Source of the DNA: Hexactinellida sp. DTS-2022
Lineage: Eukaryota; Porifera; Hexactinellida
DNA: 64,000 nt
Reading direction: 5' to 3'
Assembly: GCA_028753945.1 (NCBI GenBank)
Contig: JAPNXP010000002.1
Span: 13,330,001-13,394,000 of the forward strand
Position 1 is the stretch's first letter. Each line of letters opens with the position of its first letter. Both the position numbers and the translations under genes were made by a program. Positions 1 to 64,000 of this stretch are shown piece after piece. The notes below the pieces were generated by a model, which saw only the letters and a list, made by a program, of their open reading frames with translations, did no database searches and was not told where the DNA came from.

Positions 1-392
1 GAAATGTAACGAACGAACCTTTTTCTAAACGAACGAATATTCGAATATTCGTTCGTTTGGATGACTAAGCATTAAATCAATTTCAAGAGACAAAATACAT
101 TGGAAAATAGGTTTTTGATAATGTTAGAATGGTATAATAATAGTCACAAAGTGTATTATACACAAGTTGACTAATAATCAGCTAGTTTAAGTGGGAATAT
201 ATATTTACAATATTTCTCAGCTATACAAAAGTCTTGTTGTTGCCCAAAATTAGTTAACGAATATCCGTTTCAATCTAATATTCGTCCAAACGAATATTCG
301 TTTCGTAACGAATATTCGTTTGCAAACGAACGAATATTCGTTCAATCATTTCGAACGAATATTCGAATATTCGGTATATTCGTTTCAGCCCT
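1..392. mobile_element. 3' part of a hAT-like MITE with CGAATATTCG subterminal repeats
   Basis: The short palindrome CGAATATTCG and its variants are repeated many times at 27-58 and 265-380. Positions 27-58 form a perfect 32-nt palindrome. The right edge reads GTTTCAGCCCT, ending near 392; its reverse complement AGGGCTGAAAC resembles hAT-type termini (CAGGG...). The left end lies outside the window or is decayed, so target duplications cannot be checked. Subterminal repeat clusters of this kind are known transposase-binding regions in hAT elements; the assignment is inference. Confidence 0.5.
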
Positions 393-962
393 AAAATTTT
401 ATTTGATGATTTTTTATCTATTTCTTCCAATATGTAAATAGCGTATAAACTACTTAGGCCCTGATAGAAATTGATTTTAGATTCAAATATACATTTTAGG
501 TGTGCTTATTACAGTCAATTCCGCTAGCCGCTAAATTGGGTCACTTTGGTCTGACCGTTGCTCTATCAAGGAGTTTACAGTACTTATAACAAAAAGATAT
601 ATATTAATTGGTAACACAAGATTAAACAGAACAGAATGCAGATATAATATATACACAGCGGTTGCTAGAAGATAGAAAAAGGAGACTCGAATTGCTGGAA
701 ATTTTTAGAAAATTGTACCAAAAGTGATTATTAAATTACAATTTTGAGTGATTTTGCTTTTGCCTCAAACATACAAATCATATATTTAAACTATAAAATT
801 TGTGAATTTAACTTTTCCCAGCAAATTAGAGTACCTTTATATTAGATTTGTATTTTTTAATAATATTTAAGAATTCTCTTAGCTCCAAAGGAATTTAGCT
901 AACTTAAGTGTCTCTAAAGTTGAGAATTGCTGTCAAGTTAACTGATCACTTTACCATTACCA
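393..962. other. Intergenic DNA downstream of ZC3H14, no gene seen
   Basis: AT-rich sequence with no supported coding region. It should contain the 3' UTR of the ZC3H14 gene, which is read leftwards and ends at 963. Around 513-565 a stretch with CTAAATTGGGTCACTTTGGTC resembles fragments near 3590-3655 and 48390-48436, and is probably MITE debris. Confidence 0.5.
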
Positions 963-3900
963 TTAACTCTCAGTTTTAGGAATAATAACTGTTTGTACTT
1001 CTTCAAGGGCGAACTTCCGCTCACTAATATGCCTACCAGTTTCCTCAACCTTTTCTTTCACAATCTTTTGCCCGGGTGTCCACGTTAACTGTGAACGAGC
1101 AGGAAAAGCAGATTTACTATCAGCTGTATACGAATATGTGTTTTTGAAGTGATTCTGAAACGAAGAATTTGTACGCGCATGTCTATGCAAAAATGCACAG
1201 TCAGGTTTAGTACAGTAAGGATCGAATTTACAGTCTGGATGTAGGTAATAACATTTCTGATTGAACTTGCAATAAGGGAAGTTCTTACAAGGTAGAGATG
1301 GATGGTGAAAATCACATTTTTCACCAAGTTTACAGTTTGGAAAGAATTTACATCTCTCTGTGACAGGTTCAATAGGTTTTGGTGTTGACGCCATAACTTT
1401 TGGTTTTATTATTGTTGTTTTTAGTGTCTCGGATAGAGGCGACATTTCGGGAGGAGTATAAATAGGAGTTAATTCTTCTGAGGACTCGTTAGGTTTGAAA
1501 CCCAATCTCTGTTTGATATCTAGCTTGCAAATGCCTATAAATAGTGGAAAATAAATAATGAATTAGTACAGACAGGAATTTGTTATACTTAAAATTTGAG
1601 CGAAACTTTTAAAATCTGAAAGTAGAGATAATAAATACTAAGAGAGCCAGCTTACTTTCCTAATACGTAGTTAATTTTATAAGAAAAAGATAAATATTGA
1701 CCTTTCTTATTGCCTGAACTTGAATACTAAAAACTGTGTTGAGTTCTCTTTAAATATCCCTTAAAATTACGGTTAAAGTAATATGGTGTCCGACCCAGCT
1801 CATTGTATCGAAAAATTTCCAATAATTTGTGTTTTTCATAACTTGTCGGTTAGTTAAGTAGTTAAGTAGGTTAAGTAAATGTTTAATTGATATTATTCTC
1901 AGAGGAGAGTTTTCAATTTTGCACCTCTCCACACGAGCGTAGCTACTCTTGGCATAAACTTAATACTTACTCGCTCGCATATCCTGAAGCGGTGTAGAAT
2001 TAGCTGGCATCACCTGTCTATACTGCTGTGCGCCGTCTAATGTAACAATAAACTTTGGTTTATTCAATTGCTTGATAGGCATAACTCTACGTTTGTTTCT
2101 CTTAGCGTCATCCAAAGGCAAAACCTCTTCCGAATCGAACATGCTGTCAGGGTCGCTACCGGCTCTGTTGGAAAGTATTTTCCGCTTGGGGCTGTCTTCC
2201 CTCGGGGGGAAGAGGTCGTCGTCTGAAATGTAGCAAGTGGAGTCGGTGCGGGAGAGCTGTATGACGTCAAACTGCGCCTTTATTGGGTCCAAGCTGCGAG
2301 AGAGGTCTGTCTCCGGGTCCGAGACACTCAGGCGCTGCTGGGAGTGGAAACTCTGTGGGATAATGCAACGTTAAGTAAATACAATGTTAGCGTAATAGCA
2401 AGTCGCGTTTGATATTCAATTTGCTTGTTAAATAATAGACAAACTTGCTATTAGAGGAACAAAAAATCGTTCGCCCAAAAAATCGTTAATTGGAAAGTCG
2501 AAAGTATCAATTGCCACTCCCACATAAATTTCCCAGCACAGCCAGTACTTGGTTAACGGATACCTTAGTAAGCTAACTTACAGAATCGGAGACCGACTTG
2601 TCCAGGACAACAGACTTCCGTTTCTTCTGCGGAGACGCCCGCGCTGCCCTCAGCCGCGGCGAGTTGTCCACCTGTGGCCCGAGTCTCTCCAGGACGCCTC
2701 TGCGCTTCTTGGGAGAGCCGGAGCCGCGCGGGAAGCTCCGGGCCGTGCTGGCGGCCGCCTCCGTCAGAGCCTTGTGCACCAACCGGATCGAGCCTGCACA
2801 GATGCGTTAAACTAGTTAGTAAACTCGCTATATTAATATTTGCAATAGAGGACATAGTAATATTACATGCTCGTTTGTGGGTGAAAATAACCGAGTTTAC
2901 CCTACATAGAAATACATACTGCTTTATAAATTTGGTTAAAATGAATTAGTACGTACTAACCCAGGTCGTTAAAACCGAGTTCTACTGTATTACCATTAGA
3001 GCAATTGTCATTAAGTGAACACGAATACAGACATTTCGATACACTAATAAAACAATCACATCGTCTTGTATCGAACTGTCTGTTTTGATTTAATTATTTA
3101 TCCTTGCGAACACCACTGTACACAAGAGAAAAAATTAAGTTTAGTGTAACCATTTTAAATTTCTGAATATGGAAGTTAGAACCTGATATTAATACAGTTT
3201 CATGATTATTTATATAACATACTAATTGCTCACATTCCTTTCACAAATCGCGTAACTAAGTGACGCACCTTTCTGCTCGTCCTGTATTGAGATATTCCTG
3301 CCACTCCTCACATCTCGGTTAGACTTTATCTTGACAACCGAAGAGAGCTGATGGAATTTCCGAGACGCAGGATGCGGTGGGCCTGGAGGAGAAGGGGACT
3401 TGGCTCTGTTGAAGTAGCGCAGGCGGGGTTGGTTCTTGCCGCGTCTCTGTTGATCCTCCGGCGGTCTCCTGCTATAGGTTAATGTACATACATAATACAC
3501 TATACATACTGTTCTCTCTAATAGTCCACCAGTGGACTATTAGAGAAGTGGACAATTAGAGAGAACAGACTGTAATATTTTCGGATAATTGGGTTCTCCG
3601 CATAATTGGGTCAAACTTTAAAGGAGCAAGTGACCTGATTAAGCAGAGTCGATTGTACTTTTGACACTAATTGTAAATCAGAGTTTATTATTTTTCCTGA
3701 TCCAGGAGAATTCAAAAACTATAGCAGAACCTCGTTAGTACCAAAAGAATGTATTCGCCTTATCCGGAATTCGTAATTGCCAATATAATTTGTAATGAAA
3801 AGGCTTTGAAAGGGACTGAAATAGTGCTTGTATCAACCGTGTTCGTACTAACGAGGTTCGACATCAACATTGTTCATTAATTAGTAGCTGGCTAGCTGAC

Positions 3901-6244
3901 CTGACAGAGGGAGAAGTGGGGTTAGAGCGGGACCTGTGTCTCTCCCGCCGGGCCCCCTCCCCCTCCCGCGGGACGGAGGGCTGTCTGTCTCTGCCGCGCA
4001 GCTTCTCTCTCGCGCGGGGCTCCGGCACGGGCGGGGGCGTCACAGCTGTGAAGAGCTGCTGGCCTCTGTCGGGGGGCGGGGGGCTCTCGAGCTTGTTAGC
4101 AGCGTTCCTAATGAGTAGTGACAATTGAGCTATGTTATAGTAACAGATTATGGTAACATTGGTAACATTGGAAAATTTAAATATTTTCCACGAATTTTCT
4201 ATAATAAATCTGAGGTTTTTTAAAGGGTAAACTTGTCAAAAAAATTGGTTTAAATACATACAATAACAGTTTAAACTCAGTTCATATAATTTGCACCACT
4301 TTATTATAACAAAATCATTAAATTGTACTGGTAAGGTCATTTTAACATCAAAAAAACACCTTTTTGGTACATGGTGAGTCTGGTTTTTATAGAAAATATA
4401 TATTGCACACAGATACAAGTAAGCCATAGATAGAATGGGCACAAAGGAATGAACATTTAGATAATCTCTTCACCCTTGTGTATATTGTTATTAGTGTTTA
4501 ATTCAATACTCACTTAGTATTCAAGTCTTTATTGTCAGAGGTTTTATTAAGTTCTGCGTTGTTCTGAATTAAGTTTGTTTGCTGTGTGCTCTGCTTATCA
4601 GCTGACGAGTGTTTTGTAGAAGCGAGATGCTCACCTGGGGAGAATATTAGGAATAAATAGCCGAAAATTCGGTTTATTCATTTGTTTTGAACAATCGTTG
4701 GTTTGTACCTTTATGAATAATCGCAAATTTGAAATTAATGTAAATAAATAATAAAATATTCGTGTTAAACTGTTAAACTTCAGTAACATAATATTGGATT
4801 ATAGACATGAAGTAGTACAGGGGAGCGTGAAAATGCGTTCGCCCTATCCGGAATTCGTATTAGCCGTGTTCGTAGTACCTTCCTGCTGCATCCTTGGTTT
4901 TGAGAACTTGGTTTGGTCCGGAGACCGGGACTTCCTCTTCCGAAGCGAAGCGGAGTTCGGATCTCTGACGGAGGAATCTGGCTTTTTAGGACTCGTCATC
5001 CCCGGACTCACCTTGCTAGTCTGATTAGTGGAATCCGACTTCTCAGAGTGAGATGATGATTTTCTGTTTCGTTTCGACTAAAATGTAAAGAATAACATTT
5101 ATTGAATTAGAAATACCGTATAAATATATACAGTACAACCTGGTTAATACGAATACAGTTAATACTAACTCCGGTTAATACGAACACTACTGTATTTCAG
5201 TTCCCTTCAAAGCCTTTCAATACAGATTACCGTATTTCCCCGAATAAGCGCCGGGTCAATAAAAATTACATTGGTATGATAAAATTTAAACACATTAGTT
5301 GACCACTGTAATGTAATTCCATTGATTTGGCAACTTCGGTAGTATACTGTCGGTGGAAACCATTATAACCCATCTAAATAATATTTCTAGATTTTCACAA
5401 AATTTCAGGATAATTTTGGTCCACGAAAACAATAAGCGCCGCGGCGCTTATTCGGGGAAATACGGTATATTTATTAATACAAATTTTGGATAAGGTGAAT
5501 GCATTTAAACAGTCCCTTGCCCTGGTCTTCATACTTACAACGAGGTTCTAATGAATTTTATTCAGAATATTGTTCACTCCTCATTGAATGAGCATTTCTT
5601 AACTATTTCACTAATGTGTGGATGCACCAAAAGGGGCCTTGAAATAAATATAATCAATTGACTCATCTGAATTAAATCTCTCAAGAATTAAAGAATAGAA
5701 TTAGAAATTCGATCCAGAAAATTTTTCACACCTCAATATCGACATTTTTTTCAATATGTACTTCATCTTTAGGGTGCTTATAATAAAGCAGCGTTTCCTG
5801 TTCCTAGCTAATTATACTAGTACAGTCAGTAACTAGTTATTAAATACTATATTAGCCTTGTGATAAAAGTAATGTAACTATTAATTCCATCCTTAAATAT
5901 TAATTATAGACGCCATTTCATTAATATTAACAAACCTTAATTTCCGAACTAGAAATATCCCCGCTATCTCTCCTAACAGAACTATTCTGCTTTTCTTCCT
6001 CTTCAGCTCTCAAATCCTTCACACGTGTGTGCACCCACTGAACAAATGTCTCTGTTAGAGAACCAAAGAACAATCGCAAGTCCTTACACATCTGTATTTG
6101 TGACTTTTTATTGGCCAAAAGAACGAGGATGTAGTCGGGCAATTCCTCGTCGATATAAACATCCAGTTCCTTCAGCTTCCCTTCTATTTCCAGTTTCAAG
6201 TTAGCAGGCAGACCTAGGTCCGCTAGATCCAGCTCTGTCGTCAT
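963..6244 (-). CDS. ZC3H14: ZC3H14/Nab2-type nuclear poly(A)-binding zinc-finger protein (8 exons)
   Basis: Rebuilt from eight exons on the minus strand: 6244-5936, 5077-4879, 4634-4514, 4107-3901, 3471-3269, 2793-2582, 2352-1971 and 1534-963. All junctions are GT-AG and all phases match, giving 2205 nt, or 734 aa plus stop. This is nearly the length recalled for the long human protein (about 736 aa). Residues 1 to about 80 match the N-terminal PWI-like fold (ELPDYILVLLANKK). The middle is basic and low in complexity, with nuclear-localisation-like clusters such as PKKRRG and PQKKRKS. The last exon carries CCCH fingers CKFFPNC..C...H, CKNFPYC..C...H and CKFDPYC..C...H. Family role: binding of nuclear mRNA poly(A) tails and tail-length control. 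Only three fingers are visible where vertebrate ZC3H14 has five. Exons 4-6 are strikingly GC-rich, and most introns contain MITEs. Confidence 0.88.
3490..3570. repeat. Foldback inverted repeat in ZC3H14 intron 4
   Basis: The segment GTTCTCTCTAATAGTCCAC is followed immediately by its inverted copy and then by a second AATTAGAGAGAACAG. This makes a compact hairpin just outside the acceptor of exon 5. It is probably the remnant of a foldback MITE. Adjacent sequence 3580-3657 (GGATAATTGGGTTCTCCGC...) belongs to another degraded repeat also seen near 48390. Confidence 0.6.
3721..3862. mobile_element. MITE family A copy in ZC3H14 intron 4
   Basis: About 142 bp with terminal inverted repeats AGCAGAACCTCGTTAGTA and GTTCGTACTAACGAGGTTCG. 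The interior holds the family hallmarks TTCGCCTTATCCGGAATTCG and AGGCTTTGAAAGGGACTGAA. The same ends occur at 8228, 42760, 44816, 50120, 58126 and 61103. CAGT-type ends and TA flanks in better copies point to the Tc1/mariner-pogo group. Confidence 0.8.
4803..4882. mobile_element. Partial MITE family A copy abutting the exon 2 splice donor of ZC3H14
   Basis: Family A interior and end sequence (TTCGCCCTATCCGGAATTCG, then GTGTTCGTAGTACCTTCCTG) runs right up to the splice donor at 4879/4878. The GT of that donor lies within the degenerate terminal repeat, so the last few bases of exon 2 and its donor may derive from the element. Confidence 0.6.
5131..5550. mobile_element. MITE family A copy in ZC3H14 intron 1, split by a second MITE
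   Basis: The left part starts CAGTACAACCTGGTTAATACG at 5131 and the right part ends CTTACAACGAGGTTCTA at 5550. The family interior CAGTTCCCTTCAAAGCCTTTC lies at about 5199-5219. The element is interrupted from 5228 to 5467 by an unrelated inverted-repeat element. Confidence 0.75.
5228..5467. mobile_element. 240-bp MITE with 26-bp perfect inverted ends, nested in a family A MITE
   Basis: The ends TACCGTATTTCCCCGAATAA and its exact inverse continue to a 26-nt perfect terminal inverted repeat, flanked or ended by TA. An inner palindrome AATAAGCGCCGCGGCGCTTA lies near the right end. Its position inside 5131-5550 shows it inserted later than its host element. It looks like a Tc1/mariner-type MITE by its TA ends. 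Confidence 0.85.
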
Positions 6245-7107
6245 GCTAGTTAGGAATTATTAAAGTAGGCCTACTAATACTATATATCTGCCAACACTTG
6301 AATATACAAACGCGGCTTCGTAGAAGTGCACTTTTGAAGTTAATTTATTAACAAATGACTTTGTCTGTGCCAGAAAATTATTTTAGAAAAGGTGTCGATC
6401 GATCGATATAATATTTTACAGTAATTCCTCAAAAGTAATGCGGATTTACAGAAATATAATTTTAGAACCCAACAATGTATAGTTTATTAATATTACGACT
6501 GTTGCAAATCTTGTCATTTTTCAAGAAGTGGGGGAATTTAGTTTAAAACATTATATGTTAGACTGAGCAACATGACCTCAAACATGTGCTAGGATTTTGC
6601 GGGAAATTTACAAATTCTCAATGAAAACATTAAATATATTTATAGGATAATAGGAATTACTTTAGATATCGCCAATACCTTTTCTAATTTAATTTTCAGA
6701 GACTGGCATTGTCTGGCAAGGTTTTTTTAAATAATTAAGTAAAATAAAAATTCACCTTTTCGAAGTAAATTTAATAAAGGCGTTGCCTAAATAATACCAT
6801 AATGACAATAATCCCTAATTAACTGTCACATACAATTTTGGTACTTTTTGAATATGTGCGATTTATTGATCATCTACTATTGTGATTTTTAGGTTGAATA
6901 TTATAATAATTGCCCCTTACACTCAACTGGAATAAGCAATAACATTATACTAACCGATTTATTATTCGATCAATCAGAAAAATTAGTAGTCCATAATGTG
7001 AATGTTCTTTTGGATTATGCAGAACAAATACACAATCAATGTAGTGTGCTATTAGAGATAGTATTTACGAGATTCAAAAGTACGAGTGTTTGAAGTGGAA
7101 CAAAGTA
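6245..7107. other. Intergenic region between ZC2HC1 and ZC3H14, no gene seen
   Basis: AT-rich, with no coding signal. Both neighbours are read leftwards, so this holds the 3' UTR of the ZC2HC1-type gene and the promoter of ZC3H14. No specific regulatory motif could be supported. Confidence 0.4.
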
Positions 7108-8193
7108 TTAAATACGTTTTGTCCCACACTCACAGCAAAACTTGGCTTGCGGTACTGGGTAAGAGCCACCACATTCGTAACAGAATTTAGCCATTGGAGT
7201 ACCATACTCATTGAGTGGAATACGCCTATGCGAGCTGCCATTAGAACCGTTACTAGATAGAGAATTTGCTGAGTGACTTTTCTTACTTAGGGTAGGGAGT
7301 TGCGATGGAAAGCCTACATTATGTACTGAATAAGAAGATTCTGAATAAGGTGTTATTTCTGGTACCATTTGTTTGCTTTCCCTATTATAAACCATAGTAT
7401 TTCTTCTCTGTTCATTCTTTCGATCAATTTCGCGTTCTCTCCCATCTGTATTTTCACGTTGTTTATCCATTATATTTCTCTGAGTAAGAATAGGCCTTTT
7501 GTCCTTCACCACATCTCTGGTGGAAGATAAATCCTGGTCTAAGGACCCTCTCGATTTGTCTGATCTAATGAACTTTTTTTCGCTTGAAGAAGTTGGAATA
7601 GTACTTTGGTAACTAGGGTTGGGTTCGATTTTATCTTGAAGTGTTCGGGTTTTCGCTTGTTTAGGAGTAGGAGTGAGGTGTTTTTGTACTGATTTGGGGA
7701 GCGGGGCTTTGTACTGGGTTTTCTTAGCCGAAGCGATAATCTCTGCACTAGCTTTCTGCTTTAGTCGAAACTGTTGCTCTTTGCAGAAAGGAATGTGCCG
7801 CTCTGCTGCCGTTACATTGAATCGACGGGAACAGAATTCACATTGAACATAGTCAGGATTTACAAAAGCTGTAGCTTGCTTTGGTGACGTCATCGGCTCA
7901 CCTCGTGCAGAACGAATATTTTTTATAAAATCATCATGTTTGACTTTCCAATTAGATTTTTTCAAAGGTAATTTTGGTTTTTCCTTCATATGTGCCGGTA
8001 AAAATTTTTGTTCGTTTTGTAGTTTTTCTATTTCTGTATCTCTTGCCCGCATCTTAAATGAATCAAAGGTTTTTCGTTTTTGTGAGTTAGCTTGGTTTTT
8101 GTAGCATATTTTAGAGTGGCGATCAATTACATCTGGGTGGAAACTTCTCTCACAACAAGGGCATTGTGATAATGACATAATGGTTGCAGACAT
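7108..8193 (-). CDS. ZC2HC1A: ZC2HC1-type zinc-finger protein
   Basis: Intronless frame of 361 codons starting at an ATG. Two C2HC fingers of the ZC2HC1 type are visible: CPCCERSF..........H....C at residues about 11-30, and CEFCSRRF..........H....C at about 118-137. The extreme C-terminus has paired CxxC zinc-ribbon knuckles (KFCYECG... and KFCCECG..), which also close the vertebrate ZC2HC1A/B proteins. The roughly 200-residue region between is basic and rich in S, T, K and R, so probably disordered. Human relatives are about 325 aa. The molecular role is poorly known; the family is animal-wide and often linked to ciliated or spermatogenic cells. The choice between paralogues A, B and C is uncertain. 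Confidence 0.85.
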   Translation of the reverse strand: MSATIMSLSQCPCCERSFHPDVIDRHSKICYKNQANSQKRKTFDSFKMRARDTEIEKLQNEQKFLPAHMKEKPKLPLKKSNWKVKHDDFIKNIRSARGEPMTSPKQATAFVNPDYVQCEFCSRRFNVTAAERHIPFCKEQQFRLKQKASAEIIASAKKTQYKAPLPKSVQKHLTPTPKQAKTRTLQDKIEPNPSYQSTIPTSSSEKKFIRSDKSRGSLDQDLSSTRDVVKDKRPILTQRNIMDKQRENTDGREREIDRKNEQRRNTMVYNRESKQMVPEITPYSESSYSVHNVGFPSQLPTLSKKSHSANSLSSNGSNGSSHRRIPLNEYGTPMAKFCYECGGSYPVPQAKFCCECGTKRI

Positions 8194-8227
8194 ATCTAAT
8201 CAAGATCTGTGTACATTGTACAAATTC

Positions 8228-8377
8228 CAGTAGAACCTCCTTAAGAACGAACACGGTTATATGAAAAACACACTATTTCAGTGCTTCAAATCCTTTTCAA
8301 TACAATTGATATACGTAGGGTAATACGAATTTAGGACTGGACGGTCCCCTGGTGTTCGTACTTACAAGGTTCTACTG
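8228..8377. mobile_element. MITE family A copy upstream of the ZC2HC1 gene
   Basis: About 150 bp with ends CAGTAGAACCTCCTTAAGAACG and GTTCGTACTTACAAGGTTCTACTG. The interior includes TTCAAATCCTTTTCAATAC, as in other copies. It lies 35 bp upstream of the ATG of the zinc-finger gene, so within its 5' UTR or promoter. A further fragment of the family is at 8671-8735. Confidence 0.8.
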
Positions 8378-8823
8378 TATTAGTAAAACTATTTATGGAG
8401 TAATGTCACTTGAAGGTAGTAATAGTTATATTGAGGAAGCAATATTTCATCAATGCAACTTTTTAGGAAATATACAATACTTACTATCTCTATCATCATA
8501 GTAAACGATAATTATGAAAAAGAACAGTATACCAGCCTATTCAGTGTTCACTGGGTATAATTGCTTTAATTTGATTTCCTCTGGATTCTATGGCTAAATA
8601 CTTACTATATAGTATACCAGCCCAAAAATGTCAAAAATTATGTTGAAACTTGAAACCTAGGATAGGAGAATTAATTCCCAACCGATAGTTCGCCTTATCC
8701 GTGTTCTAATTAACGAGTCTAATGAATGCCAATAAGGTTATCACTATAAAAAATATAAAAATTAGAATTATAGTATATAAGATATAAAAGTAGTGTTCAA
8801 AAGATAAAATAGTTTATATGTGT

Positions 8824-11800
8824 TTATGTCTTTGTTTTGCTTTGAGCATTCTCTGGAAAAACAGTTTTTTCAACTTTCAGCATGAATTTGTTTTGTTTAT
8901 CCACATACTCAGCCATATTGTCATCAATACGCTGTATTTTCTTCATTAATTCGTTAAAATTAGTTTCGAAATCTGCTTGTTTTTCACCAGCTGTAGATTG
9001 GCCCTTTCCTATTTCCTCATTTTCGCTTTGAGATATGTTAAGCGACTGTCGTGCCTCAATTATATCCACTTTTGCTTTAATTTCCGATATAGACTGAAAT
9101 AATACATTCGGGGAATCCGAAGAATTACTTTGTGTATTCTCAGTTTCAGCTCCTTCAAGGGAATTACTAATTCGTTGGCTATAACTTCTAAAATATGATT
9201 TCCAGGTATCTAGTGGTATGATGATACTCTGAACCATAATACGCTTCAAAGGACGACGGATTGGACAATCGAACTTAAACAGAACATTCGACTGAGTTTC
9301 ATATTCCAGAGTAAGATCAGCTTTGAAATCAAGCAGATTTTTTGTAGCATAAATATTTGCATAAGTTTGCGAGAGCTGAGCAATGAACACATTGAGGAGA
9401 ACGACAATGATACAGAATGCAAACACAAGATAGAAAATTGAAAATATCCACGGTACACCACGAAAGCTTCCCTCATAGTTACCAGGTCCTCCATCAATAA
9501 TGAAGAGTAGACCTGAAATAAATGGAGTTGTGAATGAGGAGAATGGAACGGAAGGGTCATCAAACCAATATGAAAAGGAACATTGTCCACCATTGTATAA
9601 GCAGTAGGTTCTCGCAACCAGTTGTATGCTACCAACATAGCTAAGCAATAGAAGTCCAATTACAAGGGAGAACCTTGGAACATCCTTGGAAAGAACGTTG
9701 GACAATGTTTCGATATAAATTCCAAGCGAAGGAAATATTTTGGTATACTTGTAAAATTTGAACGTGAAAAGCGAGAATGTTAGAGCAGAAACAGTCCAAT
9801 GGATTACACTCATAGTAGAAGAATTTGTCCAAAACAAAATTGATCGAAAAAAGAATAGAACAATGAGAGAAAAGATACTACACATGTCAATAACATTGTA
9901 AGTTTCTTTAAAGTGTTGGTACACGGCACGGAGTTTAAATCGACGCTTACGATCGAAGTTATATAAACGTTTATGCACAAATATAGGAAGTTTATAAAAC
10001 ACAAATTTGACAGCACTCTGAAAGAATTTCCTATATCTATTCAGTTCCCTATCACCATAATATAACACTTGATGTTGTGGACGGTAATTCAGTTCAGAAG
10101 AGGAAAAATCAAGGTTCCTAATGTAGCGCCATTTCCCTTCAATCTCCAAAACCTCATTAATCATAAACAACCATGTAAACACCAAGATGTAAAACTCGAG
10201 ACAAAATCGAAAACGATCTGCGTGGCTGTCATACAGAAATAGTTCAGAATCACATTTTAATGAGGCTAGGAATAATGCTGTTATCAATGGAATGTAAAAT
10301 AGGATCAAGTAGAAGAAAAACAGAGCAATAAACCACAAACGATAGACGGTCAACTTTTCCTCGATCAAGAATTTCACGAGAGGGTGGTATTTGAATTTAA
10401 CAACATCGGATCTGTACAGCTTATGCCAAAGCGAAGCAAGATTATAATTGAAAAATGCAAAATTAGGGTAATCACCCTCCTCATTGGAATCCATCAGCTT
10501 TGTGGCGACCTGTACATTTCGGCTATCAACTATCACTGCTTTATCAAGCACTTTCGAGAAATTATCATAATCTTTATCTCTGAACATTCTATGGACAACG
10601 TCAGGGCACGCTTCGAAATACTCAAGATCACAGAGGTCCACAAACAGATCTACCATTTCCTGCATGCCGCGTTTACGAGCAAGGTCGATCGGACTATGTC
10701 CAGCCACATTCCTTCCATTCATGATCCGAGTGAAGAGGTCTATGTTAGTCTTGTGGATATGCGGGACTATAAGCTGAGCAGTGCGGATCGACTTATTATT
10801 GGCCAGGTAGTGGATGACGTTATTCTCATCGGGGTCACGGGATTCGAAACTTTCAAGTAGGTAATCATAAGTTGGAGTTATTAACAGCTTGAAGAATTCT
10901 ATGCGATCCAAGCTAGCTGCCAACATCACAGGCGTTATGCCATCTAAATCGCAATGCATTAGAGCCTCAATGTATGTCATATGATCTGGGGGATCTCTAT
11001 CGAGTTCATCTCTCCTAGTAGCTTCGTCAAGGAAGAATTTCAGGACGTCAAAGTTATCTCGATATTGTATCGCGTAGTGCAGAACACGCCTCCCATCTCT
11101 ATCGGATGGAGTCAAAGCAATCCCAATACTGAGCAGAAAAGAGATTCGAGAGACACTGCTCTGTTTCGCAGCATAATGTATGATTGTACAATCGGCTGAG
11201 CTAATCCGTCTCTCCAGGTTAACTCTTCCCTTATCAATAATTTCCTCCTGTATATATTGGTTACTGATTTTGTCATAGGCTAACAGGTTTGGGTATTTAT
11301 AGATATTTGCACCCTTATTAACAAAAGAGATAGCTAATTCAGTGTGGTCTTTCTGCATTGCAACCTCGAATGAAGTGCCTTTGGCACTATTCAACTGAAT
11401 GTCAGCTCCTGCGACTATCAGGATATTGGCGATTTGTTCATTTCCCTTTTCTGCTGCGATATGTAATGGCGTTAGATCTTCGTTGTCTCGAGATGAAAGA
11501 ATATTACCAACTAATTCTCTAGAACCACGTTCATAATGTTTCTCTCTTTCTTTCATTCCGTCAACGATTCCCTTCACCAAACTTATGTTCTGCTCAAACA
11601 CAGCCAAATGGAGTAAGAAGCCTCGTCTACCCTCACCAAAGTTCACATAGTGAAAATTGTTCCATGCTTGCAACATAGATTTGAGAATAGAATGGCTTGT
11701 TGGAATGCAAACAGGGATTTGTTTCTTCTTATTCTCACGAACTAATTCTCTCATGTACTCAACTCCACGATCTGCTAAACGATACTCTCTGCCTCTTTTA

Positions 11801-14800
11801 ACTAAATGTTGCATAATAATCTTAACTGTCTCTTCGTCCTTATTCTCTGTCGCAATGTGTAAGGCAGTGTTTCTATCTCGATCGCAAATCTCCAAAGGGA
11901 CACCTGCATCAAGTAGAGACTTGGTCATGAAAACCTTCTCTTTGCCTCTAACCGAAATGTGGAGCGGAGTTTTCTGTTCATTGTTTTTTCTATTTAAAAT
12001 GGTGTTTGAAAATCTGTCTTTGTCTCGTCTCTTAACAGCTTTGATCACAGTATTGAACAGTTCGATATTACAGTCATTCCTTTCATTGTCTGTTGCCATA
12101 TGTACAATAGTATTGCCACTTTTTGGATCAATTTCACAAAGACTGGCGTTGTTATCAATAAGAAGCGTTACAATATCCTTGTAGGAACTCTTGATAGCGA
12201 TCTGGAGTGCAGTCAGGCCTCTATTGTTCTTGATATTCAGAAAATTAGGCAATTTGTGAACAAGTTTTTCACTCTTTATGAATTCATCAATAAGGAATTT
12301 TATTGTATCATAGGGTTTGTCATCTTCTCTAGATTGCTTTTCCAAGAGAATATGGATAATACCATTGCCATCTTGATTTCTTTGTTCAATATTGGCACCA
12401 CGCTTGATTAATGCCATGAAAAATGTGTATTTTTTGTAGTTGATACTAATTTGAAGGGCAGTTTGGCCTTTGAAGTTTCTCAGTTTAATTAATTTTTGAT
12501 TAATATTCTGATTCTTCTGGTATTCCTCAGTCTTTCTAAGAATATATTTGAGAGTTTTCACATTCTCTTTTCTGTTCATGGCAGCACAATGTATTAGAGA
12601 GTTCCCATAGTTATCTACGGAATCGAAATGGAATTGAGTTTGTACTTTTTCACACAAATATTTCATCACAGGTTTGGAAGCCCATTGAGCAGCCAAATGC
12701 ATTAAACGTATACCTAGTGTGTCGAACTTATGCTTATTTTCATTAAGTAACTGTTCAATTAGTTCAGGGCATTTACTTCCAAGACAAGCTTTTACCAGTG
12801 GTTCACTAAATGTAAATTCTACGTCTATTTTCTCCAAGAATTTTGTATCCTTTAGCTCTGGTAGGGTTGAAACTAGAAACTTGCTTCTATTATTGAATGC
12901 GAATGCTACGATGTATTCTTCAATTTGGGTGAGATTCCCTTCTTTTTTCTCTGTATTCCCGAGCAAGAGATGGTCCTTTTCAACAGAAGTACCAACAGTA
13001 TATGTGTCACAACCAATTTCACCTAATTCAATTGAAAGAGTGGCACCTGGGTCCTCCAAGTTCTCTAATTCCTCCAATTTCCCCAATTTCTCGACTGACC
13101 TTAATTTTTTTCGTTTGATGGCCAAATGTAACGGAGAGAGTCCTTTGTTATCCATGATGTTGAATGTACCAATGTCTTTTCCAACCGCTTTAATAATATC
13201 ATCAAGAAAATTGTCATCACAACCACAGTCTATGATACAATGCAAAACTGTCCAATTATTGTTTCTATCGCGTAAGGAAAGAAGAGGATTGTACTTCATC
13301 AATTCATTGAATGCATCATAATTATTGTTCTCAACGGTCACATGCAATGCTGTTTTTCCATTACAATCTTGATAATTAAGAAGTAGTCTACCAAAGCGAT
13401 TTAGATTTTGTTCGTCATCCATTGTGAGCTCACCTAGCACTCGAGAAATTATCTTATTATTATTGGTGATTACAGCATGATGTAGTATTGACCTGTAATA
13501 GCTGTCTACGTATGAAATACTTTCTGGTATCAAGGTAATTGAATTTTTTGGATTCTCAAGCTTGTGAGTATATTCGAGGATCTGAACTACAATATCAAAA
13601 GCAATATTCTGGCTTGGTTCGTCTTTCTTAGAAAAATTGTATTTAGATAAGGCGGTATGTAGTGGAGTTTTACCTTTGTTACAACGTTGGGTGAGTATTG
13701 AGTTGTCGATAATATTCCTTGATTCTTCAGCCTCAAATAACAATCTGATTATATTGTTTGCCTCGCCATTCTGAAGCATAGTTGCGTAGTGAAGGGGAGT
13801 GTAGCCCTCAGGATCTCTCACAAATAGTTGTGACTTGGATTCATGTTTACATTCGTCGTTCGGTGGGGTATTCAAGCCGTTTAACAGGTATTCAACAAAA
13901 CAAGACATTCCGAATGAAATGGCCAAATGTAAGGGACTATATCCGCAAGAGGAGGCGATGGACCAAATCTCTATACTCCATCCTGCATATCCGTGTTTGC
14001 AACAGAACACATCACTTATGGTGCAGGCTGGTATTAGTGGGCCCATGTCAGGTTCTGGCAGCCAATCTGCTTGTGTGGGCCACGAATATCCACGTGTATC
14101 CTGTGAATTGAATAAAGAGCTATTCCTAGCAATTATCATTTCCAATACACGTTGAAGATATCGCGGATCATCAAGGCGGTATAAAATTGCGAGATGTACA
14201 ATAGAAAAACCGTTGTTTAAAGTAGAATGGTTCAAGTTCGCTTCGTACTTATAGAGTAGGTCAAGTGCTAAATAATTATTTCCAATAATACTAAGATGAA
14301 GTGCTGTATATCTCTCTTGATTTGCTTGTGTACGACAGTCAATCATAGGAGTACTGTCTATGAAAGTAGACTCGGGGGAATTGCCGTTTCTCAGGATAAC
14401 TTCTTCCAGAAATATTTCCAGACATTCATCAGTCTTTTCTATATCAGACACAATATTATGAATCAATGTATTTCGATGAGGGTCATAGTAATTCAATTCA
14501 GCTTTATTTTCCATTTTTATATACTCCAGGAACACATCGAGCTTATTTTCTGACAACGCAACATCCAACGGCCGAAGACCACGTTTGTTCTTGATGTTAA
14601 TAATAACTGTTATATCACCGATATTACGAAGTAGATACATAACATTTTGAATCTCATTATAAACAGCTCGGTGGAACATGCCATTTCTATCTCCATCTGT
14701 TTTAGTGTAGTCAAACTTAAGTTGTTTAAATAAGAAACTAATTACTTGTTCTGTACCATACTCTGCAGCGAAATGCATAAGAGTGGACCTGTTAGATAGA

Positions 14801-16560
14801 TCAGCAGCTGTTGTTAATTGAGAAATATTATGGTAAGCTTCTAATGGCTCTGATGTTTGAGAATTCAGAATAGCCTTCAAAAGGTGTTCCCGCAATTCTC
14901 TATCACAGTTTGTAATAGATATTCCTTCAATTTCATTAGCATCAGTTATTATTTTTGTCTCAGAGAGATTGTCAAAACGGAGAGGTAGTTGGCAAACAAC
15001 GAAAATCACTTCTTCAGTTCGATAACCTATTTTTGGTATAAATGAATAACCGATGTAAAATAGATCTTTGTTATTTACTGATTTAAAGAAAGTTAGCGGG
15101 AGTCTTTCATTAAAGTTGAGAGTAATATTGCCTCTAGGTCTCTCGTAAACAATCGATGCACTGTAACTTTTCACTAATGTTTCAACAGCAGCGTAATGAG
15201 CATTCTTGATCGCAAATTGTAGTGGTGTCATTTCTTCGACATTTTTCCGATCGTACAAGTATTCCTCAAAATGTTCTTTGAAGCGGGATTGAATGGATTT
15301 TAGGATTTTGTCGATGCTAATTTCGTCAGTAGGATAAATGGTAGCAGTATGTAAAATAATGTTTCCGTCTTTATCATTCAGGTGTAAACAAGGACATATG
15401 GATAACAAGTAATCAAGTGCAACAGTATTTCCCCGTTCAACACACAGGTGGAGAGCAGTTTTCTTGGCACAATCTTGGTAACAAAGTACGCGATCTGAAA
15501 TCCAAGAATCATCTAATTGCAATTCAGCGATTGTGATAGCATCAATGAGATGTTGAATTATTGAATGGTGATCTTCTAGCAATGCTATATGCAATGGAGT
15601 TCGATCGTCAACATTTTTAGTTTTCAAATTAGTATAGTTGTGGTGTAATCCATCGTATGTTAAAATGAATTTAACCATTGGGGAACAGGTACTGTCTCCG
15701 CTTGGGATTCTTACAGCGTAGTGTAGCATCGTTTGACCTGATTGGTCCCGTGAAAGGTAGTCACAGCCTTCGTTTAAAAGGTATTCCGCTATTGGAATAT
15801 TACCTAAATACACTGCTAAATGGAGCGCAGTACAACCTTCATTATTGGAAAGATTCATCAACTTTTCTAGTTGTCCCATCTTAATGGCACTAACTATCTC
15901 ATTTACAATTTCTAGATCTTCCATAAATACCGCATAGTGTAGTGCTGTGTCTCCAAAAGAATCTTTTGCATCAAGGCTTGGCTTATACCCTAATAGCTCT
16001 GTCAGGTTTGTCAAGTTCCTCTTTTCAATAACTAAATGCAATGGTGTCTTTGAGTCCAGATTCTTTGCATTAATTAGTGGAGTTTTATCAATCTGTGTAG
16101 ATTCATCTCTCGGATCCACTTTGTCCAGTAGACAAGAAATAAAAGTATGATATTTGTCATTGTTAATGATTAGATGCAACAAAGACTCGTTCTTGTGTCC
16201 ATAGGTGTCGTTGCATTTAGAATGATGTTCTAGAAGAAGTGACAATGCACCAGGTTCTTCATTTTCCAAGCTAAGTTCGAGAGAATTGTGAAGGCATTCT
16301 TTTACGGCGATTAGATCGTGTGCATTATCTATAGTATCAAGCTTTTTCAAGAGCAATTCGATTGTGTCCAACTCAGGATTGCAAATCGAAGATTCAATCA
16401 TAGATCTATAATTTGGCACTTGAAAGGAATACAAAGTTTCATCATGTTGTGTGAGATAGTATTCCATAACTTCTTTAGTAGCGTGCTGGCTAACAAACTG
16501 ACTCATAAATTTCTCAATGTTTAACCTTTGTGTTGGTTGCAAAAGACGATTTCTAAACAC
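8824..16560 (-). CDS. Giant ankyrin-repeat TRP channel, C-terminal exon
   Basis: Open frame of 2578 codons. Residues 1 to about 2050 are ankyrin repeats (many TPLHLA/TALHL signatures), interrupted by non-ankyrin insert domains near 440-575 and 1165-1255. Six hydrophobic segments follow, at about 2071-2098, 2112-2140, 2219-2243, 2250-2274, 2294-2317 and 2371-2399. A re-entrant pore stretch around 2339-2362 contains FIIDGGPGNYEG, and S6 ends in LLNVFIAQLSQTY, a classic TRP S6 form. The tail (about 2480-2578) is heptad-like (FNELMKKIQRIDDNMAEYVD). The architecture resembles TRPA1/TRPN cation channels of the plasma membrane, but TRPA1 is only about 1100 aa. The first codon is GTG and upstream in-frame codons read PLRA, so this is an internal exon, probably starting at an AG near 16577. 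It is likely the 3' end of the gene beginning at or above 35057. Confidence 0.85.
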   Translation of the reverse strand: MFRNRLLQPTQRLNIEKFMSQFVSQHATKEVMEYYLTQHDETLYSFQVPNYRSMIESSICNPELDTIELLLKKLDTIDNAHDLIAVKECLHNSLELSLENEEPGALSLLLEHHSKCNDTYGHKNESLLHLIINNDKYHTFISCLLDKVDPRDESTQIDKTPLINAKNLDSKTPLHLVIEKRNLTNLTELLGYKPSLDAKDSFGDTALHYAVFMEDLEIVNEIVSAIKMGQLEKLMNLSNNEGCTALHLAVYLGNIPIAEYLLNEGCDYLSRDQSGQTMLHYAVRIPSGDSTCSPMVKFILTYDGLHHNYTNLKTKNVDDRTPLHIALLEDHHSIIQHLIDAITIAELQLDDSWISDRVLCYQDCAKKTALHLCVERGNTVALDYLLSICPCLHLNDKDGNIILHTATIYPTDEISIDKILKSIQSRFKEHFEEYLYDRKNVEEMTPLQFAIKNAHYAAVETLVKSYSASIVYERPRGNITLNFNERLPLTFFKSVNNKDLFYIGYSFIPKIGYRTEEVIFVVCQLPLRFDNLSETKIITDANEIEGISITNCDRELREHLLKAILNSQTSEPLEAYHNISQLTTAADLSNRSTLMHFAAEYGTEQVISFLFKQLKFDYTKTDGDRNGMFHRAVYNEIQNVMYLLRNIGDITVIINIKNKRGLRPLDVALSENKLDVFLEYIKMENKAELNYYDPHRNTLIHNIVSDIEKTDECLEIFLEEVILRNGNSPESTFIDSTPMIDCRTQANQERYTALHLSIIGNNYLALDLLYKYEANLNHSTLNNGFSIVHLAILYRLDDPRYLQRVLEMIIARNSSLFNSQDTRGYSWPTQADWLPEPDMGPLIPACTISDVFCCKHGYAGWSIEIWSIASSCGYSPLHLAISFGMSCFVEYLLNGLNTPPNDECKHESKSQLFVRDPEGYTPLHYATMLQNGEANNIIRLLFEAEESRNIIDNSILTQRCNKGKTPLHTALSKYNFSKKDEPSQNIAFDIVVQILEYTHKLENPKNSITLIPESISYVDSYYRSILHHAVITNNNKIISRVLGELTMDDEQNLNRFGRLLLNYQDCNGKTALHVTVENNNYDAFNELMKYNPLLSLRDRNNNWTVLHCIIDCGCDDNFLDDIIKAVGKDIGTFNIMDNKGLSPLHLAIKRKKLRSVEKLGKLEELENLEDPGATLSIELGEIGCDTYTVGTSVEKDHLLLGNTEKKEGNLTQIEEYIVAFAFNNRSKFLVSTLPELKDTKFLEKIDVEFTFSEPLVKACLGSKCPELIEQLLNENKHKFDTLGIRLMHLAAQWASKPVMKYLCEKVQTQFHFDSVDNYGNSLIHCAAMNRKENVKTLKYILRKTEEYQKNQNINQKLIKLRNFKGQTALQISINYKKYTFFMALIKRGANIEQRNQDGNGIIHILLEKQSREDDKPYDTIKFLIDEFIKSEKLVHKLPNFLNIKNNRGLTALQIAIKSSYKDIVTLLIDNNASLCEIDPKSGNTIVHMATDNERNDCNIELFNTVIKAVKRRDKDRFSNTILNRKNNEQKTPLHISVRGKEKVFMTKSLLDAGVPLEICDRDRNTALHIATENKDEETVKIIMQHLVKRGREYRLADRGVEYMRELVRENKKKQIPVCIPTSHSILKSMLQAWNNFHYVNFGEGRRGFLLHLAVFEQNISLVKGIVDGMKEREKHYERGSRELVGNILSSRDNEDLTPLHIAAEKGNEQIANILIVAGADIQLNSAKGTSFEVAMQKDHTELAISFVNKGANIYKYPNLLAYDKISNQYIQEEIIDKGRVNLERRISSADCTIIHYAAKQSSVSRISFLLSIGIALTPSDRDGRRVLHYAIQYRDNFDVLKFFLDEATRRDELDRDPPDHMTYIEALMHCDLDGITPVMLAASLDRIEFFKLLITPTYDYLLESFESRDPDENNVIHYLANNKSIRTAQLIVPHIHKTNIDLFTRIMNGRNVAGHSPIDLARKRGMQEMVDLFVDLCDLEYFEACPDVVHRMFRDKDYDNFSKVLDKAVIVDSRNVQVATKLMDSNEEGDYPNFAFFNYNLASLWHKLYRSDVVKFKYHPLVKFLIEEKLTVYRLWFIALFFFYLILFYIPLITALFLASLKCDSELFLYDSHADRFRFCLEFYILVFTWLFMINEVLEIEGKWRYIRNLDFSSSELNYRPQHQVLYYGDRELNRYRKFFQSAVKFVFYKLPIFVHKRLYNFDRKRRFKLRAVYQHFKETYNVIDMCSIFSLIVLFFFRSILFWTNSSTMSVIHWTVSALTFSLFTFKFYKYTKIFPSLGIYIETLSNVLSKDVPRFSLVIGLLLLSYVGSIQLVARTYCLYNGGQCSFSYWFDDPSVPFSSFTTPFISGLLFIIDGGPGNYEGSFRGVPWIFSIFYLVFAFCIIVVLLNVFIAQLSQTYANIYATKNLLDFKADLTLEYETQSNVLFKFDCPIRRPLKRIMVQSIIIPLDTWKSYFRSYSQRISNSLEGAETENTQSNSSDSPNVLFQSISEIKAKVDIIEARQSLNISQSENEEIGKGQSTAGEKQADFETNFNELMKKIQRIDDNMAEYVDKQNKFMLKVEKTVFPENAQSKTKT

Positions 16561-18523
16561 TGCTCTTAAGGGTAATCTGTATTGATATTCGGGCGTTCAC
16601 GGTGAATCTCAGAATTGCATAATTTACTACTAGGAATACTCTAGATGAGATAGAGATTGACTTCTATGATTTTTTTTTTCTTAATTTTCAATCAAGATGG
16701 TGTTTTTTAATAAAATAAGACGTCGACTTCCTTATATGGGCATGACATTTTTTCAAAAATTGTTGAATCTTTTTGAATTTTTGAACATATTATTATGAGA
16801 CTATTTCCTCTCAGTAATAATTTTTATTTTATTTATTTTTGCAGAAGAAACGATGCTAAAGGGCATTTTTTCAAAATAATCATAAAACGCAGTCGTGCAC
16901 TAAACTATCGTTATAAAATGTTAGAAGAAAATTTTTTCAATTCTAGTTCAAGGGTCTGAGGATGCATCATGTGTTACCCCAGAGAAATTTTTTTACTTTC
17001 TGATTATTATTTTTGGTTTTATAAGCATTCTAAGGCTGCGGCCCACGAATTTTCCGAATTTCAACATCAAAAGAGGTGATAAAATTCTACACTGCCATAT
17101 ATTGTTCCCAAAATTAAAAATTTCGGAATCTAGAGGTCAAAATATACAGGTTCACGTCAAAAGGTTCAGGAATATGTCAAAAATTAGGAAATTAGGGGCA
17201 TAAAAGAATATGAAGGGTATGCAAGTACCCGGTGATCATATATTACTGTGGGAAATTGGAAAGCAGAATAATTCTGTTATTCTTCATAAAAATGCGCCAG
17301 CTTCTTATCTATGCGTAGCATTTGTTTTCAACACTTTTACAATAATATATCATGAGTTATGACCAATTTATGACTATGGTTTTGTCTGTTTTGTCATATT
17401 TTCACACCTCAAGGCCCTCAAATATACAATAAAGTATTATATAAAACACCAATTTGGTAATACAAATATGGAAATAGCATTTGCGCACAAAATGAGACGT
17501 TACACAACACGATCCAATCATTATTCGATAAGTTATGGACTTTTGGGCCACAGAAGGGGGCAAAAAATCTGACATTTCACACCTGTTGATATTTCAGAAA
17601 CGCTTTGAGATAAAATGTTCATAGGCATTAGAAAATACTGTAAATACCTGACTTTCTATACGTTTATAATACATTTTAGGACTCTAGGTGTCACACTTTT
17701 TAACATGACCATATATGGTAATTTGATGTGCCCAATTTTGATGACGAAGCAAATTTTGTAACTCTTGATCTCTGGACAGCAGAGACTAGCTCTAAAATTC
17801 TAGTCACATCATGATACTATTTCTTACTCATTGGATAAACTTTTGGGATTATATTATAATTCGAATGATGTGTTCTGATTTCAAATGCCCAAATATGGTG
17901 GTGTCAAAGTGGCAATATGTTAAAAAGCTGACAAAAATCCAACTTCTGATCCAAATGAGATAGAGCTTAGCTCTAAATTTCTAAAAATAGTCTAATTCAA
18001 TTTCAAATGACATTATCTATTTTATGCAGTTTAGGAACTCCTTTTCCTCGCACTTTCATATTCTGGACTCAGCCACTGCGACACAAATTAATTAAATGCT
18101 AATTATGAAGGTGTAAAAAAAGACCATTTGGGCATATGGATGTAAAAAAGAGAATTTTTATTCTAGAAAGTCAAACTTTTTTTTAAAATGCTCAGTATAT
18201 GTAGGCGCATGTTTTAAAAGCGGGCAGTTTTGGCAATATAATACAAAAAAATTGAATTAGTATACTTTTAATGAAAAATAGTGGGGTTTTTTTGACCAAT
18301 TTCACAAAAATGACAATAACATAGAGTAGATTAAAGAAAAAGCATATTTCGGTTCGATTTAAAACATTGAGTATTGACTCAGGTATATTTTATAATTGAC
18401 ATGTTTCGCGCTAAAAACTAACATAAAATTTTTTTGTAAATATTTGGCTAGCATGGATTAGGCCTATATTGACATTGTCTAGTTCATAACTAAGGATATA
18501 TACATAGTAGAACTCTAATATTT
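16561..18523. other. Non-coding gap between ankyrin frames, probably an intron
   Basis: About 2 kb of AT-rich DNA without a supported gene. On the minus strand the 3' side has a possible acceptor, TATCAATACAG, followed in frame by TTA CCC TTA AGA GCA and the ankyrin frame. The 5' side lies where the preceding frame is cut inside an EPLR motif. One phase-compatible pair is intron 18617-16577, but its donor (CC/GTTAAGG) is weak. The repeat period on both sides fits if this gap is removed. Confidence 0.5.
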
Positions 18524-21500
18524 TCAGGGATATCTCAGATATATTAGTACTATCCAAAAACGCAATAAAAACATTAGGTCGTCGGGTGTCAAAATATCAG
18601 TACAGAGCACCCTTAACGGTTCTTGAGATTTACACTTTAATATGTTCAAGAGAGACGCCTGTATAGAATCTCTGCATAATTCTATATACTGTGACTCTTG
18701 AAAAGCAAATGTAGCACTAAGTCTTGGCAATTGAGTCACAATCCAATATTCTTCTTCACCATACTTCACTTTGTATCCGGTATAACAGATCCTTGAATAT
18801 GACAGTTCATCCAAGCCAGGACATTTCTGAACTATAAAACTTAAAGAGAATTGACCAAATCCATCACAGAGAGTTAACAGTCCGGTGTTAGGGTGTTCAA
18901 ATGCCAATTGAAATTGTATTGATGAATTCATTAGAATGTTGATTGCTGGAATATTGTTGAGACGAATTGCTAATTGTAGTGGAGGTATGAGCTTGGAATT
19001 GAGGGAATAATGATATATATCAAATTGTGATTCAGCATTAATCGAAATGAGAAGTGGCTGAAGCAAAGAAGCATATTCATGATTAATTACTGCTTGATGA
19101 AGAGGAGTATTACCATCTTTATCTCTTAAAAGTAAGTTTGGGTTTTCATATAATAACCTATCTAGTGCATGAGGATAATTCAAAGAGATGGAATAATGTA
19201 TAGCAGTCTTTCCTAGTGAATCTTGATAATCAATAATTGAACAGTGTTCCTCAGTAAAACTTTGCTCAAGCAGAATTACCTTATCTAGAATACAATCAAA
19301 TATTACTTCGTGCGATTTGGAAGCGTTTTCATTTGATTTAGCTAATATTGCCAAATGAAGTGTAGATCGTTCAGCCTTATCCCGAATGCTCAGGGTGGAA
19401 GAATCGTGTTGAAGGAGGACAACAACAGCTTGATAATTTTGTAGATACACTGCTAAATGTAGAGGACAAAATTTATTTCTATCTTGCATTATTGTTATTT
19501 TATTTCCCCCTAATTTCTCTCTCTCAAATTCAAGCAAAAAAACAATCAAAAGGTGATGAGTACCTTGACTGGATAGCTTGACTGCGTGATGGAGTAAAGT
19601 TTGTTTGTTTTCATCAATCGTGTAAAAATTCGCCCCAATCTCGAGAAGGTGTTTTGCAATATCAATTTCAGAAAGATCAATGGAACAATGTAGAGGAGTG
19701 TATCCTCGATTATTTTGAGCCTCCAAAACTGTCACACTAGAATTTGTAGCAGTGAGATGCTTGACAAATTCTATATCTTGGGTGTTAACAGCCAGATGGA
19801 GCGCAGTTTCACCTTCATGATCTTGAATGAGAAGGTTGGGTTCGTAGCGAAGAAGGGTAATAAGAAGACCCAATCGATTTAGTTCAACACATAGATGTAG
19901 AGCAGTTTTAAAATTAGAATTTGAAGCGTCAATGAAAGGAGTTGAATCGAAATGAGTCAGTTGAATATTATCGACTTCTCCTAATTTGTTCAGAATTTTT
20001 TCCACAAAAAGGGATTTTTCACTCTCTTGTTTGATAATTAGATGGAGCAATGTGTCGCTACATGGTTGATAAGTATAGTTAATTCGCGCATTGTATTTCA
20101 ATAGCAGTTCTATTGCATTAGTAGATTGTTTTGTAATCGAGTGTTTCAGTGACTTGTACAAGCAAAGTGAAATTAGTTGTTCATCAGTAGGATCGGTATT
20201 ATCATTAGCTGGAAGCTCTTGGCAGCTAATAAGAGGAAGGCGTCGTAAAAGGACTTCTAAAGTATCACAGTTTGGATTATCAATAGCGCATTCAATCATC
20301 GAGGATTCATTAGGGAAATGATATAAACTCCAATTGTGGCTGATTAAGTAGAAGCAAATAACTTGGCGGGTTGAATTCATAGCTATGTGTTGAGAAATGT
20401 GTTGGCCATTTTCAAGTATTCCTTCAGGGTTTAAACCTTTTCTAAACGCCCCTCTAAGTGGTTCAAATGATTTGCATTGTACGATTTTAAATATTGCTGC
20501 ATCCATAAATTGATCAATTTCTATTATTTCCATTTCACTTGCCTTAAAAATATCCAAAGTAGTAAGTGCTGGCATCTCAGAAACTACCCAATACTTTACT
20601 TGAAGGTATTGTATCTCGTACCCAGTGAAATACTTATTCTGTATAGAAATGAATTGCAGTGCAAGCTCTTCGATACCATCAAGAAGGGTGACTGAACAAT
20701 TAGGGCCTGTGTACGCAAGTTTAATGCCGTGTTCTTTTAGAACTTGTATAGCAATTTTGTTACTTTGTCGGATAGCCAAGTGCAGAGGAGTCAACATCGC
20801 ATTGTTGAGGGCATAATGGTAGTCGCCCAATATCAACTGAGGGCTGTCTTTAATTGCAATCAAGAGCTTTTCGAGGCAATTTTTGGTTGTTTCATTCTGT
20901 GTTAATACAGCCTCGTGTAGTGGCGTGTTTCCATAGTTATCTGTAGTATTCAAGCATGGGTGATACTCAAGCAATTTCGTTAAGGCCTCGAAACATTGAT
21001 ATTTTATGCAAAGATGAAGTACGCTTTTGCCTTCTTTGTCCTTGAAACATGTCAATCTATCCAAGCAATTATCGGACTGTTCTAATTTGGCCAATAATTT
21101 CTCGAATATAATAATGGAAGGAGGCTTCAAAGAGTTAGAAAATATGAAATAGTCCAACTTTGGGATCACAGCAAGAAGTAAGGAAGTAAAACCATGAATA
21201 TCCTGTAATTCCATACATTTACGATCAGAATCAATAATTAATTCAACTGCGTTTAGGTATTGCAGTTCTATAGCAGTGTGTAGTGGAGTAGATTGTGTTA
21301 CGCAATCGTGCTCTCGACTTAACGGTTTGTCGGCATCCTTGCATTGTTTTAGAATATAATCAATCATTTCCCCTCTCGAAACGTCATTTCTTATACTCAC
21401 AGCATAATGCAATAAATTTTGATCGTTGTTGTCTTTTACGTAGTATGAAGCGCCCCTTTCAAGCAAATAGCTGGCTACTTGCAAGAATTCTGTTTCAACA

Positions 21501-22672
21501 GCGAGGTGCAATGGTGCACATCCCAGAAAATTCTGGATATCCAAATTGGAAATATTTTCTTCCACAATCTTATCAACTAATTGAGTTATTAAAGAATCAC
21601 TATTCTTCTCTTTTCCTATAACGACTGCAAGATGAAGCGCAGTATTTTCATTTGGGGCCTTAATAAAAAGGTCAGCAGTGCTCGTAAGTAGAACTTTCAA
21701 TGACTCAACATGATTGTTTTTGATACAAATATGGAGTGCTGTGTGATAGCCAGAGTTTTTCCCATCAATGAGAGGGATCAACTTTTTTGTTTCGTCTTCA
21801 ATGTTTTTCTTTTGAAAATCAGATTTATCCAAAATGGATTTGATAAATTCGGGTTTGTCTCCTTCTTGTAGAATGAGTTGGAGTATGCTCTCACGTAAAT
21901 CTCCGTATATAGAATCCATTGGGAACCCTTGATTAATTAAGATGTCTAAAGCTGTGGTATCATTAGATCGAATACTTAGTTCCAAACAACGACAACGACA
22001 TTGAGATATCAAATTGGGGTCAAGTTGAGAATCTTTTTCTTTGATAGAAAGTACTTTTAATAGATAAGATAGAACTTTAGGGTTTCGTATAGCAGCTTTT
22101 ATCATGGAGAAAAATTTGTCAATATTTTCAAATATAACTTGATCATATTGGGTAAGATATTCGATCACCACTTGTTCAGAGCCATGTTGGCAAATGTAAT
22201 CCCTCAGATAAGATTTGTCTTTCAGTTCTGCATCTGTGTCTATTAGTTTTGAGCTAAATGCGGCGAATAGAGGTTTGTGAGATTTGCATTGTACAATAGG
22301 TTTTAAGATAGCTTCATCTTGAATGCAATTAGGAACAATTTTAAGGATTGAAGAATTATTTTTCAATAGTACTTGAGAGAGTTCGGGTAACTCCGCAACA
22401 ACCCAGTTGGATTTAAACTGGAACCCTGCATAGCAAACTGAAATGGTAGGACAGCCTCTGCCAGATTTAGTGTAGAGCAATTGAAGTTTGAGTTCATCTG
22501 CGTTTTCACACAGAAATAAGTTGTTTTTCTCATCTTTATAGGCAAGACCGAAGTGTTTCTTTTCAACAAGATATTGAATGGCAGCCAAGTTATTTTCTTT
22601 GATAGCTAATTGCAATGGTGGAAGATTACTGTTATTACATTGACGGATTTGATTTCTCCCAGCAGGATCCAT
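18524..22672 (-). CDS. Giant ankyrin-repeat protein, middle exon (likely same gene as the TRP frame)
   Basis: Open frame of 1382 codons made of ankyrin repeats (TALHLCV, TPLHLA, GNTPLHEAV) and three insert domains whose EPL-type anchors lie near residues 132, 736 and 1350. Each insert has a GY/GF...YWIV..LP.L core and then (V/L)QCKS.EPL. The spacing of about 604 and 614 residues matches the neighbouring frames. There is no membrane segment or enzyme motif. The frame begins exactly at the LPPLQLAIK segment that the upstream frame lacks at its end. It stops just after SQEPLR, where the downstream frame resumes with LPLRAVFRN. The ATG at 22672 is therefore probably not a start. If it is separate, it would be a cytosolic ankyrin scaffold of unknown role. 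Confidence 0.75.
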   Translation of the reverse strand: MDPAGRNQIRQCNNSNLPPLQLAIKENNLAAIQYLVEKKHFGLAYKDEKNNLFLCENADELKLQLLYTKSGRGCPTISVCYAGFQFKSNWVVAELPELSQVLLKNNSSILKIVPNCIQDEAILKPIVQCKSHKPLFAAFSSKLIDTDAELKDKSYLRDYICQHGSEQVVIEYLTQYDQVIFENIDKFFSMIKAAIRNPKVLSYLLKVLSIKEKDSQLDPNLISQCRCRCLELSIRSNDTTALDILINQGFPMDSIYGDLRESILQLILQEGDKPEFIKSILDKSDFQKKNIEDETKKLIPLIDGKNSGYHTALHICIKNNHVESLKVLLTSTADLFIKAPNENTALHLAVVIGKEKNSDSLITQLVDKIVEENISNLDIQNFLGCAPLHLAVETEFLQVASYLLERGASYYVKDNNDQNLLHYAVSIRNDVSRGEMIDYILKQCKDADKPLSREHDCVTQSTPLHTAIELQYLNAVELIIDSDRKCMELQDIHGFTSLLLAVIPKLDYFIFSNSLKPPSIIIFEKLLAKLEQSDNCLDRLTCFKDKEGKSVLHLCIKYQCFEALTKLLEYHPCLNTTDNYGNTPLHEAVLTQNETTKNCLEKLLIAIKDSPQLILGDYHYALNNAMLTPLHLAIRQSNKIAIQVLKEHGIKLAYTGPNCSVTLLDGIEELALQFISIQNKYFTGYEIQYLQVKYWVVSEMPALTTLDIFKASEMEIIEIDQFMDAAIFKIVQCKSFEPLRGAFRKGLNPEGILENGQHISQHIAMNSTRQVICFYLISHNWSLYHFPNESSMIECAIDNPNCDTLEVLLRRLPLISCQELPANDNTDPTDEQLISLCLYKSLKHSITKQSTNAIELLLKYNARINYTYQPCSDTLLHLIIKQESEKSLFVEKILNKLGEVDNIQLTHFDSTPFIDASNSNFKTALHLCVELNRLGLLITLLRYEPNLLIQDHEGETALHLAVNTQDIEFVKHLTATNSSVTVLEAQNNRGYTPLHCSIDLSEIDIAKHLLEIGANFYTIDENKQTLLHHAVKLSSQGTHHLLIVFLLEFEREKLGGNKITIMQDRNKFCPLHLAVYLQNYQAVVVLLQHDSSTLSIRDKAERSTLHLAILAKSNENASKSHEVIFDCILDKVILLEQSFTEEHCSIIDYQDSLGKTAIHYSISLNYPHALDRLLYENPNLLLRDKDGNTPLHQAVINHEYASLLQPLLISINAESQFDIYHYSLNSKLIPPLQLAIRLNNIPAINILMNSSIQFQLAFEHPNTGLLTLCDGFGQFSLSFIVQKCPGLDELSYSRICYTGYKVKYGEEEYWIVTQLPRLSATFAFQESQYIELCRDSIQASLLNILKCKSQEPLRVLCTDILTPDDLMFLLRFWIVLIYLRYP

Positions 22673-23186
22673 GGGTTGGTGTGTACAGAGCTAATTAGAA
22701 AGTAAAAGGAATTTATCAAAAGAATTCGGTTGTCATGTAAACCAATGGTGAATAACTGGCTAGATTAGTCTATTTCAATTATAATTATTACTACATTAGA
22801 CTCCGCTGAAATGGTATAGTACCAGACAACTTGTCCCAATTAACCAAAATTCATAGTATGCTTCGCGAAGATTGGACAAATATGTGGCATCAAATTAAGC
22901 GGATTTTACTGTAACTTGGATATCTTAAACTGGATGACGTATCTTTTAGTATAAGTACTTATGTACACATTAATTAGGAAAAAATAATTGACCCAGAAAG
23001 ATCATCGGAGTAGCGTAACCCTGTAAGATGATATAAATAAAATAATGAAAGTATTATAAAATAATAGAATGTTTTAGAAAATTAAAATCCTTTAGATAAA
23101 TTCAAAATTATTTGAAATGCATAAAACTACCTGAAACAATTCTGTAATAGGTAGAATAAAAAGTAATACCAAAGTTAAACGGTGTC
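22673..23186. other. Short gap between ankyrin frames, probably an intron
   Basis: 514 bp without coding potential. A phase-compatible splice pair exists: donor TTTCAG/GTTCTG at 23194/23193 and acceptor GGGAG/AAATC at 22656/22655, which would join DCFR to NQIRQC. The acceptor has a poor pyrimidine tract. A better tract (ACTTTCTAATTAG, near 22690) gives the wrong phase for that donor. The gap includes an inverted-repeat element at 22793-22913. Confidence 0.5.
22793..22913. mobile_element. Degenerate MITE in the ankyrin-gene gap
   Basis: About 120 bp with imperfect inverted ends: TACATTAGACTCCGCTGAA on the left and TTAAGCGGATTTTACTGTAA on the right. The AAGCGGA signature also occurs in fragments near 42360, 48418 and 50088. 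Confidence 0.55.
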
Positions 23187-26100
23187 TCAGAACCTGAAAC
23201 AGTCCATAAAATTGTCATCTTTGTACCGGAATTCTAACTCTTCAGTTACCAGTTCAAGACAAGAAATATCATTTATGTTCTTAACTGCTTCGTGTAATAG
23301 TATATTCCCATCCTGATCAGGGACATTAAGGCAAGTTTTCTGTTCTAATAGAGTTTTGAGGGCTTTCGTGTTATTATATTGAATTACATAGTGCATTGCA
23401 GTGCGTTTGAGATTATCTTGAGTACAAATAACATTATTAACTTGACAAGTACTACATACTTCTACGCCAGAACATGACATGATCACCCCTAAGACTTCAT
23501 TAAATATAACTTCACAATAAGGTAATTTGATACCAGTTGCAACTGGTTGAGGAATAACAGAGAGATGAAGAGGAGTATGGCCGTCTTCATTCTTGAGAAA
23601 AAGAACCGATGGATCAGCATCTAGAAGGAGTTTTACTGCATTTTTTGTTCGTAAGCGAACTGCTAAATGCAAAGGAGGATATCCGAAGTCATCTTTTAGT
23701 TGAGTAATTTCACACTGATTATTTTCTTGCTTTTTATACGGTAATAAGGCAGCAATAACATCGCCCCTGGTTGAATCATTTTGTAACTTAATAGCTAAAT
23801 GAAGTAGTGTAGGTTCATTTGACTTTTGGGGATAGAATTCTGCGTTTGATGAAAGAAGGAAATTCACTATTTCTAAATTTCCACCAATAACAGCTAAATG
23901 AAGAGCTGAATAGCCTTTAATATTTCTTATATTCAATAGCTTTTGTTTGTCTTTAGCAAATCCATGTATAATTTCAACATATTTCAAATCTCGCGTGTGT
24001 AACACAGCAAAGTGTAGAGCTGTGTTTCCATCAACATCACAAATAAATATATTTGGCGAATTAGCCAGTAGAACATCGAGTGCATCCTTTTTCTTCAAAC
24101 GAATACAAGAATGTAAAACTGTCTGCTTTGAAGATTCTGATTGTTTATTTATGAATTTAACATTTTCAAAGACAGACTCAGTGCCTTCTGCATTGACTTT
24201 GGTAAATATAGCGTTCAATAAGTCAGTGGACAATTGTTCTTGAATAGCCAAGTGTAACAAAGTGAGATTATATGGAGTATACAGATAATTAACTTTATTT
24301 GAGTAAGAAAGCAGAGCATTTAAAGCACCTGTGTCAGGATTCTTCAAACTCAATTTCAGAGAATTCTTCACACAGGAGGCTATTTCTTGCGATTGAGGTT
24401 CGGTTGGCTGTAGCGAGGAAGGTAAAAAGGAGAGTAATAATTCTAAAGATTCTATGTTTAAATTTGCAACTGCAGACTCTACCATAGAATTACCAGATTT
24501 CTCAAAATAGAGGGTGTCCTTATGAATTTCGTAGAATCTTTTCACAACTTCTTTATTTCCATGTTTAGCAATTAACGTTGCAACGTGTAAGCCATCTTTT
24601 AACTTGGTATCTGTTGTAATTAATCCAGTTTCAATCGCATAATTGAACGGATCACAACTTTGGCATTCGCTGATTTGCTTGATATTCTGAGCTGTTAATT
24701 GTCTGTAAGGTTTAATAGAACGTGCATCTCCATGTTTTAGAAATATCGTGTTCTTAAGATCCGGCAAATCAGTAATCACCAAATATTCTCTGTTGGTGTG
24801 CGAAATTCTAAATCCAGCCCAGCACTGATCTTTGTAAGGTACAATTTCAAATATAAATTTTCCACTTTCAACACAAATACGTGTCTTCCCATCACTTTGG
24901 AAGGCAAGAGTAGCTTTCTTATTTACAAGAATCTCAGCAGCGAGAAAATTGTTTTTGAGAATAGCGTACTGCAATGGAGGAAGTCCAAGAGAATTCAAAC
25001 GATTAAAGAAATTACTTACAAACTCTAATGGAATCTTAGATAAGATTGTTTCTAAGTAACATGTATCATTCACTTCAACTGCAGTGTGTAATAAAGTATT
25101 CCCTTCTATATCAACCAGTTCTAGATTTGGATTAGCTGTCAATATCTCTTTGAGACAAGCATGGTTTTGGTTGTCAATACATAGATGCAATGGCGTTTTG
25201 TGGCAATTATCTTGGAAATTTATGACACGGTCTGTAACCCATCCAGAATTAGGATTAGTTTCTTCTTGGTTCAATATTTCAGTTAAGATGCAGGAAATAA
25301 TGTTTGTGGTTGAATTTCCATGTATGGTTGCTAAATGTAGAATAGTTTGCCCTTTGGAATCTTTGTACTTTATTGTGCTCGTGTGTGAGATTAAAAGTTC
25401 CAAAGAAGCTAAGCACTTTTGAATTACTGCATAGTGTATAGGTAACTGACCCTCTTTATCTTCAAGCAAGACAATATTATTGGTATTTTTGTCATTTTTT
25501 TCGTTATTCAGGATAAAATTGATAATTGAAGTTCGTCCAACTTCAGTTTGTATCAGTATGGCATGATGCAGAATATATCTTAATGCATCATCTCGCGAAT
25601 AAAATTCCGACCCATTCGATAACAGCTGTTCACATATCGCCAGATGTCCGGTTTCAGTAGCAATGTGGAGTGGTATGCAACCATCTGAGTTGGCTGCATT
25701 AAATAGATAATTAAGGTCTGGGGAATCAAAAATTTCAGCAATTATCAATCCCACAATAACATGATTGCTTGTCTTTGCAGCGAAATGCAAAATAGAATTT
25801 TTTAAACCATCGCATGAAGTAAGGCCAGGTTTATATTTAAGTAACATTTTTATATTCTCTACTTGTTCCATTTGAATAGATAAACTGAGAGCAGTCATTA
25901 AACTCTCATTTTTAGCATCAATAATGCGTACTCCATTTACAGTAACAACTTCGTGGTTACCAGGTTCAATCTCAATTATTTTTTTAAAGAATATTTCCAA
26001 AAAGTCACTTGACTTATTCTTTTTTATCATTAAGTGTAATAGTGTATCGTTTGCTTCAGGGTATAGGAAATTTAGACAAGGATTCAGTGTTAAAAGTTTG

Positions 26101-29100
26101 TTAAGAGCATCAATAGGAATATCATCCAAACTAAGACGCATAGTTTCGCATAGCGTAGTTGAAATATTATAAATCAGTTTTTCTTCTTCATTTGAAATAT
26201 CTGTTAATTTGGGGATCTTTTGATAGGAATACTGGGTTGGAATAAAATCAAGAGTAGCTTCAAAGGTATCACTGTTAGTGACTCCATTTCTAACCATCGC
26301 GCATAGATCTTCAATTGCTAAGTTATTACATAAATATTTGATAACGTTTTTGTGTCCATTTTTGGAGGCTAGATTATTAAGCCATTTCCCTTTTCCTTCT
26401 TTCCTTTCTTTATTAACTAGATTATTTTGGATTGCAATCTCAATTGGTTCAGTACTAGCACATTTAACTATACTTAATATACTTGCGTCTGGTATGGACT
26501 GTGTAAATTCTTCAAGTTCCCGGTTCTCTATTACCGTGGTTTCCTCTAGCCTATGTAGAATTGATACAATCCATCTTCCTTTTTGTAACATTTTATAACC
26601 AACAAATAAAGTGTCTTTAGAAAAAATTGATACAAAAGAGCCAAAAAATCCTTTATTTGCTTTAGCGAAGCACAGTGATAATCCTCCCTTTCCGTTATAC
26701 AGAGTTGCGAACCCCGTATCGTCAGTGTAAGATAGCATAGCACCAAAGTCAATGAGCTTTTGAACTGATTCCAGTCGATTCCCCAGAATTGCCAAATGAA
26801 GAGGAGGTAATCCTTCGCTATTCGTATCATTGAGATAAGTAATCATTTCAGCTTGAAACGAACTTTTAATTTTCTCCAAAATGCAATTCAAAATATTCAC
26901 CGGTTTTGAAACTGCAAGGTGAAGAGGAGTCTGCCCAGAATTATTTTTCAAATTTAACAAAGGATTAAGTTTCAGTAACGCTACTATTGTTGTTTCTACT
27001 CCTAAGTCAATAGCTATGTTGATGGCGGCATTTCCGTTCTTATCTTTGAGGTTCAATACATGAAGAGGATCTGTGGTATTTTCTGATGAAATAACTTTTA
27101 GAATTTTGAGGAATATTTCGGAATGATCTTTGCATAGTGAACGGTGCAATACGGTCATTTGATCTTTGTCAGTTATGGTCAAGTCAGGTTTTTCTGCAAG
27201 CAGAAGTTGAATAGCTTCGATTTTATTGCGAATCACTGCTATGTGTAATGGCGTTTGGCCTGAGTAATCTTGAACTCGGATTAAACTGTTGTCCGGATTA
27301 GGATTTTCTCGCTCATAATCTAATAGGAATTGGATAGCTTCTTGCCTGCTCTTTATGCTTTCAACTGCGAGATGTAGCACGGATTGACCTGACTGATTGA
27401 CAGCATATAAATTAGCTCTTTCTGTTAACAAGAGTCTCATAATATCACTATTAAAATACATGATTGCGAAATGTAGCGGTGATAGCTTTTGTGTATTGAC
27501 AGCATTGACAAATAATGGAAGATCTCCATGCATTATTTTAACGTAATCAAGGAGTATTATGATTAATGATTCGTAATTGTACTTTGAAGCCAAGTGCAAA
27601 GGAGAATTTCCCTCGGAATCTTCACAAGATAAGTTTGGAGAAAATGTTAAAAGAGATCTCAAGCATTCTTCTTGATTTTCTGAAATACAAAGATGCAAGG
27701 CTGTATTCAGGCTCACATGAATAGAATAGTTCGCATAAGTACAGAGAATGCTAGGCTCTCTCCTTCCAATCTCCGAGAGTAGGCCAGTTAAGTATTCGGC
27801 ATTTTTATGACCACTCACTATTTTGTGAAGCAGAGTGCAACCATTAACGTCTTTATAAGCTAATTCTATTTTAAATTCTACCTTTAATAGAATAGTGAAC
27901 GCATCGTAATTATCAATTTCCAATGCAACTTCAAGTAACCTTTTCCCACTTTTGTTCGTTGCATTTAAAAGAACAACGCCTGGAGGTTTGTTCTTATTCA
28001 GCTCAACAATCTTGTTTATTAGAAAATCTAATATTGATGAACTAGAATTATTAAGCGCATAGAATAGGACTGAGTCTCCATTACTGTCAAGTGAGAAAAT
28101 GTCCATGATGTTGCACAATTCTGTAACAACTTCGATGGTACCAAGCATTGCAGCATAATGCAATAAACCACATGTATTGCTTGTGGTCTTAACATTTTTG
28201 GAAATTAGCTTCCTATTAAGAAATACAATAAGTGGCTCGGAGCTAGGATATTTTAGGACAGTTTGTAAAGCCGTTAAATCAAACTTAGTTATTTCAGTGA
28301 TTTCAGAATCTTTATATAGAACTGCTTCGCTTCTCATATCTGGAATTGTAGTTAGTATCCAACTTGTTATTTTGTCGAATACAACCTTATAGCCCATCAT
28401 TAGATTGCCACTGTTTCTAAGTCTGCAGAGTTTGAGTGAAAGTTGTGAGTTCAAAGCACACATTGTTAATTGTCCTTTCATATTCACAAACACGAATTGA
28501 GATTGCTGAAGAGTTTTAATTGCAGGCAGATTGTTATTCCTTATAGCGTAATGAAGAGGTGTTAGGTTATCTTCATTTTGAAAACAAAAGATTTCTTTAA
28601 TCCTTTCCTCTTGGGATTTCTCAATGAATTCTTTCAGCAAAATAAGCAGTTCGCTTTGTTCAGGTGATTCTCCTGCGTGGTGAAGAGGTGTATTGTTTTG
28701 AGAATCGGTTGTGCTAATATTCGGTGTTAAACTGAGTATATCTTTAAAAGCAGTTAAATTATTATGAATAATGCAATAGACTAATAGAGTTTTGTTATCG
28801 AGTGTTTCTTCAATAATAGACTGATAGTGGGGACAAGCTTTTAGCTCAGTAAAGATTCGATTCCAAATTGGAATCACTTTATTTTCAATTGCAAAATGGA
28901 AAATGTTTTTCCCTTCATTATCCCTATCGTTTATATCTATATCTTTCTTCAGTTTAAACATCGCTTCAAGGGCTCTGAGATTGCTTCGGATAATACAATA
29001 ATGCACTGGTGTTCGACCTTCAGCATCTTTATATTTGTGCAAATCGGTATCATGTAATAGTAACTGTACTAATTCGGGGCTAAATTCTTCTTCCTTTAGT

Positions 29101-32100
29101 AGTAATGCATGGTGTAGTGTAGTTCGATGCAAACTATCGACAATTTCCTTTCGTATACATCCTTTGGCTAGCAGGACTTTCAAATTAATAGTATTACCAT
29201 TCTGTGTGGCTAAATGTAATGGAGTATAACCTTGGTTATTTTGTGCGTTTAGATTATCAGAAAGTTTATCAATCGGAATGGCATCGAGAATCAAATTCAA
29301 AATTGCTTCATCAAAATTGTACAGAATTGCCAAATGTAATGGTAAGTTTCCACATTTGGAATTGACAAAGAGAGAATACTGATTTTCTAACATAAACATT
29401 ATGTAGTCTTGTAAGTGTTCTACGATAGCCAAATGCAATGGAGTTAAGTTGGAAGGACCAGCAGCATTTCCAATGAGATTCGTATACTGTTTATTAGATA
29501 GAAATACTGAATGTAATTTTTTGAAAAAAGTCACTTCTGCCCTTAGTAGAATAATTCTATGGAACAGATTATAACCTTTTGAATCAACATAGTCCAATTC
29601 AATGTTGTATTTGGAATCCAGAAGAAGGGAAAAAGATGAAAAATCATTTCTTTCAATGCAAATATCGAGGATACGGTTTCCAGTAACATTTTGAATATTA
29701 AATAAATTATAGGAATTAATTCTGAACATATGATTGCAAATAGTTTGGAAAATACTTGCAGTTTGGTGAAGCAGGGCGTAATAGAGAATAGAATTTTTAT
29801 TCTCATCCAACTTAGTTAGATCTTGTTTGAATAACCAGTGTTGTATGATTTCAGAAGATCCATAGCGAGCTGCTAAGTGAATCAATTCACAGTTTCGATC
29901 TAACTGCAACACATAAGGAGGTAGTAGCACCCGGTTAATAGGCTCAACACAAGGGGATCTTAATATAGAGATGGTATACTCATTTTTAAGGTTTTGTGGC
30001 ACTGAAATTTCGCTAGATAGGTAGAGTTTAGTGTTATCCAATTGAGGTAATTCCACTAGTATATATTTAGAGGTTGTGTGAGAAATAGCTAATTTGTAGC
30101 CTATAAGAAGTAATGAGGGATTTTGATTTTTCTTACAAATAACTAATAACTTTGTGTCAACTTGTGAGTAAAGACTTAATTGATTATTTGTGGTTAAGAA
30201 AGATAAGGAAATATTTTCACTTATCATAATTTCGATGGCTTTAATATTTCCTTTTTGAATGGCACATAGTAGTGGGGGAGTAAAATCAAGTGCTTGTGGG
30301 TAGAAATATATATCTTTCCAACATTTGGGTTGATTTTTCTTCAAATGTAGTATGATATTTGTAAGGTAGATAATGCTATCAATTTGTAATATCGAAATTT
30401 CAATTAGTTTTCTCCAATCTGATTCTGAAATGGAAATACGTGGATTGAGCCCTAATAAATCATCGAAGGCTGTCTCATTTCTGCATTTCATACACAACGA
30501 AATTGAAACAATTAAATTAAAAGTAGATTTCATGGCAAAAAAATAACTTTTCGTTAGGTGAGCAAACAAAGTTTCCCAAATTTTGTGGTTTTTACACTCG
30601 ATTGAAAGGTGTATTATATTCTTCCTGCTTTTATCTGTTTGACTGAAATCAATATTCGTAGGGTGTTCAAGAAACACAGTCAAGGCTGTAAGATTACAAT
30701 GGGTGATCGAGCAAAATACAGGTGTTTGTCCGGAGTTATCCCGCTCGGATAATAGAACTGGATATTGTAATAAAGTAGTGAGCATTAATTTGAGAGTTTC
30801 TTCAGGTATTTTAGGGTTGCATACAGCATAATGAAGGACGGTTTGATGATTGGCATTAACGATATCTGGCCGGGCATTATTTAAAAGTAATAAATTGAGA
30901 ATTTCGTTATAACCTTTGCAGACTGAAATATGCAATGGAGCTATCTGGGAAGTATCATTTGTTAGAGAATCAATCAGATCAGTACATTTGGCTGACTTGG
31001 AATTTGCAATATGAGATAGCAGAAGTTCAATAATAGGAAAATTGCCCGTTGAAGTAGCGAGGTGTATTGCGTTATATCCTTTGTTGGTAATACTCAAATC
31101 AGGATTGAGTCTCAAAACTGAGCTCACAATATTAACATTGTTACTCTGAATACTGAGATTTAAAGCTGTCAATTTATCGCCCGTAGCTGTACTATTGGCA
31201 AACTCACTTAATTTATTGGAATTAATAAATCGTTTTATCAGTATGTCAATAAATGGTGTAATAAAACGTTCGCCCTGATCATTTTGAATAATAAGATGGA
31301 GTAGACTTAATTTATTGACATTTTGGTAAAATAAATCCGAAATATATGGCAAGATAATTGTAAATCCTGAAGGATTATTAATTTCTAAACATATCTCAAG
31401 TATTCTCTTTCCTTCAGAATTTGTGATATCGAATAGATTTTTATGTCTCTTATTTTCCTCCGAATTTAATAATTTGGAAACTTCCCCAAGTACATCTAGT
31501 TTTTTGTTTTGTAGTGCATAGTACAACAATGAATTATTTTGTGTATCCAATGCAGTGGGGGGGAGACTATGCCTACTAATTAAATAAGATAGGATATGTT
31601 GCGAACTATATTGTGCGGCATAATGTAGCAATGTTGCACCATTTGAAAATGTATAATTAATAATCCTGTGATCAATCAAGTAGTCAATTATATCACTACA
31701 ATAAGTTTGAAGAAATAGCGGTATAGTATCTTCTGGAATTGAGGTAACTTTGGTTACCGAATTTTCTTGAAATATTTCTGTAGACTGGAGAGATGGTATC
31801 TCTGTAAGTATTAATGCGGTTTCTTGCAATTCAGTCGTACTTTTAATTCTATAACCGAATAGGTACATTGGTTTGGGACACCCATTTTGGCACAAAAGTA
31901 GTTTATCACCAAGTTTGCCTGAAAAAAATGTCAATTCCTCTTTAAATGAAGCTACGATTGAGATACCTTGCCTGAGAAGAAGTTTCACTCCCTCAATATT
32001 ATTGTTGTAAATAGCGTAATGCAGGGGAGGTAACTGTTCTCGATTTTTTGATTCAAGTAACATTTTTCGCTCTGCCTCGGATAAATTTTCCTTGTTAATA

Positions 32101-35057
32101 TAATTTAATAGGTAGTTTAATATCGCAGCTTTTTCTGATGATTTTGCCGCTAAATGAACGATAGAGTTATTTTCTGGATGCCCTGGGTATAGATTAGGAC
32201 GCAGTGTTAATATATCTTGAACAGCAATCAAAAAAATACATTCAATTGACTGTTGTAAAAGAGTTAAACCAGATGAACATTTCTGATCAATTAAGTCTTT
32301 TTTTTCATGTTTTGATAGATTACCTATTATAGCTCTCCAAACAGCAACATTGTTGCCATTAATAGCATAGTGTACGGGTGCTTTATTCGTATTGTCAGGT
32401 TCTGAGATACTCAAACCCTGTTGCACGAGTAACGTAATGGCATATGGTTTAATAAAAATAACTGCATAGTGGAGAGGAGTTCGTCCTACATTATCTTTGA
32501 AAGTGAAAAGTAATTTAACACTTTCCTCCTTTAAAATGGCTTCCAACGTATCATTATCTCCATTCTTAACTACTAGATGCAGTATCGACTCGCCATTAGG
32601 CCCACGGAACGAAGTACCCTTATCTCTGTTAATAGCGTCAAACGCTCCAATACCGTCAATTTTCATGAGGGAGATTATCGGGATTTCATCTTTTTCATTT
32701 GCTTTACAATAAAGTTGTCCGATTTTTGGATGGCCAAGTAAAATTTGAATAATTTCTTTATTGCGAGTATTGATGGCTGTATGAAGAATAGTATTCCCAC
32801 CTGGGAACTCAATGTCAACACTTGCTCCCATACTGAGGAGACGCTTCACAGTGATAACCTCGGATTTATATATGGAAATATATAATGCAGTTTCATTTTG
32901 ATAGTTTTTCTTATCGATAAAAGTGAGTATTTCAATACTTTGAGCATGGTGATCTGGTAGTTCGATACGGTTTAAGAAATATTTGACTAACCAACCGTGA
33001 CCATAATTCAAAGCCAAATGTAGTAGTGTGTTCCCTTCTTTATTTGGCTTAATTATATTCTTGAAAGAAAATCCATCACAGAACTCTAAAAATGTTTCGC
33101 CTTGAGCATAAATATAAAAGTTAAACGCCAAAGGAGAGCCTTCATAATCCAAATCTTGAATTTGTGTAGATTGATCACACAATTTTGGATAGTTTCGTTG
33201 ATCAAGCTTCATTATTAGCACTGTTCTTATTTCAACCTTACTTAGGCAAAAACGTTGGATATAGGACGGATAACATCGATTGATACTATCTGGTAAGTCA
33301 ATTCTAGCCCCATTGGAAACTAATAATTGAGTTGCCTGAAAAACTTTATTTTGGATACTGAGTAGAAATGGGGTCAAGAAAATTTTATTGATTTTATTAG
33401 TAGAATTAATTAATGCATTTTCCTCGCAATTTTGATCAAATTTTACCACTGCTCCCAAAATAAGCTTAAATATGTCATTATCATACTTCAATAACGAGTT
33501 ATGTAAGACATTACATCCCGTTATATCTTGCGCAGTTAAGATAGAAGAGTCCTGGAGTTCAAGTAAAAGTTCTACAGCATCCTTGTACTGGCGCTCAACA
33601 GCTAACTGAAGAGAATTTAAACCCTTCTTGTTTTTGTGAGCGAAAATAGACGATTCAGGAGTAATTTCCAATATAAATCTCAGTAAATCAATGTTCTTAT
33701 TATTAGTTATGACAATTTGTGCAATATTATTCTGCTCGCTGTCATGGCAACCTTTCAATAAAACAAGTTTAATACACTCTTTGGCCATAGGATCACCCAA
33801 CATAATATTAAAAGGAGTAATATTTTGGGAGTTAGTAGAAAAAAGAAGTTTGTTAAAGTCGTTTTGTGGAATTTTCTCCAAAAGAATACCAAAGTTTGCA
33901 TACTGTTTGTTCAAAATACAAGAGTGAAGAATGTTATCTCCCGAAAAGTTTACAATGTACCAGTCCGTAACATCATGTATAAAGTGTAAAAATAAGGGGC
34001 CAGAGTCGCAATACTGGGAAGCGATATGCAATAAACTGTCTCCATTTTTTAATTCATCGGACTTTTTTAGCAAATTATTTTTAGGAGAAAAAATGTAATC
34101 AAGTATTTGAGGGCAGTTTAAAGAAAGTAAGGATTTAAATTCTGTCATTAATTTCGGAGTTGAGCAATGAGATAACTTGTCTGTTCTTGTGCATTGAATA
34201 TTTTCTGGATTGGAAACTAATGCATAAATTGAGTAATTAGTAGAATATCTAGATTTGTAAATATCAAAACAAATAGCTAATTGTTCTCCAGGTGGTTTTG
34301 TATCCGTAAAATATCCGATTGAAATTTGTCCTACAACTGATTTAAATACTTTAGAAGTCTCATCATAAATCAAAATTTGAGCACCACACTTCATTAAATG
34401 ATCTAGCGAAGATTGATGTGTAGAATACGACTCTTTAAGAATTTTCTGAGTTAGTACAGCTAATGGGGTCATGCCATCATTGTTTCGATGATTAATTAAT
34501 TTCGGATCTAAAGTATTCATACGAGAAATCAGCTTTTCAATAAAGTTTTCGCTTTTTGGATGTATGCAAGCTCTGTGAAGGTATGTATTTCCTTCCGGAT
34601 CAATAAAGCCCCAATTAATTTTATGCGGACAATTAAGTACCTTGAGTATTACATCACTATTGGCAGAAGCGGAAATTAAATTATATAAAAATGAATTGAT
34701 CGATACAAACGGAGTGTTCGAATGAGAATTCCAATCTCTTTTCAATAACTGAGTTATCAAGTAGCAATCAGATTTCTTGAATTCTGTTTGAATAACTGAA
34801 TCAAAATTATTTGACTCAGGGAGTTCAGAATAAAAACTATATTTCGTATTATTAAAAGATAAATCAATTATAGCATCCGGTTTGTCAAAGCAAATAACAT
34901 ACATATTCGATTTACCTGTTAAAAGAGAACACAAACCATAAGATGTTTGCATGAACCCTGGATAGCTGTAATAAAAAACATGGCCTTTACGAAGAATATG
35001 ATCTGTAGATCGATTATCTAAATGTAGAAGAGTAAAATAACTAAACTTCTTACTCAA
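23187..35057 (-). CDS. Giant ankyrin-repeat protein, N-terminal large exon (likely same gene as the TRP frame)
   Basis: One uninterrupted frame of 3956 codons. After about 150 residues of unclear N-terminal sequence it is ankyrin repeats throughout, with the TPLHLA, GNTALHFAV and GYTPLHLA patterns. Five clear insert domains have anchors near residues 1121, 1704, 2273, 2869 and 3468, a spacing of 569-599. More divergent inserts may lie near 240-320 and 600-680. No signal peptide or membrane helix is evident. The first codon is TTG with an in-frame stop ten codons upstream, and the first in-frame ATG is at about residue 36, so an upstream exon probably supplies the start. The frame ends in CFRF, in the middle of a repeat unit, just before a possible donor. 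The proposed role is the cytoplasmic ankyrin tail of the TRP channel downstream. Alternatively it is an independent scaffold protein. Confidence 0.8.
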   Translation of the reverse strand: MSKKFSYFTLLHLDNRSTDHILRKGHVFYYSYPGFMQTSYGLCSLLTGKSNMYVICFDKPDAIIDLSFNNTKYSFYSELPESNNFDSVIQTEFKKSDCYLITQLLKRDWNSHSNTPFVSINSFLYNLISASANSDVILKVLNCPHKINWGFIDPEGNTYLHRACIHPKSENFIEKLISRMNTLDPKLINHRNNDGMTPLAVLTQKILKESYSTHQSSLDHLMKCGAQILIYDETSKVFKSVVGQISIGYFTDTKPPGEQLAICFDIYKSRYSTNYSIYALVSNPENIQCTRTDKLSHCSTPKLMTEFKSLLSLNCPQILDYIFSPKNNLLKKSDELKNGDSLLHIASQYCDSGPLFLHFIHDVTDWYIVNFSGDNILHSCILNKQYANFGILLEKIPQNDFNKLLFSTNSQNITPFNIMLGDPMAKECIKLVLLKGCHDSEQNNIAQIVITNNKNIDLLRFILEITPESSIFAHKNKKGLNSLQLAVERQYKDAVELLLELQDSSILTAQDITGCNVLHNSLLKYDNDIFKLILGAVVKFDQNCEENALINSTNKINKIFLTPFLLSIQNKVFQATQLLVSNGARIDLPDSINRCYPSYIQRFCLSKVEIRTVLIMKLDQRNYPKLCDQSTQIQDLDYEGSPLAFNFYIYAQGETFLEFCDGFSFKNIIKPNKEGNTLLHLALNYGHGWLVKYFLNRIELPDHHAQSIEILTFIDKKNYQNETALYISIYKSEVITVKRLLSMGASVDIEFPGGNTILHTAINTRNKEIIQILLGHPKIGQLYCKANEKDEIPIISLMKIDGIGAFDAINRDKGTSFRGPNGESILHLVVKNGDNDTLEAILKEESVKLLFTFKDNVGRTPLHYAVIFIKPYAITLLVQQGLSISEPDNTNKAPVHYAINGNNVAVWRAIIGNLSKHEKKDLIDQKCSSGLTLLQQSIECIFLIAVQDILTLRPNLYPGHPENNSIVHLAAKSSEKAAILNYLLNYINKENLSEAERKMLLESKNREQLPPLHYAIYNNNIEGVKLLLRQGISIVASFKEELTFFSGKLGDKLLLCQNGCPKPMYLFGYRIKSTTELQETALILTEIPSLQSTEIFQENSVTKVTSIPEDTIPLFLQTYCSDIIDYLIDHRIINYTFSNGATLLHYAAQYSSQHILSYLISRHSLPPTALDTQNNSLLYYALQNKKLDVLGEVSKLLNSEENKRHKNLFDITNSEGKRILEICLEINNPSGFTIILPYISDLFYQNVNKLSLLHLIIQNDQGERFITPFIDILIKRFINSNKLSEFANSTATGDKLTALNLSIQSNNVNIVSSVLRLNPDLSITNKGYNAIHLATSTGNFPIIELLLSHIANSKSAKCTDLIDSLTNDTSQIAPLHISVCKGYNEILNLLLLNNARPDIVNANHQTVLHYAVCNPKIPEETLKLMLTTLLQYPVLLSERDNSGQTPVFCSITHCNLTALTVFLEHPTNIDFSQTDKSRKNIIHLSIECKNHKIWETLFAHLTKSYFFAMKSTFNLIVSISLCMKCRNETAFDDLLGLNPRISISESDWRKLIEISILQIDSIIYLTNIILHLKKNQPKCWKDIYFYPQALDFTPPLLCAIQKGNIKAIEIMISENISLSFLTTNNQLSLYSQVDTKLLVICKKNQNPSLLLIGYKLAISHTTSKYILVELPQLDNTKLYLSSEISVPQNLKNEYTISILRSPCVEPINRVLLPPYVLQLDRNCELIHLAARYGSSEIIQHWLFKQDLTKLDENKNSILYYALLHQTASIFQTICNHMFRINSYNLFNIQNVTGNRILDICIERNDFSSFSLLLDSKYNIELDYVDSKGYNLFHRIILLRAEVTFFKKLHSVFLSNKQYTNLIGNAAGPSNLTPLHLAIVEHLQDYIMFMLENQYSLFVNSKCGNLPLHLAILYNFDEAILNLILDAIPIDKLSDNLNAQNNQGYTPLHLATQNGNTINLKVLLAKGCIRKEIVDSLHRTTLHHALLLKEEEFSPELVQLLLHDTDLHKYKDAEGRTPVHYCIIRSNLRALEAMFKLKKDIDINDRDNEGKNIFHFAIENKVIPIWNRIFTELKACPHYQSIIEETLDNKTLLVYCIIHNNLTAFKDILSLTPNISTTDSQNNTPLHHAGESPEQSELLILLKEFIEKSQEERIKEIFCFQNEDNLTPLHYAIRNNNLPAIKTLQQSQFVFVNMKGQLTMCALNSQLSLKLCRLRNSGNLMMGYKVVFDKITSWILTTIPDMRSEAVLYKDSEITEITKFDLTALQTVLKYPSSEPLIVFLNRKLISKNVKTTSNTCGLLHYAAMLGTIEVVTELCNIMDIFSLDSNGDSVLFYALNNSSSSILDFLINKIVELNKNKPPGVVLLNATNKSGKRLLEVALEIDNYDAFTILLKVEFKIELAYKDVNGCTLLHKIVSGHKNAEYLTGLLSEIGRREPSILCTYANYSIHVSLNTALHLCISENQEECLRSLLTFSPNLSCEDSEGNSPLHLASKYNYESLIIILLDYVKIMHGDLPLFVNAVNTQKLSPLHFAIMYFNSDIMRLLLTERANLYAVNQSGQSVLHLAVESIKSRQEAIQFLLDYERENPNPDNSLIRVQDYSGQTPLHIAVIRNKIEAIQLLLAEKPDLTITDKDQMTVLHRSLCKDHSEIFLKILKVISSENTTDPLHVLNLKDKNGNAAINIAIDLGVETTIVALLKLNPLLNLKNNSGQTPLHLAVSKPVNILNCILEKIKSSFQAEMITYLNDTNSEGLPPLHLAILGNRLESVQKLIDFGAMLSYTDDTGFATLYNGKGGLSLCFAKANKGFFGSFVSIFSKDTLFVGYKMLQKGRWIVSILHRLEETTVIENRELEEFTQSIPDASILSIVKCASTEPIEIAIQNNLVNKERKEGKGKWLNNLASKNGHKNVIKYLCNNLAIEDLCAMVRNGVTNSDTFEATLDFIPTQYSYQKIPKLTDISNEEEKLIYNISTTLCETMRLSLDDIPIDALNKLLTLNPCLNFLYPEANDTLLHLMIKKNKSSDFLEIFFKKIIEIEPGNHEVVTVNGVRIIDAKNESLMTALSLSIQMEQVENIKMLLKYKPGLTSCDGLKNSILHFAAKTSNHVIVGLIIAEIFDSPDLNYLFNAANSDGCIPLHIATETGHLAICEQLLSNGSEFYSRDDALRYILHHAILIQTEVGRTSIINFILNNEKNDKNTNNIVLLEDKEGQLPIHYAVIQKCLASLELLISHTSTIKYKDSKGQTILHLATIHGNSTTNIISCILTEILNQEETNPNSGWVTDRVINFQDNCHKTPLHLCIDNQNHACLKEILTANPNLELVDIEGNTLLHTAVEVNDTCYLETILSKIPLEFVSNFFNRLNSLGLPPLQYAILKNNFLAAEILVNKKATLAFQSDGKTRICVESGKFIFEIVPYKDQCWAGFRISHTNREYLVITDLPDLKNTIFLKHGDARSIKPYRQLTAQNIKQISECQSCDPFNYAIETGLITTDTKLKDGLHVATLIAKHGNKEVVKRFYEIHKDTLYFEKSGNSMVESAVANLNIESLELLLSFLPSSLQPTEPQSQEIASCVKNSLKLSLKNPDTGALNALLSYSNKVNYLYTPYNLTLLHLAIQEQLSTDLLNAIFTKVNAEGTESVFENVKFINKQSESSKQTVLHSCIRLKKKDALDVLLANSPNIFICDVDGNTALHFAVLHTRDLKYVEIIHGFAKDKQKLLNIRNIKGYSALHLAVIGGNLEIVNFLLSSNAEFYPQKSNEPTLLHLAIKLQNDSTRGDVIAALLPYKKQENNQCEITQLKDDFGYPPLHLAVRLRTKNAVKLLLDADPSVLFLKNEDGHTPLHLSVIPQPVATGIKLPYCEVIFNEVLGVIMSCSGVEVCSTCQVNNVICTQDNLKRTAMHYVIQYNNTKALKTLLEQKTCLNVPDQDGNILLHEAVKNINDISCLELVTEELEFRYKDDNFMDCFRF

Positions 35058-35149
35058 ACATTGAAAATATGTAGAATAGATCTCGGATAATCATTATCAC
35101 AATTCGTACTCTATAAGCATAGCCGAGAAAAACAAGGGGTCACTCAATA

Positions 35150-35230
35150 TGGTTTCTACCAAAAATGGAGATTTACACATTCCAGGCAATGGCCTGGAAT
35201 GTGAAAATCTCAATTTTTGGTATCCTAGAA
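35150..35230. repeat. Foldback hairpin upstream of the giant ankyrin gene
   Basis: Near-perfect inverted arms of about 30 nt, starting TACCAAAAATGGAGATTTAC and ending in the mirror GAAAATCTCAATTTTTGGTA, around the core CATTCCAGGCAATGGCCTGGAATG. It is probably a small foldback element. It lies about 100 bp upstream of the long frame. Confidence 0.75.
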
Positions 35231-35273
35231 AAATGTCGAAAATATGGTCAATTTATTTATTTATATACTATAT

Positions 35274-35445
35274 AGTGAACTCCCGTTATAACTATGTCGG
35301 ATATAACGAAATACGCTCTTTTAACGAAATGAAGATTTCCCCCCAGAGCACTAAATGCATTAATTATTATCCGCTTATAATGAATATCCGGATAAACGAA
35401 GGAATTTACAGGTCCCAAACACTTTGTTATAACGAGAGTTGACTG
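35274..35445. mobile_element. MITE family B copy
   Basis: About 172 bp with inverted ends TAGTGAACTCCCGTTATAAC and GTTATAACGAGAGTTGACTG, flanked by TA. The interior has repeated GGATATAACGAA motifs. The same ends occur at 44760-45091, where the element is split by a family A copy. Confidence 0.8.
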
Positions 35446-38236
35446 TATATCAAATTGCCGGAAATTTCATGCTGAGTACGTACATATATGAAACAATGAG
35501 TTGTTTTAATGGGTTTAAATAAGCTAACTTTGATACACCAAAGCGGCGATTTTCGACCAGACACTAGAGGTCGCAACTGGTCGATATCTTGGGCCCGGCC
35601 TAATAAATATATGAGAAATACGTTGTTACAATATTGTGAAATACATTATTATTGGAAATTAATGCTCCATTAAATTAAATTTACGCGATTTACTCAATCT
35701 CGCTAATTTCCTTCGCGTTAATTTCCAGCACAATTAAATTTAACACTTATATTTCCAGCACAGTTATACAATGGATATGAACTTCCAAGCACCAAATTTT
35801 CCGATGTGTAACTGGGTTAGAGGATTCGATACGCCATTAAAAAAGCCATTAAAAAATACTTGCGATTTGGGGTTGCCTCATATTTTGACCAGACTATTCA
35901 TAGTATGCAAACTTGGTTCAAAAATGTGTTATTCCTGTCTACAGTGGAACCACTTAATTTGAATTAATTATGGACAGTGGATCAACGAGAAGTATCGTAT
36001 TTCCTCGTATCGTATAGTAGCCCGTGATATCGCCAATTCCAAACCCCAACTAGGGGTTATTTTGCAACTAAATAGTTTCATTTAACTGTGTACAAATTAT
36101 TTCAGACAAACACTTTTGTAATTTTACCTGTACATTTACACTTTAACGGGCCCTTGGTCTCGGTCGCTTCGCGACGATAACTCTACCAATACACGCTCTA
36201 GCTCTTTTCCAATATAAAATAAATAATTGTAATAAAAGTATGAAAAATTGAATTCATAGTCGGCATACTTGTTTACCTTATCTAACATTTGGAAGTTAGC
36301 CTCTAGGTTCATTTGAATTTTAACAGATTTAATATTTACCTCTTTTTTTAAACGACAACAATAAATATTCACATGGAAATTATAAATCTGTGCTCAGCAT
36401 ACTTGTTTACCTATAATACCCGTAGGAAGCCAGTATCTAGGTTCATTTTGAATTTTGAATAATTTGTTTACCTATTTTAGTAAACAACAACAATAAATAT
36501 TCATATTATAAATTTTAATTGCGAAATTCGAATCAGCATACTTGTTTACTTATAATACCGTTGAAACTTGGTATGAGGTACAGATTTGAAATTTAGCAGG
36601 GGTGAGGGAATACTGTATCTAGAAACAATTTCCAATTTCTAAGAAAAATATTCAAATCTTGCCTTCAAAAAGTGTCAAAACTTTTAACCAAAAAAATTAG
36701 AGGGTTGTCCCAGTATGGATTAGCTGCTAGTATTCAATTAGTATAAATAGATTTTAGTGTCTCTATCATTTGGTAAGTAGGTATTATAGAATGCCTAACT
36801 GAGACCTACATTAATTGGTCGAGAGTAAACTCATGCATCCAATCAGTTGTTTGTGTTCCGTCTGTGTAGCCATAGATTTCTAACATTCCATTGTGTTATT
36901 TGATATCCATTAATAACGAATCAATACAATAACTTCTCCACAGCACAAAGTCAGGGGACACAGGGTTGTACAAGGATACTTAATTTTCTATTTGGAGTCT
37001 GTATACAGTATTATTATACGTACACAGACAAGCCTATTATCTAGAAAATAGTCAACAATACCGGAGCTTAAAGGAGTATTTTCTAAATATATATTAAATA
37101 GACAGCTTAGGGGGACGAAACCCTATTCTAACAGACACCTAAATAATTCCTAACGATTCCTGTAATATAATCAACCTGTGTATGGGGCCTTAGAACATTA
37201 AGTAATGCTCAACTCAAAGGGGTAAGTGTTATACCAATATGACAAATGTTGTAATGAATTTACTATGTGGGGATGGGATAATTAATTTAGTAATACCATC
37301 TTGGACAAAATTCGGAGTAGTATTTTAATTTTGTATTCAATATTTACACTGCTAGTATTTAACAAACCGGTTAACTGATATATAAAATCAGTAACTGATA
37401 ATCAATATTAGAAACGGTTTCTGGTTAGCGACTGACCGAATCCAGCCTGTTATTAGGAGTGGTACCTAGGCTTATAGAACAGCCTACCGTTGGTGAAAAA
37501 TTATGAAAAAATTCTAGAAGTGGCTGTAATTTAAACCCTCTAGACTAGTTTAATTAACTCGTTTGGTACCTTAGCACCTTATAAATAGTAATATCTTATA
37601 AAAAGACATAAACTGGAATTGATTCACTAATTTCTAAAATTCCAGAGTAAATATGTAGAATACAATATGACAGCATTAGTGTGGCACAACTCAGTTGTAT
37701 ATTTTTAGTATTTTACAGTTGTATATTTTTATTAACCTACAAACGAAGCAACTAAAAGTTGATTTTCTCCTCTTTTGGAACTAAGACTGAATTTCATCAA
37801 ATGATATTTCATTAAAAGCTTTAAACTTGCAACATATCAAAAAATATTAATATTGAATAATAACCTGCTTTGGGAATTTGTGTTAAATCACTAAGATGTC
37901 CAGATTGTACAGGTCTGGATGTTTGATTTCCTACAAGAGATTTATGAAACAAACTTAAAGATTGCATAAGACAACTGAATTATAATAAATACAATTTAAA
38001 TTAAACTAACCAGAAGGTTTGAATGTTGCAGATCTAATCAAAGACAATATATAAAAATAACAAATTAAATATTCTCGTAAATATTACAAGAAATATCGAT
38101 AAATTAAGGAGTAGAGGTGCCGGATAATACGACGAAGGAGAGTCTACTGTATAATTCGAAGATAAATCAGTGTAAATATTCATTGACCAATAATTAAGGG
38201 ATGTACTTACAAGTTACAATTCGTGACATTATATTA
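35446..38236. other. Gene-poor AT-rich region upstream of the giant ankyrin gene
   Basis: No supported coding sequence. It contains a short tandem repeat (36230-36600) and scattered repeat debris; a degraded TIR-like fragment near 38110-38153 ends GAGTCTACTGTATAA. The promoter and any 5' non-coding exon of the large ankyrin gene should lie here or just upstream of 35057, but no specific element can be named. Confidence 0.4.
36230..36600. repeat. Three-copy tandem repeat, unit about 137 bp
   Basis: The segment GCATACTTGTTTAC recurs at 36263, 36398 and 36536, a spacing of 135 and 138 bp. Each copy is followed by TAATACC or TTATCTAAC, a TCTAGGTTCATTTTGAATTTT stretch, and ACAACAATAAATATTCA. The copies are diverged, with indels. 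Confidence 0.75.
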
Positions 38237-38695
38237 CAGTAGATACCGGAAATAAGAACGCCGGTTATAAGAACATATCGGATATAAGAAAATTTATATT
38301 GGAAAACGGTTTCCATATACACTGTATACTTTATGCCGGTTATAAGAACAATATATGCAGTTCCCGACGATGTTCATATATCCGGCATCCACTGTATAAT
38401 CATTATTTATTTCTATTAGATAATCGAAAAAAATTGTAGAATAGATGAGTAACTACTAACTATGTACTATAAATAGTGGTGTTAAAATTCCAGGAACTTC
38501 GGTCTCGAAAGAAAATTTCCGGGCTTTTGATAATTTCCAAGGTGTTCAAGGAGGGATTTGGATTAAACTTTGGGTCTAAATTCTGAAACTCAGTTCTGAA
38601 ATGGTGTAGCTCTTTTGGAACTTTCCTTGTCACACATTAAAAAGTAAAGAGGTTATATAATTATTAATGTCACGAATTGTAATGTCACAATTTGT
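38209..38695. repeat. Inverted repeat with MULE-like ends, possible non-autonomous relative
   Basis: TTACAATTCGTGACATT near 38214-38230 is mirrored by AATGTCACGAATTGTAA near 38666-38682. The sequence resembles the terminal repeat of the adjacent MULE (CAATTCGTGACA). It could be a small non-autonomous MULE, into which family C (38237-38394) inserted. Ends and target duplication are not clear. Confidence 0.4.
38237..38394. mobile_element. MITE family C copy
   Basis: About 158 bp with ends CAGTAGATACCGGAAATAAG and ATCCGGCATCCACTG, flanked by TA on both sides. The interior repeats CCGGTTATAAGAACA. TA target site and CAGT ends suggest Tc1/mariner type. Confidence 0.75.
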
Positions 38696-38926
38696 AATTA
38701 TCTATTGCATATTCGTGTAATAATACATTTTAAGGGGGGATATAGACAATTCGTGACAACCACAATTTGTGACAACCGGGGGCTTTATGCACTAAACTAC
38801 TTAAACTTTGCATAAACTAAGTATTTACTACGTGCAACGATATTCATTCTTATCCACTGGAAATACAATATTCAAAATACTTTATTGTTGAGATATGGAT
38901 TATATGGATATTCCTTTGTCTCTTTT

Positions 38927-38980
38927 TGCCAATACACCCTTTGGTAGTGATTATAATCACTACCAAAGGGTGTATTGGCA
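38927..38980. repeat. Perfect 54-bp palindrome in the left part of the MULE
   Basis: Two 27-nt arms, beginning TGCCAATACACCCTTTGGTA, with no spacer. Perfect symmetry implies a recent origin or constraint. It could be a foldback insertion or an assembly or replication artefact of hairpin type. Confidence 0.85.
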
Positions 38981-39306
38981 TGATTATACCAACATAAATT
39001 CAAAAGGTTTGGCCAATGAATCGAACATTGTTCAACTACGAAAGAAAATCACTGAAATGGACGCATTAACCTTCCGAGCGCTAGTTAAACGGAAGAAAAC
39101 TACCTGATTATTACTGCTAAATATTTAACTACCTATTCTTCAAACAAACTCAACAACTTAAACATCAATAACCGATGCTTTTAGCATACTTATTGAAATT
39201 AGCGGCAATAGTGAAGTTGTTATTCTCAGAATTGTTCAAGAAGAGAGTGGTACCAATACGAGTGCAGATATCTTTGTTTTTGCAATATTGCAGATCTTAA
39301 TCTATT

Positions 39307-40803
39307 TTGGAAGATTGTATAAATCAAGATGAGTCTACTTCGTACCTTGAAAGTAGAGAAGTTGATAATGAAACAGAAATGAAATTTTGCCAAACAGAGA
39401 GAGGCAAACCTTGCATTCTGGAAAAAGGTTATACGTATACAAAGCATCGTGTCTCCCAGAACACAATTCAATGGCAATGTGTAGAGAGAAAATCATGTAG
39501 AGCCAGGATACACACCAATGATCAAAGGTAGTTAAAAGGTCCAATGAACATACCCATGAACCTAATTCGAAAATATTTCATTGTAATGAGGTTAAAGCCG
39601 GAATCAAACGAAGAGCAGCAGAATCTCAAGAGCCAACTCGTTTAATTGTTGCCAGCAAGATTTCGAAATTGGAGGAAGAATCGGCTGTTTCTCTTCCCAG
39701 GTTGGATAGTTTGAAGAGAACTATATGCCGAGCGCGTAAGAAGGCAGAAAATATCCCTTCCGAACCAACTTCACTAGATGTGCTTCAAATTCCAAAAGTT
39801 TATACAAGGACTAGTAAAGGCGAACCTTTCTTGTTATATGATTCTGGCTCTGATGCTGAAAACACAAGAATTATTATTTTCGGAACTCAATCCAATCTAG
39901 CAACACTGAACACTTCCTGTATATGGTTAGCAGATGAAACATTCAACCAAAGTTATTTCTTCAATTATATGTTATCCATGGATTAAGGGGGGGGGGGGGG
40001 GGGGGCAGATCCTTTCGAAAATGGACATATTTTGCCAAGCTTATTTGTATTATTGCCATCAAAATCTGAGAACATATACAAAATAATGTGGCGCAAAATA
40101 AAGGATCTATGTCCAACAGCTTGTCCTTCACACATTATAGTCGACTTTGAAAAGGCATCAATTAATGCTTTTAGAGAGAAATTTCCTCACACAACAATCA
40201 AAGGGTGTTTTTTTCCATTTGACACAGAATGTGTGGCGGAAGATCCAAGAATTTGGTCTACTCTACAGTCGCGATATACCCAAGATCCTATTTTTGCATT
40301 AAAACTCAGGTTGCTACGAGCACTTGCGTTTGCTACTCCTACAGATGTACCTGATATATTTACGGAGGTGTTTATAGAATTTCCGACAGAAGCATATGAT
40401 TTGGCGATATATTTTGAAACGACCTATGTTGGAAGACACATTTCACCTCAATTCATGTTCCAAGCATGTTTCCAATTGAAATGTGGAATAATCATCAACT
40501 GGTGAATCGAATCATGGTATACCAAGAACCACAAACGCTATAGAGGCTTGGCATAGATCGTTCAACCATTTAATGTCATGCCAACATTCCTACATCTGGA
40601 AATTCATTAACCTATTAAAAAAAGAGCAAGGGCTGGTTGAAATTAAACGAGCATTTTATATGAGTGGAAGAAATCCACCTAAAAGGAAGAAATATCAAGA
40701 TAAAGAAAAGGCCCTAAAGATCCTGATTGACAGTTATCTAACCCGCCCCAAGTTAGAGTTTTTAAAAGGAATTGCTTACAGATTTGAATTCTCCTCACAG
40801 TAA
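39307..40803 (+). pseudogene. Inactivated FLYWCH zinc-finger / MULE transposase
   Basis: Fragments in two frames read as one transposase: 39307-39531 (FLYWCH finger, with C..C..H..H split at its end), 39540-39986 (linker and first part of the MULE core, LADETFNQ), 40005-40505 (LPSLFVLLPSKSENIYKIMW and IIVDFEKASINAF) and 40510-40803 (GIPRTTNAIEAWHRSFN, the typical C-terminal segment). Breaks seen: a frameshift near 39530, a TAA at 39984 next to a run of 19 G (39987-40005), and a stop or frameshift near 40505. Intact elements encode a nuclear transposase acting on the terminal repeats. This copy cannot make a full protein. It was probably once autonomous. Confidence 0.85.
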
Positions 40804-41282
40804 ACATTAATTAATTAATATAATTCCTTTGACTCATTCCTGACTGTCTATGTCACGAATTGTCTGTATCCCATTTTAAGGACGTACAATATTTCAAGTT
40901 AGCATTGAAATAGTTAGTAAGCGGGCCCTAGGCTGTGTCAAAACATAAATTCCAACATACCTTGTAGCCATTTGTAGAAATTCGCCAATCGTTTCGGGTA
41001 AATGATAATTAGAGATTTATAGTCTATTTATATGGACTATGAATTAATCTAATATTGAGGTAATATAATTGTACATATAAGTGGGGTTTATTAATATGAC
41101 ATAATATTTATTTGTGATTTCTTTATATTTAATCACTACTTAGAGACTAAAGTAATATGACATGATTATATTAAAAGGGCCAAAGCCCAAGTTAAATAAG
41201 AATGGAATAAGAACAGAGAATAGCATACAAACATCAGTAAATTGATGCAAAATAACAAAAAACACAAAACTTCAAGGTAAAC

Positions 41283-41302
41283 AAACAAACAAACAAATAG
41301 TA
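41283..41302. repeat. CAAA microsatellite
   Basis: A short run of (CAAA)n lies just downstream of the SMIM14 stop codon, in its likely 3' UTR. Confidence 0.7.
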
Positions 41303-41309
41303 ATATAAT

Positions 41310-41603
41310 TCACATAATTCCTTCGTTATCTCTGTCCGGATAATTATGAATTTTTCTTGAGCGAATATTTGGCCTCAAAAACATAAAATAATAAATAGAA
41401 AATACGATCCAAAACGTGAACAGCACAAAAACAACTAAATTCTCAGTTTGAAAAATCGTGTTTGTATCTTGCTCCTGTTGTTGTTGTTGTTGTTGTGTTG
41501 GAAAGCATTGGTTTTGTGTACAATAGCCATTCCCATCAGCAATCATTTCGAATATACGTTGCATAGTTCGGATATACCAACATATACACTCGCATTGATC
41601 CAT
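41310..41603 (-). CDS. SMIM14: SMIM14-like small ER membrane protein
   Basis: A single-exon frame of 97 codons with an ATG start. The N-terminus DQCECICWYIRTMQRI matches the cysteine-rich start of vertebrate SMIM14 (DPCECVC...AMRRL). It is followed by YCTQNQC, a glutamine-rich insertion (TQQQQQQQEQ) and one membrane helix at about residues 55-75 (VVFVLFTFWIVFSIYYFMF). It ends with the LRP and N-rich tail also seen in the family. Known relatives are about 99 aa and sit in the ER membrane; their biochemical role is not established. The glutamine run is encoded by a CAA-type microsatellite, and a similar repeat lies in the 5' UTR (41607-41631). Confidence 0.8.
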   Translation of the reverse strand: MDQCECICWYIRTMQRIFEMIADGNGYCTQNQCFPTQQQQQQQEQDTNTIFQTENLVVFVLFTFWIVFSIYYFMFLRPNIRSRKIHNYPDRDNEGIM

Positions 41604-41606
41604 AGT

Positions 41607-41632
41607 GTTTGTTGTTGTTGCTGTTGTTGTTA
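41607..41632. repeat. GTT/AAC microsatellite in the SMIM14 5' UTR
   Basis: GTTGTTGTTGCTGTTGTTG lies directly upstream of the SMIM14 ATG, so the minus-strand leader is rich in CAA. The same motif encodes the glutamine tract inside the gene (41478-41500). Confidence 0.75.
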
Positions 41633-42070
41633 GATTGAAAAAATCTATCTAGCATAATATATTAGTTTGGGAGAGCTAGAAAATTAAATAATGGACTCCA
41701 AATAATGTAAACTTATGAAGCCAACATCTTTTCAATAATACAAAACCCGGCTTCGCAAATGTTAGATGATAGAAATGACCTTTTGCCAGTGCCTGAAAAT
41801 CACATAAAAGGTGTTGGCCAATAACTATAAGTATTCCCTAAATAAAACAAGAGAAGCATTGATTGTATTGACTTCGAATAGTCATTATTTATTAATTTAG
41901 AATAATTTCTTATAACATTAACACAAATTCGTAAAGAAGGATAAAGCTAAGAAATTTACAAGAGCGTTTAAAATTCGAAGTAATAGGTTTAGTCCTAAAT
42001 CGAGTAGAAAAGTACATCGAAAAGTAGGCGTCTAAATTGATTCGTCAAAGTATAAAGTAGTTTGGTAGAT

Positions 42071-43354
42071 TCACAGAGTCTGTGAGCTGGTAAAGGTGGA
42101 ACAAAATAAATCTTCAAATTCAGCATTGAACTCTCCCTTTGTAACCAAGTCATCCAGCACACTGCTGAGAATAGGATTATCAAAGTTAGGATCGAGAGGG
42201 ATGCTAGAGGGAGACTTTGCACGATTAGAAACTTCTTTCTTCACAGCAACTGTCTTATTAGCGGATTTGTTAGGTCTATAGAGTGGAGGAAATAATAAAA
42301 TGTTACAGTTAAATTCAGTTATAACGAAGTCCAAGGGACCGGTTCGTTTTCTTTGATATAAGCGGAGTAAAATCAACAAATTAATCTAGAAATAAAAATT
42401 AATTCGTTTAATATAAGCAGGTATTTGTTGTATTCCAGTCAATTAGAACGGAAGATTACTTCGTATGGCAGGGATTAATAAAATGTAACAAATTTGCTCA
42501 CTATATAGCACGGGTGCCCAACTCAATTTTTAAGAAACACATCTAAAATCATTACAGACTACATAAAATTATCAAAAATATTAACCGGATTAAATTTACG
42601 CGGGCCGTACGTTGAGCACCCCTGCTATATAGCATTCCCACAATAGTTCAATATTATAGCGTATTATTCTCCATGCGAGTATAGTTATTTTTTTTCTAAT
42701 AGAAATTTCATTTATTTCCAAGTATGGATTGTGTATGAAACTAGCTATAAGCCAAAATACAGTAGAACCTCGTTAGTACGAACACCAGGACCATCAAAAT
42801 GAGTTTGCCTTATCCGGAATTTCATCTAATTTGAAAGGCTTTGAAGGGGACTGAAATGGTATTCGTACTAACGAGGTTCTACTGCATTTGGTTGCAACTT
42901 GCTAACAATAACAATAATAACTATTTACAATCACATACCCCTTCCGGCTTCTAACAATGATTTTATTTGTGTTCTTCGATTTCTTCTTTTTCTTCTCTGT
43001 CTTCCTAATAGCGTGGAAGGTCTCGTTATCCTCGCAGTCACTCAGAAAGAGAGCTTTTGCAGATTCGTTCATATAGCATTTCAGGTTAGGAATGTACCTG
43101 CTTCTAGGAACTGGGGTTTTCTGGTAGCATTTCAAATACGCGTGACAGTTCATTCCATTACGATTCATATTGTTTATGATGAGACGTGTGTGCGTTTTGC
43201 CGCGAGTTTTCATAATTTTCATGGATTTATTCGGTGTCAATTCAAGGTCGATTCGTTTCGAAGTCTCTTCTCCAACATTTTTAGAAAACTGAAAAATATC
43301 AAACTTGTCCAATTTCTCATTTTCAGTTCCAAAATATTCTTTACCTGTTGCCAT
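42071..43354 (-). CDS. Uncharacterised basic protein, two exons
   Basis: Exon 1 is 43354-42939 from ATG (MATGKEYFG); exon 2 is 42275-42071. The donor GG/GTATGTG and acceptor CTCTATAG/A join in frame (RSRKG-PNKSANK), giving 206 aa. The middle is strongly basic (KTEKKKKKSK). The C-terminus is acidic and hydrophobic (FDNPILSSVLDDLV...FEDLFCS), a pattern seen in short interaction tails. An upstream in-frame ATG at 43453 would add a hydrophobic stretch (FLQFCCFILLFFSQ), so an N-terminal anchor is possible. I do not recognise the family. The intron contains a family A MITE. Both the splice and the coding status are inferred. Confidence 0.5.
42760..42884. mobile_element. MITE family A copy, compact, in the intron of the two-exon gene
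   Basis: 125 bp with nearly perfect inverted ends CAGTAGAACCTCGTTAGTAC and its mirror ending GAGGTTCTACTG, flanked by TA and CA. It is the cleanest copy in the window and a good reference for the family. Confidence 0.85.
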
Positions 43355-44254
43355 CAGTTGTGAAAAAAAAAGTAAAATGAAACAACAAAATTGTAGAAAA
43401 ACTGCATTGAGTATTCGCGATTTTTTATATTGCAAATTCCAGCTAGCATTCATGTTACGAGAGCATATTCGAATATAAAGATGACGTACAAGTTGTGAGT
43501 GTGAAACCTCCACACGACGTTTTTACTAATTCAGAAGTGTTGAAAACCGCGAGAGTTAGTTACAAATCGATCTAGAGTTTTATTAGGCGTCAGTTTGATG
43601 AGTAGTCACGTGGGCGCTTAGTTCGGGTTTAGTTTATACAAACAGAAAATTATGAGTAATTAAAAAATAGAGGAAAGTGCAAAACAGTTGAACGCATGAC
43701 TTGTGACAAAACTTCACTTTCTGTTTCAAAAGGTTAATTAATTTCCAGTCATGAAATATAATTGTGCGTAATCTGAACTAATGATGACAAATTTAAAACT
43801 TTTCCTCAGTAAATTTCATAAAATTATTAGCCCAATTGTAAATAAATAAATTGTTTATCATCTAGGATTCGAAGTTCTTTTAGTAAAACAGACAATTACT
43901 ATTTCAGGAGATAATAATTATACGACAGTAACCTATTCATATGAAAATAATGTATAATTATACGTAGTATATCGTGACAACACCTATCCTAAATGTAATT
44001 TAAAAGGCACTTGGCAAGGTCATTTAGAAAACTTCAAAAAACATCCTTTGCGAAGTTGGGTTATTATTGGAAAGGTGTTGAACGATATATTGCAATAGAA
44101 AAGGTATTAGCCAAAATATTCTAGAAGTAATTCCTATAAACTAATTATAAGAATTAGGAACTCAATTTAATTTCAGCTGTTATATTACTACCATTATTTC
44201 AACTAACTAATCCAATAAGACGAATACACTAATTCCCTATCCCTAACTACAGTA
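43355..44254. other. Intergenic region, no gene seen
   Basis: Holds the promoter or 5' UTR of the two-exon gene on the left and the 3' UTR of eS19 on the right. AT-rich, with no repeat or motif I can support. Confidence 0.4.
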
Positions 44255-44707
44255 CTAATTGTTCAGACTGCTATACACCTGATCAGCTATCTGATTCAGA
44301 TGACGCTGTCCCTCTCTTGTGACCTGTCTGCCCGCGTACTCCCCGCCTTCGTCTTCTGCCTTGCGGATTTTCTCAACAATTCCGGACTCTTCGAGTTGCA
44401 TAAGAGCTTTCCGCGCAATGCTCGAAGAACCGCGAATATATTTACCCGGGCGTACGCCACGGCGTTTTTTACCGCCATACGCTTTCGTTAGGCCGCCCAC
44501 GCCCACGCGCTTTCGAATAAACACGCGTCTGGCGACCGCGGCACACCGCACGTACCACCAGTCGGGGCGGTAGGGAGCCAGCTCCTTGTGGTGTCCGGTC
44601 CGGGCGTGTTCGGCCCAGTCCGGCGGCTTAACCATCCCGCTCTGCTTCAGGAACTTAGCGAACTCCTCGATGAACTTGTCCGCGGGGACGTCTTTTACTG
44701 TAGGCAT
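44255..44707 (-). CDS. RPS19: 40S ribosomal protein eS19
   Basis: 150 codons from the ATG at 44707 (MPTVKDV). The frame opens further upstream, but the conserved family start is here. Landmarks include FLKQSGMVKPPDW, HKELAPY..DWWYVRCAAVARR, VGGLTKAYGG, RGSSSIARKAL and the C-terminal VTREGQRHLNQIA. Human eS19 is 145 aa. It is a component of the small ribosomal subunit head and is needed for 18S rRNA maturation. The gene is clearly more GC-rich than its surroundings, as expected for codon bias in a highly expressed gene. Upstream introns, common in ribosomal protein genes, may exist in the 5' UTR. A nested MITE pair lies about 50 bp upstream. Confidence 0.95.
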   Translation of the reverse strand: MPTVKDVPADKFIEEFAKFLKQSGMVKPPDWAEHARTGHHKELAPYRPDWWYVRCAAVARRVFIRKRVGVGGLTKAYGGKKRRGVRPGKYIRGSSSIARKALMQLEESGIVEKIRKAEDEGGEYAGRQVTREGQRHLNQIADQVYSSLNN

Positions 44708-44759
44708 TCCTTTGGGTTTGTACGAGCTTAGAAATACTTTACAGATACATAATATCACA

Positions 44760-45091
44760 CAGTAAACTCCCGTTATACGTTATACGGAGTCGGATATACG
44801 AAATTTAAACATATACAGTAAAACCTCGTTAGTACGGACACCAGGTCCATCAAAATTCGTTCGCCTTGTCCAGAATTCGTAAGAACCAATATCATTTGTA
44901 TTGAAAAGGCTTTGAAGGAATGGGACTGAATAAAATCTTCTTATTAATAGTAACCAGAATTTGGTACTATCCGTGTTCGTACTAACGAGGTTCTACTGTA
45001 TATTTTCTCCATACGGGTAAAGTCATAGTTGAATTCACTTCGGTTTATATCGAACGAAGGATCCATTATAACTTTATAACGGGAATTCTTG
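44760..45091. mobile_element. MITE family B copy upstream of RPS19, split by a family A MITE
   Basis: Ends CAGTAAACTCCCGTTATAC and TTATAACGGGAATTCTTG are inverted copies of the family B termini seen at 35274-35445. The element is interrupted at 44816-44998. It lies only about 50 bp from the eS19 start codon, so it overlaps the likely promoter or leader. Confidence 0.8.
44816..44998. mobile_element. MITE family A copy nested in family B
   Basis: 183 bp with ends CAGTAAAACCTCGTTAGTAC and GTTCGTACTAACGAGGTTCTACTG, flanked by TA on both sides. The interior has TTCGCCTTGTCCAGAATTCG and GGCTTTGAAGG. It inserted after the family B host element. Confidence 0.85.
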
Positions 45092-45349
45092 TACCTTATA
45101 AGAGATACCATATGTACGTGAACTTTGAATACTAGCTAGCTTTTGCCCTTAGAATAAATATTTCTGTTAATTCTGTGCTAATAGAACTTATTGTGTTAAT
45201 TAATTAATTAATAACAAGTTCGCCTATTAGGATACATTTAAGTTAAAAATGGTGACATGTAATATCCAACTCAACAAACAAACGAATCTAGAAAAAATTA
45301 TCAATAGCCAGTACTACTATATCCAAACACTCAACATTAAAATATAATT

Positions 45350-46528
45350 CTACTGATCCTTCTTCCCTTCCTTCTCTCCCCCCTCCACACTCGCGTCAGC
45401 TGACGGAGTAGCCGCCTCTCCCTTATCATCCATGGTTTCTTTCTTCCCAATCTCGGGGCTAGAGTCCATCATATACCGCGAGTATGTCGGTATCAAGTTA
45501 AGGGCCACCATATCTATAACAGTGGCTAATAGAGTCAATAGACTCGTGCCGGCGATGAGTTGGTAGATAAGAGCATTCAACGAGGTTTTTCCCAGACTCC
45601 CTTCCTGCTCAAATATCAACCTTAGACTATAGCGTTTGCGTAATAACCGTTTGTTAGTATGGAAAGTCGCGGTTTCTATCTCCTCACTGGATCTATCCTT
45701 CATGATAGGGATCAGCTGTTTCGTTTGATAGTCAACTAACGGAACATGTTGTATCTTATACGTGTAGTGTACCTGACCTGTGCCAAACCAATACTGTTCG
45801 TGGTTTGTATAGTAGATCGACACCTTCAATATGAGCCCTCGCATGCGATAAGACTCACCATCTCCACTCAAAGAATCCGATTTTTCATCAAGCGTATCAA
45901 TTCCCGCGGCTTTTAACAGCTCGCTTACATTTAGTTTATCTGGTTTTTCCGGTTCAGATATTTTTCGGATAACTTTTCCATTTTGGTTGATTAGGAATCC
46001 AATCATGTTACGATGCGATCCTCCGAGCAAAGACCCAGTAAACACAGAGGAAAGTATCGAATGGTCTAATTTCAAAATGGTCGATTCAGGATTTCGAGTG
46101 AAATACTGTTTTTCGTTTATCGTCTCAAAATTGTAAGTTCCTTTCTCACCTTTCCTCCTCTCTTGCCAGTTATCTTTGCCGAATGTCATTATGTTAACTG
46201 AATGTGCCTCGATAGGCCATGACAGCTCCTGCGCGTCATAATCGATACAAGGGTCAGTTCGATTGTACACAAACCTGGTTGGATTTTTCCCGTTAAATTC
46301 CGGGCAGTATGGCAGTTCGCTTACGGGAGCTTCGTTATTCGGGTCTTTAACGAGAATACGGAGAGTGCCATGGGGGTTCGTATCGATTTTAAGATAACCT
46401 TTGTCGATAAAGATATCTTGCAAAAGATACGCGAGTATTAGTAAAGCGAATATATAGTAAGTAATACCCAACCTCTTGTCTCGAACTGTAACGTATTTGT
46501 ATGTTGTGTAGTCTAGAAAGCTACCCAT
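45350..46528 (-). CDS. P2X-like two-transmembrane channel
   Basis: Intronless frame of 392 codons from ATG. The N-terminus FLDYTTYKYVTVRDKRLG resembles the P2X start (FLDYETPK...) including the Y-x-T-x-K site. One helix lies at about residues 22-41 (ITYYIFALLILAYLL), then KGY. A long extracellular part follows, with a second helix at about 318-341 (GTSLLTLLATVIDMVAL), matching the P2X TM2 pattern of G, LL, AT, and D. The tail is cytosolic and rich in E, K, S and G. P2X receptors are trimeric ATP-gated cation channels of about 380-400 aa. Unusually, the ectodomain has only two cysteines (PYC and DPC), while typical P2X ectodomains have ten, so ATP gating is not assured. It could be a distant P2X-fold relative. 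Confidence 0.65.
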   Translation of the reverse strand: MGSFLDYTTYKYVTVRDKRLGITYYIFALLILAYLLQDIFIDKGYLKIDTNPHGTLRILVKDPNNEAPVSELPYCPEFNGKNPTRFVYNRTDPCIDYDAQELSWPIEAHSVNIMTFGKDNWQERRKGEKGTYNFETINEKQYFTRNPESTILKLDHSILSSVFTGSLLGGSHRNMIGFLINQNGKVIRKISEPEKPDKLNVSELLKAAGIDTLDEKSDSLSGDGESYRMRGLILKVSIYYTNHEQYWFGTGQVHYTYKIQHVPLVDYQTKQLIPIMKDRSSEEIETATFHTNKRLLRKRYSLRLIFEQEGSLGKTSLNALIYQLIAGTSLLTLLATVIDMVALNLIPTYSRYMMDSSPEIGKKETMDDKGEAATPSADASVEGGEKEGKKDQ

Positions 46529-46768
46529 GGTAATCTGTGGGAGATATTAGCTAATAACCAATGCAGTGTAGAGTAAGGTATGGAATTAGTAACTTTTTCA
46601 TTAAGCGAATTATTATAGTAAATATCGTCATTAATCTACTAAGATTCTACTTGTATTATGCTAACTATCCCTATAGTATGTGAATAGGTAATTAGAGAAG
46701 AGACACACCTGCAGTATAAAGTCATTGCTTATGATACAGCACTCATTAGTAAATAACATTATTATTAT

Positions 46769-47010
46769 AGAGGCACCGGATCCGGGTTTGCATACGAATT
46801 AATACCGAAATATAAAGCAGGTAGCAATGAATACATGGTACAGTGAAATTTCCGATTTGATTATATTTATCAATCATTAATTTAAATCTAATCAAATTGG
46901 CAATTTCACTGTACCACGTATTCATTGCTATCTGCTTTATTTTTCGGTATTTCCGTTCAAAGCGGTTCTGGTTCCGGCCGGATCTCAAAAGTGGATCCGG
47001 TGCATCTCTA
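46769..47010. mobile_element. Foldback element of about 240 bp
   Basis: Long inverted arms start AGAGGCACCGGATCC and end GGATCCGGTGCATCTCT. Inner arms are ACCGAAATATAAAGCAGGTA and TATCTGCTTTATTTTTCGGT, continuing to GTACAGTGAAATTTCC/GGCAATTTCACTGTAC. ATTATTATTA-type sequence flanks both sides. It lies between the P2X-like gene and PSMD13. Confidence 0.8.
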
Positions 47011-47153
47011 ATTATTATTATAACCAAACCAATAAGTTATTTCAAATACAATTGATTAATTAATACACAACTAATCACCATACAGTATTCAATCAGCTAT
47101 TATCAGTCAACTAATTTCTCACTACAAAACCATTATAATTCAGTAACGTAATC

Positions 47154-50100
47154 TTACACTAAGAGATCGCGTGTTACTTGAGTATCCAACATATCTAATG
47201 CACTGGCTATCTTCTGACTCCATATCTTTATGTTATGCGACATGCTCTTGACCTGGCCTAAGTCTAGAACACGTGGCCGTACCCATTTCATATGCACTAC
47301 CTTTTCAACCTCGTCAATAGCGCCTCGAACCAAATCCAAGCTAAAAGCAAGCATAACTAATTGTTCTACTTCGTTTATTGGGATTTGAGCTGTTTCTGAG
47401 ATTAAACTGAATGGGAGCGTCCGTTGTGTTGATTGACGTTGGAATGTTAACTCCATTAGCGACAAAAGCCGCAGTTTCCGTTGTAAAGTTGCTTCATTCG
47501 ACTTCAAATCAGTTTGGTCGCCCCAGAATTTTCGCGATTCTTCGAACCGCTTAATATCACCTCTGTTGAAAGCGCGCAACAAATCTATAATCCACACTTT
47601 ATCTGGGTCAGCTTTCAAAGTCTGCAGAATGGGATGCAAAAGAATTTCACCGAAATTATACACTCCTTCCGCGATTATTGCCGCAATAGCGAGTGAATAT
47701 GCGTGGTCGCGATCTGCTTCAACACTTGTGGTGATGAATTCAGGCGGGGAATCCTTATCATAGTGTTTGATGCTGGTTTGGCATCCGAGATACCTCAGTG
47801 CCTCCTTGTAGTACTTGGCATGCTGTCCGGACACACGGTAGTACTCGCTGCTAATCTTGTAGTAGAAAGCGTGTACAGTACCAACCTAGTGGAATATAGT
47901 GTTTGCTGTAAATATTGGGTTAAATTTAAATGTATTAGGATCGCGATACTTTTGATGATCGGAGTAGAAGGTTTAATTATCCTAGCTAAAAAATGTATGC
48001 AAGTGACTCCGGTTAATACGAATTTTCGGAAAAATTAAAAATCTAAATTTACAGCTGTGCCGACAGCATGTTCCTTCGGAAGCACTATATTTTGGTGGTT
48101 GGTCTAACCGTGACGGTAAATAAGTTATTTGTATTTACAAAATATCTGTCACGAGGTATTGTCGGTATCAGAGAACAAATGTTTTCTAGACAAGAAACCC
48201 TCAGAAGTTGCCTCCCAGAAGGCAGAACTTGAGTCCGGCGCCTATGAGTGATACTATTAGATACCCCAAGTCCCCAACTATATACCTGCTCTCTTGTCAC
48301 ACTAAACTAAAAAATATATTTTGTTGTTACTTGTTACTTGATTGTTCGAAATGGAAGTATGGAAATAAATTCAACTCCACTTTAATCGGGTCTCTTCGGT
48401 CCAAGGATAGTTTGACCCGATTAAGCGGAGAACCCAATTACAATACACCCTCGCTAATCCGAACCCCGCTAATGATTGATAGTGCCTCCAAAAATGCTGT
48501 CGACACAGCTGTGATTTTAGATTTTCTCTATCTCATCAAGACTTCAAGGGGTTAAGACCCATTTGTCAAGTGTCACGAGCCACAAGGACGATTGATAAAG
48601 TTTTTAAAAACAATTTTTTAGAAAAATGCCACCATGAATATGCATAAATTACTAAAATTCAATAGAAGCCATCTCGAATTCACAAGTGAAATCAATATAA
48701 TTAATCCGAGTTGAAACGATAGAGTAAGATTTGACGAGTGTATTCAATAAAATGATTACAATTTGAAACAATATAATTAAAATTTAAAGTTTTAAAGTGA
48801 AATACAGAAAATTGCCACTTCAATTATGCTAGAAACTACGGACAAATTATAAAAATTCGTAACCTGCTAAAAAGTGTAGAAATTAATTTTCTATCAATAC
48901 ATGTAAATTTGAACAAAGTCACTTTCATTATTTCATGTTATGAGCCAAGATTAGTTTAAATAGGTGCTAAAATTAATTGACGATCACTCACACCTACATG
49001 CCAAATTTCAGCCCTAAATCTAAAAAGATGAGCTGAAGTATGTTTGAATAGTACTATATCCATGGTTAGATTGGATAAACATTAATTATCAAGTTTGGTT
49101 ATGTCACTAAACGATGACATATTACGCGATGGAAGAGGTTTCAGTTTTAAAGAGAAAAAGGAGAATTTGTATTATGCTGTACTAGTCATGTTGCGCTGAT
49201 ATCTCTCAATAAAGTACATCCGATGGTTTGAGGAAATTGGTGAATTTAGTAATTGTCATTCTAAAAATCAATGATGGTGGTAATTAATTTATTGAACAAT
49301 TATACGTATTTTTAATAGAAATATTACAGTCATATTGACTAATCCGTTAGTATATAGAAACGGATGATTCAAATGCAAATTTATTTTTATGTAAACATAT
49401 CACCTCCATGTCAGAATTCTCTAATAACTCTCGTGCTTCGTCTAATCTCTCTTTACAATCCGAAGGTTCATTTTTAGTTAGGTAGTAGAGCGCAATAGCT
49501 GATAGACAAAGTCCTTTCGCTTCAGGATGCAACTTGACTTTATCGAGAACAGATTTCAGGAGAGTGAGGGCTTCTAATGCATCTGTGAGCTCGTCTAGTA
49601 TCTGGGAATAAAAGTATAATTCGAAAATTTTCGTCACACAATTTGTCGTCTTTGTATTTTCGTCAGTTTTCATCATATTGAATAAATATTCCTTCAAAGT
49701 GAAGAAATATTTTTATTTTTTCCCTGGAATTACTTACTCGGTCAAATAACGAGAAAATTTTCGAAGTTAATTTATGTTGTAATTATTGTAATTGTTAATT
49801 CAGTGAAAACGAATTATACTTAAGATGAGCTAAGGATATCCGTCTAAAGTTAGTAGAAATTTCAATATTCATATGTTTATAATTCAAAGTACGTATATAA
49901 ATTCAATTGATTCCTCTTAATTAATTGTGACACCGGTTAATCGGGGCAATACCAACGGATTCTACACTAATATTTCGGTTAACTGAAACAAATTGCATTA
50001 ATTAAAGTTAAATATAAAGCAAATTTCGGTTATAACGAAATCCAAGGAACCTTACGCTTACTTCGACATAAGCGGAGTAAATCAATTACTTTATCCGTTC

Positions 50101-50797
50101 TGGGGAATATATACAGCTATAGTAGAACCTCGTTAATTAATACGAACACAGTTGATACGAATTTCCGGTTAATATGTATACAATTTCGGGCCCCTTAAAA
50201 ACTTTTTCAATACAAATTACATCGGTTAATAAGAATTCCGGATAAGGCAACGCATTTTGACTTTCCCCTGGTGTTCGTACTAACGAAGTTATAATATATA
50301 TTAACTTCGTGGTAAGGGGTGATTTAGTTATAACGTGAATTTACTGAATACACTTGTTAATAGTATATTAATTAAGAACAGGCAGTTCCTTGATACTAAG
50401 GAAATAACGGATTCACCAGACATTTCGGGAAATACTTAGTTGATAGGGGTTCATATGTAACTAATGTGCTTGTTCCTTGTTATGCTATAATATATTTCCT
50501 GAATTTGCCTTTGCATATGGTTTGTAATATCTCTTCATAAAAACTTACGTTTAACACCAACTGCACCAGCGACAAGGGACTGATGCTATGCTCGAAATCA
50601 GTTATAAACTTCTTATAGAGCTCTACGCGACCAGAAGGCATGTTAGGAACGAACTCCTGCAGCAGCACGGTTAGCTGGTGCCACAGCTTGTGCGAATAAA
50701 GCTCCAGCAGACTGCTCCACACCTCTGCGACATCCGGCGTGGGAGCCTGCGCCTTCTGCTCCTGTAGGTACTCGTACACGGACTCCCTGGCGCTCAT
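47154..50797 (-). CDS. PSMD13: 26S proteasome regulatory subunit Rpn9/PSMD13 (3 exons)
   Basis: Three exons on the minus strand: 50797-50549, 49601-49404 and 47885-47154. All are GT-AG and phase 0, giving 392 aa (human protein 376). Exon 1 has WSSLLELYSHKLWHQLTVLL and FEHSISPLSLVQLVLN. Exon 2 covers a helical-repeat stretch. Exon 3 has YYKEALRYLGC, GEGVYNFGE-like AEGVYNFGEILLHP, and the PCI-domain segment IPINEVEQLVMLAFSLDLVRGAIDEV followed by WVRPRVLDL. It is part of the proteasome lid and acts in the assembly and positioning of Rpn11. The in-frame GTG further upstream is not a plausible start; ATG at 50797 is chosen. Intron 1 holds a family A MITE, and intron 2 is about 1.5 kb. Confidence 0.93.
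47886..49403 (-). other. PSMD13 intron 2 with repeat debris
   Basis: About 1.5 kb. It includes a fragment at 48375-48440 (TTTGACCCGATTAAGCGGAG, GAACCCAATTAC) that matches debris near 3590-3655, and an adjacent CGCTAATCCGAACCCCGCTAA segment. No gene is seen inside. Confidence 0.6.
50120..50292. mobile_element. MITE family A copy in PSMD13 intron 1
   Basis: About 173 bp. The left end is TAGTAGAACCTCGTTAATTAA, and the right end is GTTCGTACTAACGAAGTTATA. The interior TCCGGATAAGGCAACGCATT is typical of the family. A further AAGCGGAG fragment precedes it at 50015-50100. Confidence 0.8.
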
Positions 50798-50853
50798 AGG
50801 GCTGTTAGTTAGCACTTAGTTATAACTCAATACTATTACTAGGGCGGTGTAAG

Positions 50854-50979
50854 GGTCGTTCAAACGTTACGTAACGGGGTGGTTAACAAGTGACAGATCA
50901 TCCTTTTTGTCATACTCTTCCCATAAGGAGGGGTGTCTAATTTCCCTGAGATCTTGGGTTACGTAACGTTTGAACGGCT
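50854..50979. mobile_element. MITE family E copy just upstream of PSMD13
   Basis: About 126 bp with inverted ends GTCGTTCAAACGTTACGTAAC and GTTACGTAACGTTTGAACGGC. The same ends bound 57687-58117. It lies about 57 bp upstream of the PSMD13 start codon, so in the promoter or leader, and between it and the NHL gene. Confidence 0.8.
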
Positions 50980-51164
50980 CCCTAGGCTTAAAGGGATTTT
51001 CGGTAAGACAAATACGGTTAGTACGAAACTCCGGATAACTTATGACGAGCAAATCTTAAGTAACATCATTTTATCAATTAAATGAAACTAAACTAATCCC
51101 ACATTATATAATATCCAAGGAGTTAGTTGGCTAGGTAGAATTAATTAAGACAAACAAATAGGAA

Positions 51165-52394
51165 TTAGAAGAACTGTAGCATATGAGACTGCTTATTATC
51201 AACAACAACAACAAGTCCCTCCTTGTTGATATCTATCCCTTGAAGAGAATCGAACGCTCCAGGCCCCGTACCTCCGTGTCCAATGGTAGCGACAAGCTGT
51301 CCCTCTCTGTTGAATACCTTAACATTTTGAGCTCTCCTGTCACTAACAATAATATTCAGGTGTTTGTCCAAACAGAAATAGTAAGCTCCACTCAGCTGTT
51401 CCCGTGATACTATCAAATGGATTAGGTTCCCATCTCTGGAGAATGATTGAACAGGATAGGGACAGCCATCAAACAGGACTATAAATAGAGAGGGAGCTAA
51501 TTTTATGTCGCATAGTCCACTGTCCTCTGTTATATGCGGAGAGTTAAGCTGAGTAATATTTATAGACCTCAAATCCTCAACACTCAAATGAGCTATGCTA
51601 TTAACTCCAAATATCCCTACATACAGTGTGTCTGTGTCAACTGACATACCACCGATAATATCATACCCTGTTTCAACGCGACACAAAATGCCCCCAGATA
51701 GTTTATCTAGCTTGTAGATATAATCACAGCTGACGAACAGGTGATGGAGTGAGACAGTTAAGAAATCAGGATTAGTCATTCCTTGTAGTTTAAATGTCCT
51801 CGAGTAATTGCATTCTTTACTAAACACTTGAATCCTATGAGCATCATGATCGCACACAAATATATCTCCATTGTGTCTGTCTATCGACAGACACATAGGA
51901 AAATGCAATTCCATTTGTCCCTCTCCTCTATTGATACCAGACCACACTGGGTTGTGTCTGTTCACGTAGGATACACGCTCACACAAGCGACACAACCCAG
52001 CCATGCCACCTTTCGACCACCCATCATGCCACTCGAGCCACACAGATGGAATCTGATCCACAGTCGCCTCCAGTTCCCGTATCTTATCGTCCAACTCTCG
52101 GGACACATTTTTTAGAGTCTCATTGAGCTCATTGTGTTGGGGTGCGTGTGTCACATCAGCTGTGGCCACATTCAACTGATTCATCTTCACCTGTCTATAA
52201 TCCGCTTGTATTTCTGCCACACGGACCACCTCATCCAGTTGTGCCACCAGTTCGAGGTGTTTACCACGTAGCACTTCGAAATAATACTCGAATTGGACAC
52301 GTAACTCCTCTTTCGCGATCGCCACTTCCCCTCGGATTCGTTCCAGCTCTCTGGCTGTCTCTTCTCGCATGCCCGCTACAAACTCAGTTGCCAT
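51165..52394 (-). CDS. Coiled-coil NHL-repeat protein (TRIM-NHL-like without RING/B-box)
   Basis: Intronless frame of 409 codons from ATG. Residues about 5-125 are charged and heptad-like (coiled coil: RELERIRGEVAIAKEELRVQ). Residues about 135-409 form an NHL-type beta-propeller, with blades marked by LSIDRHNGDIFVCDHDAHRI-QVF, IIVSDRRAQNVKVFNREG and GIDINKEGLVVVVDNKQS. The N-terminal RING and B-boxes of TRIM-NHL ubiquitin ligases are absent. NHL propellers bind proteins or RNA; here the target is unknown. Such short coiled-coil/NHL proteins are common in some basal animals, sponges included (from memory). A Q- or GTT-rich motif lies near the C-terminus. The gene is moderately GC-rich. Confidence 0.8.
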   Translation of the reverse strand: MATEFVAGMREETARELERIRGEVAIAKEELRVQFEYYFEVLRGKHLELVAQLDEVVRVAEIQADYRQVKMNQLNVATADVTHAPQHNELNETLKNVSRELDDKIRELEATVDQIPSVWLEWHDGWSKGGMAGLCRLCERVSYVNRHNPVWSGINRGEGQMELHFPMCLSIDRHNGDIFVCDHDAHRIQVFSKECNYSRTFKLQGMTNPDFLTVSLHHLFVSCDYIYKLDKLSGGILCRVETGYDIIGGMSVDTDTLYVGIFGVNSIAHLSVEDLRSINITQLNSPHITEDSGLCDIKLAPSLFIVLFDGCPYPVQSFSRDGNLIHLIVSREQLSGAYYFCLDKHLNIIVSDRRAQNVKVFNREGQLVATIGHGGTGPGAFDSLQGIDINKEGLVVVVDNKQSHMLQFF

Positions 52395-52994
52395 TCTACT
52401 CGATTAGTTTCAGTCTAATTATGTTCTCAGAACTCAGTTACTGGGACAATGGAATGAGTCAGTTATCGAGAGCTGTATTTGGTGCGAATTAATTAAAATA
52501 CCGTAGTTTTGGTATTTATAATTGATTATCTGGGCGCGTAAATTTGAAATTGATCATTTTGCGAAAATTCCCGCGCTAAATTTTTAAGTTGCTTCTCACA
52601 TTGGAGTGTATAAAATTTGTCCCACATGAACACATTAAAATCTATGTACATTATGACCTTGTAAATATGTTATATGTATTTTTGGGCTATACGTATAAAC
52701 AAACTAACTTGTCCTAACTGGTCAAACTTATATAAATTACTCTTAACCATTCATAAATCTATTCAATAGATCCAGAAACAACATGATCAAATGTGGTAAA
52801 GTTTGGTTTAAAGACCACAAGTTGATAAATTCCTGGTTTATATGTATAATTGTAGGAAGAATATCGGTTTAATTAAACTGATCATTAATTAAGAAAAACT
52901 CAATACAATTATTCAATAATATATACAAATATTCTCTAAATCCACCCTCAACTAGCAACTATTGTTCTGATAGGATTGATTCTATTGTAATATA
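52395..52994. other. Intergenic region upstream of the NHL gene, no gene seen
   Basis: AT-rich DNA without coding signal. It should hold the promoter of the leftward NHL gene. Confidence 0.4.
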
Positions 52995-53163
52995 CAGTGG
53001 AGCCTCCCATAACAGACACTCCAAATAGCGGACAACCTCTAAATAACGGACAACCCTCGTGGCACGGATTTATTTATTTAGCATATGTCTAATAGAAAAG
53101 CAACCTCTAAATAGCGGACAACGGTTCCGGTCCCAAGGTGTCCGTTGTTCAGAGGCTCTACTG
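52995..53163. mobile_element. MITE family D copy
   Basis: 169 bp with ends CAGTGGAGCCTCCCATAACAG and TGTTCAGAGGCTCTACTG, flanked by TA. The interior repeats AAATAGCGGACAACC several times. CAGT ends and a TA target suggest Tc1/mariner type. Confidence 0.8.
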
Positions 53164-53178
53164 TATTAGTATCATAAT

Positions 53179-53373
53179 CAGTGGTGTTTTGCCAAAAAAA
53201 GAAGTGGGGGGGCGCTCCCTTTTCAAATTTAGCATTTTCTTAGAAAACATAGGTGAAAACGGCCCCCAATAATGAATTCTATAGATAACTGATAGGAAGG
53301 AGCGCCCCCCCTGGGATACAAGCGCCCCCTTTAGCGAAATAAGTGGGGAGCGCCCCCCCACAAGCCATCACTG
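53179..53373. mobile_element. hAT-type MITE with 8-bp target duplication
   Basis: 195 bp with ends CAGTGGTG and CATCACTG. It is flanked by an exact 8-bp direct repeat ATCATAAT (53171-53178 and 53374-53381), the hallmark duplication size of hAT elements. The interior has mirrored GGGGGGCGCTCCC and GGGAGCGCCCCCC blocks, giving strong foldback. Confidence 0.85.
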
Positions 53374-53387
53374 ATCATAATTATATA

Positions 53388-53481
53388 CAGTATAACCTAT
53401 TAATAACGGTCACCCAAAGGGACTGCCACAAATGACCTTTTAATGCAAGTCATGGGGGGATAATTGTGACAGGTTCTACTG
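53388..53481. mobile_element. Short TA-flanked MITE
   Basis: 94 bp with ends CAGTATAACCTATTAATAACG and GACAGGTTCTACTG, flanked by TA on both sides. The ends resemble families A and D only over the outer bases, so it is another small mariner-type element. Confidence 0.7.
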
Positions 53482-54811
53482 TAAATGAGATTCGATTATA
53501 TTGTCCAAAAAATCGAAATGTTGAGTTAATAAGTACACAATGATGGGGACTGATCTTACATTTCGGTTCTGTAATAAATTATAAATGAAAATTAGTGTAT
53601 AATTATTAATTAGTAGATAAATAGTATTTTATAATTTATAAACTAGTTTGACCAAATCCATTGTTTTAGATAATTATAAACCCACATCGTAATCAGATTG
53701 TTTGCTCCAATCTGATCTTTAATTAATAATTAACAGTTAATTTCCCTCAATAACATGTGGATTTACTACATAATGAAATATACGCACGTACTAAAACAAT
53801 ATTTGTACCTCCTAGCTACTACTTGTTACACGACGAAGGAAATTGTTAGACAAAAGGTCTAGCAAATTAGAACCACAATCGTTATACATAAAAATATAAT
53901 GTACAGAAATGATCATAAATATGTGCTTATAATCAAGTATAAGCGCGATAAATATTTTCAGTTTTTATCATCAAATATCAGTAAACATACCAACATTTAT
54001 TGTTGTACATTACAATTTGTATCCACAGGATTATATCTTGTCTAATTTATCTAGAGCGTTATTGTGGCACTTAAATGATTATTTGCTACAGACTCGTGTA
54101 AAATACTCATCAGAAAGCAAACTATCATTCGCAAAAGATCTTGTAGTATTTTACTTTTTAAAAAAATTATATGGAATAGTAATCTTTACTATTTCACTCA
54201 GGATAATGCTGAAGTGTTCCATTGAAAATATAAAAACAAAAAAATCCCGGCCGCAGTCCGTATGGTCTAAAATATGGATAATAATAAACTAATATATTTT
54301 ACATGGCATTACCAAAGCAAAACAAAATACAAAAAGCGGCATTGATTCAAGTGATAAACTCTGATATAATTAATATCTATATAGTAATCCAGCAGCTGTA
54401 CTTCTAACAGTAACTTTACCAAAATTATTAACTCGAAAATATTCAATTATCATTATATCGGAAGCTTAGCTCCTTCCAGTGCAAGTTAGTTGCAAAATTA
54501 AGTTATCTTGCTAATTCCGCAAATACATGCCTCGTGAAATGATTGAATTAATTTGTAACCATATATTCATTAGCAAGCTCATCATTTTGCTGCTAGAAGT
54601 CCAGAAAGAATTCACTCAGCTGAGAGGAACATTGCACAGCTGGCATAATATTGCATTTATTGAGCGATAATTTGGATTTGAATAATTAAGATTTACTACC
54701 TTATTGTATGTTAATTATTATATCCAAAGTTTCCAGTGTACACTGTAACATTAGCATTTGTATATAAACAAGGCTTTAGTTGGAAATTATAATACTATAC
54801 AGATTTACACT
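53482..54811. other. Intergenic region upstream of the TRAF-like gene, no gene seen
   Basis: AT-rich. Contains a short open stretch at 54017-54292 without family resemblance. The promoter of the rightward TRAF-like gene should be here. Confidence 0.4.
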
Positions 54812-56515
54812 ATGCAAACGCTAAAAGAATTTGAAACAGAAGTAGTCCGAATTTGTGACGACCTTCTACGAGTTAACGATTCCAACGCAGATAAGTGCGG
54901 GTATAAACTTAAATTCTTCACCAAAGATATTTCCATTTTGGAACCGTTAATATGTAAAAACTGCAATGGGATATTCCATTTCCCAACTATTTTACCGTGC
55001 AACCATTGGTACTGTAAAAATTGCGTTCGTTACAAAAAGACATGTCCGAATGACGAGAAACAATTCAGTAGCGATGAATGCTACACACTCGAAAATTTAC
55101 AACAAAATATTCAAGTGCAACAAGTTAAATGTGTCAATTTCAACAAAGGTTGCAACTGGAAAGGAGAACTACGAGACATATACAAACACTACACAGATTG
55201 TCAACACTCCTTGGTCAAATGCAAAAACAACTGTGGGGTAGCGATACAAATTAACGACATATCTCGACATGAAAACTTCGATTGCCAACTTCGGTCTTTG
55301 AAATGTGCATTCTGCTTCAAATCAATGTTAGCGCGTGACATGTATAATCATGAAGCGAATTCGTGTAAAAAATATGGCGGGGAAACGTTTTGGCGAGTAA
55401 AAGTTGAAAAAGATGGGAAATTGGAAGTAAGTGAAAGCTTTCGCGTAAATTATAGCAATTATACTATGAAATATTACCCTCGAAAAAAGGTAGTGATTAG
55501 TGATGAACCACCACAGGTCTCTAACGACTTTGTCTTAAATGTAAATAGATTGAATTCATTAAAGCGTGCACCCTTTTCACAAGATTCAATTCCAATTAAT
55601 GATAATGCCATTTACACTACTGATACAGTTAAAAAAGTACAATGTGTACCGAATAACTGTGAAGATCAAGCGGTTGTTTTCGCAAACTATGATTCCTCAG
55701 AGTACGGAACAGACACGAGTAGCGAATGTTCAAGCGTAGGACCCATGCCGAGAACCCTAACACGAGCTGAATTGAGGTTAAATCGGAAAAAAAGCGAAAA
55801 GATTCCAGAAATCCATTCAGAAGACTCAGGTTTTTTCAGTTCGCAAGATGGAAAATCATCGCCAACATTATCTGAAATGAAAACGCGAAAAAAGAAATTC
55901 TTCAGGTCATCAACATTCTCATTTTTAAATAAAACCAACAAATCATATTTGGGAAAAAAGCACGAAATGAGATCGCCTGAAAAAATTAAATACGATTACG
56001 ACATTGGGAAGAGTTTAAATGGGTTAATGGAATGGAAAATAAAGAATATATCTGAACTGTTAAAGAGGGATCGAACGTGCATACAATACTCGCCACCTTT
56101 CTACACAAGCGAAAAAGGGTACAAAGCATGTATTCGCGCTCATTTCGGAAACGGAAATGCATCGTTTTACGTTTGCCTTCTACGAGGGGAAAACGATAAG
56201 CGGTTAAAATGGCCTTTCAAAGGCCAATGCAATTTAAAACTCGAAAATTTACAATTAGGGCAAGAGTTTCAGTCAAAACAAAAAATAAAGGGTGACATTC
56301 CAGGCGCAAAAATGCCAAAAAAATCCAACAACCTATGTTCACTTTGCCATTATATTTGTAATCAAGAAACCTTGGCGAAATTAGGAGTCTATGAAAATGA
56401 TTGCTTGACGGTTATCAGCGAAATTCGTGAAAGCACAGCATTCGTATACACGAAGAACATACGAACAGAAGATATTCAAGTTATTCCAAGGGAAACACAG
56501 TCAATTTACGCTTAA
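54812..56515 (+). CDS. TRAF-like protein: RING, TRAF zinc fingers, long linker, MATH domain
   Basis: Intronless, 567 codons from the ATG at 54812 (MQTLKEF); codons upstream are open but begin with TTG. Counting from that ATG, residues about 48-82 form a RING-type finger (CKNCNGIF...LPCNHWYCKNC...CPND), and about 100-190 form TRAF-type zinc fingers (CNWKGELRDIYKHYTDC; VKCKNNCGVAI...H..FDC; LKCAFC...H...C). A linker of about 200 residues is rich in S, T, D and K, with no clear coiled coil. The C-terminal part (about 405-555) reads as a TRAF/MATH domain (MEWKIKNISELLKR..., SPPFYTSEKGYKACIRAHF, SFYVCLLRGENDKRLKWPF). TRAFs are ubiquitin-ligase adaptors of TNF and Toll/IL-1 receptor signalling. The missing coiled coil and long linker are atypical. 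Confidence 0.85.
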   Translation: MQTLKEFETEVVRICDDLLRVNDSNADKCGYKLKFFTKDISILEPLICKNCNGIFHFPTILPCNHWYCKNCVRYKKTCPNDEKQFSSDECYTLENLQQNIQVQQVKCVNFNKGCNWKGELRDIYKHYTDCQHSLVKCKNNCGVAIQINDISRHENFDCQLRSLKCAFCFKSMLARDMYNHEANSCKKYGGETFWRVKVEKDGKLEVSESFRVNYSNYTMKYYPRKKVVISDEPPQVSNDFVLNVNRLNSLKRAPFSQDSIPINDNAIYTTDTVKKVQCVPNNCEDQAVVFANYDSSEYGTDTSSECSSVGPMPRTLTRAELRLNRKKSEKIPEIHSEDSGFFSSQDGKSSPTLSEMKTRKKKFFRSSTFSFLNKTNKSYLGKKHEMRSPEKIKYDYDIGKSLNGLMEWKIKNISELLKRDRTCIQYSPPFYTSEKGYKACIRAHFGNGNASFYVCLLRGENDKRLKWPFKGQCNLKLENLQLGQEFQSKQKIKGDIPGAKMPKKSNNLCSLCHYICNQETLAKLGVYENDCLTVISEIRESTAFVYTKNIRTEDIQVIPRETQSIYA

Positions 56516-57686
56516 TTAATTAAATGAAATCTAAACAACATCAGATTAATTAAATTCATTTACCTTATGTATATGATTATCCTTTATTTTCATGTTTACT
56601 GTAACATTTAGATGTATTATTAAAAAAAGTCAGATTTTAAAAACAATAATAAATTTTGGTAGAAAAAATAAGAAAAAGATCACAGAATCATTTGCTATAA
56701 GCAATTAATTATGAAATTCTCTTTTCTAATATGATTTTCAGGTACTGGAAAGGTCATTTTTTAACATCAAATTTTACCCTTGCTAATCAGGTATTAAGTT
56801 GAAAAAAAGTGTTGGGAAATTAGTTCTGTTTCTGTAGTAGATGGGAGGGTAATTGCAGAACTATTACTAACATTATTATTTTAAGTAATCACTTTAAGCA
56901 TATAAACGTATAAACATGGTCGAGTTTTTGCATAACGTTATATCTTTTAAGATTCAAAAGTCTTATTATAATTATACTATAAATAAAATTATCTCAGCGG
57001 AAGATCAAAATTGTAACTTATCCTGGTAACTAGAAGGGATCACACGAAGAGATAATACCATCTGAAGTTAGATAACAGAATTGAATAAATTATTAAGTCA
57101 AATTTGATACGCTTGCAATGTAATATATTATTACCATAAGTCTATACCAAATTGATCGGGATGACAAAATGATTACTTAATTGAGTTAAAATTGGTACTG
57201 AAAACATGAATTTTGTGAATACCACTATGAAAATCTATTTTTTTAGTAGAGTCAATAGTATCGGCAACATTTGGATAGTCAGAACGCTCATTATACAATG
57301 TGTCCAATTACAGAATTCCAAACCTCATGGTCGCTCAATTTGATTAAATGTGCTCAAATAATAGACAAGAAGAAGTGGGTTGGAGCTATGCTGGCATCTG
57401 GCTGTAGTTATTCAGCACTTCAAGTCTTAGTAAGACAATTTAGCCTCCAATTGTTCACAAGTGGTTCAACAATTATTTGCGAATATGTAATAGATATTAG
57501 AGATATTAATAGATTAGTGCAAAACCATTAATAATAATTACATTCTTTACTAAAGACGACCAGCAGTTGAATTAATTTAATTTATTCGCATTACCTTAAT
57601 TGAAATTGAGAACAACAAACAATCGATAAAAAGTAAATACAGTTGAGTACGCCCTCGATAATTCGAACAGTCGGTCGGCCAGGTAG
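56516..57686. other. Gene-poor region, no supported gene
   Basis: AT-rich DNA downstream of the TRAF-like gene. An 86-codon open stretch at 57271-57531 starts with TTG and shows no family resemblance. No repeat structure is clear. Confidence 0.4.
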
Positions 57687-58117
57687 TGCCGTTCAAACGT
57701 TACGTAACGCTTCCAAAGGGGGAGGGGTCAAGTTCCAGAGATGGAACCGGTCGGGATTTTCATGACCCGACCCGACCGGTGCAGTTGGAAATTTGACCCG
57801 ACCCGTGTAGTGTCATGTCATATAATTTAGGAATAAATATTATGGCCATAGACCATTTAAGGAAGCCTCCTTTAAAACTACTAAGCTCTCAAGGGCTATT
57901 GGAGCCAGATTCAATCAAAACAAATTATGATATTATGATATCGAATATATTATATTGAGATCTCGACCGGCCGGTCAGGGTTCGACCGGTTCCGTCTCTG
58001 GGGTCAACCGTGTGACACAGAATCCCTTTTGTATTATAAAATTGTACCAAAAGCGTGACATAGAGAGGGAGTTGTGTAATTCTACTTGGATTTGCGTTAC
58101 GTAACGCTTGAACGGCC
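57687..58117. mobile_element. MITE family E copy carrying a nested element
   Basis: Ends GCCGTTCAAACGTTACGTAAC and GTTACGTAACGCTTGAACGGC. It is the same family as 50854-50979, but longer because of an insertion at 57735-58001. Confidence 0.8.
57735..58001. mobile_element. Nested inverted-repeat element inside family E
   Basis: 267 bp with ends CCAGAGATGGAACCGGTCG and CGACCGGTTCCGTCTCTGG, 18 of 19 bases matching. The interior is rich in GACCCGACCCG near the left end. Target duplication is not evident. Confidence 0.75.
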
Positions 58118-58125
58118 ATAATTCA

Positions 58126-58289
58126 CAGTAGAACCTCATTAATTCGAACACGGTTTAATACAGAATTCTGGTTAATACGAACTATTTCAGTCCCCTTCAA
58201 AGCCTTTTCAATAAACGGTATCGGCTAACACGAATTCTGGATACACATTTTGACGATCCCCCTGTGTTCGTACTAACGAAACTCTACTG
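58126..58289. mobile_element. MITE family A copy
   Basis: 164 bp with ends CAGTAGAACCTCATTAATTCG and GTACTAACGAAACTCTACTG. The interior CAGTCCCCTTCAAAGCCTTTT is typical. It begins only 8 bp from the end of the family E element. Confidence 0.8.
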
Positions 58290-61102
58290 TATTATGTATT
58301 CATATTGAATTTCTTTTCAACTTAAATTTCTACTACGTAGTACCTAGGGTTCAGATTTACATACTGACATTGGATAGGTACGTACTTAATTAACAATATA
58401 TATCACTATTGCACATTTCAATCCAAATATAGTATATTTACCAAACCGTACATTTTCCTCTTGAGCATTACTGAATAGGAAACTCTCGCTGTACCATTTA
58501 ATAACAATATTTCTCAGAAAATATATCGTGCTAGACACAGATATCAAAAGTAGGTCCCATTCTCCCAAAAGGAGGACGCACTACAATTTAATAACAGGAC
58601 GACAACTGTAGTGTACATAATGTTAAATTATTTAAATTTTATTGAGTAGGTGTAGGTTAAATAAAGGCTAAGTTACATAGACATAGAAATTTACACTTCA
58701 ATAGAAAAATGATTTCCCCAATACTAGGAGACATCTCAACACAATCTAGGTGGGAGAGTATGCTCCACATACTAATGCAAATTTGAGGAGGATTCCTAAT
58801 ACATATGTGGCACAGAAAATTGGAATTAATTATTACGAAATGACTACGATGTACAAGCATAGCCCCTCCTATTCATAAAGTATGTATTCTCATCTGATTT
58901 TAAAAGCTGGATTCATTGGTGCAATTATATGATAATTTGATCACAAAATGTGATACAACATGTTCGTATAGACTCAATACACATTCCTAAGAAATTAGGT
59001 TGCCTAGCTTAGAAAAAAGTATTTAAATAATTAATATAACTAATGTTAATGATATGCACGCTAAAAAATCCTTACTATTAATTGTGGAGATATATTCAAA
59101 AATTCCTAATTGAGATAATAAATAAAAGTTATTAGTAATTAATTCAAATTATATTACCTATAAAGGTGATTGGTATGTAAACCATTTACAATATTAAACA
59201 GCTAATAACTCAAAGATAAATACTATACACAAACTTAAATACTTTGGTTGATAATATAACGATGGTCATTAATTAACTTATACACTGAGGTTAAACATAA
59301 AAGGGAGAAATTAGTGCCAAATGTTCTGTGTATGTATAATACTTTAGTGTGGTGTATTAAAGAGAATAATGCATACAGCTGGATATTAAATTAGCATATT
59401 TACGAAGATTGAATGTTAACCACTTATTTAGTTATACATAATCTCAACTTCCTAGTATACACCCCATATAACCAGTTTATGTGCATTGTGAGAATATATT
59501 TATAAAACGCCTCGGAAAATAGAATCAATAGATTGGTACAGGTTATTAATTAAAAATAAATAATAAACAATAGATCAAGAAATATTTGCTTCGACAGTAT
59601 TGAGTTAATGATACGCACTAGGTACCTGAGACTTCAGCTAGTAACAAACTGAGACAATTGTTTGGGGAAACTTTTTGAATTTATTTTGAATAATTTTTTT
59701 TGCTTTATACAAATTGGGAGAAAGTACTCCTGTGATCGACGTACCATTGTTAAGATATATTAAATTAGTAAATGACAAGAAAGACTCACTTAAAAAGTGT
59801 TTTAAGCCACACCTATTATAACTCTAATTAAATAGTTCAGACTTCTTAAATTTATTATCGTATTAAAATGAGTTAAGAAAATTAGGCAGTACCATATTTA
59901 AAATTAAATTGAATAATAATATATTTGCCTTCAAAGGAGACTACATACGGTATAATACATATTAAAGTGAACTTTGTCAAAATAAGTCCGTATAATTACA
60001 ATTAATTTGATCCAGAAGATTGAGTTTTACATGAACCCGTTTGGGCATGCCCCTTATCTCACATGGGAAAATGTGAAATCAATAGCATTGAATAAGTGGC
60101 CTGAATTCATTACTTTATTATTGAGTTGAATTACAAATACAAAGTATGGTTTAAGAGCATTCAAAAAATTGAATAGTAGTATGTATATTATAATTTGTTC
60201 AATTTCAGTGCAAATATTTTATTAGTGCAATTAGATGGTAGTGAACTTTCATCTGTTCCATAGTGACAATGCTATTGTAATTATAAAGTAATCGGTTCGA
60301 TTAAGTAGCGCTAATGATAATTTAATTGAGCATATGGAATAAAGACTTAATTAAATTCCAATTAATATACTTGTGTGATCAATTATGTTTACTTTCTCTC
60401 TCTGTTTCCTATACAATAAATAGATGAACTGATTATTATACCATTGAAAGGTGGTAGGCTATTGGAGAGCTGCTAACTTTGTTATTAATGCTGTAATTCT
60501 ACACTTTAGTTAAATTAAAGGAACTCGCTGAAAAAAGCGGCGCTCCAGGTCCAAGTGTGAGATCCAATTATGAATTACGGAGAAAAGGGATAATACTATT
60601 TAGTCAACTAAATAACTATTTACGTACAAATGCCCATTTGAATCTTTTTGGATGCACAATAGAAAACCGGACTGATCATATTTCATGTGAATATGCAAAA
60701 TACTATGCTGGTAGATACAAAAGACAATAGAGCGAGCTCCATTTCTTTTGAGGGGCGGGAGAGGAAAGGGATACAAAAATTGAGGAGCGCTAATGCTCTT
60801 CTTAGAATAGTGGCTAGAAGCTAATAATTGTGTGCGTACTATTCTCGGTAATACGCAGGACACTAGGATATTTCGATTCAAGATGTACCGAATTGCGATT
60901 CATTTTCAGGATCGTGATCGGTTCGTAGATTTTCTTAGAAACTAGGATCGGAATCGGGATCGTAGATCTTAATTAAATTCTCATAAATTTCAACTAGAAC
61001 GGGGGTGGATTAGAATTGTTTATTTCAAGGATCGCTATAGGTCATGTGCCAAGTATTGTGTGAGTTAATTAATTCACTGATATACGTATGATGAAGCAAC
61101 GA
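58290..61102. other. Gene-poor region, no supported gene
   Basis: AT-rich, with stops in all frames. No family-like open frame was found. Short open stretches at 58386-58860 and 60600-60881 show no recognisable motif. Confidence 0.4.
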
Positions 61103-61273
61103 CAGTACTTGGTCAGTACGAACACGGTTTATTCGAAACTACGATTAATACGAAGTTACAACACTATTTGAGTCCCCTTCAAAGCCTTTCAATGGAAATG
61201 ATATTGGTTAATACGAATTTCAGATAAAGCGAAAGGATTTTGAAGGTTCCCTGGTGCTAACGAGGTTATACTG
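61103..61273. mobile_element. MITE family A copy, diverged
   Basis: 171 bp with ends CAGTACTTGGTCAGTACGAAC and GTGCTAACGAGGTTATACTG. The interior GAGTCCCCTTCAAAGCCTTTC is retained. A still more decayed relative may lie at about 63010-63160 (AAAGGCTTTGAAGTGGATTG). Confidence 0.75.
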
Positions 61274-64000
61274 TATGTAGGAATCTATATTTAGCTCAGT
61301 TCGCTATTATGTAATTCTAAATAATTAATACACTAAATTTCGTAGAACTCTAATTTTATCTAAGTTTGGAGCAGTATTGTCAGCTAAAATATGATTTGTA
61401 ATGAAATGATAAGTTTGATTGCTCGCAAAAGTAGCATGTATTAGCTAATATTACTGCATTTGAAAACAATAATTACCTTAATATAACCTAATTAACTTGA
61501 GAAATAGCCGGAAAGTCTATTGCATAAAGCTCATATAAATTAATTTTCAGCCTAATATTCCTATTAAAATGTTACATGATATGTTACATGACTCGGGCCA
61601 TATAACTACATATCATTAGCATAGCAATAATCAAACGTGGTGAATAAGTGGTTATGGTGTAGACAGGCTTTTTGGCTGTAATACTTGCGCATATATTACA
61701 ATATTCACGTTTATATTGTCAAGGTAGTAAATGAGATCTGGGATCGTAGTTACGTAATGTTTCATTGCTAGAAAAACCAATGCCCTAAATAATCGAGATG
61801 ATCATTCACCATAAAGTGAATATAGACTCCAGATTTTGTCTGATTCAAATCATGTTTCATGTTTGTTATTGTACTTTGTTTATAAAACTATTGAAATCTT
61901 CTGTAGCGGTCGTTTATGATAAGAAAGTCGACTACATTGGGTTATGCATGTATCCTACTAGTAAGTCACCTAGACGAACTCCCATTTATCTATAGACAAA
62001 CTGTCCATAGAAACATCAGTGTAAAGAAGGTATTAATTAAATCTCATCTCAATATCTTATCATATTATTAGTAGGAAGATCAGTCTACCAAAAATTCCCT
62101 ACGCAATGAGCCAATGACTGTGCAATTGTTTATTAATTGTGATTTCACATTGTGAACAATGTGAAATCACAATTAATTAGATTTTTTCGTGGAAAATATG
62201 TTTCATTTATTGATTCAAATTTAGGGTGGCTTATCCACAAATTTAATTAACATCAAAGTTAGGCGATATTTAAATAAACTAAACTATAATTTAACCTTTA
62301 GATCAGTATGGACAAGAGTTCTTAATATAAATGGAAATAACTTACAATCGATATCTGATGAGATTATACTTTACTAAACTAGGTCAATTGGTTTCAATTG
62401 CTTAATAACAGAGCTTTTAAGTTAAATTTAGTTAGGGAAATATTGGTTTTTACCTTACTTCCTTAGAAGTTCATTTATATTGGTTAATAAACGAATGATA
62501 ACTTTGAAAATTAATATATATTACCATAGCATTCTGATATTACCTATATCCGCAAACTGTATGATTCAATAAAACTGAAAGCTACAATAAGTATGACAGA
62601 ATCGCCTAAGCAAATAAAAGATCTGTAAAAATGGAGTAAATTAATTTCCAAGTTGAATTAGCTAATTAGCACTAAAATCAAACATAATGTTACTGTGAAA
62701 TTCGATCATTACTTCATGTTGACGACCGTAATTTAGTGCGTAGAAGAATAACAGTGTATACATAATTAATACAAAAGCTTGTTAACATAGTCAACCACAA
62801 AGGTGTTCCAACTGAGTTATGTAATGTCGAAACAGTTGATGAAATATTTACAATTTACATATACATGCAATAACCAAAATGTTCTGTAAATTAGTGAAGA
62901 GAAATAATTCCAAATCTAAGTCAAGCTATCAGTGTGAAGCACAAAGTAACCGAAATATGTTTCTTACAAATACTGAATCTAATGTACGTATACTTTACTC
63001 GAAATGTATTTTTTTTGCATTACCAGATTTCGTATTAACAGGTGTAAACTAGTTTTAATTAAAAGGCTTTGAAGTGGATTGAAATAATGTACGTACAGTA
63101 TGTATCATTTCACCTGATAAAAAAATAATTTTTCAACCGTATTCATATTAAACGAAAGTATTCTGCATACTATTCTGCAATTTCACAGATAATACGAAAA
63201 CGCCAATACATTTTTTTCTATCATAAGGATATCACAACCATATGTAAACACATTTTATAGCCTGTAGCCAAAATTACCTCTACCGATAATAATATAATTT
63301 GTTATTTTGTATTAACAACTCGATGTATAATCAAGCACTCCATAAATCAATTATTAGATAAGCACAATGATATCGAGATGCCACGCGAATGCACCGATCT
63401 ATTATAATTAGCATTAAGTTATGGATACTAACAAAATCTAAATGAATTCCAGAGATCAGCTGAAGATGGGCAGTATTATCTTAAATTATATTAATGCTAT
63501 CTGATTAGTAGAAATTCGCCTTATTAAACATGTGACTGGTAAACCTCATACAAATATCAAGTTTGTCAAACAGTGCTAATATATTCCATATGATTGGAAA
63601 TAGACAAATTGTATAATAAGAATGATCACGTGCAGGTGTGTAGGAGATAAATGTCTGTCTTATAATTTGAATTGGAAGACATGGATTGTGTCCAACATAT
63701 TTGATTTAATAATAATTAAATTTAGGTTTCTGATAACTTAGAAAGTGTCTTAACGTTATACGTATTGAACTATAATGAACATCAGTTATCGAATGTCTGG
63801 GATCTCTAATTAATTTCGATGTAAGCAAGAGTTCATTGATTAAAAATATTTCTGAACTTTTCGACTATTTTAATACAAACAGGGCCAGGATTCGATGATT
63901 CGTATTAAATAATAGGAATTTATTATAGTAGATTTTAATTGCTAATAATATTCATGCAATACGAACAGGATTTCGAATTTAAACAAATCGATCAATATTT
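61274..64000. other. Gene-poor region to the window end, no supported gene
   Basis: AT-rich. Contains a near-perfect hairpin at 62133-62176 and degraded MITE traces near 63010-63160. No coding region can be supported. Confidence 0.4.
62133..62176. repeat. 44-bp hairpin with 21-bp perfect arms
   Basis: The arm TTAATTGTGATTTCACATTGT is followed after 2 nt by its exact inverse. Its length and symmetry resemble a small foldback insertion. It lies in gene-poor DNA. Confidence 0.8.

Follow-up and report, generated by a model that had tools for sequence, protein, structure and literature searches.

Long frames, ankyrin modules and a channel domain

The window, by which we mean the whole stretch of 64,000 nucleotides that was analysed, carries three very long open reading frames in succession on its minus strand (frames 1, 2 and 3, of 3956, 1382 and 2578 codons), and the ORF list agrees exactly with the coordinates and start codons that an earlier sequence-only reading had given for them (Table 1). 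At the base composition of the window, the ln probabilities of these open runs are approximately -290, -101 and -189, respectively, and the lengths of the frames are far beyond chance. The intervals that separate frame 1 from frame 2 and frame 2 from frame 3 are referred to as seam 1 and seam 2. Other frames of the window match the P2X-receptor, TRAF/MATH, NHL-repeat and C2HC zinc-finger (zf-C2HC_2) families, which places the locus in an animal gene setting. Separate bacterial-style genes were considered for the three frames and rejected in view of these animal-type neighbours and of a genome of 112.4 Mb in 18 contigs. The P2X-receptor match falls in two stretches, in a frame of 392 codons (45350-46528, minus strand), and an Rfam scan of the window gave 0 matches.

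Table 1. Features of the locus, in window positions
Feature	Position	Strand	Remarks
Frame 1	23187-35057	-	ORF, 3956 aa, opens with TTG
Frame 2	18524-22672	-	ORF, 1382 aa, opens with ATG
Frame 3	8824-16560	-	ORF, 2578 aa, opens with GTG
Exon A, proposed giant internal exon, ~11.8 kb	23194..35017	-	In ORF 23187-35057; N-terminal and middle ankyrin/insert modules
Exon B, proposed, 5' part	18613..22628	-	In ORF 18524-22672; module starts at residues 17, 627 and 1229
Exon B, proposed, 3' part	8824..16565	-	In ORF 8824-16560; final ankyrin modules, then channel domain, C-terminal tail and stop codon
Seam 1, most likely an intron	22629..23193	-	Exact ends uncertain; unique DNA; in-phase GT-AG pairs
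Seam 2, non-autonomous TTAA (piggyBac-type) DNA transposon, 2043 bp	16570..18612	-	Imperfect terminal inverted repeats GGGTnnTCTGTAnTGATATT
TTAA target-site duplication, left	18613..18616	.
TTAA target-site duplication, right	16566..16569	.
Inserts, ten copies, one per module	span 12751..31952	-	Module comparison
Inserts 1-5	31674-31952, 29940-30200, 28218-28490, 26430-26729, 24633-24902	-
Inserts 6-10	22262-22543, 20438-20713, 18617-18907, 14839-15150, 12751-13059	-
Channel domain, S1 to S6 with pore loop (DGGPGN)	9358..10356	-	Hydropathy, Ion_trans, profile search
Conversion tract, 7437 bp	9136..16572	-	98.3% identical to the inverted sister gene; alignment

All three frames encode ankyrin repeats, with Pfam Ank_2 scores of 633, 207 and 357 bits on frames 1, 2 and 3. 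A home-made profile found 68 repeats in the three frames at a domain E-value of 0.01 and 102 at E 50, and nearly the same numbers (66 and 100) in a sister gene on the same contig; some diverged repeats were probably missed by the profile. The repeats are organized in modules, each consisting of a run of ankyrin repeats and one insert of ~95 residues. In agreement with the periodicity proposed previously, the modules of frames 1 and 2 start 572-610 residues apart, and one module of frame 3 measures 697 residues. The window gene and the sister gene each have ten full copies of the insert; counting weaker N-terminal modules seen by eye, there are probably ~13 modules in all, as against ten clear ones.

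Comparison of the insert with the PDB yielded no convincing match (best E-value 0.31), and in Pfam the first member had no match and the best hit, at E 0.017 in one of the ten members, was stray and weak. All ten genomic candidates retrieved by tblastn with one insert copy (E up to 1) fall in the two giant genes only, as do the 12 of 14 candidates that a longer piece of the insert matched at E up to 0.01. In a third, shorter relative, the insert was detected by profile only, with four full matches. It is a repeated domain for which no relatives are known.

The channel domain lies toward the end of frame 3. Ion_trans matches this part with an E-value of 9.5e-8 (32 bits, the cut-off being 25). 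Hydropathy analysis located helices S1, S2, S3, S5 and S6, and the pore helix at a lower threshold; S4 was not picked up. The pore loop contains the motif DGGPGN, which four of the seven aligned relatives have in common together with NILIAQLSETY after it.

The sister gene and the transposon at seam 2

The sister gene (contig C11:13546620-13570604) is inverted and located ~0.2 Mb from the window gene. It consists of a frame of 4535 codons and one of 3305 codons, ~0.46 kb apart, which follow the same order as the frames of the window gene and contain modules of the same kind. The protein upstream of the conversion tract, comprising nearly all of frame 1 and the greater part of frame 2, shares 25-34% identity with its sister counterpart in the best alignments, which indicates an old duplication after which very long open frames persisted in both genes. 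The second sister frame passes unbroken through the position of seam 2. The two sister frames are the chief evidence for a single gene of ~7,900 codons, as the sequence-only reading had also proposed. We consider it highly likely, with a probability of roughly 0.86, that the three frames of the window form one gene. Its predicted product is a giant subunit of a TRP-type cation channel, with ~7,860 residues from the frames and further ones from a short first exon.

The translations at both breaks are as previously described: frame 1 ends within a module that frame 2 resumes, and the motif cut after SQEPLR at the end of frame 2 continues in frame 3 with LPLRAVFRN. The proposed gene would comprise two giant coding exons of ~11.8 kb each (exon B taken without the transposon), parted by a short intron at seam 1. 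With the splice choice CAG^GTTCTGA/AACAG^TAATC and the transposon removed, exons A and B add up to 23,582 nt, slightly below the 23,655 nt claimed earlier. The acceptor that would open exon A (TTTAG^AT, at 35017) has, as judged by eye, the same phase as the acceptor opening the first giant ORF of the sister gene, and a first exon is thus expected upstream. Neither a first exon nor a start codon was found upstream of the window and sister genes, and the matches returned by a search for a conserved exon resembled noise.

Both gaps between the frames had been taken for introns, an interpretation that probably holds for seam 1, as discussed below, and fails for seam 2. All 12 loci fetched, 11 of them besides the window copy, have terminal repeats and TTAA at both ends; the inverted repeats are imperfect and ~20 bp long. 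A genome search, in which 40 of the 853 candidates passing a first look were scored, returned 39 further copies with 99% identity to seam 2, the 40th match being the window copy itself. The combination of transposon end and TTAA occurs 251 times in the genome (126 + 125), compared with 0 occurrences of a reversed control pattern. The longest ORF starting with ATG inside the element encodes 57 aa. Terminal repeats, target-site duplication and many near-identical copies led us to reject an ordinary intron, and from its sequence we identify seam 2 as a recent TTAA transposon insertion that would interrupt exon B.

The element resembles piggyBac-type non-autonomous elements in its TTAA duplication, in the short inverted repeats at its ends, in its many near-identical copies and in the lack of a long ORF. 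There are 57 genome matches to the transposase family PF13843, none of which was linked to the ends of the seam 2 element. At one locus (contig C2:490917-496057), the same transposon ends are separated by ~5.1 kb rather than 2.0 kb, either as a nested insertion or as a longer relative.

Removal of the transposon restores a frame that is still present in the sister gene: the empty site CCGTTAAGAGCAGTG reads CCG TTA AGA GCA GTG (PLRAV), and the sister gene reads CCG TTG AGA GCA TTG (PLRAL) at the same place. Compared with the consensus of the 11 other copies, the window copy has 11 differences in 2043 sites (0.54%), and the insertion is therefore young. Because it lies in coding sequence, it may have broken the window gene of the assembled haplotype, unless splicing removes the transposon. 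The gene may accordingly be silent there or yield truncated products, and the sister gene may carry the function.

In contrast to the 25-34% identity of the upstream protein, the DNA from 16572 to 9136 is 98.3% identical to the sister gene, with a dS of 0.028, a disparity that points firmly to gene conversion. The alignment of the tract contains one gap, of six bases. Its left edge (16566-16572) is situated within ~20 bp of the transposon insertion site; this may be a coincidence, or reflect re-use of the TTAA or repair following an earlier excision. With its 0.54% divergence from the consensus, the transposon looks younger than the conversion tract (dS 0.028).

These data bear on the fate of the window copy. 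One alternative to a broken copy is that the transposon is spliced out as a new intron and that full-length channel is still made from the window gene. In-phase GT-AG pairs are available at its edges, for example donor GTACTG at 18603 with acceptor GCAG before 16559, which would add one residue, and donor GTTAAG at 18617 with acceptor TTAAG before 16564, which would remove two. The frames on either side of the transposon are both open. Furthermore, when the differences between the window and sister genes were polarised with the third relative, over the 1323 residues that could be aligned with it, four of 30 amino-acid differences proved to be window-derived and six sister-derived (20 unresolved), giving no sign of faster decay of the window copy. 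The insertion is, however, too young for decay to show, and the splice sites at the transposon edges were judged weak by consensus; we thus regard splicing of the element as somewhat unlikely.

A second alternative is that the window gene is a pseudogene, dispensable already before the transposon arrived, as might be expected from a near-identical channel part in the sister gene and from a transposon within coding sequence. Over codons 1-2470 of frame 3, dN/dS between the two genes is 0.456 (43 synonymous and 74 non-synonymous differences), and the tract contains 0 stops, as against ~5 expected in 117 random changes (4.6% of substitutions create a stop). This constraint may be one-sided, acting in the sister lineage only. 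Frames 1 and 2 have nonetheless stayed open over 3956 and 1382 codons without a near-identical sister copy, and an earlier loss of function appears distinctly unlikely.

The break at seam 1

Seam 1 differs from seam 2 in that its DNA (~0.5 kb) is unique, the sole genome match being itself, and a transposon was therefore rejected at this place. It is located between window modules W05 and W06, and the sister gap lies between their nearest sister modules, C06 and C07. In a tree of 20 modules, computed with a long-branch warning, the pair W05/C06 has support values of 99/99 and W08/C08 of 100/100, and W06/C07 is weakly supported (87/58). As the DNA is unique and occupies the same inter-module place as the sister gap, we infer that seam 1 is most likely an intron, as the sequence-only reading had held. 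Several in-phase GT-AG pairs are present in the window; the best, in our judgement, are CAG^GTTCTGA after 23194 with AACAG^TAATC at 22628, and CTG^GTAACTGA with TTTCTAATTAG^CTC.

Three observations count against the one-gene model at this point, namely the weak W06/C07 pairing, the poor donors of the in-phase GT-AG pairs in the sister gap, and the mismatch in the number of modules on either side of the seam (5 + 5 in the window gene versus 6 + 4 in the sister gene). A gene boundary at seam 1, with a giant soluble ankyrin protein upstream and a TRP channel of ~3,900 residues downstream, would agree with the poor sister donors and with the ATG that opens frame 2 as listed, but it is very improbable given that the break is module-internal in both genes, that the modules on either side match in order and that the window has in-phase splice pairs at the seam. 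The sister gap (C11:13560225-13560689) also contains a small palindromic repeat (GTAGAACCTCGTTAGTACGAA ... TTCGTACTAACGAGGTTTTAC), which we take to resemble a mariner/Tigger-type miniature transposon.

Kinship and possible working of the proposed giant channel

The genome contains 39 stretches that match the channel domain, including that of the window itself. Outside the giant pair, the open frames at these matches range from 262 to 1268 codons. The third relative (contig C14:4530458-4541808) has frames of 2400, 760 and 447 codons (~3,600 in sum) and, unlike the window gene, is split within the channel domain, with a different exon layout. From these frame sizes, the genome has TRP-like channels with short frames, one of ~3,600 codons and two of ~7,900.

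A single-sequence search of the PDB with the pore returned 21 matches, all of them TRP channels. A pore profile of eight rows matched 89 PDB chains at E 0.01, and the best 60 of these 89 matches are all TRP channels, some of them fusions and yeast YVC1 included. The best matches include 6pw4, an algal TRP channel (E 4.6e-14), and TRPV1 (~8e-9); TRPA1 and NOMPC are not among the best 60 of the 89. The match to 6pw4, a chain of 901 residues entitled 'TRP-like ion channel', spans positions 133-348 of the 362 profile positions; presumably it is crTRP1, the algal TRP1 of Chlamydomonas. The giant protein would thus belong to the TRP channel superfamily, on account of a six-helix channel of the Ion_trans type and a pore nearest to those of TRP channels. 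The TRP-type assignment of the sequence-only reading is borne out by the profile, whereas a kinship with TRPA1 and TRPN, with which that reading had compared it, is not, the pore profile scoring best against the algal channel and TRPV.

The overall architecture nevertheless recalls other ankyrin-bearing TRP channels. TRPN has about 29 ankyrin repeats. Like the window protein, NOMPC/TRPN (PDB 5vkq; a chain of 1732 residues) has a long N-terminal ankyrin array before a six-helix channel, and TRPA1 (e.g. PDB 6v9v) likewise combines an ankyrin array with a channel, its chains measuring 1,119-1,197 residues, one fusion aside, among the matches listed. The window protein differs from NOMPC in its length of ~7,860 residues and in modules broken by the 95-residue insert, and from TRPA1 in size and inserts. 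TRPV, which has six ankyrin repeats according to PMC12503276, is alike by pore-profile similarity only. A large demosponge TRP expansion is grouped with TRPA and TRPML in PMC7385117, and a kinship with TRPA is thus conceivable. No giant ankyrin TRP channel of such size was found in a search of the literature, mostly outside subscription journals.

The working of the protein can be outlined under the one-gene reading. Ten clear modules, and probably ~13, would precede the six membrane helices and the pore. TRP channels are tetramers, and we infer the same assembly for the giant subunit; the latter would have a mass of roughly 0.9 MDa and the tetramer of about 3.5 MDa. The ankyrin tail of NOMPC provides the nearest precedent for a tether. 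By this analogy, the cytosolic ankyrin tail could act as a tether or spring and as a docking scaffold, and relay force or binding signals to the channel pore in the way suggested for NOMPC; a tether role is put forward tentatively, as a possibility that falls short of even odds. If it is one chain, the protein would be several times the length of the TRPA1 and NOMPC chains of the PDB, and would exceed the subunits of ryanodine receptors (~5,000 residues). The concept of a gating tether made of ankyrin repeats would reach an extreme, in a probably early-branching animal.

The most far-reaching interpretation is that the locus encodes a new class of animal channel, with a subunit of ~7,860 residues, some 100 or more ankyrin repeats and an unnamed insert, serving as a tethered sensor of great length in a probably neuron-less animal, while the transposon in one of the two copies is becoming an intron. 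Taken as a whole, this combination is speculative and unlikely. The gene pair, one with a young transposon and the other without, would provide a direct test of splicing-out from coding sequence; the example without the seam 2 transposon is the sister gene, outside the window. The locus also illustrates how a transposon within a long exon may be mistaken for an extra intron. Finally, a repeat of ~180 bp is located just upstream of frame 1 (35269-35449) and recurs at two places within the 50 kb around the sister gene, with 86% and 90% identity.
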